From NCBI GenBank assembly GCA_029781865.1, contig JAKOVW010000052.1:146999-210998 (forward strand): a DNA stretch of 64,000 nt. Reading direction: 5' to 3'. Numbering within the stretch: the first letter of the stretch is position 1; each line of letters starts with the position of its first letter. A program made the position numbers and the translations under genes. The stretch is from Bacteroidota bacterium. Its GTDB lineage: Bacteria > Bacteroidota > Bacteroidia > Chitinophagales > Saprospiraceae. This document shows, one piece after another, positions 1-64,000 of this stretch. The notes under the pieces were generated by a model that worked only from the letters and a program-made list of their open reading frames with translations, was not told the DNA's origin and did not search any database.

Positions 1-392
1 CGTTTGAAGCCGGAATTTTATTGACAGGAGCTGAGGTTAAAGCCATAAAAACAGGGAATGCAAATTTAAGTGATGCCTATTGTGTGATTGAGCAGGGTGA
101 GGTATGGATCAAGAATATGCACATATCCGAATACAAACAAAGCAGAGATTTGGAATACAATCCCAAACGCAATCGCAAATTGTTGCTCAACAAAGCGGAA
201 ATCCGCAAAATCGAACGAAAAATTACGGAAAAAGGAAACACCTTGATTCCATATAAATTGTATGTCACTGACCGCGGATTTATTAAAATGGAAATTGTAG
301 TAGCTTCAGGTAAAAAAGCTTTCGATAAACGCGAGTCGATTAAAGAAAAAGATGAGAAAAGGTCAATGGAGCGTGACTTTAAATTGAGGTGA
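1..392 (+). CDS. smpB: SsrA-binding protein SmpB (5' truncated by window)
   Basis: SmpB binds tmRNA (SsrA) and delivers it to stalled ribosomes for trans-translation. The frame is open from base 3 (F-E-A-G-I-L-L-T-G-A-E-V-K) with no start codon, so the N-terminal 20-30 residues lie outside the window and a TTG at 21 is not a real start. Family landmarks visible are the GAEVKAIKTGNANLSDAY block, the NMHISEYKQ segment, the NPKRNRKLLL basic stretch and a Lys/Arg-rich tail ending DFKLR, which in the family reaches into the decoding centre. Length and order fit the ~150 aa family. The next gene starts after a 266-bp gap, so this is probably the end of a transcript. Confidence 0.95.
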   Translation, partial: FEAGILLTGAEVKAIKTGNANLSDAYCVIEQGEVWIKNMHISEYKQSRDLEYNPKRNRKLLLNKAEIRKIERKITEKGNTLIPYKLYVTDRGFIKMEIVVASGKKAFDKRESIKEKDEKRSMERDFKLR

Positions 393-658
393 TGTAAAAA
401 ATGCTGAGGTATGAAATAAATTGTTCTTTGCAATTTGAATAATTTTTGTCACCATTTTTCATTTTGATCTGGTATTACAACTCTTCCTCTTCAGCAAAAT
501 GAATCTGTTCATGTATTCCTGGTAATTTAACTGCTCGTTGCATATTTGGATGTAATTGAATTTTGCAAATCCTTGTTAAAATTATAGCTGAAACTTCCAG
601 GCGCATCTTAAAAAACATTTTGTTATAAACTCCAATTTGTTTATTATTTTGCACATCT

Positions 659-2692
659 ATGAAAACCTGTTTTAGTCTTTTCTTTACAAATCTTGCGTTT
701 CTGTTTTTAAACGCACAACAGCCAATCATTACAATAGACCCGGCGACAAAATTCCAGGTCATTGACGGATTTGGTGCGCATCAGGGCAATTCAGATGTAG
801 ATCAGGTTTGGTGGCAAGTTCTTTATTTTTATGACCTTGAAGCAAGCATGTATAGAGTGGATCTGACTCCGGTGTTGCGTTCACCTTATTCTGATTTGAA
901 TTATTATTCACCATGGTTTATGGGATCTGCTACAAAAAGTCCATTCAACCTGGAGGATCCGGCAAATCCAAATGGACCTGAAGGGAATCGCGTACGCACT
1001 TATACAGGCCCCAATGATTATTCGCGATTATTCGGTAGTCGCAATGCACCTATTGCGGTGATGGGTCCGGATATCGAAAAGAATATTTCTTATTTTGTAT
1101 ATCATCAGGAATCGGCAATTGATTTGGGAAAACAAATAAAAACACAGCTCGGCGATTTTAAACTTATCGGTTCCTTTTGGTCTCCATTGCCCTGGGTGAA
1201 AATTTCTTCGGGAAACCGCTATCCGCAAAATTCATGGCCTGGTCCTGTAATCAATACGCCCTGGCCATTTATCTGGGGTGGAAATTTTGCAGGTGGAAAA
1301 TTGGATGTATCTGATCAACCTTTGCAGGTCTTCAATGATCAATCACAGGGAGGCAATGGTCCTACAAGTTCTCTGACACAATTTGCCAGAAGTACTGCAG
1401 CTTATATTTTGGGTTTTCAGCGATTTCATCAAATCACTTTTTATGCTATCAGCATTCAAAATGAATTAAACTTTGAGGAATTTTATAATTCAGCAACATA
1501 TCCGCTTTCATCTCAATACATCGCAGCGTTGAAATCTGTCCGCAACGAATTCAACAAGTATCCTGAATTGAAGGACATTAAAATTATGGGCCCTGAAGAT
1601 TTAATGGGAGGTGATTCATATGGTATGTGGGAATACGGCGGTCCCGTTCATAAAAACCTGCAGTACCTCAAAAACATTGCTGCAGATTCAGTTGCATTTT
1701 CAGCTATCGATTTCTTCTGCATTCACGGTTACGCAAATGATGGTGTCAGTTCTGCAGGTGCAAATCCCATACAGTGGGATTGGTGGGTGAACGGTTGGAA
1801 TGCAAGTCCTGCTCCGGGGATTCCGGCAAATGTAAAAGGATTTGCATCATTTGGTAAAAAATCATGGATGACAGAAACATCCGGTGAATACATGGATTGG
1901 TTATATCCAAAGTCTGGATTTCCGGGAGATGGTGGTTTTGGAGTCGGATTGCGCATTCATCAGGCACTGACTACAGGAATGGAAAGTGCATGGTTGTATT
2001 GGACATTCACAGACAGCGAAAGTAATGGCAATGTAAGTCGTTATGGACTTACCAATTCAGGTGCTGGATCTGCTTCACCAAAATATGTCGCTGCCAAACA
2101 CTTTTATAAATTTATCAGACCTGGTGCTGTAAGGGTTTCTGCAACAGTTACCAATTCAAATGGAATATCAGCAAGTGCTTATCTGCACGAACAGAATCAT
2201 ACCTTAACCATAATCATTTTAAATGCATCTGCAACACCTCAACTGAGCTCAATCGAATTTCCATCGATATTGACATCTTTCACAGCGTATACCTCAGGCG
2301 AATATTCCTATTGGAAACAATCAACTATTCCGGCATTAAACGGACAGGCTGATGTTAATGTACCTGCTTATGGAATGGTGACATTGACAGGAAATACGAT
2401 GATTAGCTCAAATCAGGATGTTTTTGAAAAAACAAGTTTCAATTTACGGATTCAACCCAATCCATTTGTTGAGTCCACATCTGTTTCATTTCTGTTAAAT
2501 CATCGAGAACAGGTCTGTATGAATGTACACGACATGAATGGAAATTTCATAAAATCCATTTTAAATGAAAGCCTGTGTGCAGGTATCCATTTCATTACCT
2601 TAAAATCATTGGAATTAGCAGCCGGTTTATATTATCTCGATTTACAAACTTCCGGCCGCAAAGAAACAATGAAAGTTGTGATCATAAAGTAG
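659..2692 (+). CDS. Secreted GH30-like glycoside hydrolase with T9SS sorting domain
   Basis: Probable glycoside hydrolase of clan GH-A, closest in appearance to GH30 (glucuronoxylanase/glucosylceramidase type). A signal peptide (about residues 1-19, ending LNAQ) is followed by the family's opening signature FQVIDGFGA (32-40). The putative acid/base is E269 in SIQNELNFEE and the putative nucleophile is E406 in WMTETSGE, matching the NE...E arrangement of clan GH-A. The last ~80 residues (IQPNPF... to KVVIIK) form a type A T9SS C-terminal sorting domain, so the enzyme should cross the outer membrane and be attached to the surface or released. The polysaccharide substrate cannot be told from sequence. 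It stands alone, not in an obvious polysaccharide utilisation locus. Confidence 0.85.
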   Translation: MKTCFSLFFTNLAFLFLNAQQPIITIDPATKFQVIDGFGAHQGNSDVDQVWWQVLYFYDLEASMYRVDLTPVLRSPYSDLNYYSPWFMGSATKSPFNLEDPANPNGPEGNRVRTYTGPNDYSRLFGSRNAPIAVMGPDIEKNISYFVYHQESAIDLGKQIKTQLGDFKLIGSFWSPLPWVKISSGNRYPQNSWPGPVINTPWPFIWGGNFAGGKLDVSDQPLQVFNDQSQGGNGPTSSLTQFARSTAAYILGFQRFHQITFYAISIQNELNFEEFYNSATYPLSSQYIAALKSVRNEFNKYPELKDIKIMGPEDLMGGDSYGMWEYGGPVHKNLQYLKNIAADSVAFSAIDFFCIHGYANDGVSSAGANPIQWDWWVNGWNASPAPGIPANVKGFASFGKKSWMTETSGEYMDWLYPKSGFPGDGGFGVGLRIHQALTTGMESAWLYWTFTDSESNGNVSRYGLTNSGAGSASPKYVAAKHFYKFIRPGAVRVSATVTNSNGISASAYLHEQNHTLTIIILNASATPQLSSIEFPSILTSFTAYTSGEYSYWKQSTIPALNGQADVNVPAYGMVTLTGNTMISSNQDVFEKTSFNLRIQPNPFVESTSVSFLLNHREQVCMNVHDMNGNFIKSILNESLCAGIHFITLKSLELAAGLYYLDLQTSGRKETMKVVIIK

Positions 2693-2767
2693 TGTAGTGA
2701 TTTCTTTCCTAAGTTATATTGGATTGTAATTGGAGAGCACAACATCAAAATAAATTCTTATATTTCA

Positions 2768-2880
2768 ACACTCATCACTCATCACTCATCACTCATCACT
2801 CCTAGCTCATCACTCCTAGCTCATCACTCCTAGCTCATAACTCCTAATTCCTAACTTCTAACTTCTAACTTCTTTCTCCT
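2768..2880. repeat. Low-complexity tandem repeat (ctcatcact / ctcctagctcat)
   Basis: Degenerate short tandem units built on CTCATCACT, TCACTCCTAGCTCA and TAACTTC fill the space between two convergent genes. Similar low-complexity spacers occur at 14.01-14.13 kb and 38.96-39.0 kb. No coding potential is visible. Confidence 0.85.
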
Positions 2881-2883
2881 GTC

Positions 2884-3924
2884 TTATTTTTGCTCACTCT
2901 CATCCGGAGAAGTATACTTCTCTCCTTTTCCGCCAAATACAGATAAGTGAACATAGCGTTTTGGATTCAGTCGCAGGTCTTGTAACAATAAATCGAGATT
3001 TTTTGAGCTGCGGGCCAGATTTTGGTATAGTGCAGGGTCTTTGATGAATTTGCCGAGACTTCCGGTTCCTGCATTTACATCGGTGAGAATGTTATTGAGT
3101 TTTTGTACCGTCTTTTTACTTTCATCCAAAGTTTGATTCAGTTGCTGAATCGCTTTTTTGCTTTCACTCATAGTTTCGTCTGCATTTTTTACCAGCTTGC
3201 CGGGATCAGCTTGTTTCAAACTATTTGAGATGGTTTCCAGGTTTTGCAATGAGTGGCTGATGGCATTCGCATTTTTCGAAAGACTGGCAGTCAAGACATC
3301 CAGGTTTGAAAATGAATTGTGCAGACTTTGGGAAGAACTTGTCAGCAGATGATTAAGCTGTGTAGTGGACTTAGCCAAATTATCCAGAATGATATGTATA
3401 TTTTTTACTGTTGCTGCCAACTGCACATTTTTATTCTTATTGCTGGTATCGAGAATAGCATTTAATTCGCCTCCGACAGCCTGTGTGTATTCTTTTACTT
3501 CATCCTTGCTGAACATACTTGAAAGCATACCTGCGATTTCACCTTTGATAAACGAATGATTGGGTAAGCAATCTGTTTCGCAGTATTTTCCATATTGAAG
3601 AATAATGGCCTTTCCACCCATCAGGCCTTGTTGTACCAATAATGCTTTTGTATCGGCAGGCAATTGAATCTCGTGTTTCACATCGATAGTGACCAAAACC
3701 ATGTTTGGGTCATTGGGATCGAGTACAACTTTGGTTACAGTACCGACCTTTAAACCTCTGGTTAGCACAGGGGAGGAAGGATCCATTTGGCCAACATCCT
3801 GGTATTTGATGTAATAGGTCTTGCTTCTATCTAATAAATTACTACCCTTCAGGTATTTATATCCGAAGATTAACAAAGCCAGGGTGACTAATCCGAGTAT
3901 ACCTACTTTTAATTCGTTGCGCAA
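2884..3924 (-). CDS. MCE/MlaD family protein
   Basis: Probable substrate-binding component of an MCE (Mla-like) lipid transporter, anchored in the inner membrane. A single N-terminal transmembrane helix (about residues 8-24, VGILGLVTLALLIFGYKYL) precedes one MCE domain (about 38-115, including DVGQMDPSSPVLTRGLKVG and QGLMGGKAIILQ). The rest is a long Ser/Asn/Gln-rich helical region (about 130-310) typical of Bacteroidota MlaD homologues. No ATG is in frame upstream; the start used is TTG (KLRNELKVG context), and the true start could be a few codons earlier. The ATPase and permease partners are not in the window. It lies downstream of the amidase gene on the same strand, 97 bp away, so co-transcription is possible. 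Confidence 0.85.
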   Translation of the reverse strand: MRNELKVGILGLVTLALLIFGYKYLKGSNLLDRSKTYYIKYQDVGQMDPSSPVLTRGLKVGTVTKVVLDPNDPNMVLVTIDVKHEIQLPADTKALLVQQGLMGGKAIILQYGKYCETDCLPNHSFIKGEIAGMLSSMFSKDEVKEYTQAVGGELNAILDTSNKNKNVQLAATVKNIHIILDNLAKSTTQLNHLLTSSSQSLHNSFSNLDVLTASLSKNANAISHSLQNLETISNSLKQADPGKLVKNADETMSESKKAIQQLNQTLDESKKTVQKLNNILTDVNAGTGSLGKFIKDPALYQNLARSSKNLDLLLQDLRLNPKRYVHLSVFGGKGEKYTSPDESEQK

Positions 3925-4020
3925 TTTGATGTATTCTGGTAAATGAATCTTTCTGAGCGGGCAAAATTACAATAATTGGCAATTTTAAACCCTATTAAGT
4001 AGGAATACCAAATAACCGGA

Positions 4021-5133
4021 TTAGTTCACTTTTTTGTCGGCAAGGAACTTTATGACAAAGGCGTCTTTGTATCCGGCCCTTTTGAGTTCCGATTTCTCTT
4101 TATTGGCGTCTTCTGCAGTCAGGAAACTGCCATAGACTACTTTGTAGACTTCTCCATCCTTGATGATCTCAAAATCCAGGTTTCTCCGCCACTTGGACTG
4201 TTCGGGAGGATAGTTTTTCATGGCTGCGAGTTGAATTTTATAGATATAATCATCGCTTTTCTTGGGGTTTTTACCGCCTCCTTTCGGGGTAACATCGGTC
4301 ATTGCAATGGTCGGATAGACGGGTTTATTAGAAATTTGATTGGTTATACCATCGGCTATCATCTCTGCAATTTCCCATTGCCCGGATTCAGAGCACAGGT
4401 ATTTTTCTTCTTCCGGATTGGTCATATAGCCCGTTTCAATAAGCACACAAGGCATACTCACTTGGTGCAATACATGAAATCCGGCTTGTTTTACCCCTTT
4501 GCTTTTCCCGGGATGTTTTTTTGAGAAGGCATCTTCAATGGACCTGGCAAGAGCAATACTCTTTTGCATATATTCATCCTGAATATGATTCAGGGTAATA
4601 AAAGATGCCGGTGAACTTAGATCAAGGGGATCGTAATGTTCAGAACTACCACTTTCCAATAAGATCGCTGCATTTTCACGTTGAGCGACCGCAAGGTTTT
4701 CTTCCGCTTTATGCAAGCCCATTACATAGGTTTCCGTACCCCGGATTTGTTTGTGATTGCCAGGCATTGCATTGCAATGGATAGATATAAAGTAATTGGC
4801 ATCCAGGTCATTAGCCATTTTAGCGCGTTCGTGCAATGGAATGAAGCTATCTGTTTGGCGGGTGAAGTACACGGCCGCTTCAGGCATTTTATCGAATAAC
4901 AAAGACTGGATTTTCTTGCTTATCGAAAGAGTGATCTGCTTTTCAGAGCATATCGTACCCCGGGCACCCTCATCCGAACCACCATGACCGGCATCTAAAA
5001 CGATCACAGGACCTGAGGATAATTGCAGATCTTGTGCCGCTAACCGGAATGGGCAAGAAAAAAGGATTAATAGTATAGCAGTCAGTAATTTGTAAGTCTT
5101 TGCAAGCGTTGCAGATGAATTGTAGTTTTGCAT
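4021..5133 (-). CDS. N-acetylmuramoyl-L-alanine amidase (Amidase_3) with SPOR-like C-terminus
   Basis: Zinc-dependent cell-wall amidase that cleaves the bond between N-acetylmuramic acid and the peptide stem, acting in the periplasm during cell separation. Signal peptide to about residue 33 (RLAAQ), then Amidase_3 domain. Zinc ligands visible are H50 in VLDAGHGG, E64 in CSEKQITL and H119 in SIHCNAMP, and the catalytic Glu lies in CVLIETGYM. The C-terminal ~75 residues (YIKIQLAA-like start, then VVYGSFLTAEDANKEKSELK) resemble a SPOR peptidoglycan-binding repeat, usual in Bacteroidota amidases. It is divergent from the LptD-like gene, with a short shared promoter region (5134-5201). Confidence 0.92.
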   Translation of the reverse strand: MQNYNSSATLAKTYKLLTAILLILFSCPFRLAAQDLQLSSGPVIVLDAGHGGSDEGARGTICSEKQITLSISKKIQSLLFDKMPEAAVYFTRQTDSFIPLHERAKMANDLDANYFISIHCNAMPGNHKQIRGTETYVMGLHKAEENLAVAQRENAAILLESGSSEHYDPLDLSSPASFITLNHIQDEYMQKSIALARSIEDAFSKKHPGKSKGVKQAGFHVLHQVSMPCVLIETGYMTNPEEEKYLCSESGQWEIAEMIADGITNQISNKPVYPTIAMTDVTPKGGGKNPKKSDDYIYKIQLAAMKNYPPEQSKWRRNLDFEIIKDGEVYKVVYGSFLTAEDANKEKSELKRAGYKDAFVIKFLADKKVN

Positions 5134-5201
5134 TCTGGTTATTTAGCTTTAACAAAGATACACATTATATAAAAATATCATATATAAATTCCTATAATTT
5201 T

Positions 5202-7805
5202 TTGAATAAAACATTTCTACTTTTAATCATTCAACTTTTTCTACTGAAGGCTAACGCCCAGGTTATACAGGATACGGTTATAAAAGACAGTTTGCAAGGC
5301 AACCGGGATTCCCTGGTAATTAGCGGAGACAAGCTTTTTCTCGTTTCCCCCGATAGTATTGACGTTCCTGTAGATTATACTGCTGATGATAAGGTGCAAT
5401 TCGATTACGTCAATAAGGTCATTCATTTATATGGCAATGCAACCATCAAATACAAGACCATGGATATCCGGGCGGATTATATACGCATAGAAATGAATAC
5501 AAATCTGGCTATCGCTTCACCGCTGACGGATTCTACCGGTAAAAAAACAGGAATTCCTGAATTCAAAGACGGCGATCAGTCTTTTAAAGCACAGAAAATT
5601 TCATATAATTTCAAAAGCAGAAAAGGGGCCATTGAAGATGTCGTAACCCGTGAAGGAGATTTATATGTACATGGCGAACAAACAAAGTTTATTTCCAAAC
5701 AAAGTAAAGACAGCAATGGAGATGATGTCATTTATAATAAAAATGCCATAATAACGAGTTGTAATGCCGAGCATCCCCATTATGGGATTCATAGCAATAA
5801 GCAAAAAGTAATTCCAAATAAATTGGTGATTGTTGGTCCTTCGAATGTGGAAATAGGTGGAGTACCAACTCCATTGTGGTTGCCTTTTGGTTTTTTTCCG
5901 ATTTCGAAAAATGCCAGGGCCGGAATTCTATTTCCGAAAGAATATCAATATGACGATCGGGGCTTTGGTTTGGCAGGCATAGGTTATTATTGGCCGGTAA
6001 GCGATCATCTCGATCTGAAATTTCTTGTCGATGTTTTTTTCAAAGGATCGTTCCGGATTAATGTAACCGGTAATTACAAAACGCGGTACAAATACTCCGG
6101 TAACTTTGAACTCAATTTTGACAATCGCATTCAGGAAGTTCCCAACACTTACGATCGAAGTGTGAATCGCCCTATTCGTCTGAGGTGGTCACATACGCAG
6201 GATGCAGGTGCGCATCCATACCGGAGTTTCGGAGGAAGTATCAATATAGAAACCAATAGTTTCAGTAAGCTGACGTATTTCAATCCTACGCAGGCATTAC
6301 AAAACGTCCTGACTTCCAATTTCAATTACAATTATTCGTTTCCCAATTCGGCGTTTACATTCGCCGCCTCACTGAGCCATACTCAAAACAATATTTCGCA
6401 TAGCCTGAGTCTTACGTTTCCGGATCTGAGTTTACAAATGCGCAGCATTACGCCGTTTAAAAGTAAAAACAGAGCAGTACAAACAGAAAGATGGTACGAC
6501 CGGATCAGCGTTTCTTACAATGCAGAATGGCGAAATTCTATCAATACAACGGATACAACTTTGTTCACCCGTAAAACGCTGGATACGATGCGTTATGGGT
6601 TTAAGCATCATGCCGATGTCAATGCTTCTTTTAAGTTTCTGAAGTATTTTAATTTCAATCCCAATATTAATTACAATGAAGAACTCACTTTTTATTCTCA
6701 GGAACAGACTCTGAAGGATACGACCTTAAAAGATACTATGGGAAAGGATAGTGTGTTTGGATTATTGCAGACCAGATACAATAGGGGACTTTATTCGTTC
6801 CGGACATTCGGTGCCAGTGCCGGTATCAATACGCAAATATTTGGTCAGATCCTTTCTTCGAAAGGCTGGTTCAGGGGAATCAGGCATCAGATAACACCTT
6901 CCGTCTCTTTTAATTTCTCTCCGGATTATCATAAATCACCGTTTAATTATTATAAATCGGTATACACCAGCACCAGGGATTCGATTAAAAAAGAGTATCT
7001 GATATTTGCAAAAAGTCCTTTTGGTGAACCATCCGTCTCCAGTGAAAATTTTAATATTGGATTCAGTATTGCCAACCGGATTGAGATGAAGTATTATTCC
7101 AAAAAAGATACGGTTGCCAAAAAAATTCCGATTATTGAAAGTTTTACTTTTTCAGGTAATTACAATGTACTGGCAGATTCATTTAAACTCAGCGTCATTT
7201 CGGGAAGTGGTAGCAATCGATTGTTCAAGGGCATCACTACACTCTATTATGGGTTAAGTTTAGATCCTTATGGAAGAGACCTTGTCAATGACAGAGAAGT
7301 TCGATCCAAGTCCTTTGCTATTAAAAATAATAAACGGCTCGTTTATGTTACCAATTCGTTTTTAAATATCAATACAAGCTTAACTATAGGTCAATTGATT
7401 GGCTTATTTGATAATGAAGTTGTAAAGAAAAAGGATTTGACTAAACCATCCTTACAGGAATTATTTTATGATTTTAATATTCAGCATATCATAAATTTCA
7501 GACACGAAAGACTCGTCACCGGAAAAGATACGTTTATGCGAACGCTGCACAATCTGACAGTCAATGGTTCCATTCCGCTTACTGCAAAATGGAAAATAAA
7601 TATTACCAATATCTCATACAACTTTGATCAGAAAGGATTTCAATATCCGACATTGGGTCTGGAGCGGGATTTACATTGCTGGTTGATGAAATTTGATTGG
7701 TCTCCGCAATTGGGATATTATTCCTTCTTCCTGGGTGTCAAGCCAGGTTCATTGGAATTTATAAGGTTGCCTAATAATCAAACCTATTCCGGCGCAAGAA
7801 GGTAA
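5202..7805 (+). CDS. LptD/OstA-like outer-membrane assembly protein
   Basis: Large outer-membrane beta-barrel with an OstA-like N-terminal domain, probably the LPS-assembly protein of this organism. After a hydrophobic signal sequence (FLLLIIQLFLLKANAQ) come OstA-type features (VNKVIHLYGNATIKYKTMDIRADYI and a VTREGDLYVHGE stretch), then the GIPTPLWLPFGFFP-like 'VPTPLWLPFGFFPISK' block typical of Bacteroidota LptD homologues, followed by ~550 residues of alternating beta-strands. The frame stays open back to 5100, but that overlaps the divergent amidase start; a TTG at 5202 gives a normal signal peptide and is preferred. An ATG at 5115 is the alternative. The LptE partner is not seen nearby. 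Confidence 0.85.
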   Translation: MNKTFLLLIIQLFLLKANAQVIQDTVIKDSLQGNRDSLVISGDKLFLVSPDSIDVPVDYTADDKVQFDYVNKVIHLYGNATIKYKTMDIRADYIRIEMNTNLAIASPLTDSTGKKTGIPEFKDGDQSFKAQKISYNFKSRKGAIEDVVTREGDLYVHGEQTKFISKQSKDSNGDDVIYNKNAIITSCNAEHPHYGIHSNKQKVIPNKLVIVGPSNVEIGGVPTPLWLPFGFFPISKNARAGILFPKEYQYDDRGFGLAGIGYYWPVSDHLDLKFLVDVFFKGSFRINVTGNYKTRYKYSGNFELNFDNRIQEVPNTYDRSVNRPIRLRWSHTQDAGAHPYRSFGGSINIETNSFSKLTYFNPTQALQNVLTSNFNYNYSFPNSAFTFAASLSHTQNNISHSLSLTFPDLSLQMRSITPFKSKNRAVQTERWYDRISVSYNAEWRNSINTTDTTLFTRKTLDTMRYGFKHHADVNASFKFLKYFNFNPNINYNEELTFYSQEQTLKDTTLKDTMGKDSVFGLLQTRYNRGLYSFRTFGASAGINTQIFGQILSSKGWFRGIRHQITPSVSFNFSPDYHKSPFNYYKSVYTSTRDSIKKEYLIFAKSPFGEPSVSSENFNIGFSIANRIEMKYYSKKDTVAKKIPIIESFTFSGNYNVLADSFKLSVISGSGSNRLFKGITTLYYGLSLDPYGRDLVNDREVRSKSFAIKNNKRLVYVTNSFLNINTSLTIGQLIGLFDNEVVKKKDLTKPSLQELFYDFNIQHIINFRHERLVTGKDTFMRTLHNLTVNGSIPLTAKWKINITNISYNFDQKGFQYPTLGLERDLHCWLMKFDWSPQLGYYSFFLGVKPGSLEFIRLPNNQTYSGARR

Positions 7806-7874
7806 AGGAAATTGTTCAAGCTTGTTATGGTCGGTAAATAAACCGGAGTTTGAATTAACCTGTACAAGGTCAAT

Positions 7875-9356
7875 TTATTTTCGCATTAGTGTCTTTTCGA
7901 TAAGCGACTGTATCATCTGGTTGAATTCTGCTGAAAGCTTTAAAAAATACACGCCACCCAGGAATAAAATCGTGATGCATCCTGATAAAATAAGAATAGT
8001 AAGCAGTGGATGAAAGGGAAAATGGAATGGACTAAACAAAATTGCAATGACCACGCCTAATAATAAAATTTTCCAAAGTGATCCTGAGATTGGATGTATG
8101 CGAAGCTTGAGGTATACTAAAATTGTTTTTAGGATATTATAAATACATATCGAGGAAAAAGTTGCGAATGCAGCGCCCTCAATTCCATATTTGGGAATCC
8201 AGATATAATTGAATGATATATTGAGCACGGCCATTAATAATAGGAGATAGAGTTCGATAGGGTAATATCTGGAATAGGTGAGTATATGGTGATTAACCCC
8301 TGTTGCGGCATCTGCGATTCGTGCAAGCAGTAACCATAAAATGACCGGATGGATCAGCGCAACTTTCTCCGTATTGGGCATTAATTCACTTAATGATAAA
8401 AATCCGCAATAAATACATAGGGAAATCCATAGCGTTGGAATCAGCATATTGCTGGACGATTTAGAATAAATCAGTTTTAAATCTTCTATACTGTTTTTTT
8501 TGGAGAATGAGGAAACAGCTGCGTTAAGGCTATCTGTGAGGGCGGACGCAGGAATAAAAGCTACATTGCTGATAAAGATGGCAAGTGTAAACAGCCCGTT
8601 GGCTTCGGATCCTTTCAATGAAGTTACCAGAATAGAATCCATACGGAGTGCAAGAATGGCACTGGCACCGCCCAATATGGAATACACTGCAAACCGAAAC
8701 ATTTGATTTCTCATCGGATGGTTGAATGCTGATTTTTCAAAACTCACTTTCCACTTTCCGATTTTTTTCAGATAATAAATCATCATCAGAATGACACAGA
8801 TGTAATACAGGCAAATCATCCAGACAAAGCCGATGCGATCTAAATAGTGCTTTATGCATAAAATAAATAGTGCGGGCAGAATCAGTTTCATTAAGAAAAC
8901 GAAAAAAGCCGGAACAGTTATGCGTTGATGGTTTATGGAAATCGTGCTGAATAATTCAAATACCACATAGAGAATGGTAATCGGTAAGATATAGATTGCA
9001 AATGGTCCATTTTGAGGGTCAGCATTCGAGAGCAGATGCTGAATCCATGGAAATAGCAAAGCAAAGGCTATTGTAAAAAAAATGATCCCGAACGCATAAC
9101 CCGTAAAAATGAAACCAAAAAAACCATGGTGTTTTTTTTCAGGCGCTTCGAAATAGGGATAATACCTTAAAAGAACGGCGCTAAATCCCAGGCTGATAAA
9201 AGGAACCAATAAAGAAGCCGTGTTTGTGAGAAAGCCGTAAATCCCATATAATGAAAGATCCATCGGATAAATGAAAATAGTACTCAATGCTCCAATGACA
9301 GATCCGGTAATTTGAATTGCAGTACTTTGTATACTTTGTTTTCTGACTGATTCCAA
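7875..9356 (-). CDS. Polysaccharide flippase (Wzx/MATE-like membrane protein)
   Basis: Integral membrane protein of about 490 residues with roughly 14 hydrophobic helices, of the oligosaccharide flippase / polysaccharide biosynthesis protein family. The N-terminus (RKQSIQSTAIQITGSVIGALSTIFIYP, then LYGIYGFLTNTASLLVPFISLGF) is characteristic of these transporters, which move lipid-linked sugar units across the inner membrane. Its 3' end lies 70 bp from the convergent LptD-like gene, with no hairpin seen between them. The specific sugar substrate is not predictable. The downstream (with respect to its promoter) 9.4-10.3 kb stretch contains only repeats. Confidence 0.88.
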   Translation of the reverse strand: MESVRKQSIQSTAIQITGSVIGALSTIFIYPMDLSLYGIYGFLTNTASLLVPFISLGFSAVLLRYYPYFEAPEKKHHGFFGFIFTGYAFGIIFFTIAFALLFPWIQHLLSNADPQNGPFAIYILPITILYVVFELFSTISINHQRITVPAFFVFLMKLILPALFILCIKHYLDRIGFVWMICLYYICVILMMIYYLKKIGKWKVSFEKSAFNHPMRNQMFRFAVYSILGGASAILALRMDSILVTSLKGSEANGLFTLAIFISNVAFIPASALTDSLNAAVSSFSKKNSIEDLKLIYSKSSSNMLIPTLWISLCIYCGFLSLSELMPNTEKVALIHPVILWLLLARIADAATGVNHHILTYSRYYPIELYLLLLMAVLNISFNYIWIPKYGIEGAAFATFSSICIYNILKTILVYLKLRIHPISGSLWKILLLGVVIAILFSPFHFPFHPLLTILILSGCITILFLGGVYFLKLSAEFNQMIQSLIEKTLMRK

Positions 9357-9562
9357 GGCTTGTGAATTGGTTACGAATTGTTTGGGTAATTGAATAGCTT
9401 AGGAATATTTTGAAAAAAGACATTAAGCATAATTCACAAAGATAAAGAGGATTCAATTCGATACCTGGGTCAGCTGTATGGAGAACTACTTTTTATTTTT
9501 AGTCTCTTCCATATTTGAACAAAAATTTTAGTCTGGATAATGCAAAAATAGAAAGATTACCC

Positions 9563-9905
9563 GCTCTGGACGAAGTAGCATTTTTTATTCAGGAAAGATT
9601 CCTCGTTCTGGATGATGTAGCATTTTTTATTCAGGAAAGATTCCTCGTTCCGGATGATGTAGCATTTTTTATTCAGGAATGATTCCTCGTTCCGGATGAT
9701 GTAGCATTTTTTATTCAGAAAAGATTCCTCGCTCCGGATGATGTAGCATTTTTTATTCAGGAAAGATTCCTCGCTCCGGATGATGTAGCATTTTTTATTC
9801 AGGAAAGATTCCTCGTTCCGGATGATGTAGCATTTTTTATTCAGGAAAGAATCCTCGTTCCGGATGATGTAGCATTTTTTATTCAGGAAAGATTCCTCGC
9901 TATCG
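9563..9905. repeat. 42-bp tandem repeat (about 8 copies)
   Basis: A 42-bp unit built around GTAGCATTTTTTATTCAGGA plus AGATTCCTCGTTCCGGATGAT is repeated about eight times with exact 42-bp spacing and few substitutions (for example C/T in CTCG[C/T]T). Because 42 is a multiple of three, the minus strand reads as a repeated 14-residue string (SFLNKKCYIIRNEE). I treat the reading frame as a by-product, since it has no initiation context and no recognisable protein features. Confidence 0.9.
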
Positions 9906-10039
9906 CTCGGAATGACAAATTCCTGCATAAATGAAGGTGGAGGCCATGTAAGCAAACGCCTTGGCGTTTGCTTACATGGCCTCCACTTTCCCTAAATAAA
10001 AAATTTTATGTCGTTCCGGGCGATAGCGAGGTATCTTTC
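9887..10039. repeat. Long nested inverted repeat with 24-bp perfect arms
   Basis: The centre (9937-9960 and 9963-9986) is a perfect 24-bp inverted repeat (arms start GTGGAGGCCATGTAAGC) with a 2-bp spacer. Outside it a second pair of arms matches imperfectly: 9887-9917 (GAAAGATTCCTCGCTATCGC then TCGGAATGACA) against the complement of about 10009-10039. The outer arms also contain the AAAGATTCCTCGCT segment of the adjoining 42-bp tandem repeat. Confidence 0.85.
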
Positions 10040-10298
10040 AACAAATGGGCTTGAACATTTTGAAGAACAACAAATTGCCTTATTGCGCTTTGTCAGATTT
10101 TCCCTGTAAAATCGTCCCATTAACCCGTGCAAATTGTCGTACAGCTCCACTTTATAAGTCTGATGATTATTATAATTATCTGTTTAACTTTGCTTTTGGA
10201 TAATATCTTTTCGTTCCTTTCGCAAATCTGGTGTGTTATTTGCCAAATGGATGTTTATTTTATAATTCCTTAGTGGATCGGGTAGCTTATAATTGTCA

Positions 10299-11438
10299 AT
10301 GGAGAAAATCAGTTTATACAAACCTTTTCAGTCTACTTCTGCTTTAACGTATATTGAGGAAGTTTTGGAGCATGGTAAGCTTGCATCGGGAGGAAAATTT
10401 TCGATTTCCTGCAAGAATTGGTTTTTGAAGAATTATCAATCGGATTCTGTATATCTCACGAGTTCATGTACTGATGCTTTGGAAATGGCAGCATTACTAG
10501 CAGATTTAAAACAAGATGATGAAGTTATCTTGCCTTCTTACACTTTTGTTTCAACTGCGAATGCATTCTTACTGAGAGGATGCAAACTCATATTTGCAGA
10601 TAGCCTTCATTCAAGTCCTAATATCGGATGGGAAACCATTTTACCTTTGGTTACTGTCAAAACCAAATTGATTGTAGTCATGCATTATGCAGGTATTTCT
10701 GTGGATATGGATCCACTGAAGACATTTGCAAGAGACAAAGGTATATTGCTAGTCGAAGATGCCGCTCAGGCAATTGGTGCCCGTTACAAAGGAAAATACC
10801 TTGGCACCATCTCGGATATTGGTGCAATTTCATTTCATTCAACTAAAATGATTAGTTGCGGTGAAGGTGGTTGCTGTATTATAAACAATCCGGAAATGAA
10901 GCAAAGGGCTGAATTAGTCTTTGAGAAGGGTACCAATCGATTGGCCTTTCAAAGAAATGAAGTATCAAAATACGAGTGGGTGGATTTGGGTTCTTCATAT
11001 GGAATGTCAGAGTTACAGGCTGCTCTGTTGTTCTCTCAGCTGGAATATTTGGAATCACTGCGTGCACATCATATCACGATCTGGAATTTATATCAAAGTT
11101 TATTGAGGGAATTGCAAACCCATGAAAAATTAATTCTGCCTGAAGTACCTGATTTTGCAGAAGTAAACGGAACTCATTTTTTTATTGTATTAAAGAGTTC
11201 AGACGTTAGAATGCAATTAAAAAACTTTCTGAATGCGAATGGTGTAGATAGTTCATTTCATTATCTGGCTTTACACAGAAGTCCATATTACGGGAACAGA
11301 AATCATCAGAATTTACCCAATGCAGATCGGTTTGAATCTTGTCTGTTGCGCTTACCCATACATCATGAAGTCAACGAAAACAATGTCCTCCAAATATGCG
11401 GATTAATTTATGCCTTTTTTCAGAAAACGCATGAATGA
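10299..11438 (+). CDS. rffA: dTDP-4-amino-4,6-dideoxygalactose transaminase (DegT/DnrJ/EryC1)
   Basis: PLP-dependent sugar aminotransferase, most like RffA/WecE, which converts dTDP-4-dehydro-6-deoxy-D-glucose to dTDP-4-amino-4,6-dideoxy-D-galactose for polysaccharide synthesis. Family features are LTSSCTDALEMAA (PLP phosphate region), EVILPSYTFVSTANAF, VEDAAQAIGARYKGKYLGT and the Schiff-base lysine K183 in SFHSTKMISCGEGG. GSSYGMSELQAALL and the C-terminal SFHYLALHRSPYY block also match. An upstream in-frame TTG (10293) is possible, but the ATG at 10299 is preferred. dTDP-glucose 4,6-dehydratase, the enzyme that makes its likely substrate, is encoded at 35.1 kb, so the pathway is split across the window. 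Confidence 0.9.
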   Translation: MEKISLYKPFQSTSALTYIEEVLEHGKLASGGKFSISCKNWFLKNYQSDSVYLTSSCTDALEMAALLADLKQDDEVILPSYTFVSTANAFLLRGCKLIFADSLHSSPNIGWETILPLVTVKTKLIVVMHYAGISVDMDPLKTFARDKGILLVEDAAQAIGARYKGKYLGTISDIGAISFHSTKMISCGEGGCCIINNPEMKQRAELVFEKGTNRLAFQRNEVSKYEWVDLGSSYGMSELQAALLFSQLEYLESLRAHHITIWNLYQSLLRELQTHEKLILPEVPDFAEVNGTHFFIVLKSSDVRMQLKNFLNANGVDSSFHYLALHRSPYYGNRNHQNLPNADRFESCLLRLPIHHEVNENNVLQICGLIYAFFQKTHE

Positions 11439-11546
11439 TACGTAGAGGATAATCATTCCGGTAAGACTATTTTTTAGAATTTCTGTTTTGATATAGAATA
11501 GAACACTACCTAATATAATGATCAATCTGCATTCCGCAAATGATGA

Positions 11547-12821
11547 TTAAAGGCCATTCATTAAACTAAATATTTCGTTGCGCAAATCAAGCAGTTCTTT
11601 CTTTTTGTTGAATACAGACAGGTTGAATAAGTAACTCGAATAGCGGGAAAAGTCCATAAAAATAGCAAAAGAGAACAGTGAAATCTGTAAGTAGGAAAGT
11701 ATTAACAGCGTTTCGCTCCATTTGAAGAAAATCTCAAACACGAAAAAAAAGAGGATGGTACAGACTAAATGCGTAGCCATGTTGACGGCAATGCGTACGG
11801 GAGCATAAAATGTATTGTGTTTGATTTTTTTGCGTATATATTGTTTTGAAAAAACAAGTGAAGGAGCATAAAGAATAAAGCCGGGCAAACCAAGGATAAA
11901 AAAAACAATCAGAAAAAAAATAATTTTTAATTTATCTATTAGATTAAAAATCAGGCTGCAATCCAGTGATTTTAAATTGCTAAAAGTACCCTGGTACGTT
12001 GTGATTTTTGAATTTAAAGTTGATAGTGAATCGCCCGACAGTTGATTCAATTTGGTGAAAAGAGTTCTTATGAACGTATATCCTTCTTCAGTATTCTGCA
12101 ATCCAGAGCTTTTATAGGGTAACTGATCGTTTTCGGCCATAGTATATGCTTTGTCATAAATGGACTGCAGATCCTGATGTGCAATAGACACAACAACCTG
12201 ATTCATTTTGCCCTGTAGAAAAGCGGTTAGTGCATTTATTTTATCCTCCTGATTTGCGTTCATAGCAAGCCATGATTTCATACTTATTGCTTCTCCAAAT
12301 TTAAGAATGACGTCATTCCGACTTTTTGTGGCATCATAATATTGAATGCCGGCAGGAACAATGATCAACTCATCTAAATTATTATTTTCAAACGAACCAA
12401 GTGCGAGTCGCGCGGCCCCTTTTTGTAGCGGACGCAGGTATTTAACCATTTCAGAACTTGCTTCCGGAAACATCATTAAAGTATGTTGCTTTGCCAGTAC
12501 CTTGTATGCCTGATCAAAAGTGCTTTTATTGCTTCTTAATTTTTCAAAACCATCTTTGAATCTATAGATCGGAATTTGATTTGTCGATTTCAAAATAGGC
12601 AATAGCCATTTTTTTTCGAACATATCTCCACGGACCAGAAAATGGAGATTGCGGTGCTGAAATGCAGCAATGACGCAAGGTTCTAAGAAAGAATTGGGAT
12701 GATTTACTAAAATCAGAACGGCACCTTTTTTGGGGATCTGCTCAATCCCCGAAATAAAGATTCTTCTAAAATACAAACTAAAAGCCAGTTGCGCCCAAAT
12801 CTTAAAAATTCTGTATACCAT
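11547..12821 (-). CDS. PlsC-like acyltransferase with C-terminal membrane segments
   Basis: Member of the lysophospholipid/glycerol-phosphate acyltransferase family. The catalytic block is LVNHPNSFLEP (H41): in most family members the position after the histidine block is Asp, here Glu (E47). The second block is FPEAS where FPEGT/S is usual, and the substrate-binding arginine region is YRFKDGFEKLR. After the ~210-residue acyltransferase domain there are several hydrophobic helices (about 290-320, 345-370, 375-395). This two-part layout is common in Bacteroidota and of unknown precise substrate. It is divergent from miaA. Confidence 0.8.
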   Translation of the reverse strand: MVYRIFKIWAQLAFSLYFRRIFISGIEQIPKKGAVLILVNHPNSFLEPCVIAAFQHRNLHFLVRGDMFEKKWLLPILKSTNQIPIYRFKDGFEKLRSNKSTFDQAYKVLAKQHTLMMFPEASSEMVKYLRPLQKGAARLALGSFENNNLDELIIVPAGIQYYDATKSRNDVILKFGEAISMKSWLAMNANQEDKINALTAFLQGKMNQVVVSIAHQDLQSIYDKAYTMAENDQLPYKSSGLQNTEEGYTFIRTLFTKLNQLSGDSLSTLNSKITTYQGTFSNLKSLDCSLIFNLIDKLKIIFFLIVFFILGLPGFILYAPSLVFSKQYIRKKIKHNTFYAPVRIAVNMATHLVCTILFFFVFEIFFKWSETLLILSYLQISLFSFAIFMDFSRYSSYLFNLSVFNKKKELLDLRNEIFSLMNGL

Positions 12822-12995
12822 GAATCATATTTACAAAAGCAAATTCAATTTCTCTGATCATAAAGTTATAAGTTCCGGCTTGATGCCGAATTATTCATTA
12901 TTTGTATTTGGCAATCCATTCTTTCTATTTTAGATAGTTTATATAACATAGAATTTATATATCTATTAAACGTTGCTCAAATACTTTCTTTACCA

Positions 12996-13026
12996 TTTGT
13001 AAAATTAATCATTTGGCTTAATTTTG
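12996..13026 (+). promoter_or_regulatory. Bacteroidota-type promoter upstream of miaA
   Basis: TTTG at 12996-12999 and TAATTTTG (TANNTTTG) at 13019-13026 are separated by 19 bp, the -33/-7 arrangement described for Bacteroidota primary sigma factors. The predicted start point is only a few bases before the miaA ATG at 13037, so the mRNA would be almost leaderless. Confidence 0.6.
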
Positions 13027-13036
13027 AATCCTTTAT

Positions 13037-13942
13037 ATGAAAAATACTTTGGTCGTAATAGACGGTCCAACAGCAAGTGGTAAAACAAATCTGGCTTATC
13101 AATTGGCATTGCAATGGTCCTGTCCTGTGATTTCTGCAGATAGCAGGCAGGTGTTTAAATCTGTGAATATAGGAACAGCAAAGCCGGCCGCATCGATGCT
13201 TCAAAATGTTAAACACTACTTTATAGATCACAAGGAAATTGATGAACATTACAACGTAGGGGATTATGAAAAGGAAGCCCGACAGCTTATTAATGAGTTA
13301 TTTCAGACACATGCTACAATAGTCTTATGCGGTGGTTCAGGGTTGTACATAAAATCAATTTTACATGGCTTAAATGATCTGCCTGCTTCAACTAAAGAAA
13401 TTCGTGCAGTGGTTCATGAAATTTTTGAAAAGAACGGAATTGAAGCTTTGCAAAAGTATGTTCAGATAACGGATCCCGATTATTATGAAATTGTAGATCT
13501 CAATAATCCAAGACGGCTGTCGAGGGCGATTGAAGTTTTTTTAATGACAGGCAAGCCTATTTCATCATTCAGAACTGGAGAACATGAAGAAAGACATTAT
13601 TCCTTTGTTGAATTGACCTTGATACCTGAACGCAATGAATTGTATCATATAATTGATGCAAGGGTTGATCAAATGATAGAGGAAGGATTGGTAGAAGAAA
13701 CGAAGTCATTAATGGATTACAGAGATACACAGGCAATGGATACTGTGGGTTATAAAGAAATTATTGCTCACCTCGAAGGTAATTTGAGTCTGAAACAAGC
13801 TATTGATTTAATCAAACAGCGCACCCGGAATTATGCCAAACGACAAATCACCTGGTTTCATAAAGAGAGCGCCGGTTTGCAAGTGGATCCTGCCAATGAA
13901 ATTGCAATACAAAACTATTTGAAAGAACATTCCTTGCTATAA
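13037..13942 (+). CDS. miaA: tRNA dimethylallyltransferase MiaA
   Basis: Transfers a dimethylallyl group to A37 of tRNAs that read UNN codons. The P-loop GPTASGKT (residues 10-17) is followed by the substrate motif ISADSRQVFKSVNIGTAKP, YNVGDYEKEA, the GGSGLYIKSILHG block and DTVGYKEIIAHLEG, in the family order. At 301 aa it is of normal length. The C-terminal KQRTRNYAKRQITWF segment is the classical MiaA signature. The nearby promoter (12996-13026) supports this ATG. Confidence 0.96.
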   Translation: MKNTLVVIDGPTASGKTNLAYQLALQWSCPVISADSRQVFKSVNIGTAKPAASMLQNVKHYFIDHKEIDEHYNVGDYEKEARQLINELFQTHATIVLCGGSGLYIKSILHGLNDLPASTKEIRAVVHEIFEKNGIEALQKYVQITDPDYYEIVDLNNPRRLSRAIEVFLMTGKPISSFRTGEHEERHYSFVELTLIPERNELYHIIDARVDQMIEEGLVEETKSLMDYRDTQAMDTVGYKEIIAHLEGNLSLKQAIDLIKQRTRNYAKRQITWFHKESAGLQVDPANEIAIQNYLKEHSLL

Positions 13943-14007
13943 GATTCCAATCTGCTGTTAAGGTACTTCATTTCGTTCATACGCCCAGTCATTCCTCATT
14001 TCTCAAT

Positions 14008-14132
14008 TCTCCCAATTACTAACTGCCAACTGCCAACTACTAGTTTCCAGTTTTCAGTTTTCAGTTTCCAGTTTCCAGTTTTCAGTTCCTAGTTCCTAGT
14101 TCCTAACTCCTCACTCCTAACTCCTAACTTCC
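14008..14132. repeat. Low-complexity tandem spacer (caactgcc / ttttcagt / tcctagt)
   Basis: Short degenerate tandem units (AACTGCC, AGTTTTC, AGTTCCT, ACTCCTA) fill the space between the convergent miaA and lipoprotein genes. The type matches the spacer at 2.77-2.88 kb. No reading frame or hairpin stands out. Confidence 0.8.
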
Positions 14133-14135
14133 TCC

Positions 14136-14879
14136 TCACTCTCTTGGCAAAATCTTTCTGTTGAAATTGACAGATCGGATTCCATTTTTCTTTCTCATGA
14201 TAATCAACATTTCGTATCTGCCTATTTTTTCTTCATTGAATCGGAAGGTCCACAAGTTCATATAAGCAGATATTTTTTGCAGGGCTTTTACATCATACAT
14301 TTTGAAATCCGTTTCAATCATTTCCTTAGTCAGGCTGGAATCCATATCCACGATCAATTCATTACTAATAATTTCGGGATTGACTAAGTCCGGTTTTTTT
14401 TGGACCTGGGTCCATTTTTCAGATTGAATTAAATCACTGATGGTTTTAGACATATTGTGTAAACCGTCCGGCAAGTTGGAATTAGCTTTCACATCTTTTA
14501 TTTTGGCTCCATGATTATCGAAAAACTGGAGTTGTGTGATTGGTAAATCTGCGATGTTGACCATGTATTCGTTTTGGTAACCGGACAAATTCAGGTCTTC
14601 GCTCATTCGTTTCAGCTTGAGCATTTTGTCGCTTTTTAGTTCCGTAAAGAATACTCCGGTCTTTTCAAGATACTCCCGGCCTTCAAGAATGGCTAATCCA
14701 TTTTTGTACAACGATATTTTGAAGACCTGGCAATGTCCGAAGCATGGAAATTTTTCCAGGGTCATCCAATGTTTAAGTTCTACCATTTTTGATTCTGTAG
14801 CTTCCTTTTGAGTGCGACAGCTAATCAAAAAAACAACTGTAAAAAGTAACACGAACAATGGTGTATTTCGATAATTCAT
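14136..14879 (-). CDS. DUF6438-type lipoprotein
   Basis: Predicted lipoprotein: hydrophobic signal followed by a lipobox (FLISC, Cys21). The block EKFPCFGHCQVFKISLYKNGLAILEGREYLEKTG matches the pattern of the DUF6438 family (PCxGxCPxYxxxIYxNG), a Bacteroidota envelope domain of unknown function; only residues in that pattern are recognised. It is the last gene of a three-gene minus-strand operon and overlaps the stop of the M43 protease gene by one base (TAATG arrangement), so translational coupling is likely. Confidence 0.75.
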   Translation of the reverse strand: MNYRNTPLFVLLFTVVFLISCRTQKEATESKMVELKHWMTLEKFPCFGHCQVFKISLYKNGLAILEGREYLEKTGVFFTELKSDKMLKLKRMSEDLNLSGYQNEYMVNIADLPITQLQFFDNHGAKIKDVKANSNLPDGLHNMSKTISDLIQSEKWTQVQKKPDLVNPEIISNELIVDMDSSLTKEMIETDFKMYDVKALQKISAYMNLWTFRFNEEKIGRYEMLIIMRKKNGIRSVNFNRKILPRE

Positions 14880-16084
14880 TATGGAAAATTTATAAATTTA
14901 AATGTTTTATGGCTGTTGTTTTGGCTGATTCTCAAAAAGTACATTCCCGGATGCAAATTTATATTGAACACGGGAATGCTCAAAGATATAGATTGTTTTG
15001 AAGCTGATGCCCAAATCAGGTGGCCTCTTGTATCAATTAGTTCGCAATTTCCGCTCCACGGTTTGTTATCCTGATTTTTAATTTGATAAAAGCCCTGATT
15101 GTAAATAAGAAAAAGCTCATCAATGCTGGTTTCCGGAACATCAATACATGAATGATTTGCGAGCTCATACCGGTATTGTTGAATGATGGAGTGCATCCGG
15201 TCGACCTGTCCCTTAGTAAACAGCAGCATACATGGATCGTCGACAGTACACATGTAATTCATATACATTGCCTTATTGCCACAACTGCTTTGCGGATTAG
15301 ACGGACAGCCGGAGTAATCATCTGACTGAATAGGTGTATCAGAGACGAAATCGTCACCCAGGCAGTCATTGTGATGGTCACCGGATAAATGTTTCAATCC
15401 AAAGTAATGACCCATTTCGTGGACCAGCGTTTTGCCCTGGTGAAACGGTTTGTTGTTTGCAGCAGTGCCGATAAAACCAATAGCTCGGTAATCTATTATA
15501 ATGCCATCATCTTCCATAGTTGCATCCCAAGGAAAAACAGATTCACCAAGTGCGTTACATTGTTCCCGGTTTATTGCGTAGATATTGATGTATTGATCAG
15601 GTGGCCAGATATCCAGACCTCCCAATGATGTATGCATAATATATCTTTTATTACCTGCAAATTTTTTACACGCTATGTTGATGTCATTTATTTTTGTCCG
15701 GGTAACTCCATTGGTAATCTGACCATTTGGATCTTTATCTGCCAGGCAAAAATGGATGTTAGGACTGGCTTTTAATTTTCTGAACTCCTGGGGGATATTT
15801 GGATCTTCTGAGCTCACATTTTCATCATAGATCTTATTCAGTATTTCCAATTGGGATAATATCTGAATCATGCTGATGTTTTCATCATCGTTGGTAAACA
15901 TGACGTGAAACACAACCTGAAACCGATAAGCGGATCTTTTTTCAAATGGCGTAATTGTTGAAATTATTTTGCCATTACCAACAGAATCTGCAACGGAACA
16001 GCGTTGGGCCATACCATCCTGATGAGCAATAGAACAAAATATCAGAATCAGTGAAAAAACAAAATCTGAGGATTTAATTAACAT
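14879..16084 (-). CDS. Secreted M43 (pappalysin-like) zinc metalloprotease with T9SS-like tail
   Basis: Metzincin-type protease: LVHEMGHYFGLKHLSGD carries the extended zinc motif HExxHxxGxxH, and a met-turn-like MNYM follows about 50 residues later after paired cysteines (CLGDD, CPSNPQSSCG). This order is typical of M43 cytophagalysins. A signal peptide precedes it, and the C-terminal ~80 residues (ELIDTRGHLIWAS, HPGMYFLRIS) look like a T9SS sorting domain lacking the usual YPNP start. The ATG at 16084 is preferred over a TTG at 16093. It overlaps the upstream OmpA-like gene by 11 bp, and the next gene by 1 bp, forming an operon. Confidence 0.85.
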   Translation of the reverse strand: MLIKSSDFVFSLILIFCSIAHQDGMAQRCSVADSVGNGKIISTITPFEKRSAYRFQVVFHVMFTNDDENISMIQILSQLEILNKIYDENVSSEDPNIPQEFRKLKASPNIHFCLADKDPNGQITNGVTRTKINDINIACKKFAGNKRYIMHTSLGGLDIWPPDQYINIYAINREQCNALGESVFPWDATMEDDGIIIDYRAIGFIGTAANNKPFHQGKTLVHEMGHYFGLKHLSGDHHNDCLGDDFVSDTPIQSDDYSGCPSNPQSSCGNKAMYMNYMCTVDDPCMLLFTKGQVDRMHSIIQQYRYELANHSCIDVPETSIDELFLIYNQGFYQIKNQDNKPWSGNCELIDTRGHLIWASASKQSISLSIPVFNINLHPGMYFLRISQNNSHKTFKFINFP

Positions 16085-18176
16085 GTATAGCAAGTTCTAT
16101 TCCGGCAGATGGTATTTTAGGATTATTATGTGTATTGTTTAATAAAGCACCTAGTTTGATCAGGCTGGAATTTACTCCTGAAACACTCATTAATTTGAAG
16201 ACAGTGTTCGCCCGCTTAAAACTATTGTCAAAAGATTTATTTCCATTGGCATCCATAGAACCATAACCGGTTATCTCTATTTTTATTTCTTTCTGTGTTT
16301 TTAATATAAGAGCTAATTTTCCAATCAGATCTGTACCGGCCTGTGTCATGGCCATGCTTTCACCTTCAAAGACAGCGGACTGAGCCAGAGTTAAATTAAA
16401 ATGGGCATTATCTATAAAACCTGTTACGCCGTTTTGGAGATGCTCATTGGAAAATGCATTGAGTTTATCTATTAATTGCGAAGGCAAGGGTTTAATTACA
16501 GGACTTTCTTTCTTTTGTGGCTGCGTGGATTTTAGTTGCAGACTATCTAATTTCATTTTTAATGTGGTGATCTCGGATGAAGAAGCATTCAGATCTTTTT
16601 TGAGTTGATTGATGGTTTGTTCATTTGTTTCTGCTTCTTTTTTGTCATGTGCTTTTAATTGAATTATTTTTTTTAATGAGTCGATTTTAGATTCCCGACT
16701 TGCAATTAAATTATGATCCCTGTTGATTTCTGACTCCAATGATTTGTTGACATGTTGCATGCGAACAACTTCACCTCTGAAATAATTGAGGCTGTCTTTC
16801 AAAGGATTTTGTTTTTCGGTAGCAATCTGATCTGTCAATTCGGATAATTTCAAACTAAGAATTTCTATCTGTTTGTTTTTGGCATCCAGTTCGTCACTCA
16901 TCGTTTTGATTTCAGATTCATTTTTATCTTTTTGATTAAACAGGAGCGTAGTCAGAACCTTTAAAGAATCTCCTTCTCTTTGTAGGGTTTGAATTGAATT
17001 GAGCCTGGCTGCATTTTGATCCCGCAGATCTTTTAACTCGCGTTGCGTATCTTCATTGCGGGATTGTGATCGGTCGGCTAGTTCCTTATTCATATGATCC
17101 AACTCCGTTTTTTGGATTTCGAGTTTTTCGCGAAGTTCTTTAATTTCTTTATGGTTGTCATCCAGGGCGTCATTTAAGGCACTGAGATTTCTGTCACGTG
17201 AATTGAGATCTGATTTTAATTGTTCGATGACCAGTTTTTGTTCGGCCTCTTCTTTGTTTTTCGATTTGTTTTCCTTTTGCTGGCGCTCCTGATTTAATTG
17301 TTCTTTGCTTTGCTGGAGGGATTGTTGAGTGTTGCTGAGTTCTTCCGTTTTGCTTTTCAAATCATTCGAAAGAGAGCGATTTTCATCTTCCAGTGAGACG
17401 AGTCTGGCATTCTTTGTGGTTAATTCAGCCTGCAATTTGATTACTTCTTCATTTTGTTTTTCTCTGTTCAGGCGTTCTTTCTCTTCCACTTTTTCATTCA
17501 GGTCTGACATTTGAAAAGAAAGATCTTTGTTTTTCATCGAGAGAAATTGGATTTGAGATTGCAGCGAATCAATGAGATACGAACTTTGTTTTATTTGCTC
17601 TGTTGTTTTTTGATCACTGGATTTTCTCGCCAGATCTTTTTTGAGGCTGGAAATCTCATCGTTTTTTAAGGTCAACTCGGATTTTAATTTGTTTTGTGCA
17701 GATTTTAATTCATCCAATTGATGATTCAACTGGTCTATGGTTTTATTTTTTTCTTTTGAAGAACTTTGCTTGCTTTCGGATTGCTGCAGTTGTTGTTTTA
17801 AACCCTGTACTTCCAGTTCGGATTTTTTTAGCTGATCCCGGATTTTAGCGTTTTCTGCTAGGAGCTTGGTCATTTCAATTTGAACAGTATCCCATTGGCT
17901 TTCTGTTACCGGATTCGATTTGGAGTTACCTGATCCGGATTTTCCTTCGTATTTCTGATAAAATTCTATTAATACATTTTCCGTTTTTTCCAATTGTTCT
18001 TTGGTCAATTTGAGTTCGGTGCCAAGTAATTTTAGACTATCGTTTTCTTTTTTCAGCGTAGTATTTGTCAGTTGTAATTGTTCGGAATGTGAAGCCAGGG
18101 ATTGATACCTGGAGGTCGATACACAGCCCATTAAGCCGGTAGCTAATGCAAAAAAACAGGTTATTGTGAGTTTCAT
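16074..18176 (-). CDS. Coiled-coil lipoprotein with OmpA-like C-terminal domain
   Basis: A lipoprotein signal (GLMGC, Cys18) is followed by an exceptionally long Glu/Lys/Gln/Asn-rich heptad region (about residues 25-560), indicating an extended coiled coil. The last ~130 residues contain an OmpA/MotB-like peptidoglycan-binding fold: FNLTLAQSAVFEGESMAMTQAG, then KIEITGYGS and FDNSFKRANTVFKLMSVSGV, which parallels the family's NxxLSxxRAxxVxxYL. It probably tethers the outer membrane to the wall with a long periplasmic spacer. It is the first gene of the operon with the M43 protease and DUF6438 lipoprotein. Confidence 0.8.
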   Translation of the reverse strand: MKLTITCFFALATGLMGCVSTSRYQSLASHSEQLQLTNTTLKKENDSLKLLGTELKLTKEQLEKTENVLIEFYQKYEGKSGSGNSKSNPVTESQWDTVQIEMTKLLAENAKIRDQLKKSELEVQGLKQQLQQSESKQSSSKEKNKTIDQLNHQLDELKSAQNKLKSELTLKNDEISSLKKDLARKSSDQKTTEQIKQSSYLIDSLQSQIQFLSMKNKDLSFQMSDLNEKVEEKERLNREKQNEEVIKLQAELTTKNARLVSLEDENRSLSNDLKSKTEELSNTQQSLQQSKEQLNQERQQKENKSKNKEEAEQKLVIEQLKSDLNSRDRNLSALNDALDDNHKEIKELREKLEIQKTELDHMNKELADRSQSRNEDTQRELKDLRDQNAARLNSIQTLQREGDSLKVLTTLLFNQKDKNESEIKTMSDELDAKNKQIEILSLKLSELTDQIATEKQNPLKDSLNYFRGEVVRMQHVNKSLESEINRDHNLIASRESKIDSLKKIIQLKAHDKKEAETNEQTINQLKKDLNASSSEITTLKMKLDSLQLKSTQPQKKESPVIKPLPSQLIDKLNAFSNEHLQNGVTGFIDNAHFNLTLAQSAVFEGESMAMTQAGTDLIGKLALILKTQKEIKIEITGYGSMDANGNKSFDNSFKRANTVFKLMSVSGVNSSLIKLGALLNNTHNNPKIPSAGIELAIHVN

Positions 18177-18303
18177 CAGCGTAGATAAGCAAATTTGATC
18201 ACAAATTTATCAGCTTTCAGCGATTTTTTATCGATTTCCCCGATATTGCATTGAACCATTAAGTGAACACAGAGTTTATTACTTTTACATTTAAGATCCT
18301 GTT

Positions 18304-19512
18304 TTGAAGACCTTTCAATTAGATCATGACTATACTTTTAAACTGTTCTGGACGGTTAAAGAGATGATAGCACAATGGGATGAGCTGCCATCCAGATCCG
18401 TACTACTGTCTTCGAAATATCTGGAAACCCTTGAGCAATATCATCCTGAAAATATGAGCTTCAGGTATGTGATCGTCTTCAAATCGAATAAACCGGTAGC
18501 CGGTTTTTATTTTCAGCTTCTTCCCTTTAATGCTGCTGACCGGTTGAATCTGGAATCTGTCCCAAAGGACAATTTATTTTCCTGTATTTACAGGCATCTG
18601 AAAAAGCTGGTTGCGCGCAAAGTGGATTTTGTCACATTGATTTGTGGTAATCTGCTTGCTACCGGACCTTTTGGCTTTACCTATTCTTCAGTGATTTCCT
18701 ATGAGAAGTTGCAGGATCTTTTCAATCAGGTATTAAGGACCTTATTTCAGCATGTCGAGTTGATTGATCATGCTTCTGTATGTTTGTTAAAAGAACTGCC
18801 ATTAACGGAGAAATTTGATGATTCTGACGAGTCGAAGTTGAAATATTTTCATCCTTTTTTTATTCAACCGACTATGGTCTTGCCCATATCAGACAAATGG
18901 CAAACGTTGGAGGATTATTTAAATGATTTGCAATCGAAGTATCGTTTGAGAGTTCGCAAGGCTTTACATGCTTCGCAAAATATTGAGCACAGGGAGTTTG
19001 ACATACAAGAATTAAAAATGTACCAGGACAAAATATATGATTTGTATTTTAATACGGCAGATGGATCGGATTTCAATTTAGTCAATTTAAATAAAGAATA
19101 TTTTTTAAGATTAAAAGAATCTCTTGGAGATAAATATCATGTCATCGGTTGTTTTAAAAATCAGGAGTTAATTGCATTTTATAGTTTTTTCAATGATGCC
19201 CCTGAATTGTTAGGTCATTTTTTAGGGACAATGAAGGAAAATAATTTAAAATACCAGGTTTACCTGAATATCCTCATTCGCTTTATTTCCCATGGCATTG
19301 AAGGAAAATACAAAACCATTAATCTGGCCCGTACAGCTATTGAAATAAAAAGTTCAGTAGGGGCGGTTCCGATTGAAATGCTTTGTTATTTAACACACCG
19401 GAATAAAATTTACAATGCTTTTGTGCCTAATTTAATTAAGTATCTTAAACCGGAAGAAAAATATGTGATCAGACAACCGTTTAAGAAATTAAAAAGTAAA
19501 AATGAAGTTTGA
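18304..19512 (+). CDS. GNAT/FemAB-like acyltransferase family protein
   Basis: A 402-residue protein whose C-terminal half looks like the Acetyltransf_6/BioF2-like GNAT domain: LEDYLNDLQSKYRLRVRKAL followed by YFLRLKESLGDKYHVIGCFKNQELIAFYSFF and the strand-helix pattern near EGKYKTINLARTAIEIKSSVGA. Proteins of this class often act on cell-envelope precursors, but the substrate here is unknown. No ATG is in frame at the start; TTG at 18304 opens a plausible protein (KTFQLDHDY). It is divergent from the OmpA-like operon, 127 bp away. Confidence 0.65.
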   Translation: MKTFQLDHDYTFKLFWTVKEMIAQWDELPSRSVLLSSKYLETLEQYHPENMSFRYVIVFKSNKPVAGFYFQLLPFNAADRLNLESVPKDNLFSCIYRHLKKLVARKVDFVTLICGNLLATGPFGFTYSSVISYEKLQDLFNQVLRTLFQHVELIDHASVCLLKELPLTEKFDDSDESKLKYFHPFFIQPTMVLPISDKWQTLEDYLNDLQSKYRLRVRKALHASQNIEHREFDIQELKMYQDKIYDLYFNTADGSDFNLVNLNKEYFLRLKESLGDKYHVIGCFKNQELIAFYSFFNDAPELLGHFLGTMKENNLKYQVYLNILIRFISHGIEGKYKTINLARTAIEIKSSVGAVPIEMLCYLTHRNKIYNAFVPNLIKYLKPEEKYVIRQPFKKLKSKNEV

Positions 19513-19604
19513 TTTAATAGTCAAGTTAATCAGCTGTTAAAAATGAAAACGGGCTCAGGCCACGTTTTTAAATTGTCTATTTTTGTTAGCGTATAAAACA
19601 CAAG

Positions 19605-20207
19605 ATGTCGGAATTTTTTAAATATTTCTTTTGCTTGTTATGGGCTCTCTTATTGAATACCAGTGATGGGAGTGCACAAACTAAGCCAGCCAAAATAATA
19701 AGAACGGAAGGCACTAATCTGATTCTTAATAATGGAGATACCTTACCTCTTGTTTCATTGTCCAATCAGAAATATCAATTGATTTTATTTGCCTTCCATT
19801 CAGAAGAAGATACGATTGGTTTGGATCCTGGACTTTCTGTTGATGGTAGATGGAGGGCAATTCATTTAAGCAATTTATTTAAGCAAATTGATTTTAAAGG
19901 ATATTACACAACACCATTCCGGAATAATATATTAACCTTACAACCTTTGGTTGATTTTAAGAAAACCAAAGTATCGTATTATGATCAGGCCGATTTACAA
20001 TCATTGACAAAAAGTATAAAAAGCGTTTTTCCTTCGCCGGTAATCGTTGTCGTGCATCCGGAGACGGTTGGCTTGATTTTTGAGCAACTTACCCAACAAA
20101 AATATCCGTATACTTTGCAGGGAAATTTATCAGAAAAACTAATAGTCATTCAAAGAGCGAATAAAGGATCATCCAAATGGAATGAGTTCGTTTATTCCAT
20201 TCGTTAA
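19605..20207 (+). CDS. Exported histidine-phosphatase-fold protein with degenerate active site
   Basis: After a signal peptide ending GSAQ the layout follows the phosphoglycerate-mutase/histidine-phosphatase family: LILFAFHSEED sits where RHGE/RHAEK is expected, DPGLSVDGRWRAIHLSNLF matches the D-P-xLSxxGxxQA helix, GYYTTPFRNNILTLQPL matches the STPxxRTxxTA segment, and VIVVVHPETVG matches the second catalytic histidine. The catalytic arginine of the first motif is missing (F in its place) and the second arginine (RT) is replaced by RN. It may be a non-catalytic family member. A TATTTTTG promoter element lies at 19578-19585. The next gene, valS, begins 10 bp after its stop. Confidence 0.65.
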   Translation: MSEFFKYFFCLLWALLLNTSDGSAQTKPAKIIRTEGTNLILNNGDTLPLVSLSNQKYQLILFAFHSEEDTIGLDPGLSVDGRWRAIHLSNLFKQIDFKGYYTTPFRNNILTLQPLVDFKKTKVSYYDQADLQSLTKSIKSVFPSPVIVVVHPETVGLIFEQLTQQKYPYTLQGNLSEKLIVIQRANKGSSKWNEFVYSIR

Positions 20208-20217
20208 ATTTAAAATT

Positions 20218-22848
20218 ATGGAATTAGATAACCGGTATGTAGCAAAAGCTATTGAATCCAAATGGTATGAATGGTGGGAGCAAAATAATTATTTTTCTTC
20301 CAGGCCGGATCATCGCGAGTCTTTTTCCATCGTAATTCCTCCTCCTAATGTTACCGGTGTTTTGCACATGGGACACATGTTAAATAATACCATTCAGGAT
20401 ATCCTGATCAGAAGAGCACGTTTGCAGGGAAAAAATGCATGCTGGGTGCCGGGTACAGATCATGCCTCTATTGCTACCGAAGCAAAAGTCGTACAAATGC
20501 TTAGGGAAAAAGGCATCAAAAAGTCAGATATTACAAGAGAGGAATTTTTGGATTATGCCTGGCAATGGAAGGAGAAATATGGCGGTATCATTTTAGATCA
20601 GCTTAAACGCCTCGGCGCATCGTGTGATTGGAGCCGCACGGCTTTCACAATGGATCAAATCAGATCAGATTCAGTCATTCGCGCGTTTGTTGATTTGTAT
20701 AACAAAGGAAAATTATATCGCGGCAAACGGATGGTGCACTGGGATCCCGAAGCGAAAACCGTTTTGTCTAATGAGGAAGTTATTCACAATCATGAACAGG
20801 CACAGCTTTTTCACATCCTTTACAAACTGGAGGGTTCAGACACAGAAGGAATTGTTATTGCTACGCAACGTCCGGAAACTATCATGGTGGATACAGCGGT
20901 ATGCGTTCATCCTGATGATCCCAGATATATTCAGTTTCATGGTAAAAGAGTAATAATACCACTAATCAATAAAGCAATACCTGTCATTACGGATACCTAT
21001 ATAGATCTTGAATTCGGCACTGGCGCACTGAAAGTGACACCTGCACATGATCCCAATGATTACGAAATAGGATTAAAGCATAATCTGGAAGTGATTGATT
21101 GCCTGAATGAAGACGGAACGCTTAATGAAAATGCGCAAATACTGGTAGGTGAAGATCGTTTTGCTGCACGTAAAAAAATTAAACCATTACTGGAAGAAGC
21201 CGGACTACTGATCAAGATAGAGCCATACATGACCAGTATAGGCCGGAGTGAACGCACCAACGCCGTTGTTGAACCCAGACTTAGCTTGCAATGGTATGTG
21301 AAAATGAATAGTCTTGCTGAACCTGCATTGAAAGCAGTAATGGAGGAGACAGTCCAGTTTATTCCGGATCATTTTAAAAATACCTATCGCCACTGGATGG
21401 AGAATATTCGCGATTGGTGTATATCGAGACAACTTTGGTGGGGACATCGCGTGCCGGCCTGGTATTATCAGGATGAAGTGATCGTAGCACTTACGGCGAA
21501 TGATGCATTAAAAATTGCGATAGAAAAAACAGGGAATCCAAATTTAAAACCCGAGGATCTCAAACAAGATGAAGATGTTTTAGATACCTGGTTTTCTTCC
21601 TGGCTTTGGCCGATTTCTGTATTTGATGGAGATCATAATACCAAAGATTTTCAGTATTATTTCCCAACCAGTGTATTGGTGACCGGATGGGATATCATTT
21701 TTCTTTGGGTGGCCCGAATGATGATGGCATCGTATGAATGGAAGGGAACATTTCCATTTCATAAAGTTTATTTTACGGGGATGGTAAGAGATAAGCAACG
21801 CAGAAAGATGAGTAAGTCCCTGGGGAATTCACCGGATGCATTAAAGTTGATTGATGATTTTGGAGCAGATGGAGTCCGTTTTGGAATGTTAGCCTGTTCA
21901 CCTGCGGGTGGAGATTTATTATTTGATGATAAACTTTGTGAGCAGGGCCGCAACTTTTCAAATAAGATGTGGAATGCATTGCGATTGATCAAAGGATGGC
22001 AAATCGATAGTTCAAAAAAATGCAGCGAAGGAGAGCAATTATTAATGCACTGGATTGATCATCGGTTGAACGAAATACTGGAAGAAACAGACCGGCAATT
22101 TGAACAGTTTAAGTTGTCAGAAGCATTGAAAACGATCTATTCCTTTGTATGGGAAGATTTTTGTGGTTTCTATCTTGAAGTTTCTAAACCGGGCATGAAT
22201 AATGGACTTCCCGAAGAACTCTATAATAAAACATTGGATGTCTATGAGAAAATTGGCATCATTTTGCATCCATTTATGCCATTCATTACGGAAGAAATCT
22301 GGCATGGGTTAAAGCCCCGGCAAAAGGGAGAGGACTGTATAATCAGTACATATCCTAAATGGAAAAATGCTGATAAAGGAGTTTTAAGCGATATGCAGGA
22401 AATTCGTTCAGTGATTACGCAAGTGCGTGAATTGCGGAACAAGAACAGTGTAAAAATGCAGGTACCTGTGCCGCTTTATATCATGAACAATGAGCAGGGC
22501 AATTTGCTGAATGTTTCCGGCGCAATCGATATTTTACAAAAATCAGCTGTGCTAAGTGAAGTAACCGGAACAGCTGATGAAATTTCAGGAGCACAATCTT
22601 TTTTGGGCTTGAGAAACAAGTATTTTCTCGTATTACCGGTCATTCTGAATATTGAAGCTGAGAAGAATGATTTATTAAAGGAAATCGAATATACTGAGGG
22701 ATTTATAACATCAGTCAATAAAAAATTAGAGAATCCCCGATTTGTTAGTTCAGCTCCCGCTGAATTAGTGGAAAAAGAAAAGCAGAAATTGGAAGACGGT
22801 CAGTTGAGGCTGAAAGCCCTGAAAGAACGATTGTCCAGTTTAACATAA
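20218..22848 (+). CDS. valS: Valyl-tRNA synthetase
   Basis: Class I aminoacyl-tRNA synthetase that charges tRNA-Val. The HIGH motif appears as HMGH (residues 50-53, within PPPNVTGVLHMGHM) and the KMSKS motif at residues 530-534. The editing domain segment with IATQRPETIMVDTAV and the T-D-TYIDLEFGTGALKVTPAHDPNDYEIG block are present, as is the C-terminal coiled-coil arm (KEIEYTEGFITSVNKKLENPRF...). The ATG at 20218 is chosen; an earlier start at 20182 overlaps the upstream gene. 876 aa is normal. Confidence 0.97.
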   Translation: MELDNRYVAKAIESKWYEWWEQNNYFSSRPDHRESFSIVIPPPNVTGVLHMGHMLNNTIQDILIRRARLQGKNACWVPGTDHASIATEAKVVQMLREKGIKKSDITREEFLDYAWQWKEKYGGIILDQLKRLGASCDWSRTAFTMDQIRSDSVIRAFVDLYNKGKLYRGKRMVHWDPEAKTVLSNEEVIHNHEQAQLFHILYKLEGSDTEGIVIATQRPETIMVDTAVCVHPDDPRYIQFHGKRVIIPLINKAIPVITDTYIDLEFGTGALKVTPAHDPNDYEIGLKHNLEVIDCLNEDGTLNENAQILVGEDRFAARKKIKPLLEEAGLLIKIEPYMTSIGRSERTNAVVEPRLSLQWYVKMNSLAEPALKAVMEETVQFIPDHFKNTYRHWMENIRDWCISRQLWWGHRVPAWYYQDEVIVALTANDALKIAIEKTGNPNLKPEDLKQDEDVLDTWFSSWLWPISVFDGDHNTKDFQYYFPTSVLVTGWDIIFLWVARMMMASYEWKGTFPFHKVYFTGMVRDKQRRKMSKSLGNSPDALKLIDDFGADGVRFGMLACSPAGGDLLFDDKLCEQGRNFSNKMWNALRLIKGWQIDSSKKCSEGEQLLMHWIDHRLNEILEETDRQFEQFKLSEALKTIYSFVWEDFCGFYLEVSKPGMNNGLPEELYNKTLDVYEKIGIILHPFMPFITEEIWHGLKPRQKGEDCIISTYPKWKNADKGVLSDMQEIRSVITQVRELRNKNSVKMQVPVPLYIMNNEQGNLLNVSGAIDILQKSAVLSEVTGTADEISGAQSFLGLRNKYFLVLPVILNIEAEKNDLLKEIEYTEGFITSVNKKLENPRFVSSAPAELVEKEKQKLEDGQLRLKALKERLSSLT

Positions 22849-23044
22849 GGACAAGTTACAGGTGAAGTTGTTTCTCAATGGTATGATTTGGTCAAATTCA
22901 ATTCAGTCCGATCAGTTTTCATTTATATTTTGAATCGTTTTGAGAAATATTATTTTGTACCTGCTTAATCAGGTTGAATAGTGCTATCATTTTGCTTTAC
23001 CTAATTGCTTTTATTCTTGTTTAGATTTATAAAACAAATATCGC

Positions 23045-23195
23045 AACCCCGTAGGGGTGAAATGATTGTAGGGTGACATGATTGTAAAGCGTGGCACGAT
23101 AATCAACCCCGAAGGGGTGAAATGATTGTAGACCGCATCACGATAATCAATCCGTCATTGCATTCAACCCCGACGGGGTGAAATGATTGTAGAGA
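23045..23195. repeat. REP-type repeats, cluster A (AACCCCGAAGGGGTGAAATGATTGTAG)
   Basis: Three copies of a palindromic core CCCCGNNGGGG followed by TGAAATGATTGTAG lie between valS and the transposase gene, all in the same orientation (near 23045, 23105 and 23167). Variants TGACATGATTG also occur. The unit recurs many times in 23.84-24.90 kb. Confidence 0.9.
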
Positions 23196-23338
23196 TGACA
23201 TGATTGTTAATTCATAGAATAATCCATACCATTCAAATTAATCCGCATTGTTAATATTTCTATTCATAAATTTTTCCCATTGCATTGATTTAGAAATACA
23301 TTTAATTCTCTATTTCAATTCCAATATTTGCATATTAA

Positions 23339-23379
23339 ACACCTAAACACCTAAACACCTAAACACCTAAACACCTAAT
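23339..23379. repeat. 8-bp tandem repeat directly before the RAYT start
   Basis: Five consecutive copies of an 8-bp unit (ACACCTAA) end two bases before the ATG at 23381. The tract forms the likely 5' leader of the gene, so a change in copy number would alter promoter-to-start distance rather than reading frame. Confidence 0.9.
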
Positions 23380-23380
23380 T

Positions 23381-23842
23381 ATGGCCGGATCATTTTCTAA
23401 AATTTATATTCAAATTGTATTCGCTGTGCATGGGCGTCAAAATTTACTAAAATTGCCCTGGAGAACTGAAGTATTCAAATATATTTCAGGTATTATTTCA
23501 AATAAAAACCAAAAACCAATTATTGTCAATGGGGTCTCCGATCATGTTCATATATTAGTTGGAATGAAATCGTCCATTTCCGTTTCTGAATTAGTGAGAG
23601 ATATCAAAAATAATTCTACCAATTTTATCAGGGATATGCAATGGCTACCCAATAAGTTCAATTGGCAAGAAGGGCATGGAGCGTTTTCGTATTCATCAAA
23701 GGATGTTGATTTTATTTATAATTACATTCTCAATCAGGAAGAGCATCATAAGAAATTTAGTTTCAGAGAAGAGTACATTGACCTCCTTAATCAGTTTCAA
23801 ATAGAATTCGATGAAAAATACCTCTTCGATTGGAGCCATTAA
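23381..23842 (+). CDS. REP-associated tyrosine transposase (IS200/IS605-like Y1 TnpA, RAYT)
   Basis: Single-domain HUH transposase: the histidine pair is in VSDHVHILVGMK (HxH), and the nucleophilic tyrosine is in the helix IYNYILNQEEHHKKF. The length of 153 aa is normal for the Y1 family. No tnpB is next to it. Instead it is surrounded by dozens of palindromic REP-like units, the classic setting of a domesticated RAYT whose substrate is those repeats. The 3' end of the gene (LFDWSH-stop) is itself duplicated twice downstream. Confidence 0.9.
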   Translation: MAGSFSKIYIQIVFAVHGRQNLLKLPWRTEVFKYISGIISNKNQKPIIVNGVSDHVHILVGMKSSISVSELVRDIKNNSTNFIRDMQWLPNKFNWQEGHGAFSYSSKDVDFIYNYILNQEEHHKKFSFREEYIDLLNQFQIEFDEKYLFDWSH

Positions 23843-24282
23843 AATATCACCCTTTCAGGGTTAATGTTATTATTTATTTTTACAGGCTACAATCATGTCA
23901 CCCCTTCGGGGTTGAATGCGTTGTTTCAATTGTGATTCCGTGGCTACAATTATTTCACCCCTTCGGGGTTTGATACGTCGAGAGGTTAGCCACACAGTAT
24001 TTCGAGGTTGTGTACATCGAGCTGTTGTTTTTCTGGATTTTTGTTACTCGCTTATCTCTTCGATTGGAGCCATTAAAATATCACCCTTTCAGGGTTTATA
24101 ATATTATTCATATTGGATAGGCTATAATAATGTCACCCCTTCGGGGTTTGATTTATCGATATGCTGATTGAATTTGCCACTTACTATTTCAGGGTTGTGT
24201 GCATCGTGGTGTTGTTCGTCTGGATCACAGTTGCTAGTTTACCTCTTCGATTGGAGCCATTAAATATCACCCTTTCAGGGTT
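23821..24282 (+). repeat. Tandem duplications of the RAYT gene 3' end
   Basis: The segment CTCTTCGATTGGAGCCATTA plus AAATATCACCCTTTCAGGGTT, which starts as the last coding bases of the RAYT gene (23821-23862), recurs almost unchanged at 24056-24096 and 24242-24282. The copies at 24056 and 24242 also share the following ~60 bp (TATTCATATTGGATAGGCTA). Confidence 0.9.
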
Positions 24283-24410
24283 TATACTATTATTCATATT
24301 GGATAGGCTATAATAATTTCACCCCTTCGGGGTTAGCATACGTTGTTGCAATACTGATTCATTTGCTACAATTATATCACCCCTTCGGAGTTGGGTTGAC
24401 GGATACCAAA
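23863..24410. repeat. REP-type repeats, cluster B (inverted orientation)
   Basis: Copies here read CTACAATNATNTCACCCCTTCGGGGTT, the reverse complement of cluster A. They alternate with a second unit, ATATCACCCTTTCAGGGTT. About eight palindromic cores are present downstream of the RAYT gene. No reading frame is supported in this stretch. Confidence 0.9.
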
Positions 24411-24434
24411 TAGAATTATTATTGCCAACCTATT

Positions 24435-24895
24435 TATTCAACCTCGAAGAGGTGATATTTTATAGCACATCATCAAAATAATGTTGAACCCTGAAAGGGT
24501 GACATTTTTTTCAACAATTATTTGACCCCTTCGGGGTTTGATTTATTTATAAGTTGATTGAATCTGAATTCAACCCCGGCGGATTAAAATGATTGTAAAC
24601 CGCATCGCGATAATCGATCCGTCATTGCATACAACCCCGAAGGGGTGGCATTATTGTAGGGGTGGCATGATTGTAGAACGCATCGCGATATAAAACCCAT
24701 CGTTGCAATCAACCCCGAAGGGGTGAAATGATTGTAGGGGTGACATTATTGTAGAATATGTCACGATATAAAACCCATCGTTGCAATCAACCCCGAAGGG
24801 GTGGCATTATTGTAGGAGTGAAATGATTGTAGAACACATCGCGATAATCAATCCATCATTGCATACAACCCCGAAGGGGTGACATGATTATGGGA
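24435..24895. repeat. REP-type repeats, cluster C (original orientation)
   Basis: Seven or more cores AACCCCGAAGGGGTG followed by A/GCATTATTGTAG or AAATGATTGTAG, with CATCGCGATATAAAACCCATC spacers repeated between them. Orientation matches cluster A, so the RAYT gene sits inside a set of opposed arrays. The spacers are not unique, unlike CRISPR. Confidence 0.9.
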
Positions 24896-24956
24896 TATCA
24901 TTATTGTCCTGAATATATTTCTATGAATTAGATTTCCGGATGAAATGGATACGAAA

Positions 24957-24990
24957 TTAAAAAGGGCCTCTTACGGGAGGCCCTTTTTAT
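24957..24990. terminator. Strong bidirectional terminator hairpin
   Basis: AAAAAGGGCCTC - TTACG - GGAGGCCCTTTTT forms a GC-rich stem with A-run and T-run flanks, so it could stop transcription from either side. It separates the REP island from the next gene block. Confidence 0.85.
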
Positions 24991-25333
24991 GTTGTGTTTA
25001 GGGTGTACTACAGATAGATTTTTCTATAGAGGTTGTATTTACGTTTAAATACAATACAAAGATGGGATAGTTGTCCGGGGAAAACAATCGGTAGAAATGA
25101 CCATTTTTTGCAATGGTGCTTTAGTAGTATATCTGGCAAAACCATATCATCTCGAAGGAATAAAATAGCTTCATTCAGCCAGGAAACTCCAAAACCGGAT
25201 ATTCTTATCACTACTGCTTTAGGAGTATTTTTTATTATCGTGATTTTATTAAGAGCTTCATAAATAAGCAATTATAAATAAAAGGTACTTTGTATAATTA
25301 AATCGACGATGGCATTTTAACTAAAAAATTCAT

Positions 25334-25341
25334 TATATTTG
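25334..25341 (+). promoter_or_regulatory. -7 promoter element TATATTTG
   Basis: A perfect TANNTTTG element 38 bp before the ATG at 25379, with only the terminator and about 340 bp of unassigned sequence upstream. It is the likely promoter of the five-gene block that follows. Confidence 0.55.
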
Positions 25342-25378
25342 GAGCCTTAACCATTTTCAACTATTTAAAATCAATTTT

Positions 25379-25924
25379 ATGGAATCTAAATCAAGTCAAT
25401 TGGTGCCTTTGAATAAGGACAAAATTGAAACAGCCCAGGAGAATCAAATGAAAAATCATCCGGATTCACACATGATGACTCTGGAGGAAGCACAAAGCGT
25501 TGAAGAAGATTGGAGAGCCTATAAGGCTATGTTAGCTCAGTTACTGGAATGGGCTACAACCATTAGTTCGCCAAACTTTATGGATAAAAAGGATATCTAT
25601 GATCTTTGTCAGAAGATGAATAAAGTAGTTCTGATCGATTATGAAAAATTTGAGTTAAAAGCGGATCCCAAATTTAAAAAGAGATTATTATTAATGATCA
25701 ATGGCAGCGATTCATTGGATATTATTTTCGGATTGAAGCCTATTACCCAGAAATTGTCAGATTACGCTTTATCTGTGAATTCGGATGCATTAACGGGGAA
25801 GTCAAAAATTGCCTGTGTCGTAATGACCGGACGGAAAGCTGTAACAGGTCCTCATCCCAACCACGACAGCTGTTCAGATGAAATTACAATTCCTGATTGT
25901 GATACAAACATTATTAAATTATAA
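25379..25924 (+). CDS. Hypothetical protein (181 aa) of small-protein/two-component block
   Basis: Not recognised as a named family. It has no signal peptide, is hydrophilic at the N-terminus and contains a TLEEAQSVEEDWRAYKAML helix whose AQSV-x3-W/Y pattern resembles AQSMIKDYQNL of the next gene, suggesting related N-terminal regions. The C-terminus has two cysteines (HDSCSDEITIPDCD). It is followed after 29 bp by the second small protein and then by a membrane protein, kinase and regulator, all on the same strand, so the genes are likely one operon. Confidence 0.75.
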   Translation: MESKSSQLVPLNKDKIETAQENQMKNHPDSHMMTLEEAQSVEEDWRAYKAMLAQLLEWATTISSPNFMDKKDIYDLCQKMNKVVLIDYEKFELKADPKFKKRLLLMINGSDSLDIIFGLKPITQKLSDYALSVNSDALTGKSKIACVVMTGRKAVTGPHPNHDSCSDEITIPDCDTNIIKL

Positions 25925-25953
25925 GTTATTTTTAACTCATTCATTTTATTAAC

Positions 25954-26340
25954 ATGGAAAACAAGAATAATCTTCAAGCACAAAAACATCCTATCGATTA
26001 TCAAACGGCCCAATCCATGATTAAGGATTATCAAAATCTGCATTTTGGAGACTCCGATTATTTGGCTTCAGAATATTTTGATGCAGATGTGATTCGCCAG
26101 TTGCTGTCCAATCCTAAATGCAAAGGCCTCCGGATTTACAATGCTTTAAAATCAGAAGATGGCAAATCACAGAATCGGTTTATTTTGATGGCAGAGGATG
26201 AGCATGGAAAAACGATATTAAATTATCAGATTAAATTGTCTGCTGTTTCCATGAACGGATTAGGAGTAAGTGCCGGATTTGTTGATCCCGTAGTTGGAAT
26301 TGCTGAGAACGGTAAACCTTGTCCACCTTATTGTAGTTAA
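25954..26340 (+). CDS. Small protein with C-terminal CPPYCS
   Basis: A 128-residue protein: AQSMIKDYQNLHFGDSDYLASEYFDADVIRQLL, then CKGLRIYNALKS and RFILMAEDEHGKTIL, ending GKPCPPYCS. The IRIYNAL / fILMaeDE.G / CPPxC layout recalls small Bacteroidota proteins that I have seen only as hypothetical. The Cys-Pro-Pro-x-Cys tail could be a metal-binding or modification site (inference). No leader/core processing motif such as a double glycine is seen. Confidence 0.75.
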   Translation: MENKNNLQAQKHPIDYQTAQSMIKDYQNLHFGDSDYLASEYFDADVIRQLLSNPKCKGLRIYNALKSEDGKSQNRFILMAEDEHGKTILNYQIKLSAVSMNGLGVSAGFVDPVVGIAENGKPCPPYCS

Positions 26341-26375
26341 CAGCGTCTGGTCGAACTGTCTTGCATCATGTAGCC

Positions 26376-26990
26376 ATGGGTTTGTCTGAAATTTCTGAAG
26401 TTTCACAGGTATTGCCATTCCTGTTTGGAATGATCATAAGTTTCAAATTCGGTTTTACTAAAAGTAAAAGCATTTTCCTGATTGTTTTATGTATATGGTC
26501 GGTATCGGAAATTTATTGCCTGCTCAATCCCGGGAAGCATAATGGATATGTGTATAACTTACATTGGGTCCTGAGCACTTTATTCCTAATTTATTATTTC
26601 AAGGAAATCACAAAGTTGAAAGTATACACACTGTCCTTGTTATATGTTTTATTCATATTCATTCTGGTTATTCAATTTGGCTTCCTGGCAAGTTTTTACT
26701 CCTGGAATATGCCTGTGGTTTATTTATCCAGTTTTATGATGATCATCCTTTCTTCTTATTCTTTAATCTTAATGGTGGATGATGCTTCGGAATATTTATT
26801 TCGAAGTTCGGCATTTTGGATCAGTGCTACTTTATTGTTCTATTATACGGCTTCTTTGGTGAGTTTTAGTTTGTTTCCTGAGGCATTAACAGTTAACGAC
26901 AAGAAATACGATTATTTTTGGGATATCCACTCGAGTGTCAATATCATTAGCAATCTTTTGTATACGTATGGATTTCTTCAAAGATTTTAA
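26376..26990 (+). CDS. Multi-pass membrane protein, likely sensory module of split kinase
   Basis: Six to seven hydrophobic helices spread over 205 residues (for example VLPFLFGMIISFKFGF, IFLIVLCIWSVSEIYCLL, TLFLIYYF, LLYVLFIFILVIQFGFLASF, FMMIILSSYSLILMV, SAFWISATLLFYYTASLVSF). The layout is like the membrane sensor part of a 7TM histidine kinase, without the kinase. Its last 23 bp overlap the kinase gene that follows. The ATG at 26376 is preferred to a TTG at 26361. Confidence 0.75.
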   Translation: MGLSEISEVSQVLPFLFGMIISFKFGFTKSKSIFLIVLCIWSVSEIYCLLNPGKHNGYVYNLHWVLSTLFLIYYFKEITKLKVYTLSLLYVLFIFILVIQFGFLASFYSWNMPVVYLSSFMMIILSSYSLILMVDDASEYLFRSSAFWISATLLFYYTASLVSFSLFPEALTVNDKKYDYFWDIHSSVNIISNLLYTYGFLQRF

Positions 26991-27726
26991 TCAACTCATT
27001 ATATCCGCTTTAATTGTTACACTGGTATTGGTGTGTTTCATTATCTTTTTTATTTACCTGATCTATCGCTACAACAAAAACTTACTGCGCAAAAACAATG
27101 AAATGTTTAAAGCAGTAATCGACGCAGGAGAACAGGAAAAACTGGAATTATCAAGAAACCTCCATGACCAGGTGATTCCATTGCTCGCTATTTCTAAATT
27201 GCAGGTGGAGTCTTTTGATGCGATGTCCGGTCAGGAAGGAGAAGACTTTAAAGCGGAATTGACGGATATCCTTTCAAAGTCTATTGATGAGTTGAGAGGT
27301 ATTTGTCATAATTCATCGCCGATGCTTTTTAAAGAACTCGGATTGCAAAAGTCCCTCTCTAATTTTTTCAGGAAGCTTCAAATAGCGGAAAATTCACCGG
27401 AAATTCAATTTCAATTTCCGGATCAAATCAAGATGTCTATGGACTCAGAATTATCCATTTACCGAATACTTCTTGAATTAGTCAACAATACACTTAAATA
27501 TGCACATGCAAAACATATCTTGATAAATGCACAATTGAACTCTAAAAATGACATCCTGATTAATTACCAAGATGATGGACAGGGAACTGATCTTATTCAT
27601 TTGGGTCACGGTTTGTTAAGTATAAAAAGCCGTGTAACACTGCTGGATGGAGAGGTCCATTTTCAAAGTAAAAAAAATGAAGGATTTCTAACCATGATTA
27701 AATTGCCTGCAAAACTATTGATATGA
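26968..27726 (+). CDS. NarL-family sensor histidine kinase (HisKA_3)
   Basis: One N-terminal transmembrane helix (about residues 10-32) is followed directly by a HisKA_3 dimerisation/phosphoacceptor segment, LSRNLHDQVIPLL, with probable phospho-acceptor H66. An HATPase_c domain follows: N-box ELVNNTLKYAHA, G1 box DDGQGTD and G2 HGLLSIKSRVTLL. There is no extracytoplasmic sensor domain, so sensing probably depends on the overlapping membrane gene. The cognate regulator overlaps by 4 bp (ATGA). Confidence 0.9.
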   Translation: MDFFKDFNQLIISALIVTLVLVCFIIFFIYLIYRYNKNLLRKNNEMFKAVIDAGEQEKLELSRNLHDQVIPLLAISKLQVESFDAMSGQEGEDFKAELTDILSKSIDELRGICHNSSPMLFKELGLQKSLSNFFRKLQIAENSPEIQFQFPDQIKMSMDSELSIYRILLELVNNTLKYAHAKHILINAQLNSKNDILINYQDDGQGTDLIHLGHGLLSIKSRVTLLDGEVHFQSKKNEGFLTMIKLPAKLLI

Positions 27727-28391
27727 ATGAGCAAAAAGTGAATGTAGTAATCGTTGATGATCACACCATTTTTAGAACCGGGATGAAAAACATCGTCCGG
27801 AAAATTCCAATCATTGATCATATCTATGAAGCCTCCAATGGCAATGAAGCCATTGCTGTCGTCGAAACTTCTGATGTTGACTTATTGCTTTTGGATATTG
27901 AGATGCCTTATATGAATGGTGTTGAGACGGCCCGGTACATGAAAAAAAATCATCCCGATATCAGAATCATCATGATTTCATTTCACAACGATAAGGAATT
28001 ATTTCTGCAATTGTATAAAATAGGAGTGGAGGGCTATCTCGTAAAAAATACTTCGCTGGAAGATTTAAAGAGAGGTATTAACCACGTGATAGAGGGCAAT
28101 CAGTTTTTCTCGCCCGAGTTAGGTGCTATTGTAATACATGGGTTAATCAATGAAAAAATGCAGGCCCCTAAAGATCCACTGGAATTGCTTTCAGAACGCG
28201 AGGTGGAAATCTTATTATTGATTTGTCAGCAGTTGACTACGGATGAAATCGCTGAAAAACTGTTTATTTCACCGCTTACGGTTAAGCGTCACCGGCAGAA
28301 TTTACTTGAAAAGACAGGGTCAAAGAATATTGTTGGGTTAATTCTATATGCCATCCGTAATGAATTATTGGATGCGGAAACGTTAAAATAA
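27723..28391 (+). CDS. NarL/FixJ-type response regulator
   Basis: Receiver domain VVIVDDHTIFRTGM with phospho-acceptor D58 in LLLLDIEMPYMNG, conserved T/S replaced by MISFHND and the lysine in GYLVKNTS. The C-terminal LuxR-type HTH reads LSEREVEILLLICQQLTTDEIAEKLFISPLTVKRHRQNLLEKTG. It overlaps the kinase stop codon, and the pair is almost surely a cognate two-component system. Targets are unknown; the small proteins upstream are the first candidates. Confidence 0.93.
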   Translation: MNEQKVNVVIVDDHTIFRTGMKNIVRKIPIIDHIYEASNGNEAIAVVETSDVDLLLLDIEMPYMNGVETARYMKKNHPDIRIIMISFHNDKELFLQLYKIGVEGYLVKNTSLEDLKRGINHVIEGNQFFSPELGAIVIHGLINEKMQAPKDPLELLSEREVEILLLICQQLTTDEIAEKLFISPLTVKRHRQNLLEKTGSKNIVGLILYAIRNELLDAETLK

Positions 28392-28706
28392 ATGATTTCG
28401 AAAGCAGGTGCAAGCCTGGGCCGAAGGGGTATGATACGGAAGAGTTGATCAAAAAGAATGAATTACAAAATAACACTTATTTCAGGTACATCTGGCATGC
28501 GTTAATCATTTCAAAACACCTGCAGTAGATTAGCTGATCTACTGATTTAACGAATGATATTGGTCAATTTTAATAAGACGTCTCGAATAGATAATTCGCT
28601 GAAAATGGATTGCAATTGGAATATGTGATTGATATTCAAAACTACAATTGCAGGTTTACACGATTCAATAGTTCATTTCAAATGGAATGTAATTTTTATA
28701 TAAAAT

Positions 28707-28740
28707 AAAAAACCCGGACGATTACTCATCCGGGCTTTTA
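28707..28740 (-). terminator. Rho-independent terminator after the T9SS surface protein gene
   Basis: On the minus strand AAAAGCCCGGATGAG...CGTCCGGGTTTTTT forms an 8-bp stem followed by a T-run. It lies 22 bp beyond the stop codon of the minus-strand gene. The 28392-28706 stretch between it and the response regulator shows no other feature. Confidence 0.75.
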
Positions 28741-28761
28741 AACTGGTCTAAATCTTATTAT

Positions 28762-30651
28762 TTATTTCACAACAGTAAATTGTTTAGTACTTGTTCCTTC
28801 ATCTGTAGAAACGCGTATCAAATAATTACCTGCTTTCAAATCAGATGTATTGATTGAAAATACATCTTTAGTTACAGCTTTATGAGATTCAAATCCCAAT
28901 ACCCTGCCATTAACATCAGCAAGTGTAAGGTTTGCATCAGTTGCCTGATCAAAGCTTAAGCCTACTTTCAGGAAGTTGGTAACAACTGGATTAGGATAGA
29001 TAGACATGACCGTTGATGGAAGAGGTTTGTTGTCCGTCTTTGTCATTAAATCTATATTGAGCTCCAGAATAGGAGTATTCGTTCCCTGGAATCCGTTGAA
29101 CCAAGCACCAGAATCATCAATTACAAATGTCGAAAAGATTTGTGCATTATAGCTCTTTTCATTGCTGATTACATGAAATACAGGAACTGCACCGCTTGGA
29201 GTAGCAGGGTGATCTACACCCAGAAAATATCTTGATCCTTTGGTTAAAATAACTTTACCACCCGGAGTATCAAAGTCAGTTAAAGGAACAATGATATCAT
29301 CATTATTTGCCTCTGTAGTGCCTGTAAAAGTTTCAGCTGAGCGAATATCAATGGAAGTAGAGGTGATACCTCCTGCATCATCAAAATTGGAGAAATCGCC
29401 AAGGATATCATCATGTACTTTCAATAGGTAAACGGAAACACCGTATCCTGCTAAAGTTCCACCAGGATTTGCTACTAACTGGAATTTTGCTTCCGTAGCC
29501 ACCCAAATATCATTTGCATTCCAGCAATCTGAAGTGCGGTATTGATTACCAAAAGTATATGCTGCACCATTACCTGCTCTTACACCACCTGTAGATCTTG
29601 GAGCTTTTGCATAATTATTTAAGGACACTTCGAAAGAGTCTAATCTGGTGTTATCTTTTGTATTAAAATCAGCACCGGTAGCGTCTTTACTGTAAATAGT
29701 ATATCTGAAATAGTATTTACCATAATTCAAATTTGGCACATAGAAGTTAGTCGTTCTGAACGGACTGTCAACTACTGTAGTAGCCAGATCACCAATGTTT
29801 GCTGAATCTTTGAATAAAACAGTTTTGCGATCGATGTCCAGGATTTCTCCTCTCAAAATACAATTCGTTTGTTGGATTCCACCTTTATTGCTTACGTTTG
29901 CCTGAAAGATAAATGTGTCCTGGCAAATCTGGCTCTTTGGTTGTCTGTACGATTGCGGAGTATAGAAATGACTGGTTAATGCCAAATCGTAATCTGGTAC
30001 TTTTACCAATTGCACATCATCAATAATCCAGAAATAATATTCTCCGTCAAAACGGAAACGAATTTGAACGTTTGCCTGATTGGCAGCAATTGCACTAATG
30101 TTTATCAACTGAGAACTGTTTGTAACGGTTTCTGCATTTGTTGCAACATCTGTATTTAATTGAAAAGAAACCCAGTTTGCTCCTCCGTCATTGCTTACAT
30201 CTACAAAGCAGGTCGATTGGAAATTGCGATAATACTGAGTGAATTTTAATGCAACAGAATTGAATGTAGTACAATTAATAACCGGACTAATCAAGACACC
30301 GGAATGTGGTGATGGACATTTTCCATTTCCAAAATTACCTGCAATACCTGCATTGTCATATAAATCGGAATTGAAAACCATAGCCCCATTAGCTTTGGAA
30401 GCAGAGTTTATAGCACCTCTGGTACCATAATAAGCACCACCTGCTGCAGAAGCTGCTGCGCTCCAGTACCATCTGGCACTGTCTGCTTTGGTTGGATCAG
30501 CAGAACTAAGACCTTGAGTCGTCCATCCGTTGAAGCCACCAGCGAAAGTGGAATTCGGATCATTCGGACCGCCCCAAAGGATTTGTGCCTGTAGGTCTAC
30601 CCAGCGGTAGCTAAGGCTTAGGATAAATAAAATAGTAAAAATTTTTCTCAT
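28762..30651 (-). CDS. Secreted surface protein with jelly-roll-like domain and T9SS sorting domain
   Basis: 629-residue exported protein: signal peptide ending LQAQ, an aromatic/Asn-rich domain (W-rich GGFNGWTTQGL to YYRNFQSTCFVDVSNDGGANWVSF...FDGEYYFWIIDDVQL) like the MAM/concanavalin-type domains of Bacteroidota adhesins, then about 300 residues of beta-rich repeat. The C-terminal type A sorting domain starts SIYPNPVVTN and ends KQFTVVK. The frame opens 51 bp further upstream, but a TATATTTG promoter at 30702-30709 lies inside that extension, so the ATG at 30651 (MRKIFTILF) is the start. Confidence 0.85.
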   Translation of the reverse strand: MRKIFTILFILSLSYRWVDLQAQILWGGPNDPNSTFAGGFNGWTTQGLSSADPTKADSARWYWSAAASAAGGAYYGTRGAINSASKANGAMVFNSDLYDNAGIAGNFGNGKCPSPHSGVLISPVINCTTFNSVALKFTQYYRNFQSTCFVDVSNDGGANWVSFQLNTDVATNAETVTNSSQLINISAIAANQANVQIRFRFDGEYYFWIIDDVQLVKVPDYDLALTSHFYTPQSYRQPKSQICQDTFIFQANVSNKGGIQQTNCILRGEILDIDRKTVLFKDSANIGDLATTVVDSPFRTTNFYVPNLNYGKYYFRYTIYSKDATGADFNTKDNTRLDSFEVSLNNYAKAPRSTGGVRAGNGAAYTFGNQYRTSDCWNANDIWVATEAKFQLVANPGGTLAGYGVSVYLLKVHDDILGDFSNFDDAGGITSTSIDIRSAETFTGTTEANNDDIIVPLTDFDTPGGKVILTKGSRYFLGVDHPATPSGAVPVFHVISNEKSYNAQIFSTFVIDDSGAWFNGFQGTNTPILELNIDLMTKTDNKPLPSTVMSIYPNPVVTNFLKVGLSFDQATDANLTLADVNGRVLGFESHKAVTKDVFSINTSDLKAGNYLIRVSTDEGTSTKQFTVVK

Positions 30652-30701
30652 AAAAACTGTAAATTGATGATTGTGAATAAATTTTTTTTCAAAAAAGTCC
30701 A

Positions 30702-30709
30702 CAAATATA
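30702..30709 (-). promoter_or_regulatory. -7 promoter element TATATTTG (minus strand)
   Basis: Perfect TANNTTTG on the minus strand about 51 bp ahead of the start codon at 30651. It decides the start, because any longer protein would have to begin at or before the promoter. Confidence 0.6.
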
Positions 30710-30743
30710 AAGATGTGAACTATATGTTTCTGATTTTTAACAA

Positions 30744-31727
30744 CTAATCCTCTAATTCGCGGATCAGTTCTTGCTTCTTAACGGGCACTACTCCGAACTT
30801 TTCACAGACCTGGCCTCCTCCGACATTACAGCAGGTTGCCATGAATACATCAGATAACGAGCAAGCCATGCATATCGCTGCCAAACTAATTACAGTATCT
30901 CCGGCTCCACTCACATCCGCGACCTTTCTGGGCCGGGTTGCAAATTGTTTTTGGCAGGAATCGCTTTCAATCCAGATCCCGTCGGCGGCGAGAGTAATCA
31001 TCAATTCATTGCACAAAATCCTACTCCTCAGTGTTTTAGCTAATTCCGGAAGGTCGTTCAAGGTTTTATAAGGCAGATCGATGACCTGAAGGGCTTCCTT
31101 TAAATTGGGTTTGAATAAATCGACCATTTTATAATCAAAAAAGTGATTTTTTTTCGGATCGACAGCTGTTTTAACCTTGTTTTCCCTGCAAAGGGTTAGT
31201 ATTTTGGAGATCCAACCAGGATGTAAAAACCCCTTATTGTAGTCCTGTAAGATTAAAACATCTATCTTTTCCTGGCTGAAGATGGATTTTAAAATTTCAA
31301 GTCCCCGATTCTGGATTTCCGTTGGAATTTCTGTATCGCTTTCATGATCGATTCTGACAATCTGGTGTAATTCAGCCACAACCCTGGTTTTTACAGTTGT
31401 GGGCCGGTCCGGATCCCGCAGCAGGAAAACGTGATCGCAGCCAATGTCCCGCAATAGTTTTTCGAGAATTGAAGCGTCTTCATCTTCTCCGCATAATCCC
31501 ATGATACTGACTTTACAGCCCATTGCTTTGAGATTGGCGGCAACGTTGGAAGCACCGCCTAATTTATTTTCAGTTTTATTCCATAGAATGACCGGAACGG
31601 GTGCTTCTGGAGAAATCCTGCTTGCTGCCCCTACAATATACCGGTCCAGCATGACATCCCCGATTACCATAATGTGAAGATGATTCAGATCTCCTTTCAA
31701 AATCTCCAATTCTTCCTGTATACTCAT
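30744..31727 (-). CDS. PfkB-type heptose-7-phosphate kinase (HldE N-terminal/RfaE1-like)
   Basis: Sugar kinase of the ribokinase/PfkB family, most like RfaE domain I, which phosphorylates D-glycero-beta-D-manno-heptose 7-phosphate in LPS core synthesis. Family features are VIGDVMLDRYIVG near the N-terminus, NKLGGASNVAANLKAMG, RPTTVKTRVVA and the catalytic/ATP-site motif DVSGAGDTVIS. The adenylyltransferase half is absent, so this is the stand-alone kinase form. The adjacent waaA-type gene supports LPS core/lipid A function. Confidence 0.85.
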   Translation of the reverse strand: MSIQEELEILKGDLNHLHIMVIGDVMLDRYIVGAASRISPEAPVPVILWNKTENKLGGASNVAANLKAMGCKVSIMGLCGEDEDASILEKLLRDIGCDHVFLLRDPDRPTTVKTRVVAELHQIVRIDHESDTEIPTEIQNRGLEILKSIFSQEKIDVLILQDYNKGFLHPGWISKILTLCRENKVKTAVDPKKNHFFDYKMVDLFKPNLKEALQVIDLPYKTLNDLPELAKTLRSRILCNELMITLAADGIWIESDSCQKQFATRPRKVADVSGAGDTVISLAAICMACSLSDVFMATCCNVGGGQVCEKFGVVPVKKQELIRELED

Positions 31728-31855
31728 TCTATAAGTTGTTTAATCGAACCTCTGCAATGCAACCGGGCGTTTGATACCTGCCCTTTATTTGAACGAAATT
31801 ACTATTTTCAAGTCACTTTGGGCTTTCTGTCCACAATTCGCTAAATCGAACCAAT

Positions 31856-33109
31856 TTAGCTTTTCGGACCGATTAATTCCTGCTCTAAATATTGATATAT
31901 TTTATGACTTGCTCCCAGGTTTTTTTGAAAATAATCTTCTATAATCTTCCTGAATGAAGAGGCGTTATTTCGAATTTCAACAAACACGTCATCCAGGTCT
32001 TCTGTATTGCGGATGACAAACCCGATTCCGAGATGAATAAAATCTTTCGCTTCCTGGAATTTATGATAATTCGGACCAAAACAAACCGCTTTTTTATGGC
32101 TGGCGGGTTCAAGAATATTGTGAATTCCCTTTCCAAATCCACCGCCAACATATGCGAATACACAAGTCTGGTATAATCTGGAAAGGAATCCAATCTGATC
32201 CATAATGAGTACCGGTTTTGATTCAGACTGTGTCAATTTGGTGTAACGAATAGTCTGACCATGAAAAACAGTTTCAATGACGCGGATAGTTATTTCATCG
32301 ACATGATGTGGTACCAAAATAATTTTCCATCCGTGTTTTATTGCATTGGAAATTGATTGTGAAATAATTTCCAGATCGCTTTCCCAAATACTTCCCGCAA
32401 TAAACACCGGCTCCTGATCACAGAAGTATTCCATACGTGGAATGGGATTACTTTCCTTCGCAATGCTGTAAACCCTGTCCAGCCTGGTATCTCCGGTGAT
32501 TTGAATATTGTCAAAACCAAATTTTTCTAATTGTTTGTAACTGCTTTCGTTTTGTAAAAAAATCCGTTTCGCTGATTTTAATGAATGCAGTAAGGAATGA
32601 AAGAGTGGATGAAAAAGGAAATGATTATCTCTGAAAATGGCAGATATAAAACAAAAAGGGATTTTATGTTGGATTAAAATCTTAATGGTATTAAACCAGA
32701 AATCGTATTTGACAAATAAAACCAAAGAAGGTTTGAGATGATGAATGAAAAAAGAAATTTCGGAATACTGGTCAGAAGGAAAATAGCAGACATAATCTAC
32801 CTGATTATACTCTTTGCATTTCTCATATCCGGACGGAGAAAAAAAACTGAGAATGAGAATTTTCTCCGGATGATTTGTCCGGATTAATTCGATCAGTGTT
32901 CTTCCCTGCTCGAATTCACCCAGCGAAGCTACATGGATCCATATCCGTTGCTCTGATCTGTCTTCGATAGTGTGAAGAAATTGATGAAGCTTGCTTTTCC
33001 ACCCTATTCTTCCATAAACCCATTGCCTGGCATCATTTCTGAATAGTGCCGCCAATCGGATTGATTTAAAATAAAGGGAGATACCCGGTTTATAGAGCCA
33101 ATACATCAA
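31856..33109 (-). CDS. waaA: 3-deoxy-D-manno-octulosonic acid transferase (WaaA/KdtA)
   Basis: Adds Kdo to lipid A precursors. GT-B fold landmarks are IWIHVASLGEFEQGRTLIELI (acceptor-site Glu in GEFEQ), LSFFSPSGYE, the VLFVKYDFWFN block and GTDTRLDR-like ITGDTRLDRVYSI, then VPHHVDEI and YVGGGFGKGIHNILEPASHKKAVCFGPNYHKF in the C-terminal nucleotide-binding half. 417 aa is typical for the Bacteroidota protein. The start overlaps the upstream barrel gene by 4 bp, so the two are translationally coupled. Confidence 0.92.
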   Translation of the reverse strand: MMYWLYKPGISLYFKSIRLAALFRNDARQWVYGRIGWKSKLHQFLHTIEDRSEQRIWIHVASLGEFEQGRTLIELIRTNHPEKILILSFFSPSGYEKCKEYNQVDYVCYFPSDQYSEISFFIHHLKPSLVLFVKYDFWFNTIKILIQHKIPFCFISAIFRDNHFLFHPLFHSLLHSLKSAKRIFLQNESSYKQLEKFGFDNIQITGDTRLDRVYSIAKESNPIPRMEYFCDQEPVFIAGSIWESDLEIISQSISNAIKHGWKIILVPHHVDEITIRVIETVFHGQTIRYTKLTQSESKPVLIMDQIGFLSRLYQTCVFAYVGGGFGKGIHNILEPASHKKAVCFGPNYHKFQEAKDFIHLGIGFVIRNTEDLDDVFVEIRNNASSFRKIIEDYFQKNLGASHKIYQYLEQELIGPKS

Positions 33110-33858
33110 TATTCTATCTTCTCAGAACTATCGCCAAGATAAAATGGAAGAATGATACCTAATTTAAAATTGATCATGAAGTCATGGCGGTTGATTCCTA
33201 ACTGCGATTGATTGGTATCATAATTCAGACTTCTTCTGTTCTGAGTGATGGCTAATACCGGTTCAATTCCGCCAAAGAAAGATAGCCAGCCTTGCCGGGA
33301 TAAATATTGATAACCGATATATGGAATTAACGCAACACCATTACTCAGGCGATCAAGGCCTTTCAGATAATCTGTAGTAAACTGCGTTAATGCTCTGGCA
33401 TCATCGACAAACCGTATATGATGTTGAATAAATCCTATCCCTATTTGCCATTTTATACCTTGTCTTGCTTTTTCCTGCGAAAATGAAGGAATTAAACCGC
33501 CTGCATTCAACTGAAAGAAAAATCCTCTTTCTTTTAATTTCATTTCTGCTAGATATTGATCACTGCCGATAAGCAACCCGTCTGATTGGGTCCGGAAAGG
33601 CACTAAAACATCTTCTTTGACTGTTGATCCGAAAAAGTAGCAAAAGCTGGCCCCATAGCTGAAATTATTTTTAGCGGGTTGATACGTTAGTCCGATGCCT
33701 AAGCTAAGTTGCTCACCAAATCTCTTTTCTAAATCCCCTCCCGGAATTCCATAGCTATAACTGAATTCTGACAATAGCATTTTGGACTCCTGAGATTTCA
33801 ACTGCCGGCCACAAAACAGTAAAAAACAGAAAAAGATATAAGAATACAATCGCGTCAT
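33106..33858 (-). CDS. Exported beta-rich outer-membrane protein
   Basis: 250 residues with a signal peptide ending GRQLKSQ and alternating hydrophobic strands with glycines and aromatic residues (FSYGASFCYFFGSTV, GFFFQLNAGGLI, ALIPYIGYQYL, LGIILPFYL), indicating a small outer-membrane barrel. I do not recognise a named family. It overlaps the waaA start by 4 bp, suggesting an LPS-related role (inference). Confidence 0.7.
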   Translation of the reverse strand: MTRLYSYIFFCFLLFCGRQLKSQESKMLLSEFSYSYGIPGGDLEKRFGEQLSLGIGLTYQPAKNNFSYGASFCYFFGSTVKEDVLVPFRTQSDGLLIGSDQYLAEMKLKERGFFFQLNAGGLIPSFSQEKARQGIKWQIGIGFIQHHIRFVDDARALTQFTTDYLKGLDRLSNGVALIPYIGYQYLSRQGWLSFFGGIEPVLAITQNRRSLNYDTNQSQLGINRHDFMINFKLGIILPFYLGDSSEKIEY

Positions 33859-34156
33859 GAGCTCAAAATTACCTGATTTTAATGAACTGGCTGCTAACAG
33901 CCGGGAACTACGGGAAGGAAACGATCAGAAATGGCCGGTGTATGCATTCTTTTGACCCGGAGAAATGATTTATTCAAAATAAATGATCTCCGGCTTTCCA
34001 GCTAATCTGATGAACGGGTTGAATTAACCCCGGGCAATTTGGATCAGTTCTCATAGCACCTCACTTCCGGATTCATTTAAACATGGTAATTAAAAAACAT
34101 ATATTTTTTATCTATTATATTTTACATTGATTATCAACTATTTTATCAGGAAATAT

Positions 34157-34164
34157 TATATTTG
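34157..34164 (+). promoter_or_regulatory. -7 promoter element TATATTTG before the epimerase operon
   Basis: Perfect TANNTTTG eight bases before the ATG at 34173, so the transcript of the epimerase-dehydratase-exporter cluster would be almost leaderless. The rest of the 314-bp gap from 33859 shows nothing else. Confidence 0.55.
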
Positions 34165-34172
34165 CTCCTCAA

Positions 34173-35117
34173 ATGTCAAGTAGAAAAGTATTAATTACCG
34201 GTGCGGCCGGATTTATTGGTTCACATCTCTGTGACCGTTTTATCAAAGAAGGATACCAGGTTATCGGCATGGATAATTTGATAACGGGTAATCTGACCAA
34301 TATTGAACACTTGTTTAAGCTCAAAGAGTTTGAATTCTACCACCATGATGTCAGCCGGTTTGTGCACGTCCCGGGTAATCTGGATTATATTCTGCACTTT
34401 GCGTCACCGGCGTCTCCGATAGATTATCTGAAAATGCCCATTCAAACCCTTAAAGTAGGTTCTTTGGGTACTCATAATCTGCTGGGGCTAGCCAAGGAAA
34501 AAAAGGCCAGGATATTAATTGCCTCCACATCAGAAGTTTATGGTGACCCTTTGGTCCATCCACAGACAGAAGAGTATTGGGGTAATGTAAACCCCATTGG
34601 TCCGCGCGGCGTATATGACGAGGCGAAACGGTTTCAGGAAGCAATTACAATGGCCTATCATCGTTATCATCAGCTGGAAACCAGAATAGTTCGGATTTTT
34701 AATACCTACGGGCCCCGGATGCGTGTGGAAGATGGCAGGGTACTTCCTGCATTTTTTAGTCAGGCAATCAAGGGGACAGATTTAAGCATATTCGGAGACG
34801 GATCTCAAACCCGTTCTTTTTGTTATGTAGATGATCTGGTGGAAGGAATTTACCGCTTGTTGCTGAGCGATTATTCGTATCCGGTTAATCTCGGAAATCC
34901 ACAGGAGCTCAGCATCCGCGAATTTGCAGAAGAAATTCTTGCCCTGGTACCCGGTACAAAATCAAAAATCGCTTACCATCCTTTGCCGGTTGATGATCCA
35001 AAACAACGGAAACCGGATATCTCCCTGGCAAAACGGATACTGAGCTGGGAACCTAAAGTGAATCGTGCAGAAGGACTGGCAATGACCTATGCGTATTTTC
35101 AAAAAGTAGTTGTTTAA
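34173..35117 (+). CDS. UDP-glucuronate decarboxylase-like NAD-dependent epimerase
   Basis: Extended SDR enzyme. The Rossmann motif [10 protein letters not shown] is near the N-terminus, and the catalytic Tyr/Lys are in [11 protein letters not shown]. The block [34 protein letters not shown] together with [29 protein letters not shown] is characteristic of UDP-xylose synthase / UDP-glucuronate decarboxylase rather than simple epimerases, and [17 protein letters not shown] also fits. It is followed 6 bp later by dTDP-glucose dehydratase, so the cluster makes nucleotide sugars for a surface polysaccharide. Confidence 0.85.
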
Positions 35118-35123
35118 ATTAGT

Positions 35124-36188
35124 ATGTCTCAGTATAGCAAAAAAATACTTATCACAGGAGGTGCAGGATTTATTGGATCTCATGTTGTAAACCATTTTGT
35201 TCGTAAATATCAGGAATATCAAATCGTCAATCTCGATGCGCTGACATACGCTGCGAATCTTGAAAATTTAAAAGATATCGAACGCGCAACTAACTACACA
35301 TTTGTCAAAGCGGATATCACAGACAAACCAGCTATCGACAAACTATTTGCAGAATATCAAATTACAGATGTCATTCATCTTGCTGCCGAATCTCATGTAG
35401 ACCGTTCCATTGAAGATCCGACTGCGTTTGTCAAGACCAATGTGTTGGGCACTCTGAATTTATTATTGACTGCGAAAGAAAATTGGAAAGCGGCGATGTC
35501 AAGTCATCGCTTTTATCATATCAGTACGGATGAGGTTTTTGGTTCTTTAGGTGAAACGGGATTTTTTACAGAAACCACTGCTTATGATCCAAGGTCTCCT
35601 TATTCTGCTTCCAAAGCAAGTTCTGATCATTTTGTCAGGGCTTTTTTTCATACCTATGGAATTCCAGTAGTCATTTCCAATTGCTCAAATAATTATGGCC
35701 CCTATCAGTTTCCGGAAAAACTGATCCCGTTAATGATCAATAATATCTTAAACAAGAAAGCTTTACCTGTATACGGTGAAGGTAAAAATGTAAGGGATTG
35801 GTTGTGGGTTGGAGATCATGTAGCTGCAATGGATTTAATATTTCACAAAGGAGCAACGGGAGAATCCTATAATATCGGCGGTAATTCTGAAATGAAGAAT
35901 ATCGATCTGGTTCATCTGATCTGCGATCTGATGGATACTAAACTTGGTAATCAACCCGGCACATCGAGAGGCCTGATTCAATTTGTAAAAGACCGTCCAG
36001 GCCATGATCTGCGATATGCAATAGATGCATCTTTGATTAAAGAACAATTATCCTGGTCTCCTTCACATACGCTGATGCAGGGAATTTCCAAAACGATTGA
36101 CTGGTACCTGTCTAATCAGGAATGGTTGGATCATGCCAGTTCCGGTGAGTACATCCGGTATTACGAAAAGCACTACATGAAAAAATAG
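35124..36188 (+). CDS. rfbB: dTDP-glucose 4,6-dehydratase
   Basis: Second step of dTDP-L-rhamnose and dTDP-amino-sugar synthesis. GGAGFIGSHVV, the THLAAESHVDRSIE-like VIHLAAESHVDRSIEDP segment, ISTDEVFGSLGETGFFTE (catalytic Thr-Asp-Glu), YSASKASSDHFVRA and SNNYGPYQFPEKLIPLMI are all diagnostic. Normal length. Its product is the likely substrate of the aminotransferase at 10.3 kb. The gap to the next gene is 3 bp. Confidence 0.95.
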   Translation: MSQYSKKILITGGAGFIGSHVVNHFVRKYQEYQIVNLDALTYAANLENLKDIERATNYTFVKADITDKPAIDKLFAEYQITDVIHLAAESHVDRSIEDPTAFVKTNVLGTLNLLLTAKENWKAAMSSHRFYHISTDEVFGSLGETGFFTETTAYDPRSPYSASKASSDHFVRAFFHTYGIPVVISNCSNNYGPYQFPEKLIPLMINNILNKKALPVYGEGKNVRDWLWVGDHVAAMDLIFHKGATGESYNIGGNSEMKNIDLVHLICDLMDTKLGNQPGTSRGLIQFVKDRPGHDLRYAIDASLIKEQLSWSPSHTLMQGISKTIDWYLSNQEWLDHASSGEYIRYYEKHYMKK

Positions 36189-36191
36189 TAT

Positions 36192-38957
36192 ATGAAAACA
36201 AATGCTCCATTTTATAAGCTGTTATTCATTGCCATTTTTATAATTGGTTTTGGAAATCTGTTTTCACAACAAAAGCAAAGTCTGGAAAATAAAGCCAGAA
36301 TGGAATTGCAAAGTAAAGGAATCACAGAAGATGAACTTCGTTCTTATTTAGCGGAAAAGGGAATTGATCTGGATGCGTTAAGTAATTTAACGGAAGAGCA
36401 AGCGCTGCAAATGCAGGATGAAATAAAGTTGGCTATCCACGAATTGGAAATTAAAAAAGCCAATGAGTCAGCTTCGAAAGTAACACCATCTGCCATTGAT
36501 GATAAAACCAAACGGAAAATTGACGCTGAAAGGAATGGCAGAAATGAAAACAGGGCAGTCGTCAAAAAAACGGACACGATAAAAGTTGAAACTTCAAAAT
36601 TAAAGGAAGGATCAGTTATGGTCATTAAAGACTCCACGGATATCTGGGGTCAGCATATATTCAGAAACAAAAATCTTGCTTTATATCTGCAGGCAAGTGA
36701 TGTGAAACCTCCTTTGTCGTATGTGCTTGGAACCGGAGACCAGGTGACCATATCGATCTGGGGTCTGAGTCAATTGAATGAATCATTTGAAATCAATGCA
36801 GAAGGATATATCACTCCCGATAGAATGCCTCGTATTTTTTTGAAAGGTGTTACGCTGGGAAGGGCAAAGTCAATACTCAACAATTACTTCAAACGGTTTT
36901 ACCGGTTTGATTCAAACCAATTTGAAGTTGCATTGAATTATTCGCGAACAATCAACGTCAATATTTTTGGTGAAGTGTATCAATATGGTGGATTTACTAT
37001 TCCGGCTGTCAATACGGCGTTCAATGCATTGGTCGCTGCCGGCGGACCGACGAATCTGGGATCTGTGCGAAGAATCAAACTGATCCGCAAAGGAGTTGCT
37101 ACAATGCTCGATGTCTACAAATTCATGAATAATCCAATACTTGAAAAAGATTATTATCTCGAGAACAATGACGTCATTCAGGTACCTGTAGCAGAAAAAG
37201 TAGTCAAAATTGAAGGTGCAGTAAACAGGCCGTTTAAATATGAATTGCTGGCCACAGAAGATTTAAATCAATTGATTTCTTATGCAGGAGGCTTAAAGGA
37301 AAATGCAATCCGGAAAACCATTCAGATCGAACGCATTCAGAATGATAAAAAACTTATACTCGATGTGCCTTATGCTGACATACTTTCTAAAGGAGGTGAT
37401 TTTGTCCTGAAGCGCGGTGACAAAGTCACGGTCTTTTCAATTCACACAGATGTGGAAGATGTGGTTTATGTAAAAGGAGAAGTGAGAACAGAAGCATCCT
37501 ATCAGTTTCAGTCTGGAATGAAACTTTCCGAATTGCTTAAGAAGATAGAATTCACCAACGAATCCAATCTGCAGTTTGCATTCATCAAAAGGAAGAATAC
37601 GAACAAAACCTTTTCACTTTTGCGCGTGAATCTGGAAGCTATCCAAAAAGGTTCAGCTGCAGATGACGTTATTCTCAATGCAGAGGATGAATTAATAGTC
37701 TATAAACAGGATTTGTTTGTAGACAAAGCATTTGTAACTGTTGAAGGTGCAGCGCGATTACCGGGAAAGTATGATTTGAATCCGAACAGCGATGTCAGGA
37801 TAAAAGACCTGGTTTTGTTGGCCGGCGGTTTAAAACCGGATGCATTTAATTACGCTTTTTTATTTCGCGTGAAAAGTTCAAACAAACGGGATTATGAAAT
37901 TATCCGCATCGGTATAAAAGAAGTAATGGAAGGGCAAAAACAGGATGATAATATTTTTATCAAGCCATTTGATAGTCTGGTGATTTTGTCTCAAACCAGC
38001 TTCAGTGATCTGGCTTATGTTGAAATCAGTGGTGCGGTTAAATTGCCCGGCCGCTTTGCCTACGGAACGGGAATGTCGGCAAATGATTTAATCAGTCTTG
38101 CCAATGGATTTACGTATTTCGCAGCGACTAACCGGATTGATATTTTCAGGGTGGTTATTAAAAATAATGAGCCTACGAAAACAATAGTAAAATCTATCGT
38201 ATCCACTAAAAACCTGGCAGAGCTCGACGCTGGTTCGGATTTTAAATTGGATCCATATGACATCGTGGTGGTCAGGAGTCAGCCGGAATTCCAGTTTCAG
38301 CAGATGGTGCAACTGGATGGTGAAGTAATTTATCCGGGTCCATATGCCTTATTGAGTCCGAATGAAAAGATTTCCGATTTGATCAAACGCGCCGGTGGTC
38401 TTACCCTTGAAGCATTTCCGGAAGGAGCCACATTGTACAGATCAGTAGATAACATCGGATACGTGGTACTTGACCTTAAGGAAGCCATAGACAAACCGAA
38501 CTCACGGTATAATTTTATTATGAAAGAATCGGATGTGATATTTATACCCAAGCAAAAAGACCTGGTGCGAATCGCCGGAGCAACCAATGCCAAAGATTTA
38601 TATCCTGAAAAAATGCTGTTAAACAACAATACGATTTCCGTTGCATACCATGAAGGTAAAACAGCAAAATTTTACATTGATCATTATGCTGCCGGAGTTT
38701 CCAAAAGTGGCGATTATGATAAAATTACAGTTGAACATGCTAATGGAAAAATAGAGCGTTCTAAAAATTTCATTTTTTGGAAATCATATCCCAAAGTGTA
38801 TAAAGGATCCGTAATCAATGTCGGATACAAAGACGTGGTTCCTGAAAAGCAAAAGAAAGACCGGAAAGATGTGGATTGGGCTAAAGTAGTTGCCGATACC
38901 ATCGGTCAGGCAACGGCAATCTTATCTTTAATTCTTTTGATAGACCGCTTAAATTAA
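36192..38957 (+). CDS. Wza-like polysaccharide export protein with SLBB domains
   Basis: 921-residue periplasmic/outer-membrane capsule exporter. Signal peptide ending FGNLFSQ, then a Glu/Lys-rich helical region, a poly-export domain (PLSYVLGTGDQVTISIWGLSQLNESFEI) and several SLBB-type units of the form VEGAVNRPFKYELLATEDLNQLISYAGGLKENA, VEGAARLPGKYDLNPNSDVRIKDLVLLAGGLKPDA and VQLDGEVIYPGPYALLSPNEKISDLIKRAGGL. A short hydrophobic helix at the C-terminus (ATAILSLILLIDRLN) could be a membrane anchor. It ends the operon. A Wzc-type kinase is not visible after it. Confidence 0.9.
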   Translation: MKTNAPFYKLLFIAIFIIGFGNLFSQQKQSLENKARMELQSKGITEDELRSYLAEKGIDLDALSNLTEEQALQMQDEIKLAIHELEIKKANESASKVTPSAIDDKTKRKIDAERNGRNENRAVVKKTDTIKVETSKLKEGSVMVIKDSTDIWGQHIFRNKNLALYLQASDVKPPLSYVLGTGDQVTISIWGLSQLNESFEINAEGYITPDRMPRIFLKGVTLGRAKSILNNYFKRFYRFDSNQFEVALNYSRTINVNIFGEVYQYGGFTIPAVNTAFNALVAAGGPTNLGSVRRIKLIRKGVATMLDVYKFMNNPILEKDYYLENNDVIQVPVAEKVVKIEGAVNRPFKYELLATEDLNQLISYAGGLKENAIRKTIQIERIQNDKKLILDVPYADILSKGGDFVLKRGDKVTVFSIHTDVEDVVYVKGEVRTEASYQFQSGMKLSELLKKIEFTNESNLQFAFIKRKNTNKTFSLLRVNLEAIQKGSAADDVILNAEDELIVYKQDLFVDKAFVTVEGAARLPGKYDLNPNSDVRIKDLVLLAGGLKPDAFNYAFLFRVKSSNKRDYEIIRIGIKEVMEGQKQDDNIFIKPFDSLVILSQTSFSDLAYVEISGAVKLPGRFAYGTGMSANDLISLANGFTYFAATNRIDIFRVVIKNNEPTKTIVKSIVSTKNLAELDAGSDFKLDPYDIVVVRSQPEFQFQQMVQLDGEVIYPGPYALLSPNEKISDLIKRAGGLTLEAFPEGATLYRSVDNIGYVVLDLKEAIDKPNSRYNFIMKESDVIFIPKQKDLVRIAGATNAKDLYPEKMLLNNNTISVAYHEGKTAKFYIDHYAAGVSKSGDYDKITVEHANGKIERSKNFIFWKSYPKVYKGSVINVGYKDVVPEKQKKDRKDVDWAKVVADTIGQATAILSLILLIDRLN

Positions 38958-39106
38958 TAATTGAAAATGGATAGTTGAATATTGATAGTTGATAGTTGCC
39001 AGAGCGTAATGATTTGCTTATTGATATTAGGTATGGTGTATGAACTAACAGCAACAACAAAAGACAGAAAAGCAATAGTTCTATTTGATCAAACCCAACT
39101 GAAGTC

Positions 39107-40309
39107 TTACGAAAGTATGGCTTCTATTCCCGGTAATTTTTTTCCTTCCAGCATTTCCAGCATGGCACCTCCACCCGTTGAAACAAAACTTACCTGGTTC
39201 TCCAGATGATACTTATTAATTGCGGCAACAGAGTCACCTCCGCCGATTAAGGAATAACTTCCGTTTTGAGTTGCTGCAGCAACGGCAAGTGCAATCTGTT
39301 TGGTGCCATTTGAAAATTGCTCCATTTCAAATACACCCATAGGTCCGTTCCAAATGATCGTAGCTGATTTTTGGATTTGATCTGCATACAATGCGATGGT
39401 TCTTGGTCCGATGTCAAGTCCCATGTAATCTTCTTTTACAGCTGGACCCAGGGTAGTTTCAAATGCTGTATCGTTTTTAAATTCTTTGGCAATTACAGAA
39501 TCAAGAGGCAGTATTAATTTTTTATTTTTTTGTTTGGCCTTTTCAATGAGTTGTAATGCTAAATCTGTTTTATCCGGTTCGCAAAGTGATTTGCCGATGG
39601 AAATTCCACTTGCTTTATAAAAAGTAAAAGCCATGCCACCTCCGATTAAAATGGTATCGCATAAATCGATCAGATTTGAAATCAATTCGATCTTATCCGA
39701 AACTTTAGCGCCACCAATGATTGCTGTTAAAGGTCGATGGGGATTCTTTAATACTTTGTCTCCATTTTCTACTTCAGCTTTCATGAGCAATCCGAAGTCT
39801 TTATGATCGCGGTCGAAGTAACGGGCTATAGTTGCAGTACTGCAATGTTCGCGGTGAGCGGCTCCGAACGCATCATTGATAAAGTAATCACCCATTGTGG
39901 AAAGCAATTGTGCCCATGCGGTATCTCCTTTTTCCTCCTGTTTATAAAAACGCGTATTTTCAAGCAACAGTAAATGTCCTGATTGCAATTCAGAAATCTT
40001 TGCAAACGTATCGGGGCCCGCGCAATCTGTCGCAAAATCTACCGGCAATGAAAGCAGAGTGGCTAATTTTTCTGCTATCGGCTTTAATGAAAATTTTTGT
40101 TTATCAATACTGCCATCAGGAAGTAATTCTTTCAGTGGTCTGCCCAGGTGAGACATTATGATGATCCGTGCCCCTTTCTGAATTAATAATTGGATTGTCG
40201 GAAGGGATTTGACGATTCGCGTATCGTCCTGTATAACTCCGTTTTTAATGGGAACATTAAAATCGACGCGGAGTATAACTTTTTGGTCTTTTAAATTCCA
40301 GTTGTTCAT
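39107..40309 (-). CDS. pgk: Phosphoglycerate kinase
   Basis: Glycolytic enzyme transferring phosphate from 1,3-bisphosphoglycerate to ADP. VILRVDFNVPIKNGVIQDDTRI, the MSHLGRP motif, LLLENTRFYKQEEKGD, FINDAFGAAHREHCSTATIARYF and the C-terminal GGGDSVAAINKYHLENQVSFVSTGGGAMLEMLEGKKLPG are all standard. At 400 aa it is full length. The upstream gap (40310-40610, 301 bp) shows nothing except a TATATTTT-like -7 element near the start. gap lies upstream on the same strand. Confidence 0.97.
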   Translation of the reverse strand: MNNWNLKDQKVILRVDFNVPIKNGVIQDDTRIVKSLPTIQLLIQKGARIIIMSHLGRPLKELLPDGSIDKQKFSLKPIAEKLATLLSLPVDFATDCAGPDTFAKISELQSGHLLLLENTRFYKQEEKGDTAWAQLLSTMGDYFINDAFGAAHREHCSTATIARYFDRDHKDFGLLMKAEVENGDKVLKNPHRPLTAIIGGAKVSDKIELISNLIDLCDTILIGGGMAFTFYKASGISIGKSLCEPDKTDLALQLIEKAKQKNKKLILPLDSVIAKEFKNDTAFETTLGPAVKEDYMGLDIGPRTIALYADQIQKSATIIWNGPMGVFEMEQFSNGTKQIALAVAAATQNGSYSLIGGGDSVAAINKYHLENQVSFVSTGGGAMLEMLEGKKLPGIEAILS

Positions 40310-40610
40310 GAATTAAAATATAGCTTGCCAAACAATTAATCTTTAATCAAATGCTTATTCATGGTGCATAGAATCTCCTCAAACATCACGACTAAATTTT
40401 CCTTGAATCGGAAAGCAAAGCATGATGAAAAATCATGGATTCAATCGCATTCAAAAAGCATTTCGACAAAAACCCGGTCAGGGGATTCAGGTATCCATTT
40501 AACTTGATCCCGAATTTTATTTATTCATGCAAAGGTATCACTTTTATTATTTCGCTATTCAGCAGAGCTGTTGAATGAAAGATGGGATACGACAGAAGAA
40601 GCGCAAAAAA

Positions 40611-41606
40611 TTATAAATAGGCAAATTTGGAACACAGGTCAGATAATCTCGCGGAATATCCACCTTCATTATCATACCATGCTACGATTTTGATGTGATC
40701 GTCCTTCACTTCGGTCAGTTCAGAATCAAAAATAGCGCTATTGGTATTGCCAATGATGTCCGATGACACCAGGGCTTTATCGGTGTATTCCAAAATGCCC
40801 TTTAGCTGATTTTCCGACATGGATTTAAAGATCTGATTAACTTCTGTTTTAGTTGTGGGACGAGTCACATGACAGACCATCTCAATGATGGATCCGGTAA
40901 TTACGGGGACGCGATAGGAAGAAGCAATAATTTTATCCTTGATCAGCGGGTAAACCTGTTCGACTGATTTTGCTGCACCTGTGGTTGTCGGAATAATACT
41001 TACCGAAGCAGCTCTGGCGCGGCGCAGGTCTTTATGAGGAGCATCCTGCAACTTTTGATCCTGCGTAAATGCATGTATGGTGTTCATGCTTGCGAATTTG
41101 ATATCAAAGCGCTCATGAATAATTTTGATGGTATTGGCCAGGCAATTTGTTGTGCAGGAGGCATTGGAGATGATTTGCAAGCCCGGTTTTAATTCAGCAT
41201 CATTCACACCCAGCACGAAGGTTGGGATGCTGCTGTCCTTAGGAGGTGCTGATATAATGACTTTTTTGGCGCCGGCAAGTATATGCGAGTTGGCCGATTC
41301 AAAAGTCAGGTTGATACCGGTGCATTCAAGCACCACGTCGATATCCAAAGCTTTCCAGGGGAGGTTGGCCGGTTCTTTTTGCATCAATGCTTTTATTTTC
41401 CTGCCATCCACTATAATGTGCTCCTCGTCGTATTCCACGGTCCCGTTGTATTTCCGGTGAGCCGAATCATATTGAAAAAGATGGGCGAGGGTAGGGATGT
41501 CGGTCAGGTCATTAATGGCCACAATTTCCAATTCCGGTCTTTTGAGTAATTGCCTGAGGGTCAGTCTTCCAATCCGTCCAAATCCATTTATTGCAATTTT
41601 TTTCAT
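40611..41606 (-). CDS. gap: Glyceraldehyde-3-phosphate dehydrogenase
   Basis: Glycolytic GAPDH. INGFGRIGRLTLRQL opens the NAD domain, the catalytic Cys is C151 in SNASCTTNCLA, the base H178 is in NTIHAFTQDQ, and VVAWYDNEGGYSARLSDL is the usual C-terminal block. The region NLPWKALDIDVVLECTG is also typical. 331 aa is the normal size. It is divergent from tRNA-Glu across a short promoter region. Confidence 0.97.
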   Translation of the reverse strand: MKKIAINGFGRIGRLTLRQLLKRPELEIVAINDLTDIPTLAHLFQYDSAHRKYNGTVEYDEEHIIVDGRKIKALMQKEPANLPWKALDIDVVLECTGINLTFESANSHILAGAKKVIISAPPKDSSIPTFVLGVNDAELKPGLQIISNASCTTNCLANTIKIIHERFDIKFASMNTIHAFTQDQKLQDAPHKDLRRARAASVSIIPTTTGAAKSVEQVYPLIKDKIIASSYRVPVITGSIIEMVCHVTRPTTKTEVNQIFKSMSENQLKGILEYTDKALVSSDIIGNTNSAIFDSELTEVKDDHIKIVAWYDNEGGYSARLSDLCSKFAYL

Positions 41607-41676
41607 GTATTCTGAATTGTACGCTAAGTAAATAGAATTTCCCTAAAAAAGTTCAGGGCATAAATATAAAGCTCTT

Positions 41677-41684
41677 TATATTTG
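41677..41684 (+). promoter_or_regulatory. -7 promoter element TATATTTG for tRNA-Glu
   Basis: Perfect TANNTTTG 17 bp before the 5' end of tRNA-Glu; gap reads away on the other strand, so the two promoters share this region. Confidence 0.6.
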
Positions 41685-41701
41685 CGTCTCTTTTTTAGGA
41701 A

Positions 41702-41773
41702 GGCCCGTTCGTCTAGGGGTTAGGACATCAGATTTTCATTCTGGTAACAGGGGTTCGATTCCCCTACGGGCTA
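41702..41773 (+). tRNA. tRNA-Glu (anticodon UUC)
   Basis: Cloverleaf seen directly: acceptor GGCCCGT pairs with ACGGGCT (one G-U at the end), D-arm GTCT-AGGGGTTA-GGAC, anticodon loop TTTTCAT with anticodon TTC, and T-arm GGGG-TTCGATT-CCCC. CCA is not encoded. The integron-like array begins about 270 bp downstream. The 41774-42044 gap has no recognisable gene. Confidence 0.95.
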
Positions 41774-42009
41774 CAAAACCTTTCCGGGAACACCTTTAAA
41801 ACCCTGTAAAATAAGGCTTCTTCATTAAAGCTCTTTCCTTTGGATGCCTATTTTTGCTGTTACTTTTCACTTTTTTGTTACTCCAGTGTTACTTCATAGA
41901 ATCATAAATGAAAGGATGATTTAATTACTTGCCACCTTGGCAGGGAAAATATAGGTGTTAGTTTCTCTAGCTATCTAGCAATAAATCTTCCGTAAACATA
42001 TCAGTTTAT

Positions 42010-42053
42010 TATATTTGAGGAAGGCTTTATACGTGTGTAAAAGAGTTAGCACC
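42010..42053 (+). promoter_or_regulatory. Left end of array: promoter and single GTTAGCACC core
   Basis: TATATTTG (42010-42017) is followed by GTTAGCACC (42045-42053). The core matches GGTGCTAAC at the far end of the first unit, but no left half of a palindrome precedes it. This is the arrangement expected of an attI-like first site, or of an array whose earlier part was deleted. Confidence 0.6.
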
Positions 42054-42057
42054 AATT

Positions 42058-42620
42058 ATGAAATATTTAGTTTACATATCAGTAGCAATTTATTTTTGTA
42101 GTTGTTCAAAAAAACCGACAATTGCAAAGGTAAAATATTGGACTTTGAAATGAATTCGAGCATTGATGCATTTAATAAACTCTTTAAATATTATGAGACA
42201 AACACTTTTATCGAAATTATTGATACCAATCAACTTTTAAGATATGAGGAGCCAGAAAGAATAGCTCATTTCTTTCAAACTTCGAAAGATGACCCAACTA
42301 GAAGAAAGTATATCTACAAAGTAAAAGAAGCAATAATAAAGATGCCTAAGTATCAATGGGACTTACTTGTTCAAATCGATACAGATCAAGAATTTAAAAA
42401 CATCATTTATTGGTTAAAATCCTACGACAATAACAGGAAACAAATTGGGCATTTAGACTTTGCTGGTTGGACTTTTGATAATAAAATATTCTTATCAGGT
42501 AGAATTGACTGCGATTCAACTTTGCATATGATTTTGAAAAAAGGAAAAGAACATCGAATATTTAAAACTGATGAGACAGGCCAAAATAAATTAATTGCAA
42601 CAATACTGGAGGGAAAATAA
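42058..42620 (+). CDS. Cassette 1: frameshifted lipoprotein of unknown function
   Basis: ATG at 42058 opens KYLVYISVAIYFCSCSKK, a clear lipoprotein signal (lipobox FCSC), which stops after ~30 codons. The downstream frame (from about 42102) continues KKTDNCKGKILDFEMN... for 170 residues. Adding one A to the A-run at 42108-42114 joins them as SCSKKTDNCKG. So the gene is a lipoprotein with a one-base slip in a homopolymer, either a sequencing error or real inactivation or slippage. The body (FAGWTFDNKIFLSGRI, KTDETGQNKL) matches no family I know. It ends at the first attC-like site. Confidence 0.6.
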
Positions 42621-42622
42621 CT

Positions 42623-42765
42623 GGTGCTAACATGGCATAGACTCTACACCGCCAAGCATCTTTAATCATTCACTTATAATTTTTTCCAGTAATGTAAAAG
42701 TTACTTTTTAACTTTGGCTGCTAACAGTTTGGCGGTGCAGCGTCTATGCCAAAACCGTTAGTGGC
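42623..42765 (+). repeat. attC-like site 1 (with internal promoter)
   Basis: GGTGCTAAC (42623-42631), arms TGGCATAGAC and CACCGCCAA pairing with TTGGCGGTG and GTCTATGCCA across a 4x4 internal loop, ending GTTAGTGGC (42757-42765). Loop promoter: TTTTTTCCA, 20 nt, TAACTTTG (42709-42716). Confidence 0.85.
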
Positions 42766-42803
42766 TATTTTAAGACGACACCCAATTAACCACAGAGACA
42801 AGA

Positions 42804-43469
42804 ATGTTGAATCAAAAAATTAAATACGGACTTTTGACAATACTACTAATCAGTGGAATTTATTTTGGATTTCGTTCAGCGTTTGGACTTTTTACACCAT
42901 TCAACTTTTTGACAGCAAAACAAGACATTAAAAACAGCAATATTAAAATAGCCATCATTGGAGAAATGCCAATGAATTTTGAACAAAAACAAAAATTAGC
43001 AAACTCATATGGCTTTAACTTTTATCTGTTTGGTTGCAACGTAACGACTGATATAATTAATGGGACAAAATATTACAACAAGACAATGATTGAAAACTTG
43101 GAAAGAAAATACGGGATTGGTTGGTGGGCAAAATTTCAAACTCAACTTGACAGCATTGACAATAAAGCGACACGACGAATTTCCACAGACGACATCAAAG
43201 GTGAATGGTATCTTAATAAGTGGACAATGTATCACACTTTATCTTTTACAGACACATCCGTTTTTGTGGATAATCATATTGACAGCGTTTTTACATTAAA
43301 CTTCTATTTGGCGAACGACACACTCATTTTGAAGGATAACAATTCAAGAGTAACATACAGAGAGAAAATAATAAAATTGACACAAGACACTTTGGTAATT
43401 AGAAGTTTTAGAAAAAATCAGAACATTTTAGGTTATTCAAGGACAAAAAGAGAATGGGAAAATGAATAA
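42804..43469 (+). CDS. Cassette 2: membrane-anchored protein with lipocalin-like C-terminus
   Basis: An N-terminal transmembrane helix (GLLTILLISGIYFGF) is followed by a segment GTKYYNKTMIENLERKYGIGWWAKFQTQLDSID and a beta-rich C-terminal half (DDIKGEWYLNKWTMYHTLSFTDTSVFVDN ... YLANDTLILKDNNSRVTYREKIIKLTQDTLVI) that resembles small lipocalin-like domains of Bacteroidota. I do not recognise a specific family. It is a free-standing cassette; the unit starts GTTAGTGGC and ends GCCACTAAC, an exact complement. Confidence 0.7.
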   Translation: MLNQKIKYGLLTILLISGIYFGFRSAFGLFTPFNFLTAKQDIKNSNIKIAIIGEMPMNFEQKQKLANSYGFNFYLFGCNVTTDIINGTKYYNKTMIENLERKYGIGWWAKFQTQLDSIDNKATRRISTDDIKGEWYLNKWTMYHTLSFTDTSVFVDNHIDSVFTLNFYLANDTLILKDNNSRVTYREKIIKLTQDTLVIRSFRKNQNILGYSRTKREWENE

Positions 43470-43474
43470 AAACA

Positions 43475-43618
43475 GCCACTAACATGGTATACACTCATTA
43501 CCGTCAAATAGCTTTAATCATTCTCTTTTGATTTTTTTTCGTTTAATAAATACTAATGCATTATTTTTGGCTTCCGGCATGTGGCGGCAATGCGTCTATG
43601 CCAAATCCGTTGGAGGTC
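43475..43618 (+). repeat. attC-like site 2 (with internal promoter)
   Basis: GCCACTAAC (43475-43483), arm TGGTATACACTCATTACCG pairs imperfectly with GTGGCGGCAATGCGTCTATG, ending CCGTTGGAGGTC (43607-43618). Loop promoter: TTTTTTTCG, 20 nt, TATTTTTG (43562-43569). Confidence 0.85.
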
Positions 43619-43637
43619 ATTTAATTTCATAAACATA

Positions 43638-44348
43638 ATGGAGCATAACAGAGTAGAAATTGAACTATCAAATTCAATTAAAGATTCAAGCCTAGAAAAA
43701 TTAACTTCTGATATTCTTGAAGTTGGCATTGATCAATTAATTACCGAAGGCATACTCAGAGAAATTCCGGTAATTAAATCAATCTTTAATATAACGAAAA
43801 TTGGATTGAATATAAACGATAAAATATTGACCAAAAAGTTATTGATATTTTTATTTCAAATCCATTCAATTCCAAATGAGAAAAGGGTAAAATTTATTCA
43901 TAGGCTTGAAGAAAATAAAGAATTTAATTCAAAAGTGGGTGAATCTCTATTACTAATCATAGATAAAATTGATGATTTCGAAAAACCCAGAATTGTTGGT
44001 AATTTATTTAGAGCAACAATAGAAGGGAAAATAACTTATCAGGCTTTTCTCTATTTAGCATTTTTGGTTAATAACTCGTTTTCATTACATTTAAATAAAT
44101 TGAAATCGGTATTTGATAAGGATTTTATCGATTTAAATAAATTAGACAGTTATGAGAAGAATAGTTTGTATAATTCAGGTATAATTGAAGCCGGGAAAAC
44201 AGTTGATATGAGTGAGCAAAAGCGTCTACAAAAAATGGCTGGAACAAAAGTATTTGACTCTGAAAAAGTACTGAATTCATTAATTGAATCCCAAAATAAT
44301 TTAGAAGTTAGCGAAGCAGGTAAACAAATATTGCTTTACGGATATTAG
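43638..44348 (+). CDS. Cassette 3: helical protein of unknown function
   Basis: 237 residues, mostly helical and amphipathic: LTSDILEVGIDQLITEGILREIPVIKSIFNITKIGLNINDKIL, then KKLLIFLFQIHSIPNEKRVKFIHRLEENKEFNSKVGESLLLIIDKIDDFEKPRIVGNLFRATIEGKITYQAFLYLAFLV. Proteins with this layout occur as unnamed genes in variable regions, but I cannot assign a function. The frame opens inside the preceding attC site, so the ATG at 43638 is chosen. The unit starts GTTGGAGGTC and ends GACCTCCAAC, a perfect 10-bp complement. Confidence 0.65.
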   Translation: MEHNRVEIELSNSIKDSSLEKLTSDILEVGIDQLITEGILREIPVIKSIFNITKIGLNINDKILTKKLLIFLFQIHSIPNEKRVKFIHRLEENKEFNSKVGESLLLIIDKIDDFEKPRIVGNLFRATIEGKITYQAFLYLAFLVNNSFSLHLNKLKSVFDKDFIDLNKLDSYEKNSLYNSGIIEAGKTVDMSEQKRLQKMAGTKVFDSEKVLNSLIESQNNLEVSEAGKQILLYGY

Positions 44349-44368
44349 TAGACACAACGAACCAAAAC

Positions 44369-44469
44369 GACCTCCAACACAGGTTTGACGCAATACGGCC
44401 GAGAATGAATACATTTACTTTCATGTATACGGTTCAGTCGCACAGCGTCAAGCCAAAACCGTTAGTAGC
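44369..44469 (+). repeat. attC-like site 3 (short, divergent stem)
   Basis: GACCTCCAAC (44369-44378), arm GTTTGACGC pairs with GCGTCAAGC, ending GTTAGTAGC (44461-44469). At 101 bp it is shorter than the others, its loop has a different sequence, and the promoter motif is incomplete (TACTTTCA). Confidence 0.7.
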
Positions 44470-44486
44470 TATGCAATACATATATA

Positions 44487-45288
44487 ATGACACAAAATAA
44501 TTTTTACAAAGCATTGCAGTGTACAACTTCTCTTTTAGAGAAAGTGCCTCCAAAAAGTGTATGTGCTGCAGGTTCAGCAGTAATGCTTAAATTCGATAAT
44601 GAAATTTTCTTAGTTTCTATTGCTCATTTATTAAATGCAACAACCTGGCCTCTATTAACCATTCCTGCAAAGGATAACTCTATGATTAATTTACAAGGTA
44701 GATTAATTACAACAATGCCAGAAGGAGGAACTCAATACATGGATTTTTCCATTCTAAAGTTTTCAGAAAACATGCATAAATATTTAATAGGCTATTATGA
44801 TTTTGTTTCATTAGAAAGAATTAAATTTAACTATTTGCCAAGCCCAAGTGATAAGTTACTTTTCACGGGTTACCCAATTAGTAAAACAATTAAAAAATCA
44901 GAAAACGAATATGATGCTATTCCATTTAAATTTGAAACAAACCCTAAACCAGATAAAATTTATGAAAATGAAAAATTGGAAAAAGGTTGTTTCTTAATTT
45001 CTGAATACAGAAAAAGAATTAGTGATAAAAGTGGGAAAAAAAAGTTTTGCGCCAAATTTGACAGGCACAAGTGGCTCAGGTATATGGATAGTTGAAGATA
45101 ATATTGAAAAATTAGTTGGTATTAATTCCGAACATGATAAAAACAAAGGCTATATTTTGAGCATAAGAATTGATATAATAGTGTTTATTATCAATGATTA
45201 TTTCAAATTAAAATTATCAATCAAGAATATTAATGCGTCGTGCAATGTAGGAAAGGTATTTGAAATAATCCCTCCTGAAGAAGAATAA
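44487..45288 (+). pseudogene. Cassette 4: trypsin-like serine peptidase, frameshifted
   Basis: The first frame (44487-45095) begins with a trypsin-like N-terminal barrel: FLVSIAHLLNA carries the catalytic His (H47) and QYMDFSILKF the Asp (D86). The serine motif GTSGSGIWI is in the next frame (continuing to 45288). Removing one A from the A8 run at 45036-45043 joins DKSGKK to SFAPNLTGTSGSGIW, so the intact peptidase is ~265 aa. Either a sequencing error, pseudogenisation or phase variation. Trypsin-like peptidases of this short cytosolic kind often accompany other toxic effectors, but no partner is seen in the cassette. The unit starts GTTAGTAGC and ends GCTACTAAA. Confidence 0.65.
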
Positions 45289-45294
45289 AGCACA

Positions 45295-45434
45295 GCTACT
45301 AAAAGGCTATACACTCTACACCGCCAGCAACTTTAATGATTCTCTTTCAATTTTACGAGTAATTAAAAATTATTTTTTACTTTTGGCAACCAATCGATTG
45401 GCGGTGCAGCGTGCATAGCCAATCCGTAAGCGGC
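45295..45434 (+). repeat. attC-like site 4 (with internal promoter)
   Basis: GCTACTAAA (45295-45303), arms GGCTATACACTCTACACCGC against GGCGGTGCAGCGTGCATAGCC-type right arm, ending GTAAGCGGC (45426-45434). Loop promoter: TTTTACG, 20 nt, TACTTTTG (45378-45385). Confidence 0.85.
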
Positions 45435-45454
45435 TATCTTAATTTACTATAAAA

Positions 45455-46252
45455 ATGGAAGAACTTAAAAGGCCAAATTCAGTTGACGTTGAAGAATTCT
45501 TTAACGAATTTGTTGAATATTTTGGAGGGAGTCTTGTTTCTAAATTAATTCCAAACCAGAATGATAAACCAAATGCTGATTATGTATTTCAATCACCTGA
45601 AGTCATTGCTGAACTTAAATGTTTCCGAAAAGATTTATTTAACAATGAAGAAGATATTGAAAGATTATTTAGCTTTTTTAAGAATTGGAAGGATAGAAAA
45701 TTAATTGAAGAAGGCGATGAAATCAAATTAGTTCTTGGATCAAAAAACCTGCCTACAGAATGCTATAAAGATTTAATTAATTCATGCATAAAAACTATAG
45801 ATAGAGCAATTTCAAAAGCAAACAAACAAATTAGAGAAACAAAATTAACTCTAAATAAGCCTGAAGCAAAGGGATTATTATTGCTTGCCAATGACGGAAA
45901 TTACTTTGTTCAAAACAGCGACTTTCTAGGCCTTATTTGTAGTTTAATGCAAAGAAAATATCTTGATTCATCAATTGATGGATTTGTTTATTTTACTCTT
46001 AATCAAATATCATTTATTCCAAAAAGCCAATTAGACTGGCATATATGGGCACCTGCATATAGGTTAGACAATGATAAAACACTCGGCGAATTCGTGAATA
46101 ATATGGGAAGTAAATTCCTAAATGAATTTTACACATGTAAAACCGGAATTCCGCCGACCAATAAAATTACAACAAGCAATCTTGAAGAGGGTACTGAGTT
46201 CATTAAACAAATGATGTATATTCCAAAAGAAATAGCCTATACTAAAAAATGA
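45455..46252 (+). CDS. Cassette 5: PD-(D/E)XK nuclease-like protein
   Basis: 265 residues. NADYVFQSPEVIAELKCF gives a D-x(10)-E-x-K arrangement (D42, E53, K55), the catalytic core of PD-(D/E)XK nucleases such as restriction enzymes. The remainder is helical (IERLFSFFKNWKDRKLIEEG, CIKTIDRAISKANKQIRET) with a central strand block GLLLLANDGNYFVQNSDFLG. No methyltransferase partner is present, so it is unlikely to be a classical type II enzyme. Function inferred from the motif only. The unit starts GTAAGCGGC and ends GCCGCTAAA. Confidence 0.6.
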   Translation: MEELKRPNSVDVEEFFNEFVEYFGGSLVSKLIPNQNDKPNADYVFQSPEVIAELKCFRKDLFNNEEDIERLFSFFKNWKDRKLIEEGDEIKLVLGSKNLPTECYKDLINSCIKTIDRAISKANKQIRETKLTLNKPEAKGLLLLANDGNYFVQNSDFLGLICSLMQRKYLDSSIDGFVYFTLNQISFIPKSQLDWHIWAPAYRLDNDKTLGEFVNNMGSKFLNEFYTCKTGIPPTNKITTSNLEEGTEFIKQMMYIPKEIAYTKK

Positions 46253-46254
46253 CA

Positions 46255-46397
46255 GCCGCTAAAATGGCATAGACTCTACACCGCCAAGCATCGTAAATCA
46301 TTCACTTTTAATTTTTTCCGATCATTAAAAACTTAATTCTTAATTTTGGCTGCTAATGGAATGGTGGTGCTGCGTCTATGCCAAAACCGTTAGCGGT
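46255..46397 (+). repeat. attC-like site 5 (with internal promoter)
   Basis: GCCGCTAAA (46255-46263), arm TGGCATAGACTCTACACCGC identical to site 1, ending CCGTTAGCGGT (46387-46397). Loop promoter: TTTTTTCCG, 20 nt, TAATTTTG (46341-46348). Confidence 0.87.
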
Positions 46398-46438
46398 AAC
46401 TCTTGGACGACCGCAATCATTAAACTGACAAACAAAAA

Positions 46439-47383
46439 ATGAGCATACTTAAAATACATGGCGAAAGAACAACTCCCGATTTCATTGAGGAAGATTTCAT
46501 TTCTGCAATTGAAACCTCTTTAAATAGATCAATTTACTTTCGGGACAAAAGTGTTGAAGTAAGAAGAATTTCGCAAGCAGACGAAAATGAGTTGGGCTAT
46601 GACGGGATATTAAATACAATTGTTCCGTTTTACATTCAATTCAAGCGTTCCGACTTCTATTCGCCACACTTCAGCGGAAAACTGACAACTGACCGCAATA
46701 ATGTTTCATTACCAGTTGAGAAAGGTTTCTTTGCATTTGAACTGTTGCGTAAGAACAGCAAGTATGAACAACATAATGCAATGTTCAAATTATCTCAACA
46801 GAATAAAGCTGCTTATGTCGCACCAATGTTTTATAAAAGTAGTGACCTTTCTAAACTGAAATCGCAAGCAAAGGAATTTCTACCAATTTATTATGACGAC
46901 ATTTTATTCTATCACCCTATGCACCGCAGACTTGTTACTCTAAGAAACTTGCTACTGTTCAAGAAAGCAATTACCATTCCGCCTCATGGTTTAGTTAATG
47001 ACACCAATCCAAGTCACCATTATTCATATAGTAGAGACAGCAAAGTTGGATTTCATAGCGACCCAATCAATCTTGAAAGTTCTAAGGCACAAACATTTTA
47101 TTACTTCATTCAGGAAGTTTTCAATCAACAAGGACGAGAATCAAACGGCATAGTTGATTCTAATTTCAATTTACTGCCCGAACTATTCGGATTTGAAAGC
47201 AATTCTTCCGACTTTTCAGCAATTTTGGAAGCATCAATAAGACGAGTTTCAATTGTTGACGCTGAAACTAAAATCAATTCAATAATTGAGCAGTTTGACA
47301 CCATTGACAAGTTGATAATTTTGGAAGACATACTTTATCAATACTTCAACATCAGACAATTTATTAAGTATGAAAACGCTTGA
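46439..47383 (+). CDS. Cassette 6: nuclease-like protein of unknown function
   Basis: 314 residues. The segment DENELGYDGILNTIVPFYIQFKRSDFY has Glu51, Asp55 and Q-x-K (Q67, K69), an arrangement seen in variants of the PD-(D/E)XK fold where QxK replaces ExK. The rest contains no recognised domain (KKAITIPPHGLVNDTNPSHHYSYSRDS is a distinctive middle block). No partner gene. Calling it a nuclease is an inference from one motif. The unit starts GTTAGCGGTAAC and ends with GCTACCGCGACC (9 of 12 complementary). Confidence 0.55.
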   Translation: MSILKIHGERTTPDFIEEDFISAIETSLNRSIYFRDKSVEVRRISQADENELGYDGILNTIVPFYIQFKRSDFYSPHFSGKLTTDRNNVSLPVEKGFFAFELLRKNSKYEQHNAMFKLSQQNKAAYVAPMFYKSSDLSKLKSQAKEFLPIYYDDILFYHPMHRRLVTLRNLLLFKKAITIPPHGLVNDTNPSHHYSYSRDSKVGFHSDPINLESSKAQTFYYFIQEVFNQQGRESNGIVDSNFNLLPELFGFESNSSDFSAILEASIRRVSIVDAETKINSIIEQFDTIDKLIILEDILYQYFNIRQFIKYENA

Positions 47384-47396
47384 CGAGAGAAGTAGA

Positions 47397-47540
47397 GCTA
47401 CCGCGACCAGCACATTTGCAATAGGCGGGGTTTCGTGCTCCGCAGACAGCTTTGCGGTAGAAGAAAGTTTTGTGCTCCGAATGAACATTTGTAGTAAAAA
47501 AGCCCGCCCATCGCAAATCTACAAAACCTTGGTTACAATT
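47397..47540 (+). repeat. attC-like site 6, second structural subfamily
   Basis: GCTACCGCGACC (47397-47408), arm ATTTGCAATAGGCGGG pairs with CCCGCCCATCGCAAAT (14 of 16), ending GGTTACAATT (47531-47540). Stem and loop sequence differ from the other sites and no TANNTTTG is present. A related half-site occurs at 59.27 kb. Confidence 0.7.
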
Positions 47541-47557
47541 AGAAGAATCCTATAAAT

Positions 47558-48781
47558 ATGAATATAAATGAATTAAGAGAACTTCAAATTGATTTTGAAA
47601 AACTAAAACTTGAAGTCAAATCTGAATTTAAACACATAAACTCAGTTAGAAAAAAATTTGTAAAGGATTATCCTTTGAACAAAATAACACTAATGACAAA
47701 AGATGATTTTGTTATTGGCAAGGGGAACTCTTCATTTTGTAACAGAATGGAAAACGAATTAAATGGATGGGGAAACATTCACGGCAGTCCAGCTATTAAA
47801 TTTGGTTTGTATTTTGGAAAACTTGGAGAAGATAAGGATAGGAAATACCGAATTGGGAAAAAGAGCTTTGGAATAAATGAAAACAATGCACTTTCAAATA
47901 TTCTGAATTCTATAAAAGAGTTAATTGAAAATCCTGACGATATTGAATTATTAAAATCAAATCCAATCTCACCAATGTTCAAGGGCAAAATATTATCAGT
48001 CTATCACCCTGACAAATTTCTAAACATTTTTTCGGCAAGCCACTTGAATTACTTTATAAATTTATTAGGATTAGATAATACAAGTAAAAGTGAATTAGAC
48101 AAACAATTTGTATTGCTAAATTTTAAAAATAAGGATTTAGTAATGAAAAGTTGGAGTAATTATGAATTTGCAAAATTTTTGTACACATCATTTAAAAATC
48201 CTAATGATGAAATAAAAGAAAATAAATTGTCAAAAGAGCTAAAACGGTATAAAGAAAAGGACTTTCCACCAATTGAAAAATTAAAAATAAAATTTGTAGA
48301 TTTGGTAACTGGCAACTCTGATAGCAAACCGAATAGTAACAAAAGAACTCCTGCTAAATTAGACTATTCAAATCGTTCAAAATCCAACAAAAGAATTGGG
48401 GACAGAGGAGAACAAATTGTTTTTAAAGCAGAAAAAGATTTTTTGATAAAAAATGGAAAAACAAAACTTGCTAAAATATTAGACAAAGTTTCAGAGACAG
48501 ATGACACACTTGGATATGATTTAATTTCTTACGATTTAGAGGGAAATAAAAAATATATTGAAATAAAAACAACTTTAAAGCCAATTGGTGAAAGCAATAT
48601 TTTTATAACTTCTCATGAAATTTCTAAAGCATTGGAACAAACAAACTATTTCATTTACATAGTTTATGAAGCAGGTTCAGAAGAACCGAAAATTTGGAAA
48701 ATTGAAGGTGATAAATTTTTAAATGATAAAAATGTAATTAAAGAACCAATATTATTTAAACTAAAATTCAAAACAAAATAA
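47558..48781 (+). CDS. Cassette 7a: nuclease with DUF3883-like C-terminal domain
   Basis: 407 residues in two parts. Residues 1-215 hold a block (VIGKGNSSFCNRMENELNGWGNIHGSPAIKFGLYFGK) like N-terminal regions found in restriction-type proteins. The C-terminal part is DUF3883-like: GDRGEQIVFKAEKDFL, then GYDLISYDLEGNKKYIEIKTT with D321, E335 and K337, the PD-(D/E)XK-type core. Such pairs of reader and nuclease are common in modification-dependent restriction; the function is inferred. It is followed after 4 bp by a cyclase-like gene, so the two are translated from one transcript within the same cassette. Confidence 0.65.
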   Translation: MNINELRELQIDFEKLKLEVKSEFKHINSVRKKFVKDYPLNKITLMTKDDFVIGKGNSSFCNRMENELNGWGNIHGSPAIKFGLYFGKLGEDKDRKYRIGKKSFGINENNALSNILNSIKELIENPDDIELLKSNPISPMFKGKILSVYHPDKFLNIFSASHLNYFINLLGLDNTSKSELDKQFVLLNFKNKDLVMKSWSNYEFAKFLYTSFKNPNDEIKENKLSKELKRYKEKDFPPIEKLKIKFVDLVTGNSDSKPNSNKRTPAKLDYSNRSKSNKRIGDRGEQIVFKAEKDFLIKNGKTKLAKILDKVSETDDTLGYDLISYDLEGNKKYIEIKTTLKPIGESNIFITSHEISKALEQTNYFIYIVYEAGSEEPKIWKIEGDKFLNDKNVIKEPILFKLKFKTK

Positions 48782-48785
48782 CTTT

Positions 48786-49619
48786 ATGACTGAAGAAGAA
48801 ATTCTTAAAAGAACCATAACGCCAGACGAAATCACGAAGAAAGCAATGTTAGATTTGAATAATGGCTTTAGAGGAAAGGCCGTTGTTGCATTTATTGATT
48901 TGTTAGGTTTTTCAGAAAAAATATCAAGCGAATGGTATGACGAATCCAATGACCCACTGTTAACGCTGTTAGAATTTAAATGCTTCTTGGAGATAATGGC
49001 TGAAAAAATAAAGACTATTCAATTTTATGATTATGGTGGGGAAAGGCTTTTGCAAGAAGTTAAAATACCTAGGATAGTAACAGTCTCTGATTCATTTATG
49101 TTCCTTTTACCACTTGACGAAACAAATGAACAAACGATTTTATGCTCTGTTCTTGGAGTAATTTCGCCTTGTTTAGATTTATGGCAGCTATGCATAGATA
49201 AAGGATTTACAATAAGAGGTGGAATTGAATATGGAAATCTTTATTATAACAATCTAGATATTGTTGGTGAAGCATTTTTAACTGCATATAAACTTGAATC
49301 AAAGATTGCTGTGAATTCAAGAATTATATTATCAAACAATATTAAGGAGATAATTAACAAAAATATTGATGGCATTCATAACTCTATACGAGATTATTTC
49401 TTAAGATTTCTTTATAAAGATAAAGATGGTTACCTTGCAATTAATCCTGTTATGAAACTAGCATACACTCCAAGTATTGCTGAACAATCATTAGCAAAAT
49501 TGATGGAGATTACTTCAAAAATTAAAGATCAGAAGATATTGTCTAAATATGATGATTTAATTGATAGGTTAAGAGCACAAGATTTAAATCTCCAAGATCG
49601 CAATATTTATGAAAATTAA
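48786..49619 (+). CDS. Cassette 7b: class III-like nucleotide cyclase domain protein
   Basis: 277 residues built on the class III cyclase fold. VVAFIDLLGFS carries D38 and RIVTVSDSFMFLLPL carries D102, the two metal-binding aspartates; RGGIEYG (R144), the GEAFLTAYKLES helix and R179 complete the core. The lone-domain layout with FID(I/L)LGFS and VSDS resembles the cyclases of Pycsar phage-defence systems, which make cCMP or cUMP. The usual effector (TIR or membrane) is absent; the coupled partner here is a nuclease. No N- or C-terminal regulatory domain is seen. Function is inference. Confidence 0.6.
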   Translation: MTEEEILKRTITPDEITKKAMLDLNNGFRGKAVVAFIDLLGFSEKISSEWYDESNDPLLTLLEFKCFLEIMAEKIKTIQFYDYGGERLLQEVKIPRIVTVSDSFMFLLPLDETNEQTILCSVLGVISPCLDLWQLCIDKGFTIRGGIEYGNLYYNNLDIVGEAFLTAYKLESKIAVNSRIILSNNIKEIINKNIDGIHNSIRDYFLRFLYKDKDGYLAINPVMKLAYTPSIAEQSLAKLMEITSKIKDQKILSKYDDLIDRLRAQDLNLQDRNIYEN

Positions 49620-49621
49620 AA

Positions 49622-49758
49622 CCGCTACTAACACGAAATTCACTCATTACCGCCAAAAGATCTTAATAATTCTCTTTTGATTTTTTTTGTTTAATAAAAT
49701 TTAATGCTTTATTTTTGGCTTCTGACATGTGGTGGGAATGCGTGTATACCAAATCCGT
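49622..49758 (+). repeat. attC-like site 7, interrupted by an IS element
   Basis: CGCTACTAAC near 49623-49632, palindrome arms CTCATTACCGCCAAAAG and GGCTTCTGACATGTGGTGGG, ending CCGT (49755-49758), where the IS begins. The rest of the core, GTTACCTGCC, resumes at 51455. Loop promoter: TTTTTTTTG, 20 nt, TATTTTTG (49710-49717). Confidence 0.8.
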
Positions 49759-51452
49759 CAAACTGTCTAAAAACTCACTGCTTTATGTTGAATACTTTTT
49801 ACCCAATTGTTTGTGTATAAATATGTAATTCGCCATCTTTATCTATGCAATACATTCAAGGTAAAGACAGAAATCAATGTGTTCTTTTTTCGGAATCCTT
49901 AGATAGCCTCGTTGATCAGGATCATGAAATTCGTTTTATTGATCTTTTTGTGGATTCAATTGATGTTGTTGAATTCGGATTTAAAATCAAATCCAGTTCT
50001 CTTGAAGGACGTCCTCCTTATCATCCGAAAGATTTGTTAAAGCTTTTTATTTATGGGTATCTGAATTCCATGCGGTCCTCCAGAATTCTCGAAAAAGAAT
50101 GCAAACGAAATGTGGAAGTCATGTGGCTCCTCAGGCAACTCGCTCCAGATCACAACACCATTAGCAATTTTCGCAGGGATAATGAAAAAGCAATTCGGAA
50201 AGTTTTCCGGCACACCGTTTCCATTGCCAAACATTTTGATCTAATCGGTGGCAAGCTCATTGCAGGAGACAGTACTAAACTAAGAGCTCAGAATTCTAAG
50301 AAGAATAACTTTAATGAAAAGAAGATAGCTCAACACCTGGAGTACATTGAGAAGAAACTTAATGATTATAATCAAGCCTTGGCCACTGCTGATGAAGATA
50401 ATAAGATTATTATTCAGCAAGAGATTGATAAACATACAGAACGAAAATTAAAGTACAATTCACTTCAGGATCAATTAGAACAGACTAATGAAAAACAAAT
50501 TAGTACTACTGATCCTGATAGCCGTCAGTTATTGGTTCGCAATAACATTACCGAAGTTGGTTATAATGTCCAGACCACAGTGGATGCCAAAAATATGATA
50601 ACCATCGATTATAAAGTGACTAACCAAAATGATTCCAAAGCAATGGGCTGCATGCTTCGAAGAGCTGAGGTTATTTTACAATCCAATGATTTTACCGCAC
50701 TCTACGACAAAGGATATCATACCGGATCTGAACTTAAAATAGGTTTTCAAAGGGGTATCGAACTTATGGTCGCAACTCCAGCTGTATCAAGCGTTGCTCC
50801 ACATCCTGATTTCAAAATGGATAAATTTCTTTATGATTCACAAAAGGATACTTACACTTGTCCCGCTGGACAAACCCTTACATCCAATGGAAATAACTAC
50901 ATTAAAAACAAAGAGCGATACTCTTATTACATCAAACACTATAAGACCAAAGCTTGCAGGAACTGTCCAGTAAAACATTTATGTACAAAAAATGAACGTG
51001 GTAGACTCATCGAAAGAAGTGAATACCAGGAATATTTAGATAAAAATAATGCCAACATCGAAGCCAATCCTAAAACTTATCAAAAACGGCAAGCCATCAT
51101 TGAGCATACTTATGGAATTGTAAAACGTCAATGGGGATTTTATTATATCATGACAAAGATTGGCAAAAGAAGGGCAAGTGCTGATGTAGGATTGATTTTC
51201 ACAGCATTTAATTTACGCCGAATTATGAATTTAGTTTCAAAAAACGAACTCAGAGTATTTCTCAAGCAATTTTGCCTTTCATTTTTATCTGAAATCGCTT
51301 TCAAATTCGAAACTATATTCACCAGGTCAGTAAATTATTTCATTCGCAAAATTCCACTGTCAAATATTTATTTCACCAAAGACCCTGTAAAGAAATCTGA
51401 ACTTGCATTTTAAGCATTATTTTTGCTAAAATGGTAGTTCTTAGACGGACTG
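49759..51452 (+). mobile_element. IS1182-family insertion sequence
   Basis: Ends are imperfect inverted repeats (CAAACTGTCTAAAAACT at the left, its partner CAGTCCGTCTAAGAACT read from the right; 13 of 17). CCGT flanks both sides (49755-49758 and 51453-51456), consistent with a 4-bp target duplication. It splits the recombination core of site 7 exactly at the point where attC recombination would cut. Confidence 0.85.
49845..51413 (+). CDS. IS1182-family transposase
   Basis: 522-residue DDE transposase of the DUF772/Tnp_1_6 architecture: N-terminal HPKDLLKLFIYGYLNSMRSSRILEKECKRNVEVMWLLRQLAPDHNTISNFRRDN is diagnostic. The catalytic Asp is in LIAGDSTKLRAQ, the second in ALYDKGYHTG and the Glu in IEHTYGIVKRQWGFYYI. 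A cysteine-rich zinc segment TCPAGQTL...CRNCPVKHLCTKNERGR precedes the C-terminal region. It appears intact. Confidence 0.95.
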   Translation: MQYIQGKDRNQCVLFSESLDSLVDQDHEIRFIDLFVDSIDVVEFGFKIKSSSLEGRPPYHPKDLLKLFIYGYLNSMRSSRILEKECKRNVEVMWLLRQLAPDHNTISNFRRDNEKAIRKVFRHTVSIAKHFDLIGGKLIAGDSTKLRAQNSKKNNFNEKKIAQHLEYIEKKLNDYNQALATADEDNKIIIQQEIDKHTERKLKYNSLQDQLEQTNEKQISTTDPDSRQLLVRNNITEVGYNVQTTVDAKNMITIDYKVTNQNDSKAMGCMLRRAEVILQSNDFTALYDKGYHTGSELKIGFQRGIELMVATPAVSSVAPHPDFKMDKFLYDSQKDTYTCPAGQTLTSNGNNYIKNKERYSYYIKHYKTKACRNCPVKHLCTKNERGRLIERSEYQEYLDKNNANIEANPKTYQKRQAIIEHTYGIVKRQWGFYYIMTKIGKRRASADVGLIFTAFNLRRIMNLVSKNELRVFLKQFCLSFLSEIAFKFETIFTRSVNYFIRKIPLSNIYFTKDPVKKSELAF

Positions 51453-51498
51453 CCGTTACCTGCCATTTATCTGAATTTTCAAATAGAATTAAACAAAG

Positions 51499-52137
51499 AT
51501 GAGCAAATCTTATCAAGAGGAATTAAATAAGTATGCTTCTTGCATGGAAGAAATTAAATTGCGTGTTAACACAATTTTGCTTATTTTAGATAAAAAAAAT
51601 TCAACCGGATATAAATATACCGACGTGGAATTTATTTGTTTACAATTTAGAAAAATTCTAGAACTAATCGCCTTGGCCAATTTAGTTTCAAATAAAGAAG
51701 AGTATTCTCAGAAGCATTCTAATTTTGTTAATCATTATCACGCTAAACATATCCTAAGAGACATAGAAAAAATAAATCCAAATTTTTATCCAATTCCAAC
51801 GATTCAAATTGTTGACCCAAAAACAAAAAAAGTAACTCAAACAGTAAATTTGGAAAGGGGTTTTCTAACAAAAGACGAATTTCTTTTTGTATATGATGAG
51901 TGCGCAGAATTGTTGCATGCCGAAAACCCATTCTCAGAAAAGAGAAATATAGATAAATATTTTAAAAAATTTAAAGACTGGATACCTAAAATTATCAATT
52001 TACTTAAACATCATCAATTACAGTTAATCGACATAAATAAACAAATTTGGGTAGTTATGAATTCTGGCACTGACAAAAAGGTTAGAGCATTTTTATTTGA
52101 AAAAATAGGTAAAGTTGGCGAAGTGGATTTAGAATAA
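51499..52137 (+). CDS. Cassette 8: helical protein of unknown function
   Basis: 212 residues with amphipathic helices; blocks YTDVEFICLQFRKILELIALANLVSNKEEYSQ and YDECAELLHAENPFSEKRNIDKYF are the only distinctive features. It could belong to the broad HEPN-like helical group, but the RX4-6H catalytic motif is not clear. Not recognised. The unit starts GTTACCTGCC (51455) and ends GGCAGGTAAT. Confidence 0.6.
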   Translation: MSKSYQEELNKYASCMEEIKLRVNTILLILDKKNSTGYKYTDVEFICLQFRKILELIALANLVSNKEEYSQKHSNFVNHYHAKHILRDIEKINPNFYPIPTIQIVDPKTKKVTQTVNLERGFLTKDEFLFVYDECAELLHAENPFSEKRNIDKYFKKFKDWIPKIINLLKHHQLQLIDINKQIWVVMNSGTDKKVRAFLFEKIGKVGEVDLE

Positions 52138-52145
52138 AAAAAAAC

Positions 52146-52278
52146 GGCAGGTAATATTGTATACACTCTACCCCGCGGCAATTTTTTTTTTTCACTTTTT
52201 GATTTCAAGTAAAACAAATTTTCTTATCTTAGCACTCTCCAAGTTGCGGGGCAGAGTGTATACTTCACCGTTGGCAGC
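52146..52278 (+). repeat. attC-like site 8
   Basis: GGCAGGTAAT (52146-52155), then GTATACACTCTACCCCGC pairs with GCGGGGCAGAGTGTATAC (17 of 18), ending GTTGGCAGC (52270-52278). The loop has a near-miss promoter, TATCTTAG (52225-52232). The most perfect stem in the array. Confidence 0.85.
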
Positions 52279-52341
52279 AAGCTAAAAGAAACTTATCTAT
52301 TTAAACTCTCATTAATACCTGCAATACTAAAAATTCAGTTA

Positions 52342-52743
52342 ATGATAAAAGGTACACAACTCATCAATGAAGCAATTGCAGGATTAAATTATTTATCTCA
52401 AAAATTAGAATCAAAGGAGTTTAATGAGGGAATCATTGGCCCGGTAACAAGTACATTATTTCTAATTATACTAATGCTTCATTCTGAATACAAGAAAATG
52501 CCCAGTGATCAGATGATTCTGAAGGACTATTATCAATACTGTACAAATGATAAAGCTAATGACTTCACAATGATTGGCATTATGAGACACTCGTTAGCCC
52601 ATAGTGAGTTCATTTTTCAAATTAATTCCTTAAAATTTATTTGCAGCAAATTCGGTAACCTTGATCTCCCATATTCTGCTTTAGCATCATTAACTAACAA
52701 AATGCTTTTAATTTATAATAAATTGATTGCAACGCAGAATTGA
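52342..52743 (+). CDS. Cassette 9: HEPN-like protein (RX4H)
   Basis: 133 residues, helical. IGIMRHSLAHSEF contains R82-x4-H87, the catalytic pattern of HEPN ribonucleases, and the surrounding hydrophobic helices (IGPVTSTLFLIILMLHSEY, LPYSALASLTNKMLLIYNKL) fit. HEPN proteins are often toxins of toxin-antitoxin pairs (with a MNT antitoxin), but no MNT partner is present. The unit starts GTTGGCAGC and ends GTCGCCAAC. Confidence 0.6.
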   Translation: MIKGTQLINEAIAGLNYLSQKLESKEFNEGIIGPVTSTLFLIILMLHSEYKKMPSDQMILKDYYQYCTNDKANDFTMIGIMRHSLAHSEFIFQINSLKFICSKFGNLDLPYSALASLTNKMLLIYNKLIATQN

Positions 52744-52804
52744 ACCTGATAAGTTTAGCTAATTCGCTGAATATCAAATTCGTGAAACGCAAAGCAATTT
52801 GCCC

Positions 52805-52945
52805 GTCGCCAACAAGGCATACATCCTACAGCGCCTTTTGTCTTATATCATTCTCTTTTAATTTTTTCCGATAATAGAATATTATTTTGCTACTTTTGGA
52901 TGCTGAATCTTGGCGGTGCAGCGTCTACGCTAATCCGTAAGCGGC
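52805..52945 (+). repeat. attC-like site 9 (with internal promoter)
   Basis: GTCGCCAAC (52805-52813), arm GGCATACATCCTACAGCGCC against TGGCGGTGCAGCGTCTACGC, ending GTAAGCGGC (52937-52945). Loop promoter: TTTTTTCCG, 20 nt, TACTTTTG (52891-52898). Confidence 0.85.
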
Positions 52946-52959
52946 AACCAATTTAAATT

Positions 52960-53649
52960 ATGGAATTCAAACTAAATTTTAGAAATAATAAAGGTACTGA
53001 CCAAGAACTGCTAGATGATATTAAACGTGTCGCATCGCAGCTAGGACTTCCAAGTTTAACAACTAAAGATTATGATGAAAATGGAAAATATGCTTCTTCT
53101 ACAATTTCTAAAAGATTTCGGAATTGGAATAACGCTCTTGAAAAAGCTGGTTTGGAAATATCTTATATTCCAAGTATTTCAATAAATGAGCTATTTGAAA
53201 ATCTTGAATCTATATGGATAAAACTTGGTAGACAACCGACTAGACGTGAAATGAAAAAGCCTCTTTCAAAATACTCAGAAGGTGCATACGTAAGAAAATT
53301 TGGATCTTGGACTAAGTCTTTGGAATCATTCGTTGATTTTATAAATTCTGACTTACATGAAAATTCGACAATTCAAGCTGAAGAACCTGCGATAATAAAT
53401 AACACTAAACCTGAAATAATATACAAACACAAAACCAAAAGATCGCCAAGTGAAAGATTAAAGGTACAAGTATTAATGAGGGATGGCAATAAATGCAGAC
53501 TTTGTGGAATTATAGTCACCGGAGATAATATTCATTTTGATCATATATTACCTTGGTCAAAGGGTGGTGAGACTGTTTTAGAAAACCTTCAAGTACTTCG
53601 CGAAACTCATAATATTGCTAAAGGTGACATTGAGTATGATAAAATATAG
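52960..53649 (+). CDS. Cassette 10a: HNH endonuclease with homing-endonuclease-associated repeats
   Basis: C-terminal HNH domain: MRDGNKCRLCG (C179, C182), FDHILPWSKGG (H195) and ENLQVLRETHNIAKGD, the full metal-finger arrangement. The N-terminal half has two related ~55-residue units (DDIKRVASQLGLPSLTTKDYDENGKYASSTISKRFRNWNNALEKAGL and NLESIWIKLGRQPTRREMKKPLSKYSEGAYVRKFGSWTKSLESFVDFI) that resemble the homing-endonuclease-associated (HNR) repeat, a DNA-binding module. Intein or intron sequences are absent, so it is a free enzyme, possibly defensive. Confidence 0.8.
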   Translation: MEFKLNFRNNKGTDQELLDDIKRVASQLGLPSLTTKDYDENGKYASSTISKRFRNWNNALEKAGLEISYIPSISINELFENLESIWIKLGRQPTRREMKKPLSKYSEGAYVRKFGSWTKSLESFVDFINSDLHENSTIQAEEPAIINNTKPEIIYKHKTKRSPSERLKVQVLMRDGNKCRLCGIIVTGDNIHFDHILPWSKGGETVLENLQVLRETHNIAKGDIEYDKI

Positions 53650-53722
53650 TGCATTGAAAATGAGTATACCAAAGCCTTTACCGGCGAGTAAAAAGTTATT
53701 TAAAATATCAGGGGTGAATTTA

Positions 53723-54538
53723 ATGCTAACAGAAATTGTATATTTTCATATTTTACTAATTCTTTTGGGTTGCTCTACAGCTCCTGAAAACTTTTTAACT
53801 AATAGATTCTTCAAAGATTTAAATAATTCAATTACAAATAAATCTCAATTAGAAGAGTTCAAGAATTTACCAATCGATTCTGCTGTATTGAATTATAATA
53901 GATTTGATGGAATATTTCAGAAACCAATTGAAAATTTATTTAAAGACAGCTTGTATAGATCAAAATTCGAGACTGGTTGTTTGACAAACAAGTTAAGTTT
54001 AAATGAACCTCAAGATGGATATGTCCTTGCAGCGATGTATCATAAATCACTAAACAGTAAGCCATTTGATATTACGGCTTTGAAAAATCATTATTATCCA
54101 TTGTATTTGAGGAAACAAGTACTCAATCAGGATTACAACATAAACACAGCGCTTGAAAATGATTGTTTTGTCAAAGAACTTACAGTCATTAAATCCCGGC
54201 TTGAAAATACAATTGAAAGAATAGAATATCCCGATGCTTATTTAATCATAAGTGCTTCTAACCCAGAATGCAATAAAAATGTTGAATATACTGAAGTCTA
54301 TAACGAAACTTTGTTTAAATACCTCGAAAAAAAACCTAACCAAATTGTAGAACTATTACAACTTGGAAACTACGGCGAAATACCTTTAAAAATAATATTG
54401 GAAAATCTTCAAAACCCAATTAATGATCAGATTGATATCAATCGAGTAATAAATAATATAAAAGCCTTAGAAAATTCTTCTATCAGGGAGAGAATACTTG
54501 AATCGCTGAGAATTGCAAAGAATAAATATGGCAAATGA
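53723..54538 (+). CDS. Cassette 10b: lipoprotein of unknown function
   Basis: Signal and lipobox visible: MLTEIVYFHILLILLGCS, then ~255 hydrophilic residues with a cysteine pair (FETGCLTNKLS, ASNPECNKNVEY) and helices. The frame stays open to 53615 and overlaps the HNH gene, but the ATG at 53723 gives a sensible lipoprotein. No family recognised. It shares the cassette with the HNH enzyme, which is unusual for a one-gene-per-cassette array. Confidence 0.6.
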   Translation: MLTEIVYFHILLILLGCSTAPENFLTNRFFKDLNNSITNKSQLEEFKNLPIDSAVLNYNRFDGIFQKPIENLFKDSLYRSKFETGCLTNKLSLNEPQDGYVLAAMYHKSLNSKPFDITALKNHYYPLYLRKQVLNQDYNINTALENDCFVKELTVIKSRLENTIERIEYPDAYLIISASNPECNKNVEYTEVYNETLFKYLEKKPNQIVELLQLGNYGEIPLKIILENLQNPINDQIDINRVINNIKALENSSIRERILESLRIAKNKYGK

Positions 54539-54588
54539 CGGGGAATTCCAAAATAAATATTTCTTCCCAGTATGAGCACGAGAAGAGG

Positions 54589-54730
54589 CCCGCCTGTAAA
54601 ACAGCATAAACTCCACACCACCAAGTAGCTGAAATCATTCTCTTTTTATTTATTCGGTAATGAGAAACATATTTTTTACTTTTGGCTGCGAAAGGTTTGG
54701 GCGCAGCATAAATGCTAATCCGTTAGCGGC
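54589..54730 (+). repeat. attC-like site 10, partly degenerate (with internal promoter)
   Basis: CGCCTGTAAA near 54591, arm CATAAACTCCACACCACCAA against GGGCGCAGCATAAATGC, ending CCGTTAGCGGC (54720-54730). Pairing is weaker than at other sites. Loop promoter: TATTCG, 20 nt, TACTTTTG (54677-54684). Confidence 0.75.
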
Positions 54731-54759
54731 AATACAAAAGGATAATAAAACATTTATAT

Positions 54760-55422
54760 ATGGATAAAAATGAGCTTTTGAATCATTTAGACGAACAACT
54801 TTATTTTCTTCAAAAGTCTATTAATGATTATGATCAAAATGAAATCGAGGCTAAAAGAGCGGCGACTATAATTAGAACTCTGGTACATGATACACAAAAT
54901 TCGACCTCATTATTGAACATGTTGAATGCCAAGAATATTGAGTTTATAGATACGAACGCTCCTAAAAATGCTTTTGCAAATTGGAAATTAAGTGGTGTTG
55001 GAATGACTGGAGGCAATATTTTTTTACAGAATACTCCATACGTGGGTCTTGTAGGTAAGGAGCTAACAGGCAGCCCAGATGGGATAATAATTAGCTATAC
55101 TCCAATTTACAAAAACTGGGATAAAGTTGATCGTAAGATTGACTTCAATAGTTGGTGGAATGCTGAAATTTATGACAATAGAAGCGGAGATTCCCTTTCA
55201 AGGAAAGGATTAGTATTAAATATCGCAAATAAAGATGGTGGTGCACATATTGACAATCTTACAAAACAATATAGCTCATTCAAGACTGCTAATGTTTTAC
55301 AATTTAAAGTTGATGGTAATTTACAGGGCTTTGATAACATCCCTGCTTATCCTGCTGTTATGCAAATCGCATGGGAGCTACTATATTCAATTAAAGATGA
55401 ATTAGCAAATATCAAGAAATAA
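54760..55422 (+). CDS. Cassette 11a: protein of unknown function (220 aa)
   Basis: Helical N-terminal part KNELLNHLDEQLYFLQKSINDYDQNEIEAKRAATIIRTLVHDTQNSTSLLNMLNAKNIEFIDTN, then a beta-rich middle (NIFLQNTPYVGLVGKELTG, NSWWNAEIYDNRSGDSLSRKGLVLNIANKDGGAHID). I have a general impression of similar unnamed proteins in integron cassettes, but no function. The unit starts GTTAGCGGC (54722). Confidence 0.65.
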   Translation: MDKNELLNHLDEQLYFLQKSINDYDQNEIEAKRAATIIRTLVHDTQNSTSLLNMLNAKNIEFIDTNAPKNAFANWKLSGVGMTGGNIFLQNTPYVGLVGKELTGSPDGIIISYTPIYKNWDKVDRKIDFNSWWNAEIYDNRSGDSLSRKGLVLNIANKDGGAHIDNLTKQYSSFKTANVLQFKVDGNLQGFDNIPAYPAVMQIAWELLYSIKDELANIKK

Positions 55423-55426
55423 TACT

Positions 55427-55442
55427 GTCGCCAACGTGTTGC
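55427..55442 (+). repeat. Remnant recombination core between cassette 11 genes
   Basis: GTCGCCAACGTGTTGC joins an R-type core identical to that of site 9 (GTCGCCAAC) to a short inverted partner, with no palindrome between. It suggests that a complete site was lost here by deletion. Confidence 0.4.
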
Positions 55443-55452
55443 AATTAAGTAT

Positions 55453-56088
55453 ATGAACATACATTTTATTTTCTTTGTTACTCTAGTTTTAATCAGCTCC
55501 AACTTGAATTCCCAGTCATTCAGAATAAATGGATTTGTATGGGATACAATTTACAATCTCGATGATAATAAAATCGAACTTAATGGATTTGAATGTAATA
55601 AAATCAAGTACCGCGTTCAACCTGATGCGAGGATTAGATTGGAAGGATGTATTCTCAGTATTTACCCTTATCATATCGATACTACATATCAAATAACTAT
55701 TAATTCCGACGATAAAAAGCAATTCGTAATAAAACTTTATTCACAAAGAGGCACTGTTAAAGTATTAAGTATCGCTAATAAATTAATTAGTACAGAGTCT
55801 GAAACAATTCCACTGCAATTGGCTAAACAATTAAGAGGAGTAAGAGCAGTTGTCGATTGCCCATGGCTACGTGATGCTTGTAAAATATTGGGATATTCCT
55901 TTATGCTCAAGAAAGGCAACGAGATAGTTTATATCGAAGAAATCTCTAATTGGCAACTTTCTGGAAAAGCAAAAACCGAACTTCAAAGTGCTAGACAAGG
56001 AACCGCAATTATTTTTGAACACATTCATACAAAATGCCCCGGTGATGATGCTGAGGGGTTTAGTGATATTAAATTCATCATTAAGTAA
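55453..56088 (+). CDS. Cassette 11b: exported protein with GldM-like C-terminal domain
   Basis: Signal peptide ending SNLNSQ. The C-terminal ~110 residues (IPLQLAKQLRGVRAVVDCPWLRDACKILGYSFMLKKGNEIVYIEEISNWQLSGKAKTELQSARQGTAIIFEHIHTKCPGD... IKFIIK) resemble the C-terminal domain of GldM, a periplasmic part of the T9SS motor. Here it is isolated from any gliding gene. The rest is unknown. Resemblance is to overall pattern, not to a tested alignment. Confidence 0.5.
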   Translation: MNIHFIFFVTLVLISSNLNSQSFRINGFVWDTIYNLDDNKIELNGFECNKIKYRVQPDARIRLEGCILSIYPYHIDTTYQITINSDDKKQFVIKLYSQRGTVKVLSIANKLISTESETIPLQLAKQLRGVRAVVDCPWLRDACKILGYSFMLKKGNEIVYIEEISNWQLSGKAKTELQSARQGTAIIFEHIHTKCPGDDAEGFSDIKFIIK

Positions 56089-56125
56089 CTAGCAATATCA
56101 CATTATGTGATGTAAAACAAAAACC

Positions 56126-56270
56126 ACCGCTAGCATCGCATACACTCATTACCGCAAAAGTCTTTAATCATTCACTTTTGATTTTTTTCGTATAATAAAA
56201 TTTAATGCATTATATTTGGCTTCCGACATGTGACGGGAAGGCGTGTTTGAAAAATCCGTTATGGGTTACC
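56126..56270 (+). repeat. attC-like site 11 (with internal promoter)
   Basis: ACCGCTAGC (56126-56134), arm TACACTCATTACCGCAAAAG against GACATGTGACGGGAAGGCG, ending CCGTTATGGGTTACC (56256-56270). Loop promoter: TTTTTTTCG, 20 nt, TATATTTG (56211-56218). Confidence 0.82.
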
Positions 56271-56292
56271 TTAAAAACTAATGTAGTGACAA

Positions 56293-58011
56293 GTGAGCGT
56301 AAATAAAAGATTGCAATTCCAAGATTTGTTTGATGAGGCCCCGTTGGATGTCAATGAATATCTAAAAGGAATAAGCAAAGACGTATTATGGAAAACAATT
56401 GCATTGCTAATAAATATTAGCAATCCGGAAAGCTCCATAAAAACAGCAAAAGATTTAATTAATCAATGGTTTAGTTTAAAAAATAGAAAAATAAGAGATC
56501 GACTATTAAGGCAGGTATCCCCAACAGACGGAATTATTAATATCGTTAGCAGTTTGAATCTTGTTGAACATATATTGAATTATCAAATTTCAAATGAAGA
56601 TGAAAAAGATGAATTGCAAATCGAAGTCAACCTATTTAAGGCATATTTAGTATTTAATTCAAATCAAAATCATCTGGAAGATTTTCATCTTAAATCCTTA
56701 GAGCCATTAGACGATATTGAACAAGAGATTGGTTGGAGCTTAATAATGCGCTATCATGATTACGACTTAGAAAATTATATTTATAGAGATGTTTTTACCT
56801 GCCAATTAATTAAGTCAATTGAATTTTTTAAGTATTTAGAATCTAGAGATGAATTAGAACCACACCTGACTTTATTCTTATCAAAATATAATTGCACATC
56901 TTGGTCAGATTGGATAATAAAAATCGTTTCTTTAATATTCCCAATCATTTCAATAACAGACAAATCGTACCACGAATTTACCGTCACAAATGATGAGAAA
57001 TATATAGCTAATTGCAAATTTCTTGATTCATTTTCTACGACTGAAACAGATGACCACCACCTATCGGATTTTATAATTTTGCGGAGCAAACCTCTATTAA
57101 AGATAGCTGATGGACAATACAGAATAATCAGTAAGTTATTTCTTATAGAAAAACTATTTAAAAGCATTCAATTTCAATTTAGTTTGGAGATCAATGTTGA
57201 AGTTAATCAGGCAAACAGAATTAGTGATTTTAGATCTTATCATTGTGATAATTTTTCTGAAAAAACACTATTGTACAAAATAATGAAGAACTGTTTTCCT
57301 AAAAAATGGATACACTTATCTGGAAAAGATTTTAAAAATCACGGTTATGACAAAGAGCCTGACTATTATATTAGATTTAAAAATAAAATATTCTTATTCG
57401 AGAGCAAAGATGTTGTTTTAAAAGGTGAGGAAAAGCAATCAAGAAATTACTTACTTCTAAAAAAAGCCATATCTGATAAATTTTATAAAACCGAAACAAA
57501 TGGTACCGTTATATCTAGAGCAATTGTTCAAATTATTGAAAATATTAAAAGGATATACAGGAAATTCTATTCTGAATGTGATCAAGAATATAATATAAAA
57601 ACAATAAAAATATTTCCAATTATCGTAACTCATGATCGACAATTTGATTGCATAGGGTTAAATAATCTTATAAAATTGTGGTTTAAAAATGAATTGTTGA
57701 GTATAGATAGCGAAATTATTTTATCTAATATTCGAGATCCTATCATCTTAAATATTGATACTCTATTATTTCATCAGGAATCAATTAAAAATAGAGGGCA
57801 ATTTAGACTAGATAAGCTAATATGTGATTATCATTTCTTTACTGACTTTCAACCGAAACAATACTCAACCCGGAAAGCATTAGAAGATGGAAAATTAGAG
57901 TCATTCTGTTCTTTTTCTTATTTTGCTGATAAATATTTTGATAAAAAGTCGAAGAATAAAATACCTACTTATGTAATGCAATATGTTCAACAACTTTTTA
58001 ATGATCCTTAA
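56293..58011 (+). CDS. Cassette 12: large PD-(D/E)XK nuclease-like protein
   Basis: 572 residues. KEPDYYIRFKNKIFLFESKD contains D357, E370 and K372, a good PD-(D/E)XK core, between a long helical N-terminal region and a C-terminal region with ISRAIVQIIENIKRIYRKFYSEC. No helicase or methyltransferase domain. Starts at GTG (VNKRLQFQD). It may be a restriction-type or abortive-infection nuclease (inference). It is the largest single-gene cassette. Confidence 0.6.
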   Translation: MSVNKRLQFQDLFDEAPLDVNEYLKGISKDVLWKTIALLINISNPESSIKTAKDLINQWFSLKNRKIRDRLLRQVSPTDGIINIVSSLNLVEHILNYQISNEDEKDELQIEVNLFKAYLVFNSNQNHLEDFHLKSLEPLDDIEQEIGWSLIMRYHDYDLENYIYRDVFTCQLIKSIEFFKYLESRDELEPHLTLFLSKYNCTSWSDWIIKIVSLIFPIISITDKSYHEFTVTNDEKYIANCKFLDSFSTTETDDHHLSDFIILRSKPLLKIADGQYRIISKLFLIEKLFKSIQFQFSLEINVEVNQANRISDFRSYHCDNFSEKTLLYKIMKNCFPKKWIHLSGKDFKNHGYDKEPDYYIRFKNKIFLFESKDVVLKGEEKQSRNYLLLKKAISDKFYKTETNGTVISRAIVQIIENIKRIYRKFYSECDQEYNIKTIKIFPIIVTHDRQFDCIGLNNLIKLWFKNELLSIDSEIILSNIRDPIILNIDTLLFHQESIKNRGQFRLDKLICDYHFFTDFQPKQYSTRKALEDGKLESFCSFSYFADKYFDKKSKNKIPTYVMQYVQQLFNDP

Positions 58012-58026
58012 CAACAACAATGAAAA

Positions 58027-58175
58027 AGGCAGTACAACATTTCATGGCATAAACTCTACACCGCCAAGCATCTAAAATCATACTATTAAAATAATTCACG
58101 GTAATGAATGAGTAATTTCTTATTTTTGACTGTTAAATCTTCATCGTGCGGCTTGTATACAATGCCTTTTTGTGC
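58027..58175 (+). repeat. attC-like site 12, right half degenerate
   Basis: Left arm TGGCATAAACTCTACACCGC (58044-58063) is nearly identical to sites 1 and 5, and loop promoter TTCACG, 20 nt, TATTTTTG (58121-58128) is intact. The right arm CATCGTGCGGCTTGTATAC no longer pairs well, and no GTTRRRY core follows. Confidence 0.65.
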
Positions 58176-58214
58176 CATTATAATGACAGAGCTAAAATGA
58201 AGCGGTAATATCAA

Positions 58215-59249
58215 ATGATAAAAGTAATGAAACAAGAACAACTTAAATTAGTACTTATCACAATCACTTTTTCGGTTTTACTTTTTATAGACGCTTATGC
58301 GCAAGATTTATTGATCGATGTTAAAAGCAATTTAAAATTAGTTAGCGAATTAAAAGACGCTTACAGAGCATTTCACATCAACAACATTATTATTCAACAA
58401 AAAGAAATGATAAATGTGTTTCTCAACGATGGTTCAGATTCAAATATGAAAAACCTGCTTTCCGGCTACATTAAGGTCTGTGATAGCTTAAAAATCATTC
58501 CCTTAAATAATGACACCCTTAAATCCTATGTGAGAAAATATTTAACGTTGACAATTCAGAGTTATAATATTATAAAGAATAATGGATTTAGTTCGTCAGA
58601 ATTTAAGGAAGATTATGAAAAGTATCAAAAATCGGAAGACGAATACATGAATTATTTATACTCTACTTATTCAACTAATCATTTTATTACTATGACTGAG
58701 GAAAAGTATTGGCAAACTAATGACAAAAGCAATTACGTCAAGTCATCGGACTATGAAAGATATAAGAGTTTGAAGATAACTAACCTGAAAGATGCCTTAG
58801 AATTGCTCCAAAAGACTACCCAACAGACAACTGACTTTCAAGAACACTCAATTTATCAAATCGAATTGGCTGACCAATATGTAAAAAACTCGGATAGTTT
58901 AGGCGAAAGTGCTTATGAAATTGCCATTGGCAAATATAAAGAAATATTAGATCAAAAAAAATATAGTATTTTCTTATTTGAAGCATGGCTTAAATGGCGT
59001 TTGGTAACTCAACAACATGTCTATGGTATTTCAAAAACATCTGACATTCCGAACAATGAGTATGATAAAATGAGAGAGCGAGTAGCTTCAATAATTCTTG
59101 ACTACATTACAAAGAATGACAATGATGAAATGGCAATAAATGAATTTCTGTTAATGGCAACACACCCGATTGTAAAACGGTTTGGTAAATACCCATACGG
59201 AAACCAAAATACTGTTGAATATCATAAAACATTTGATGAGAAAAAATGA
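58215..59249 (+). CDS. Cassette 13: exported protein of unknown function
   Basis: Signal peptide LVLITITFSVLLFIDAYAQ, then ~315 hydrophilic, mainly helical residues (YEKYQKSEDEYMNYLYSTY, ALELLQKTTQQTTDFQ, YEIAIGKYKEILDQKKYSIFLFEAWLKWRLV). No family recognised. ATG at 58215 or 58227; both give the signal peptide. It is the last unit of the array before a truncated attC-like half-site. Confidence 0.65.
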   Translation: MIKVMKQEQLKLVLITITFSVLLFIDAYAQDLLIDVKSNLKLVSELKDAYRAFHINNIIIQQKEMINVFLNDGSDSNMKNLLSGYIKVCDSLKIIPLNNDTLKSYVRKYLTLTIQSYNIIKNNGFSSSEFKEDYEKYQKSEDEYMNYLYSTYSTNHFITMTEEKYWQTNDKSNYVKSSDYERYKSLKITNLKDALELLQKTTQQTTDFQEHSIYQIELADQYVKNSDSLGESAYEIAIGKYKEILDQKKYSIFLFEAWLKWRLVTQQHVYGISKTSDIPNNEYDKMRERVASIILDYITKNDNDEMAINEFLLMATHPIVKRFGKYPYGNQNTVEYHKTFDEKK

Positions 59250-59254
59250 GTACA

Positions 59255-59325
59255 ACGGCAAATTACAGCTCCTTGGCAATAAGCGGGTTTCGTCTTCCGG
59301 CCCTAAGCGACGTCTTTAGTTGGAA
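59255..59325 (+). repeat. Truncated attC-like half-site ending the array
   Basis: TTGGCAATAAGCGGGTTTCG followed by TCTTCCGG matches the left half of site 6 (TTTGCAATAGGCGGGGTTTC...TGCTCCG). The right half is missing; ordinary sequence follows. Confidence 0.55.
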
Positions 59326-59400
59326 TTCGTTTATAGAGTCTAACCCAAATATTGGGCCTTTATAAATTTCGAGTATTGAATGCTCTTCAGGAATATTTAT

Positions 59401-59772
59401 TTACTTCTCAATTTTATTTGAGTTAATTAATTCCTCAATCTGTAAAATTTTTTCCAAAGGAAGTTTTTTCAAAAATTCTTCAGTCAAAATAGTTTTATTG
59501 ATCTGTAGATAGTTATTCTGGTTTTTAATATAGGTAGCGACTCCCTGATCCTTGTTAAATTGTCCAGTCATTTCAAATAATAAACGGCTGGCTTTTACAT
59601 CACCTTGCAAAGCTGAGGCAAGTAATCTGCTTACTACCTTATGAAACATAAATTTCATTTGATTCGTGTAATCCAAATAATGAGGATTTGAAGCAAATTC
59701 TTTTAAATGTTTGTCAATAGTTGGCCGACTTAATTTAGTTTCCTTTTCTAAGTACGATTTTGAAGGAAGCAT
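59401..59772 (-). CDS. Helix-turn-helix protein (terminase-small-subunit-like)
   Basis: 123 residues. The N-terminus SKSYLEKETKLSRPTIDKHLKEFASNPHYLDY has the two-helix HTH look of phage terminase small subunits / phBC6A51-like regulators, followed by MFHKVVSRLLASALQGDVKASRLLFEMTGQFNK. It is isolated on the opposite strand to the array, without phage neighbours, so a host regulatory role is as likely. Confidence 0.6.
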   Translation of the reverse strand: MLPSKSYLEKETKLSRPTIDKHLKEFASNPHYLDYTNQMKFMFHKVVSRLLASALQGDVKASRLLFEMTGQFNKDQGVATYIKNQNNYLQINKTILTEEFLKKLPLEKILQIEELINSNKIEK

Positions 59773-59950
59773 TTTATATTTAATCAGTGTAAATCGTCAG
59801 CAAAATGTTTACCAAACATAGCTTAAATTTAAGATATTTTATTGAATTCAAATCTATTTATCCTTATAATTTCTTTCCCTGTAAAGTTTAATGGCATTGA
59901 CAAATAAGTTACCGCAAACGCAAAGTGTATATATTTGCTTTGTGATCTGT

Positions 59951-59965
59951 GGTGCTAACATGGCA
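59951..59965 (+). repeat. Isolated left half of an attC-like core (GGTGCTAACATGGCA)
   Basis: Fifteen bases identical to the opening of site 1 (42623-42637), with no partner arm downstream. May be a remnant or a single-site insertion point. A 60-bp stretch ending here (CGCAAACGCAAAG...) resembles 62.99-63.04 kb. Confidence 0.4.
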
Positions 59966-60065
59966 AAAGAAATGTATCCGGGATTTGATGTAGAGGATTT
60001 TATTAATTTACCAAACTATTTAATATACAAATCTTCTTTCACTTTAGACCAGTTTGGATATAAAC

Positions 60066-60527
60066 TTAGTCAGCTATTTCGTAAGTGATTTTAAATGTTG
60101 CAAAACAAACTGCGCAAGTAATTACTTCGTAATACGGAGATTCTTCGAATAATGCTGGATTGAAATTAAAATCTTTCAGAATTATTTGATCATTTCCATC
60201 ATCCTTGTCATAAAGATTTAATTTGATTTGATCAGAAATACTTTGAAATACTATATTTGAATCTATTTTGAAAGTTACTGGAGGATTTATAATATTTAGA
60301 TTTTCCATTTTGTTTGAAGTAAACCGAACTTTGTCATTAATAGATATTGTTATAAATAAATCTGGTCCATCAATTGTGTCCCAATCAAATATTTTGTTAG
60401 GCTCATTTAATTCAATTAATTCGAGATTTAGAATTCTTACTTTTCTATTTGAATCATTATTCCCCGAACAAGAAAACATAGCCAATAGTAAGAATATAAA
60501 ATAATTTGAGTAACGTATAATTTTCAT
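60066..60527 (-). CDS. Lipoprotein with C2-like domain
   Basis: Lipobox FLLLAMFSCS (Cys20), then ~130 residues alternating strands (KVRILNLELIELN, DLFITISIND, IKLNLYDKDDG) like a C2 or similar beta-sandwich with acidic loops. Function unknown. Four bases separate it from the following barrel gene on the same strand, so they are likely a pair. Confidence 0.65.
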   Translation of the reverse strand: MKIIRYSNYFIFLLLAMFSCSGNNDSNRKVRILNLELIELNEPNKIFDWDTIDGPDLFITISINDKVRFTSNKMENLNIINPPVTFKIDSNIVFQSISDQIKLNLYDKDDGNDQIILKDFNFNPALFEESPYYEVITCAVCFATFKITYEIAD

Positions 60528-60530
60528 TTT

Positions 60531-61139
60531 TTATTTTTTTTCAGTACCCTTGAGAATATTCAAGAAAGAATAACAAAGCGAAATATTAAATACGGAAAAC
60601 AAATAAGTCTCCGAATTGTCAATTACATTATTAACTCCTCCATATAAATAACTGGCTTCTAGTCCAAAATTCTCATTAATATTCCAATAAATTAAAGTTT
60701 TCAAATCAATTTCATATTTATTCTCACCAATCAAATGAATAGGAGTTGATCCCATGAAGGCATTTACAATGCCAAAACCTAACTGCAATTTATTCGAATA
60801 AATATTTCTTGAGATTAGTAATGGAAATTCTATAAAACCAAAATATTGTGAAACATTTTCTCCTCCTAAATAATGACTTATTTTTGTAGCACGTTCTGAT
60901 AACAAAATACCAGAAGTTAACTTCCAATTTTCAATGTGATAATTTAATTGAAATCCACCCCTAAAGCTATATGCATAGTTATATTGAAATCCATCGAATG
61001 GCACAAGCTTGGTATTAACATTGCTATAATTTATTCCGAATATAGCTCCTAATTTTAATTGACAAAAACTTGATGTACTTAATAGCAGCAACAAACAAAG
61101 AATATGATTATTTAGTTGATTTGGTTTAGAACAGATCAT
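60531..61139 (-). CDS. Small outer-membrane beta-barrel protein
   Basis: 202 residues, signal peptide ending SFCQ, and strands with alternating aromatic/hydrophobic residues (LKLGAIFGINYSNVNTKLV, YSFRGGFQLNYHI, GFIEFPLLISRNI, NFGLEASYLYGGV) typical of the Bacteroidota OM barrel family PF13568. Function unknown. Upstream of the lipoprotein gene. Confidence 0.7.
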   Translation of the reverse strand: MICSKPNQLNNHILCLLLLLSTSSFCQLKLGAIFGINYSNVNTKLVPFDGFQYNYAYSFRGGFQLNYHIENWKLTSGILLSERATKISHYLGGENVSQYFGFIEFPLLISRNIYSNKLQLGFGIVNAFMGSTPIHLIGENKYEIDLKTLIYWNINENFGLEASYLYGGVNNVIDNSETYLFSVFNISLCYSFLNILKGTEKK

Positions 61140-61406
61140 CGTTTAATATTTACTTACCTGACTATAAATCTATGATGTATATTAATTACGTTACTTTGCT
61201 TTCTAATCATTGTCACATCACCAGCATTCACCTTGTTCAACTCAATGCTATCAAAAGAAATCATAAAATTCAGGATGAACATTTTAATATCACAACTGGA
61301 TTTTCATTCAAATATAGCATATTGTTTCTGGACCAGGAGATTTAATTGGATCTAGAAGTGTTTTGTAGGGCAATTTCAATAGCTGTTGAAACCCTGTAGT
61401 CAATTT

Positions 61407-61458
61407 GTCATCACTTTCAGGTTTGATTCACTAATAAAGGATTTGAAAGTGGTGACAG
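61407..61458. repeat. Hairpin flanking the T9SS gene (copy 1)
   Basis: GTCATCACTTTCA ... TGAAAGTGGTGACAG with CTAATAAAGGAT in the loop. A close relative lies at 62930-62982. The 61140-61513 stretch holds nothing else recognised. Confidence 0.65.
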
Positions 61459-61513
61459 TTTATGTACAAAACAACTTTTAAAGCGTTTATCTGACAGTTA
61501 TAAATTGTTTTAT

Positions 61514-62923
61514 ATGAAAAGATGCTTACTCATATCTTTTTTTCTCACCTTATTGGTGCAAATTTATTGCCAAAAGCAAGGGAACATATGGTATTTTGGA
61601 CAAGACTCAATTGATCCTAATAAAGGTGGTGCTGGCTTGGATTTTGGCTCTGGTACTCCAATTCCAATTTTAAACAGTGCAATGCCTCAAACATTAGCAT
61701 GTGCTACTTATTGTAATTCTTCGGGAGATTTATTGTTTTACTCAAATGGTTTTACGGTATATGATAGATCACATCATGTAATGGAAAATGGAGATAGTCT
61801 GGGAGGAACAATTGTAGCTCAACAATCTGTGTTAATAGTCCCTTTCCCAAATGATTCAAATATGTTCTACTTATTTTCAAATGATGATGATTTACAGGGA
61901 AATGGAACTGGTTTACATTATTCAATTATTAATATGTCACTCAACAATGGTCTAGGTGCAGTTATAATTCCAAAAGCAGTTAGCCTTTTTGGAAGAAATG
62001 CTGGTCAATTATTAGGATGCAACCACTCAAATGGAATAGACTTCTGGGTTATAGTAGCCTCACATGACTCCGCTAAAATAAACACATTTCTTATTACTAA
62101 AAATGGAATTCAAAAGCATGTCACTACATACCTCAACTTAGGAATAATTATTCCTTATATAAATTTTGAAATTAGCCCAAACGGTAATAAGTTAGCCTTG
62201 AAAGGTCAAAGCTTATTGGATCACCTTACCTTTAGATATATAATTGAATTTGAAGCAAATACTGGTTTGTTTTCAAATCCCTTTCCTATTGTTGAAGATC
62301 CCGAAAAAACGAGTGCTTACAATACAGGTTGTTGTTTCTCTTCAGATGGGAATTTATTTTATGATTTTGAGAGAGTTCACAATAATCCAAATGTTGCATT
62401 TCAATTATATCAATATGATCTTAATGCCCCAGATATTAAATCTTCAAGAATATTAATATCTGAAACAAAATATCATGTTTTTGATATGCAAATTGGTCCC
62501 GATGGAAAAATCTATTATAGTGAAGATGATTACTCTTATCTCAATCAAATTGAATACCCCAATGTCCGAGGACTAAACTGCAATTTGCATAAAAACTATA
62601 TTTACTTGGGAGGAAAAAAAGCAAGTGGAATTCTCCCAAATGAATTATTGTACAGTAAAAAACCTACTGCAACTAAATCAGTATCAAAAAATAAACCACT
62701 TGAAATTGAGTTTAATTATAACTCAAAGCAATTAATAGTTCATTCACCGAATAACAAGAAATACGAAATACAGATTTTTAATATTCAAGGTCAATCTATA
62801 TTGAATAAAGAAGTTTCAGATAACTCCCAAGTCAATGCAGCTTCATTTCCAATTGGATTATACCTTTATTCTATTGAATCAGAAAAGAAGTTATTGCAAA
62901 CCGGAAAAGTTTTGATTTATTAG
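61514..62923 (+). CDS. Exported beta-propeller-like protein with T9SS sorting domain
   Basis: 469 residues. Signal peptide ending QIYCQ, then strand-rich repeats with GNGTGLHYSIINMSL, DGNLFYDFERV and IGPDGKIYYSEDD that resemble WD40/PQQ-like propeller blades in T9SS surface proteins. The tail (SKQLIVHSPNNKKYEIQIFNIQG... IGLYLYSI) is a type A sorting domain. The start is the ATG at 61514. It is flanked by a pair of similar hairpins. Confidence 0.75.
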   Translation: MKRCLLISFFLTLLVQIYCQKQGNIWYFGQDSIDPNKGGAGLDFGSGTPIPILNSAMPQTLACATYCNSSGDLLFYSNGFTVYDRSHHVMENGDSLGGTIVAQQSVLIVPFPNDSNMFYLFSNDDDLQGNGTGLHYSIINMSLNNGLGAVIIPKAVSLFGRNAGQLLGCNHSNGIDFWVIVASHDSAKINTFLITKNGIQKHVTTYLNLGIIIPYINFEISPNGNKLALKGQSLLDHLTFRYIIEFEANTGLFSNPFPIVEDPEKTSAYNTGCCFSSDGNLFYDFERVHNNPNVAFQLYQYDLNAPDIKSSRILISETKYHVFDMQIGPDGKIYYSEDDYSYLNQIEYPNVRGLNCNLHKNYIYLGGKKASGILPNELLYSKKPTATKSVSKNKPLEIEFNYNSKQLIVHSPNNKKYEIQIFNIQGQSILNKEVSDNSQVNAASFPIGLYLYSIESEKKLLQTGKVLIY

Positions 62924-62929
62924 TATACT

Positions 62930-62982
62930 GTCATCACTTTAAGAAATATTTCCCTAATAAAGGATGTGAAAGTGGTGACAGA
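62930..62982. repeat. Hairpin flanking the T9SS gene (copy 2)
   Basis: GTCATCACTTTAAG ... GTGAAAGTGGTGACAG, sharing CCCTAATAAAGGAT-type loop and arms with 61407-61458. The copy follows the stop codon by 7 bp, so it may also act as a terminator. Confidence 0.65.
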
Positions 62983-63118
62983 TACCTTAGCGTAAACGCA
63001 AAGATGTATATAAGTGATTTGCGGTCTGCGGTGTTAAATTCTTGAAAGCTAGTGATTGATGGGAAGCCAAGTAGACCGTTTAGTGAAATTACTCTATCCA
63101 CTAAAATTAAGTAGACAA

Positions 63119-64000
63119 CTAATTCATCTTAATCAATTTTCCTTCCCCAATTTCAATGTTCTTATCATAACAAGAAAAGTAGTAAATTCCGCTTGGCAAA
63201 TTAATTATATTTATTGAATTCCATCCATGAAAGACTTTAAATTTAAGCATTTCTTGTCCTATTTGATTTGCAATCACCAGATGAGCATCAACTGGAAGGT
63301 AATCATGTATCATTAAAGTAAATCTGTCTTTAACTGGATTCGGATAAATTGAGACAATTGATTTATTTCTATCGGTTTTTTTAGTAGCTATCGTACCCAA
63401 TTGCAAATCCTTGCAGATTGAGTTCTCTCCATTGGCATTTTTTACATTAAGGCAAACCTTGTAAATTCCTGTAGTCGAAAAAATATGAATAGGTGAAGTA
63501 TCTTTACTTGTTGGGTTTGAGCTGCTAGGATCTCCAAAATTCCAATACCATTCAGCAGGTTCATAATAACTCAAATCTGTAAATTCTATTTTTAGATGAT
63601 TCGTAGTATCTTGTTTGTATCGAAATTCAGCAATTGGATAATTATTAATATCTAAACTATCACAGACACTACCATCAATTGGCCCAAGCCTGTAGTTTGG
63701 ATGCACCGGCATTGATCTTGTTGGAGTTGGCAGTTTTAAACTATGTTGCAGGGCATTACAAGCAAATCCTTTTTTATTGGGAAACTCAATAATATTCAAA
63801 GACCTGGCTCCAGTATAAGTGGGACAGTTATAAATTTTTCCATCAGGGCCTACTTCCATAAATCCAAATCCATTCTCGTATGGATATCCACGTTCAATAT
63901 CCCCAATAAAACTATCATAAACAATAACACTTTCCAATTTATAAGGGCTTTCGGTAAGATCTACTTGGTAAAGATCATACGCATACCCAATATACAAATA
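63119..64000 (-). CDS. PKD-domain surface protein with T9SS sorting domain (5' truncated by window)
   Basis: The frame is open to the window edge with no start codon. IEFTDLSYYEPAEWYWNFGDPSSSNPTSKDTSPIHIFSTTGIYKVCLNV is a PKD domain (the WxFGDG-like NFGDP and the Y-x-V-C-L strand). The C-terminal type A sorting domain begins SIYPNPVKDR and ends EGKLIKMN. The upstream part (EVGPDGKIYNCPTYTGARSLNIIEFPNKKG) resembles the blades of the 61.5-kb protein, so the two may be related surface proteins. Confidence 0.8.
   Translation of the reverse strand, partial: YLYIGYAYDLYQVDLTESPYKLESVIVYDSFIGDIERGYPYENGFGFMEVGPDGKIYNCPTYTGARSLNIIEFPNKKGFACNALQHSLKLPTPTRSMPVHPNYRLGPIDGSVCDSLDINNYPIAEFRYKQDTTNHLKIEFTDLSYYEPAEWYWNFGDPSSSNPTSKDTSPIHIFSTTGIYKVCLNVKNANGENSICKDLQLGTIATKKTDRNKSIVSIYPNPVKDRFTLMIHDYLPVDAHLVIANQIGQEMLKFKVFHGWNSINIINLPSGIYYFSCYDKNIEIGEGKLIKMN

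Follow-up and report, generated by a model that had tools for sequence, protein, structure and literature searches.

Which enzyme could have assembled a cassette array in a genome of the Bacteroidota that carries no recognisable integron integrase? The question is raised by the window, as we call the 64,000-nucleotide stretch of DNA analysed here, in which the initial annotation had placed an integron-like array without a visible integrase. We are firmly convinced that positions 42045–59335 of the window represent a chromosomal integron cassette array. It has an attI-like start and no adjacent integrase, and its cassettes were probably inserted by an IntI-like tyrosine recombinase that lacks the IntI patch and mostly bears an extra N-terminal domain.

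Layout and cargo of the array

Reading of the sequence from 42045 to about 59335 gave 13 palindromic sites on the + strand that separate co-oriented genes (Table 1). The covariance model R1, with 24 base pairs and trained on nine aligned window sites, recovered 10 of the 13 on the same strand at E values of 1e-31 to 2e-7, the tenth match (S12) lying outside the training set, and the array thus stands at the position and strand first proposed. S3 was absent from the R1 search of the window and was recovered in the genome-wide search, while S6 and S13 belong to a different attC type and were placed by eye only. The proposed number of about 13 attC-bounded units holds for the 13 sites, with S3, S6 and S13 being of other attC types.

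The first cassette starts at 42045 (GTTAGCACC), 270 nt past the end of the tRNA-Glu gene, and TATATTTG within the attI-like element doubles as a promoter-like box. An insertion sequence splits the right core of S7, which continues at 51455; we take the element to belong to the IS1182 family, and it is flanked by an apparent 4-nt target duplication (CCGT, by eye). Between 41000 and 61000 the tRNA was the sole Rfam family above cut-off, and two miRNA matches far below cut-off were taken as chance.

Most cassette proteins are without a Pfam family. PADLOC, applied to ten of them, returned one PD-T4-1 protein, and the HNH protein gave a weak match to a restriction enzyme. The cargo had been described as mostly unknown or nuclease-like and as a defence reservoir; with one PD-T4-1 protein and one HNH nuclease among mostly family-less proteins, the defence role is shown only in part. 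Homologous cassettes are present in different arrays: a gene whose DUF2891 match stays below threshold takes second place in the window and first place in the C90 array, with 80% identity over 167 residues, and a cassette gene of array L022 shares 74% identity with one from an array of G004, a genome whose GAPDH is 66% identical.

Table 1. Features of the array region (positions in the window; R1, covariance model)
Feature	Position	Strand	Evidence
tRNA-Glu (TTC), immediately upstream of array	41702..41774	+	ARAGORN
attI-like element TATATTT-N15-CRTGTRTAANNNA/GTT	42010..42047	+	opening-core search; S1 R'' matches opening core 10/10
attC S1, loop TAnnTTTG at 42709	42623..42764	+	R1 150.4 bits
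attC S2, TAnnTTTG at 43562	43475..43616	+	R1 142.7 bits
attC S3, short type, other arms	44370..44468	+	R1 E 8.5e-4
attC S4, TAnnTTTG at 45378	45295..45433	+	R1 134.1 bits
attC S5, TAnnTTTG at 46341	46255..46396	+	R1 147 bits
attC-like S6, other type	47395..47550	+	by eye
Cassette gene, PD-T4-1-like defence protein with NOV_C domain	47558..48781	+	PADLOC E 2.7e-76; Pfam NOV_C
attC S7, TAnnTTTG at 49710	49624..49758	+	R1 131.1 bits (match 49624-49764); end by eye
IS1182-like insertion sequence within S7	49759..51452	+	transposase domains PF05598, PF13751; ends by eye
attC S8, TATCTTAG as degenerate box	52147..52277	+	R1 97.9 bits
attC S9, TAnnTTTG at 52891	52805..52944	+	R1 118.3 bits
Cassette gene, HNH nuclease with HNH_repeat	52960..53649	+	Pfam
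attC S10, TAnnTTTG at 54677	54592..54729	+	R1 115.2 bits
attC S11, TAnnTTTG at 56211	56126..56265	+	R1 124.6 bits
attC S12, degenerate, TAnnTTTG at 58121	58037..58166	+	R1 42.4 bits
attC-like S13, S6 type, truncated; array end	59256..59335	+	by eye

Core pairing, start elements and distribution

Integration splits the attC of a free cassette, and its right core lands at the cassette start. Since the right core moves in this way, the left core R'' of a site should pair with the right core R' of the previous site and not with its own. In the own genome (G000; 4.52 Mb, 93 contigs, 99.24% complete) 51 consecutive pairs were readable and three more unreadable, and 31 of the 51 showed complementarity between R' (previous) and R'' (next) at six or more of the seven variable positions. 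The shuffled control gave a mean of 2.7 and a maximum of 10 (10,000 shuffles), and agreement between R' and R'' of the same site was found in 2 of 59 cases. Array by array, the agreement was 4/9 in the window, 7/7 in L021, 7/9 in L020, 9/15 in L019, 2/4 in L022, 2/3 in L024, 0/1 in L023, 0/2 in L025 and 0/1 in L027. Some failures are due to an intervening site of another type, as S6 in the window, and others to decay. In most intact units the opening core is complementary to R'' of the same cassette's own attC, as expected if each unit had existed as a circle before being opened between G and TT.

The sites are covarying hairpins: among 65 sites from G000 and relatives, in an alignment fitted to R1, 21 of the 24 stem pairs were altered on both sides, and double changes filled 172 cells, where shuffling gave 68 on average. 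A GTTRRRY-like right core had been proposed, of which GTT is kept in most sites, while the listed right cores depart from RRRY, the remainder being a cassette-specific 7-mer. The accessible part of a Vibrio study also reports that RRRY is not strict (PMC11014356).

In the whole genome, R1, which detects one attC type only (type A, the main type of the window array), found at least 61 sites at E≤1e-3 in 10 clusters on nine contigs, the nine training sites among them (63 rows including two opposite-strand shadows; 150 of 2236 first-look candidates scored). The initial annotation had held that palindromes scattered singly would speak against its reading; all but one of the 61 sites are clustered, with 2 to 14 sites per cluster, and each cluster runs on one strand. 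Three clusters sit behind tRNA genes.

Upstream of the first site of each array we searched for its expected opening core. Exact 10-nt matches were present at the window array and at the arrays on C51, C90 and C16, each preceded at equal spacing by TATATTT-N15-CRTGTRTAANNNA, and absent upstream of the remaining arrays of this genome, of which the one on C60 starts with a degenerate version of the element. With up to two mismatches the pattern occurs at four places in G000, a count that merely describes the four places from which it was derived, and C51 and C90, being nearly identical over about 480 nt upstream (by eye), count as one event. The pattern was absent from nine other genomes (six of the genus, three of the order); its reversed form gave no match in G000 and two in the other genomes searched.

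Core logic, covariation and the attI-like start together uphold the integron-type reading. A dispersed family of palindromic repeats that happens to be spaced between genes would also consist of intergenic hairpins, and some relatives hold just one or two of the sites. Nothing in such a family, however, would make the right core of one copy pair with the left core of the next, or call for one-strand clusters or a shared start element, and we hold this explanation to be refuted, its residual probability being negligible.

R1 matches at E≤1e-3 were obtained in each of the nine genus genomes, among them G000, but in none of 31 from outside the genus, with the own genome being the richest in R1 sites among the genomes searched. 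A stem pattern with up to two mismatches was present in G000 alone among 61 genomes of the family, and a scan of IMG/VR with 22 nt of the stem gave no match. The tRNA-Glu gene adjoins GAPDH in seven of eight genus relatives, and other genes and no array follow in the 0.55–1.34 kb read there, in three of them presumably a gene for an RF3-like GTPase. R1 found nothing significant on seven longer stretches behind the relatives' tRNA-Glu (0.8–12.8 kb; best E 0.058). Since GAPDH is 60–66% identical between the own genome and its relatives, these are too distant to demonstrate an empty site base by base.

Candidate recombinases

The integron integrase profile TIGR02249 was above cut-off in none of 40 genomes (the own genome, the genus and 31 genomes outside it), which supports the view that the array is without a visible integrase. 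The arrays hold two or more attC sites with hairpin arms, R''/R' cores and cassette logic, with no integron integrase nearby, and in the absence of a gene above the IntI cut-off they are CALINs by definition; an intI gene with the IntI patch, as in a complete integron, was found neither in the own genome nor in its relatives, which have patch-less enzymes only. It is conceivable, and in our view unlikely, that they are ordinary CALINs, filled by a patch-bearing IntI whose gene has since disappeared or is hidden in an assembly gap, with no relation between the arrays and the patch-less family. CALINs after loss of intI are known, e.g., from Treponema phagedenis (PMC3607928, accessible part), and the arrays on C28 and C57 run off their contigs at the 5' side; against this stands the same TIGR02249 result in all 40 genomes.

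The closest matches of the own genome to the integron profiles are XerC, XerD and a 298-aa enzyme on C51, and one of these resident Xer-type or element-borne recombinases might act in trans. XerD and XerC, however, match their own families best, all three fall outside the IntI and patch-less groups in the tree, and the C51 enzyme, rejected as cognate recombinase, sits on a long branch, so that we consider such an action quite improbable.

An IntI-like recombinase that lacks the IntI patch, and in most cases has an additional N-terminal domain, is encoded by relatives of the own genome and widely among Bacteroidota. Intact copies are present in five of the nine genus genomes and fragments in G003 and G005, with an additional fragment in G002; in G000 and G001 no copy was detected. 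Seven tested members scored 186–237 bits with TIGR02249 (cut-off 265), in two pieces flanking the patch, and 205–238 bits with NF040815 (cut-off 220), two of the seven being above the latter cut-off. Insertion I2 between patches II and III is absent: the distance from KG.KDR to H.LRH is 62–69 residues in the measurable Bacteroidota loci (two were unmeasurable) and 105–107 in six IntI among the 80 fetched loci; three of these six IntI were scored and reached 430–483 bits. Alignment to IntI4 (PDB 2a3v) skips the same region as the patch gap. A quick 96-row tree places most Bacteroidota enzymes in a group of 54 (support 83) beside an IntI-holding group of 18 (support 87), with Xer outside; L125, L127 and L132 are on the IntI side. 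The N-terminal domain gave only weak HARP/XPB-like matches, and Foldseek against HARP returned none at E≤0.001.

In genus relatives, GTT sites such as GCGTGAATGCAGAT/GTTAGCAG lie just 3' of the recombinase stop in the same direction, with a spacing that, in an alignment made by eye, resembles that of the G000 attI. From the best 80 of 591 relatives we took the 66 loci with at least 900 nt downstream of the recombinase and searched them for a cassette opening, i.e., an exact 9-nt core pair with a hairpin within 450 nt of the stop. A cassette opens behind the recombinase in 12 of the 31 named Bacteroidota loci, two of which (L127, L132) are on the IntI side of the tree, compared to one of the 35 loci from outside the phylum and 13 of 909 windows drawn at random from the loci; in the remaining 19 Bacteroidota loci this detector found no cassette. 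A version allowing one mismatch was rejected, as shuffles gave as many matches as most arrays, and exact-core versions were therefore used. A stricter one, insensitive in that it finds one cassette per strand in the window itself, gave 18 cassettes on the + strand in 423 kb downstream versus 4 in 550 kb upstream, and 15 and 8 on the minus strand; the many minus-strand matches imply that the detector picks up hairpin arrays in part from either side.

Contig breaks within 450 nt of the recombinase were found at the 3' end in 10 and at the 5' end in none of 20 hand-picked loci, and at the 3' side in eight (one inside the gene) and at the 5' side in none of 40 named Bacteroidota loci, so that the region behind the gene seems hard to assemble, as arrays are. 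No contig-end overlap links recombinase contigs to array contigs. In G005 about 0.7 kb separate a recombinase fragment from the type-A attC that follows it; no intact recombinase was seen directly in front of a type-A attC, the 8 kb behind the intact copy in G007 held no recognisable cassette chain, and in other Bacteroidota the recombinase is followed by attC unlike type A.

Due to the similarly arranged GTT site that closely follows the gene in genus relatives, and the cassettes opening right behind it across Bacteroidota, the patch-less family is in our judgement a fairly likely mover of the cassettes of the own genome. This genome would then have lost the recombinase gene, or the gene may lie in an assembly gap.

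A promoter-like word in attC and comparison with known integrons

TAnnTTTG is the -7 box of Bacteroidota promoters. The word occurs in the loop of 56 of 64 R1 sites of G000 (+ sense rows up to E 0.05 plus 11 window sites) compared to 3.2 expected on the same strands of the same loci, a count that reflects conservation and not 56 events, since homology links the sites and the box position is part of the model. In 48 of the 56 box-bearing sites it lies 54–56 nt from the site end, it is oriented toward the next cassette, and it recurs in site types that differ in their arms and measure about 141, 135, 99 and 92 nt. Of the 34 distinct tRNA genes of the own genome, 16 have the same word 15–60 nt upstream (1.2 expected); among 21 attC-like sites from other Bacteroidota, just two contain it. 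A normal -33 element at the usual spacing upstream of the box was not seen by eye. We infer that the attC box may work as a promoter, which would drive transcription of the gene of the next cassette and make expression less dependent on one Pc.

Taken together, we tentatively propose, as a possibility somewhat short of even, that Bacteroidota have an integron lineage of their own, in which an I2-less integrase is codirectional with the cassettes, its HARP-like N-terminal domain reads the folded attC in place of I2, attC promoters serve the next cassette and arrays form at many attI sites. If this is true, a cassette would be expressed at any place of insertion, and the chromosome could carry arrays dispersed along its length. 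Attachment-site promoters would alter the view that cassette expression depends on position, and searches based on the IntI patch may miss arrays in a large phylum. Our literature search, with most subscription papers and preprints outside its coverage, found no description of a patch-less integron integrase with arrays, or of promoter-bearing attC, in Bacteroidota.

The following comparisons refer to the accessible portions of the cited papers. CALINs and sedentary chromosomal integrons, as described for IntegronFinder (PMC9024848), share with the own genome co-oriented genes, folding attC, R''/R' cores and the absence of an adjacent intI; the own genome differs by its ten clusters, several with an attI-like start, by the promoter word in the attC loop and by belonging to the Bacteroidota, in which IntegronFinder 2.0 reported one complete integron, in Salinibacter (PMC9024848). 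Treponema integrons share with the patch-less recombinases the direction of the integrase gene, toward attI and the cassettes, and T. phagedenis keeps attC without intI (PMC3607928). The candidate enzyme described here has no IntI patch. The patch-less enzymes match NCBIfam NF040815 ("site-specific tyrosine recombinase/integron integrase"), and the insertion was found incompletely conserved in an integron-like subgroup of tyrosine recombinases (PMC8138268); neither a link to attI-like sites and cassettes nor the extra N-terminal domain is described in the portions consulted. The 20-residue I2 helix is held to enable recombination of single-stranded hairpins by the integrase, and its deletion abolishes IntI1 function (PMC7790495); if the patch-less family indeed acts with attI-like sites and cassettes, it would represent a second solution to this task. 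Vibrionaceae arrays also contain internal promoters, with one transcription start mapped within an attC, but there the promoters are on special gene-less cassettes, while here the word is fixed in most attC (PMC11014356). Promoter-bearing attC and a probable patch-less integrase are thus probably what sets this array apart from known integrons.

Insertion sequence and right edge of the window array

The right core of attC S7, the seventh palindromic site of the window array, is split precisely by an insertion sequence that we presumptively place in the IS1182 family, with CCGT as an apparent 4-nt duplication, as judged by eye. A short ORF to the right of the array looks, on visual comparison, similar to the C-terminal portion of a conjugation-type ATPase in L029, so this edge may contain a remnant of an integrative element.

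Positions of features within and around the arrays (L, fetched stretches of loci)
Feature	Location	Strand
IS1182-like element	window 49759-51452	+
Short ORF	window 59891-60088	
Conjugation-type ATPase	L029:12985-14154	
Three tandem genes, C57	L023, oriented 1968-6200	
Hairpin, G007:C51	L031:1-200	
RadC-like gene	L022:10291-10725; L024:3004-3438	
Excisionase-like and recombinase genes, C90	L026:3898-5757	minus

Neighbours of other arrays

Behind the array of contig C57 lies a tandem of three related genes (364-396 aa), one of them 75% identical to a gene of an array in the relative G004. Two arrays of the source genome are followed downstream by a gene which we take to be RadC-like, and a piece of it lies behind tRNA-Glu in the relative G005 (L173). 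Directly upstream of its attI-like site, the motif shared by several array starts, contig C90 carries one gene that is excisionase-like and another for a recombinase of 440 aa.

Hairpin and attC forms

In the relative G007, a hairpin (GATGTGGCGCC...GGCGCCACATC) comes after an attC of the window array's type (type A) and is also found 3' of the patch-less, IntI-like recombinase, as well as 3' of its fragment in G005 (stretches behind intact gene and fragment: L075, L077); it may be a junction or merely a repeat. Very short attC-like sites, ~65 nt core to core, follow the recombinase in loci of Rufibacter and Flavobacterium (L099, L107), and attC forms look diverse within the phylum.
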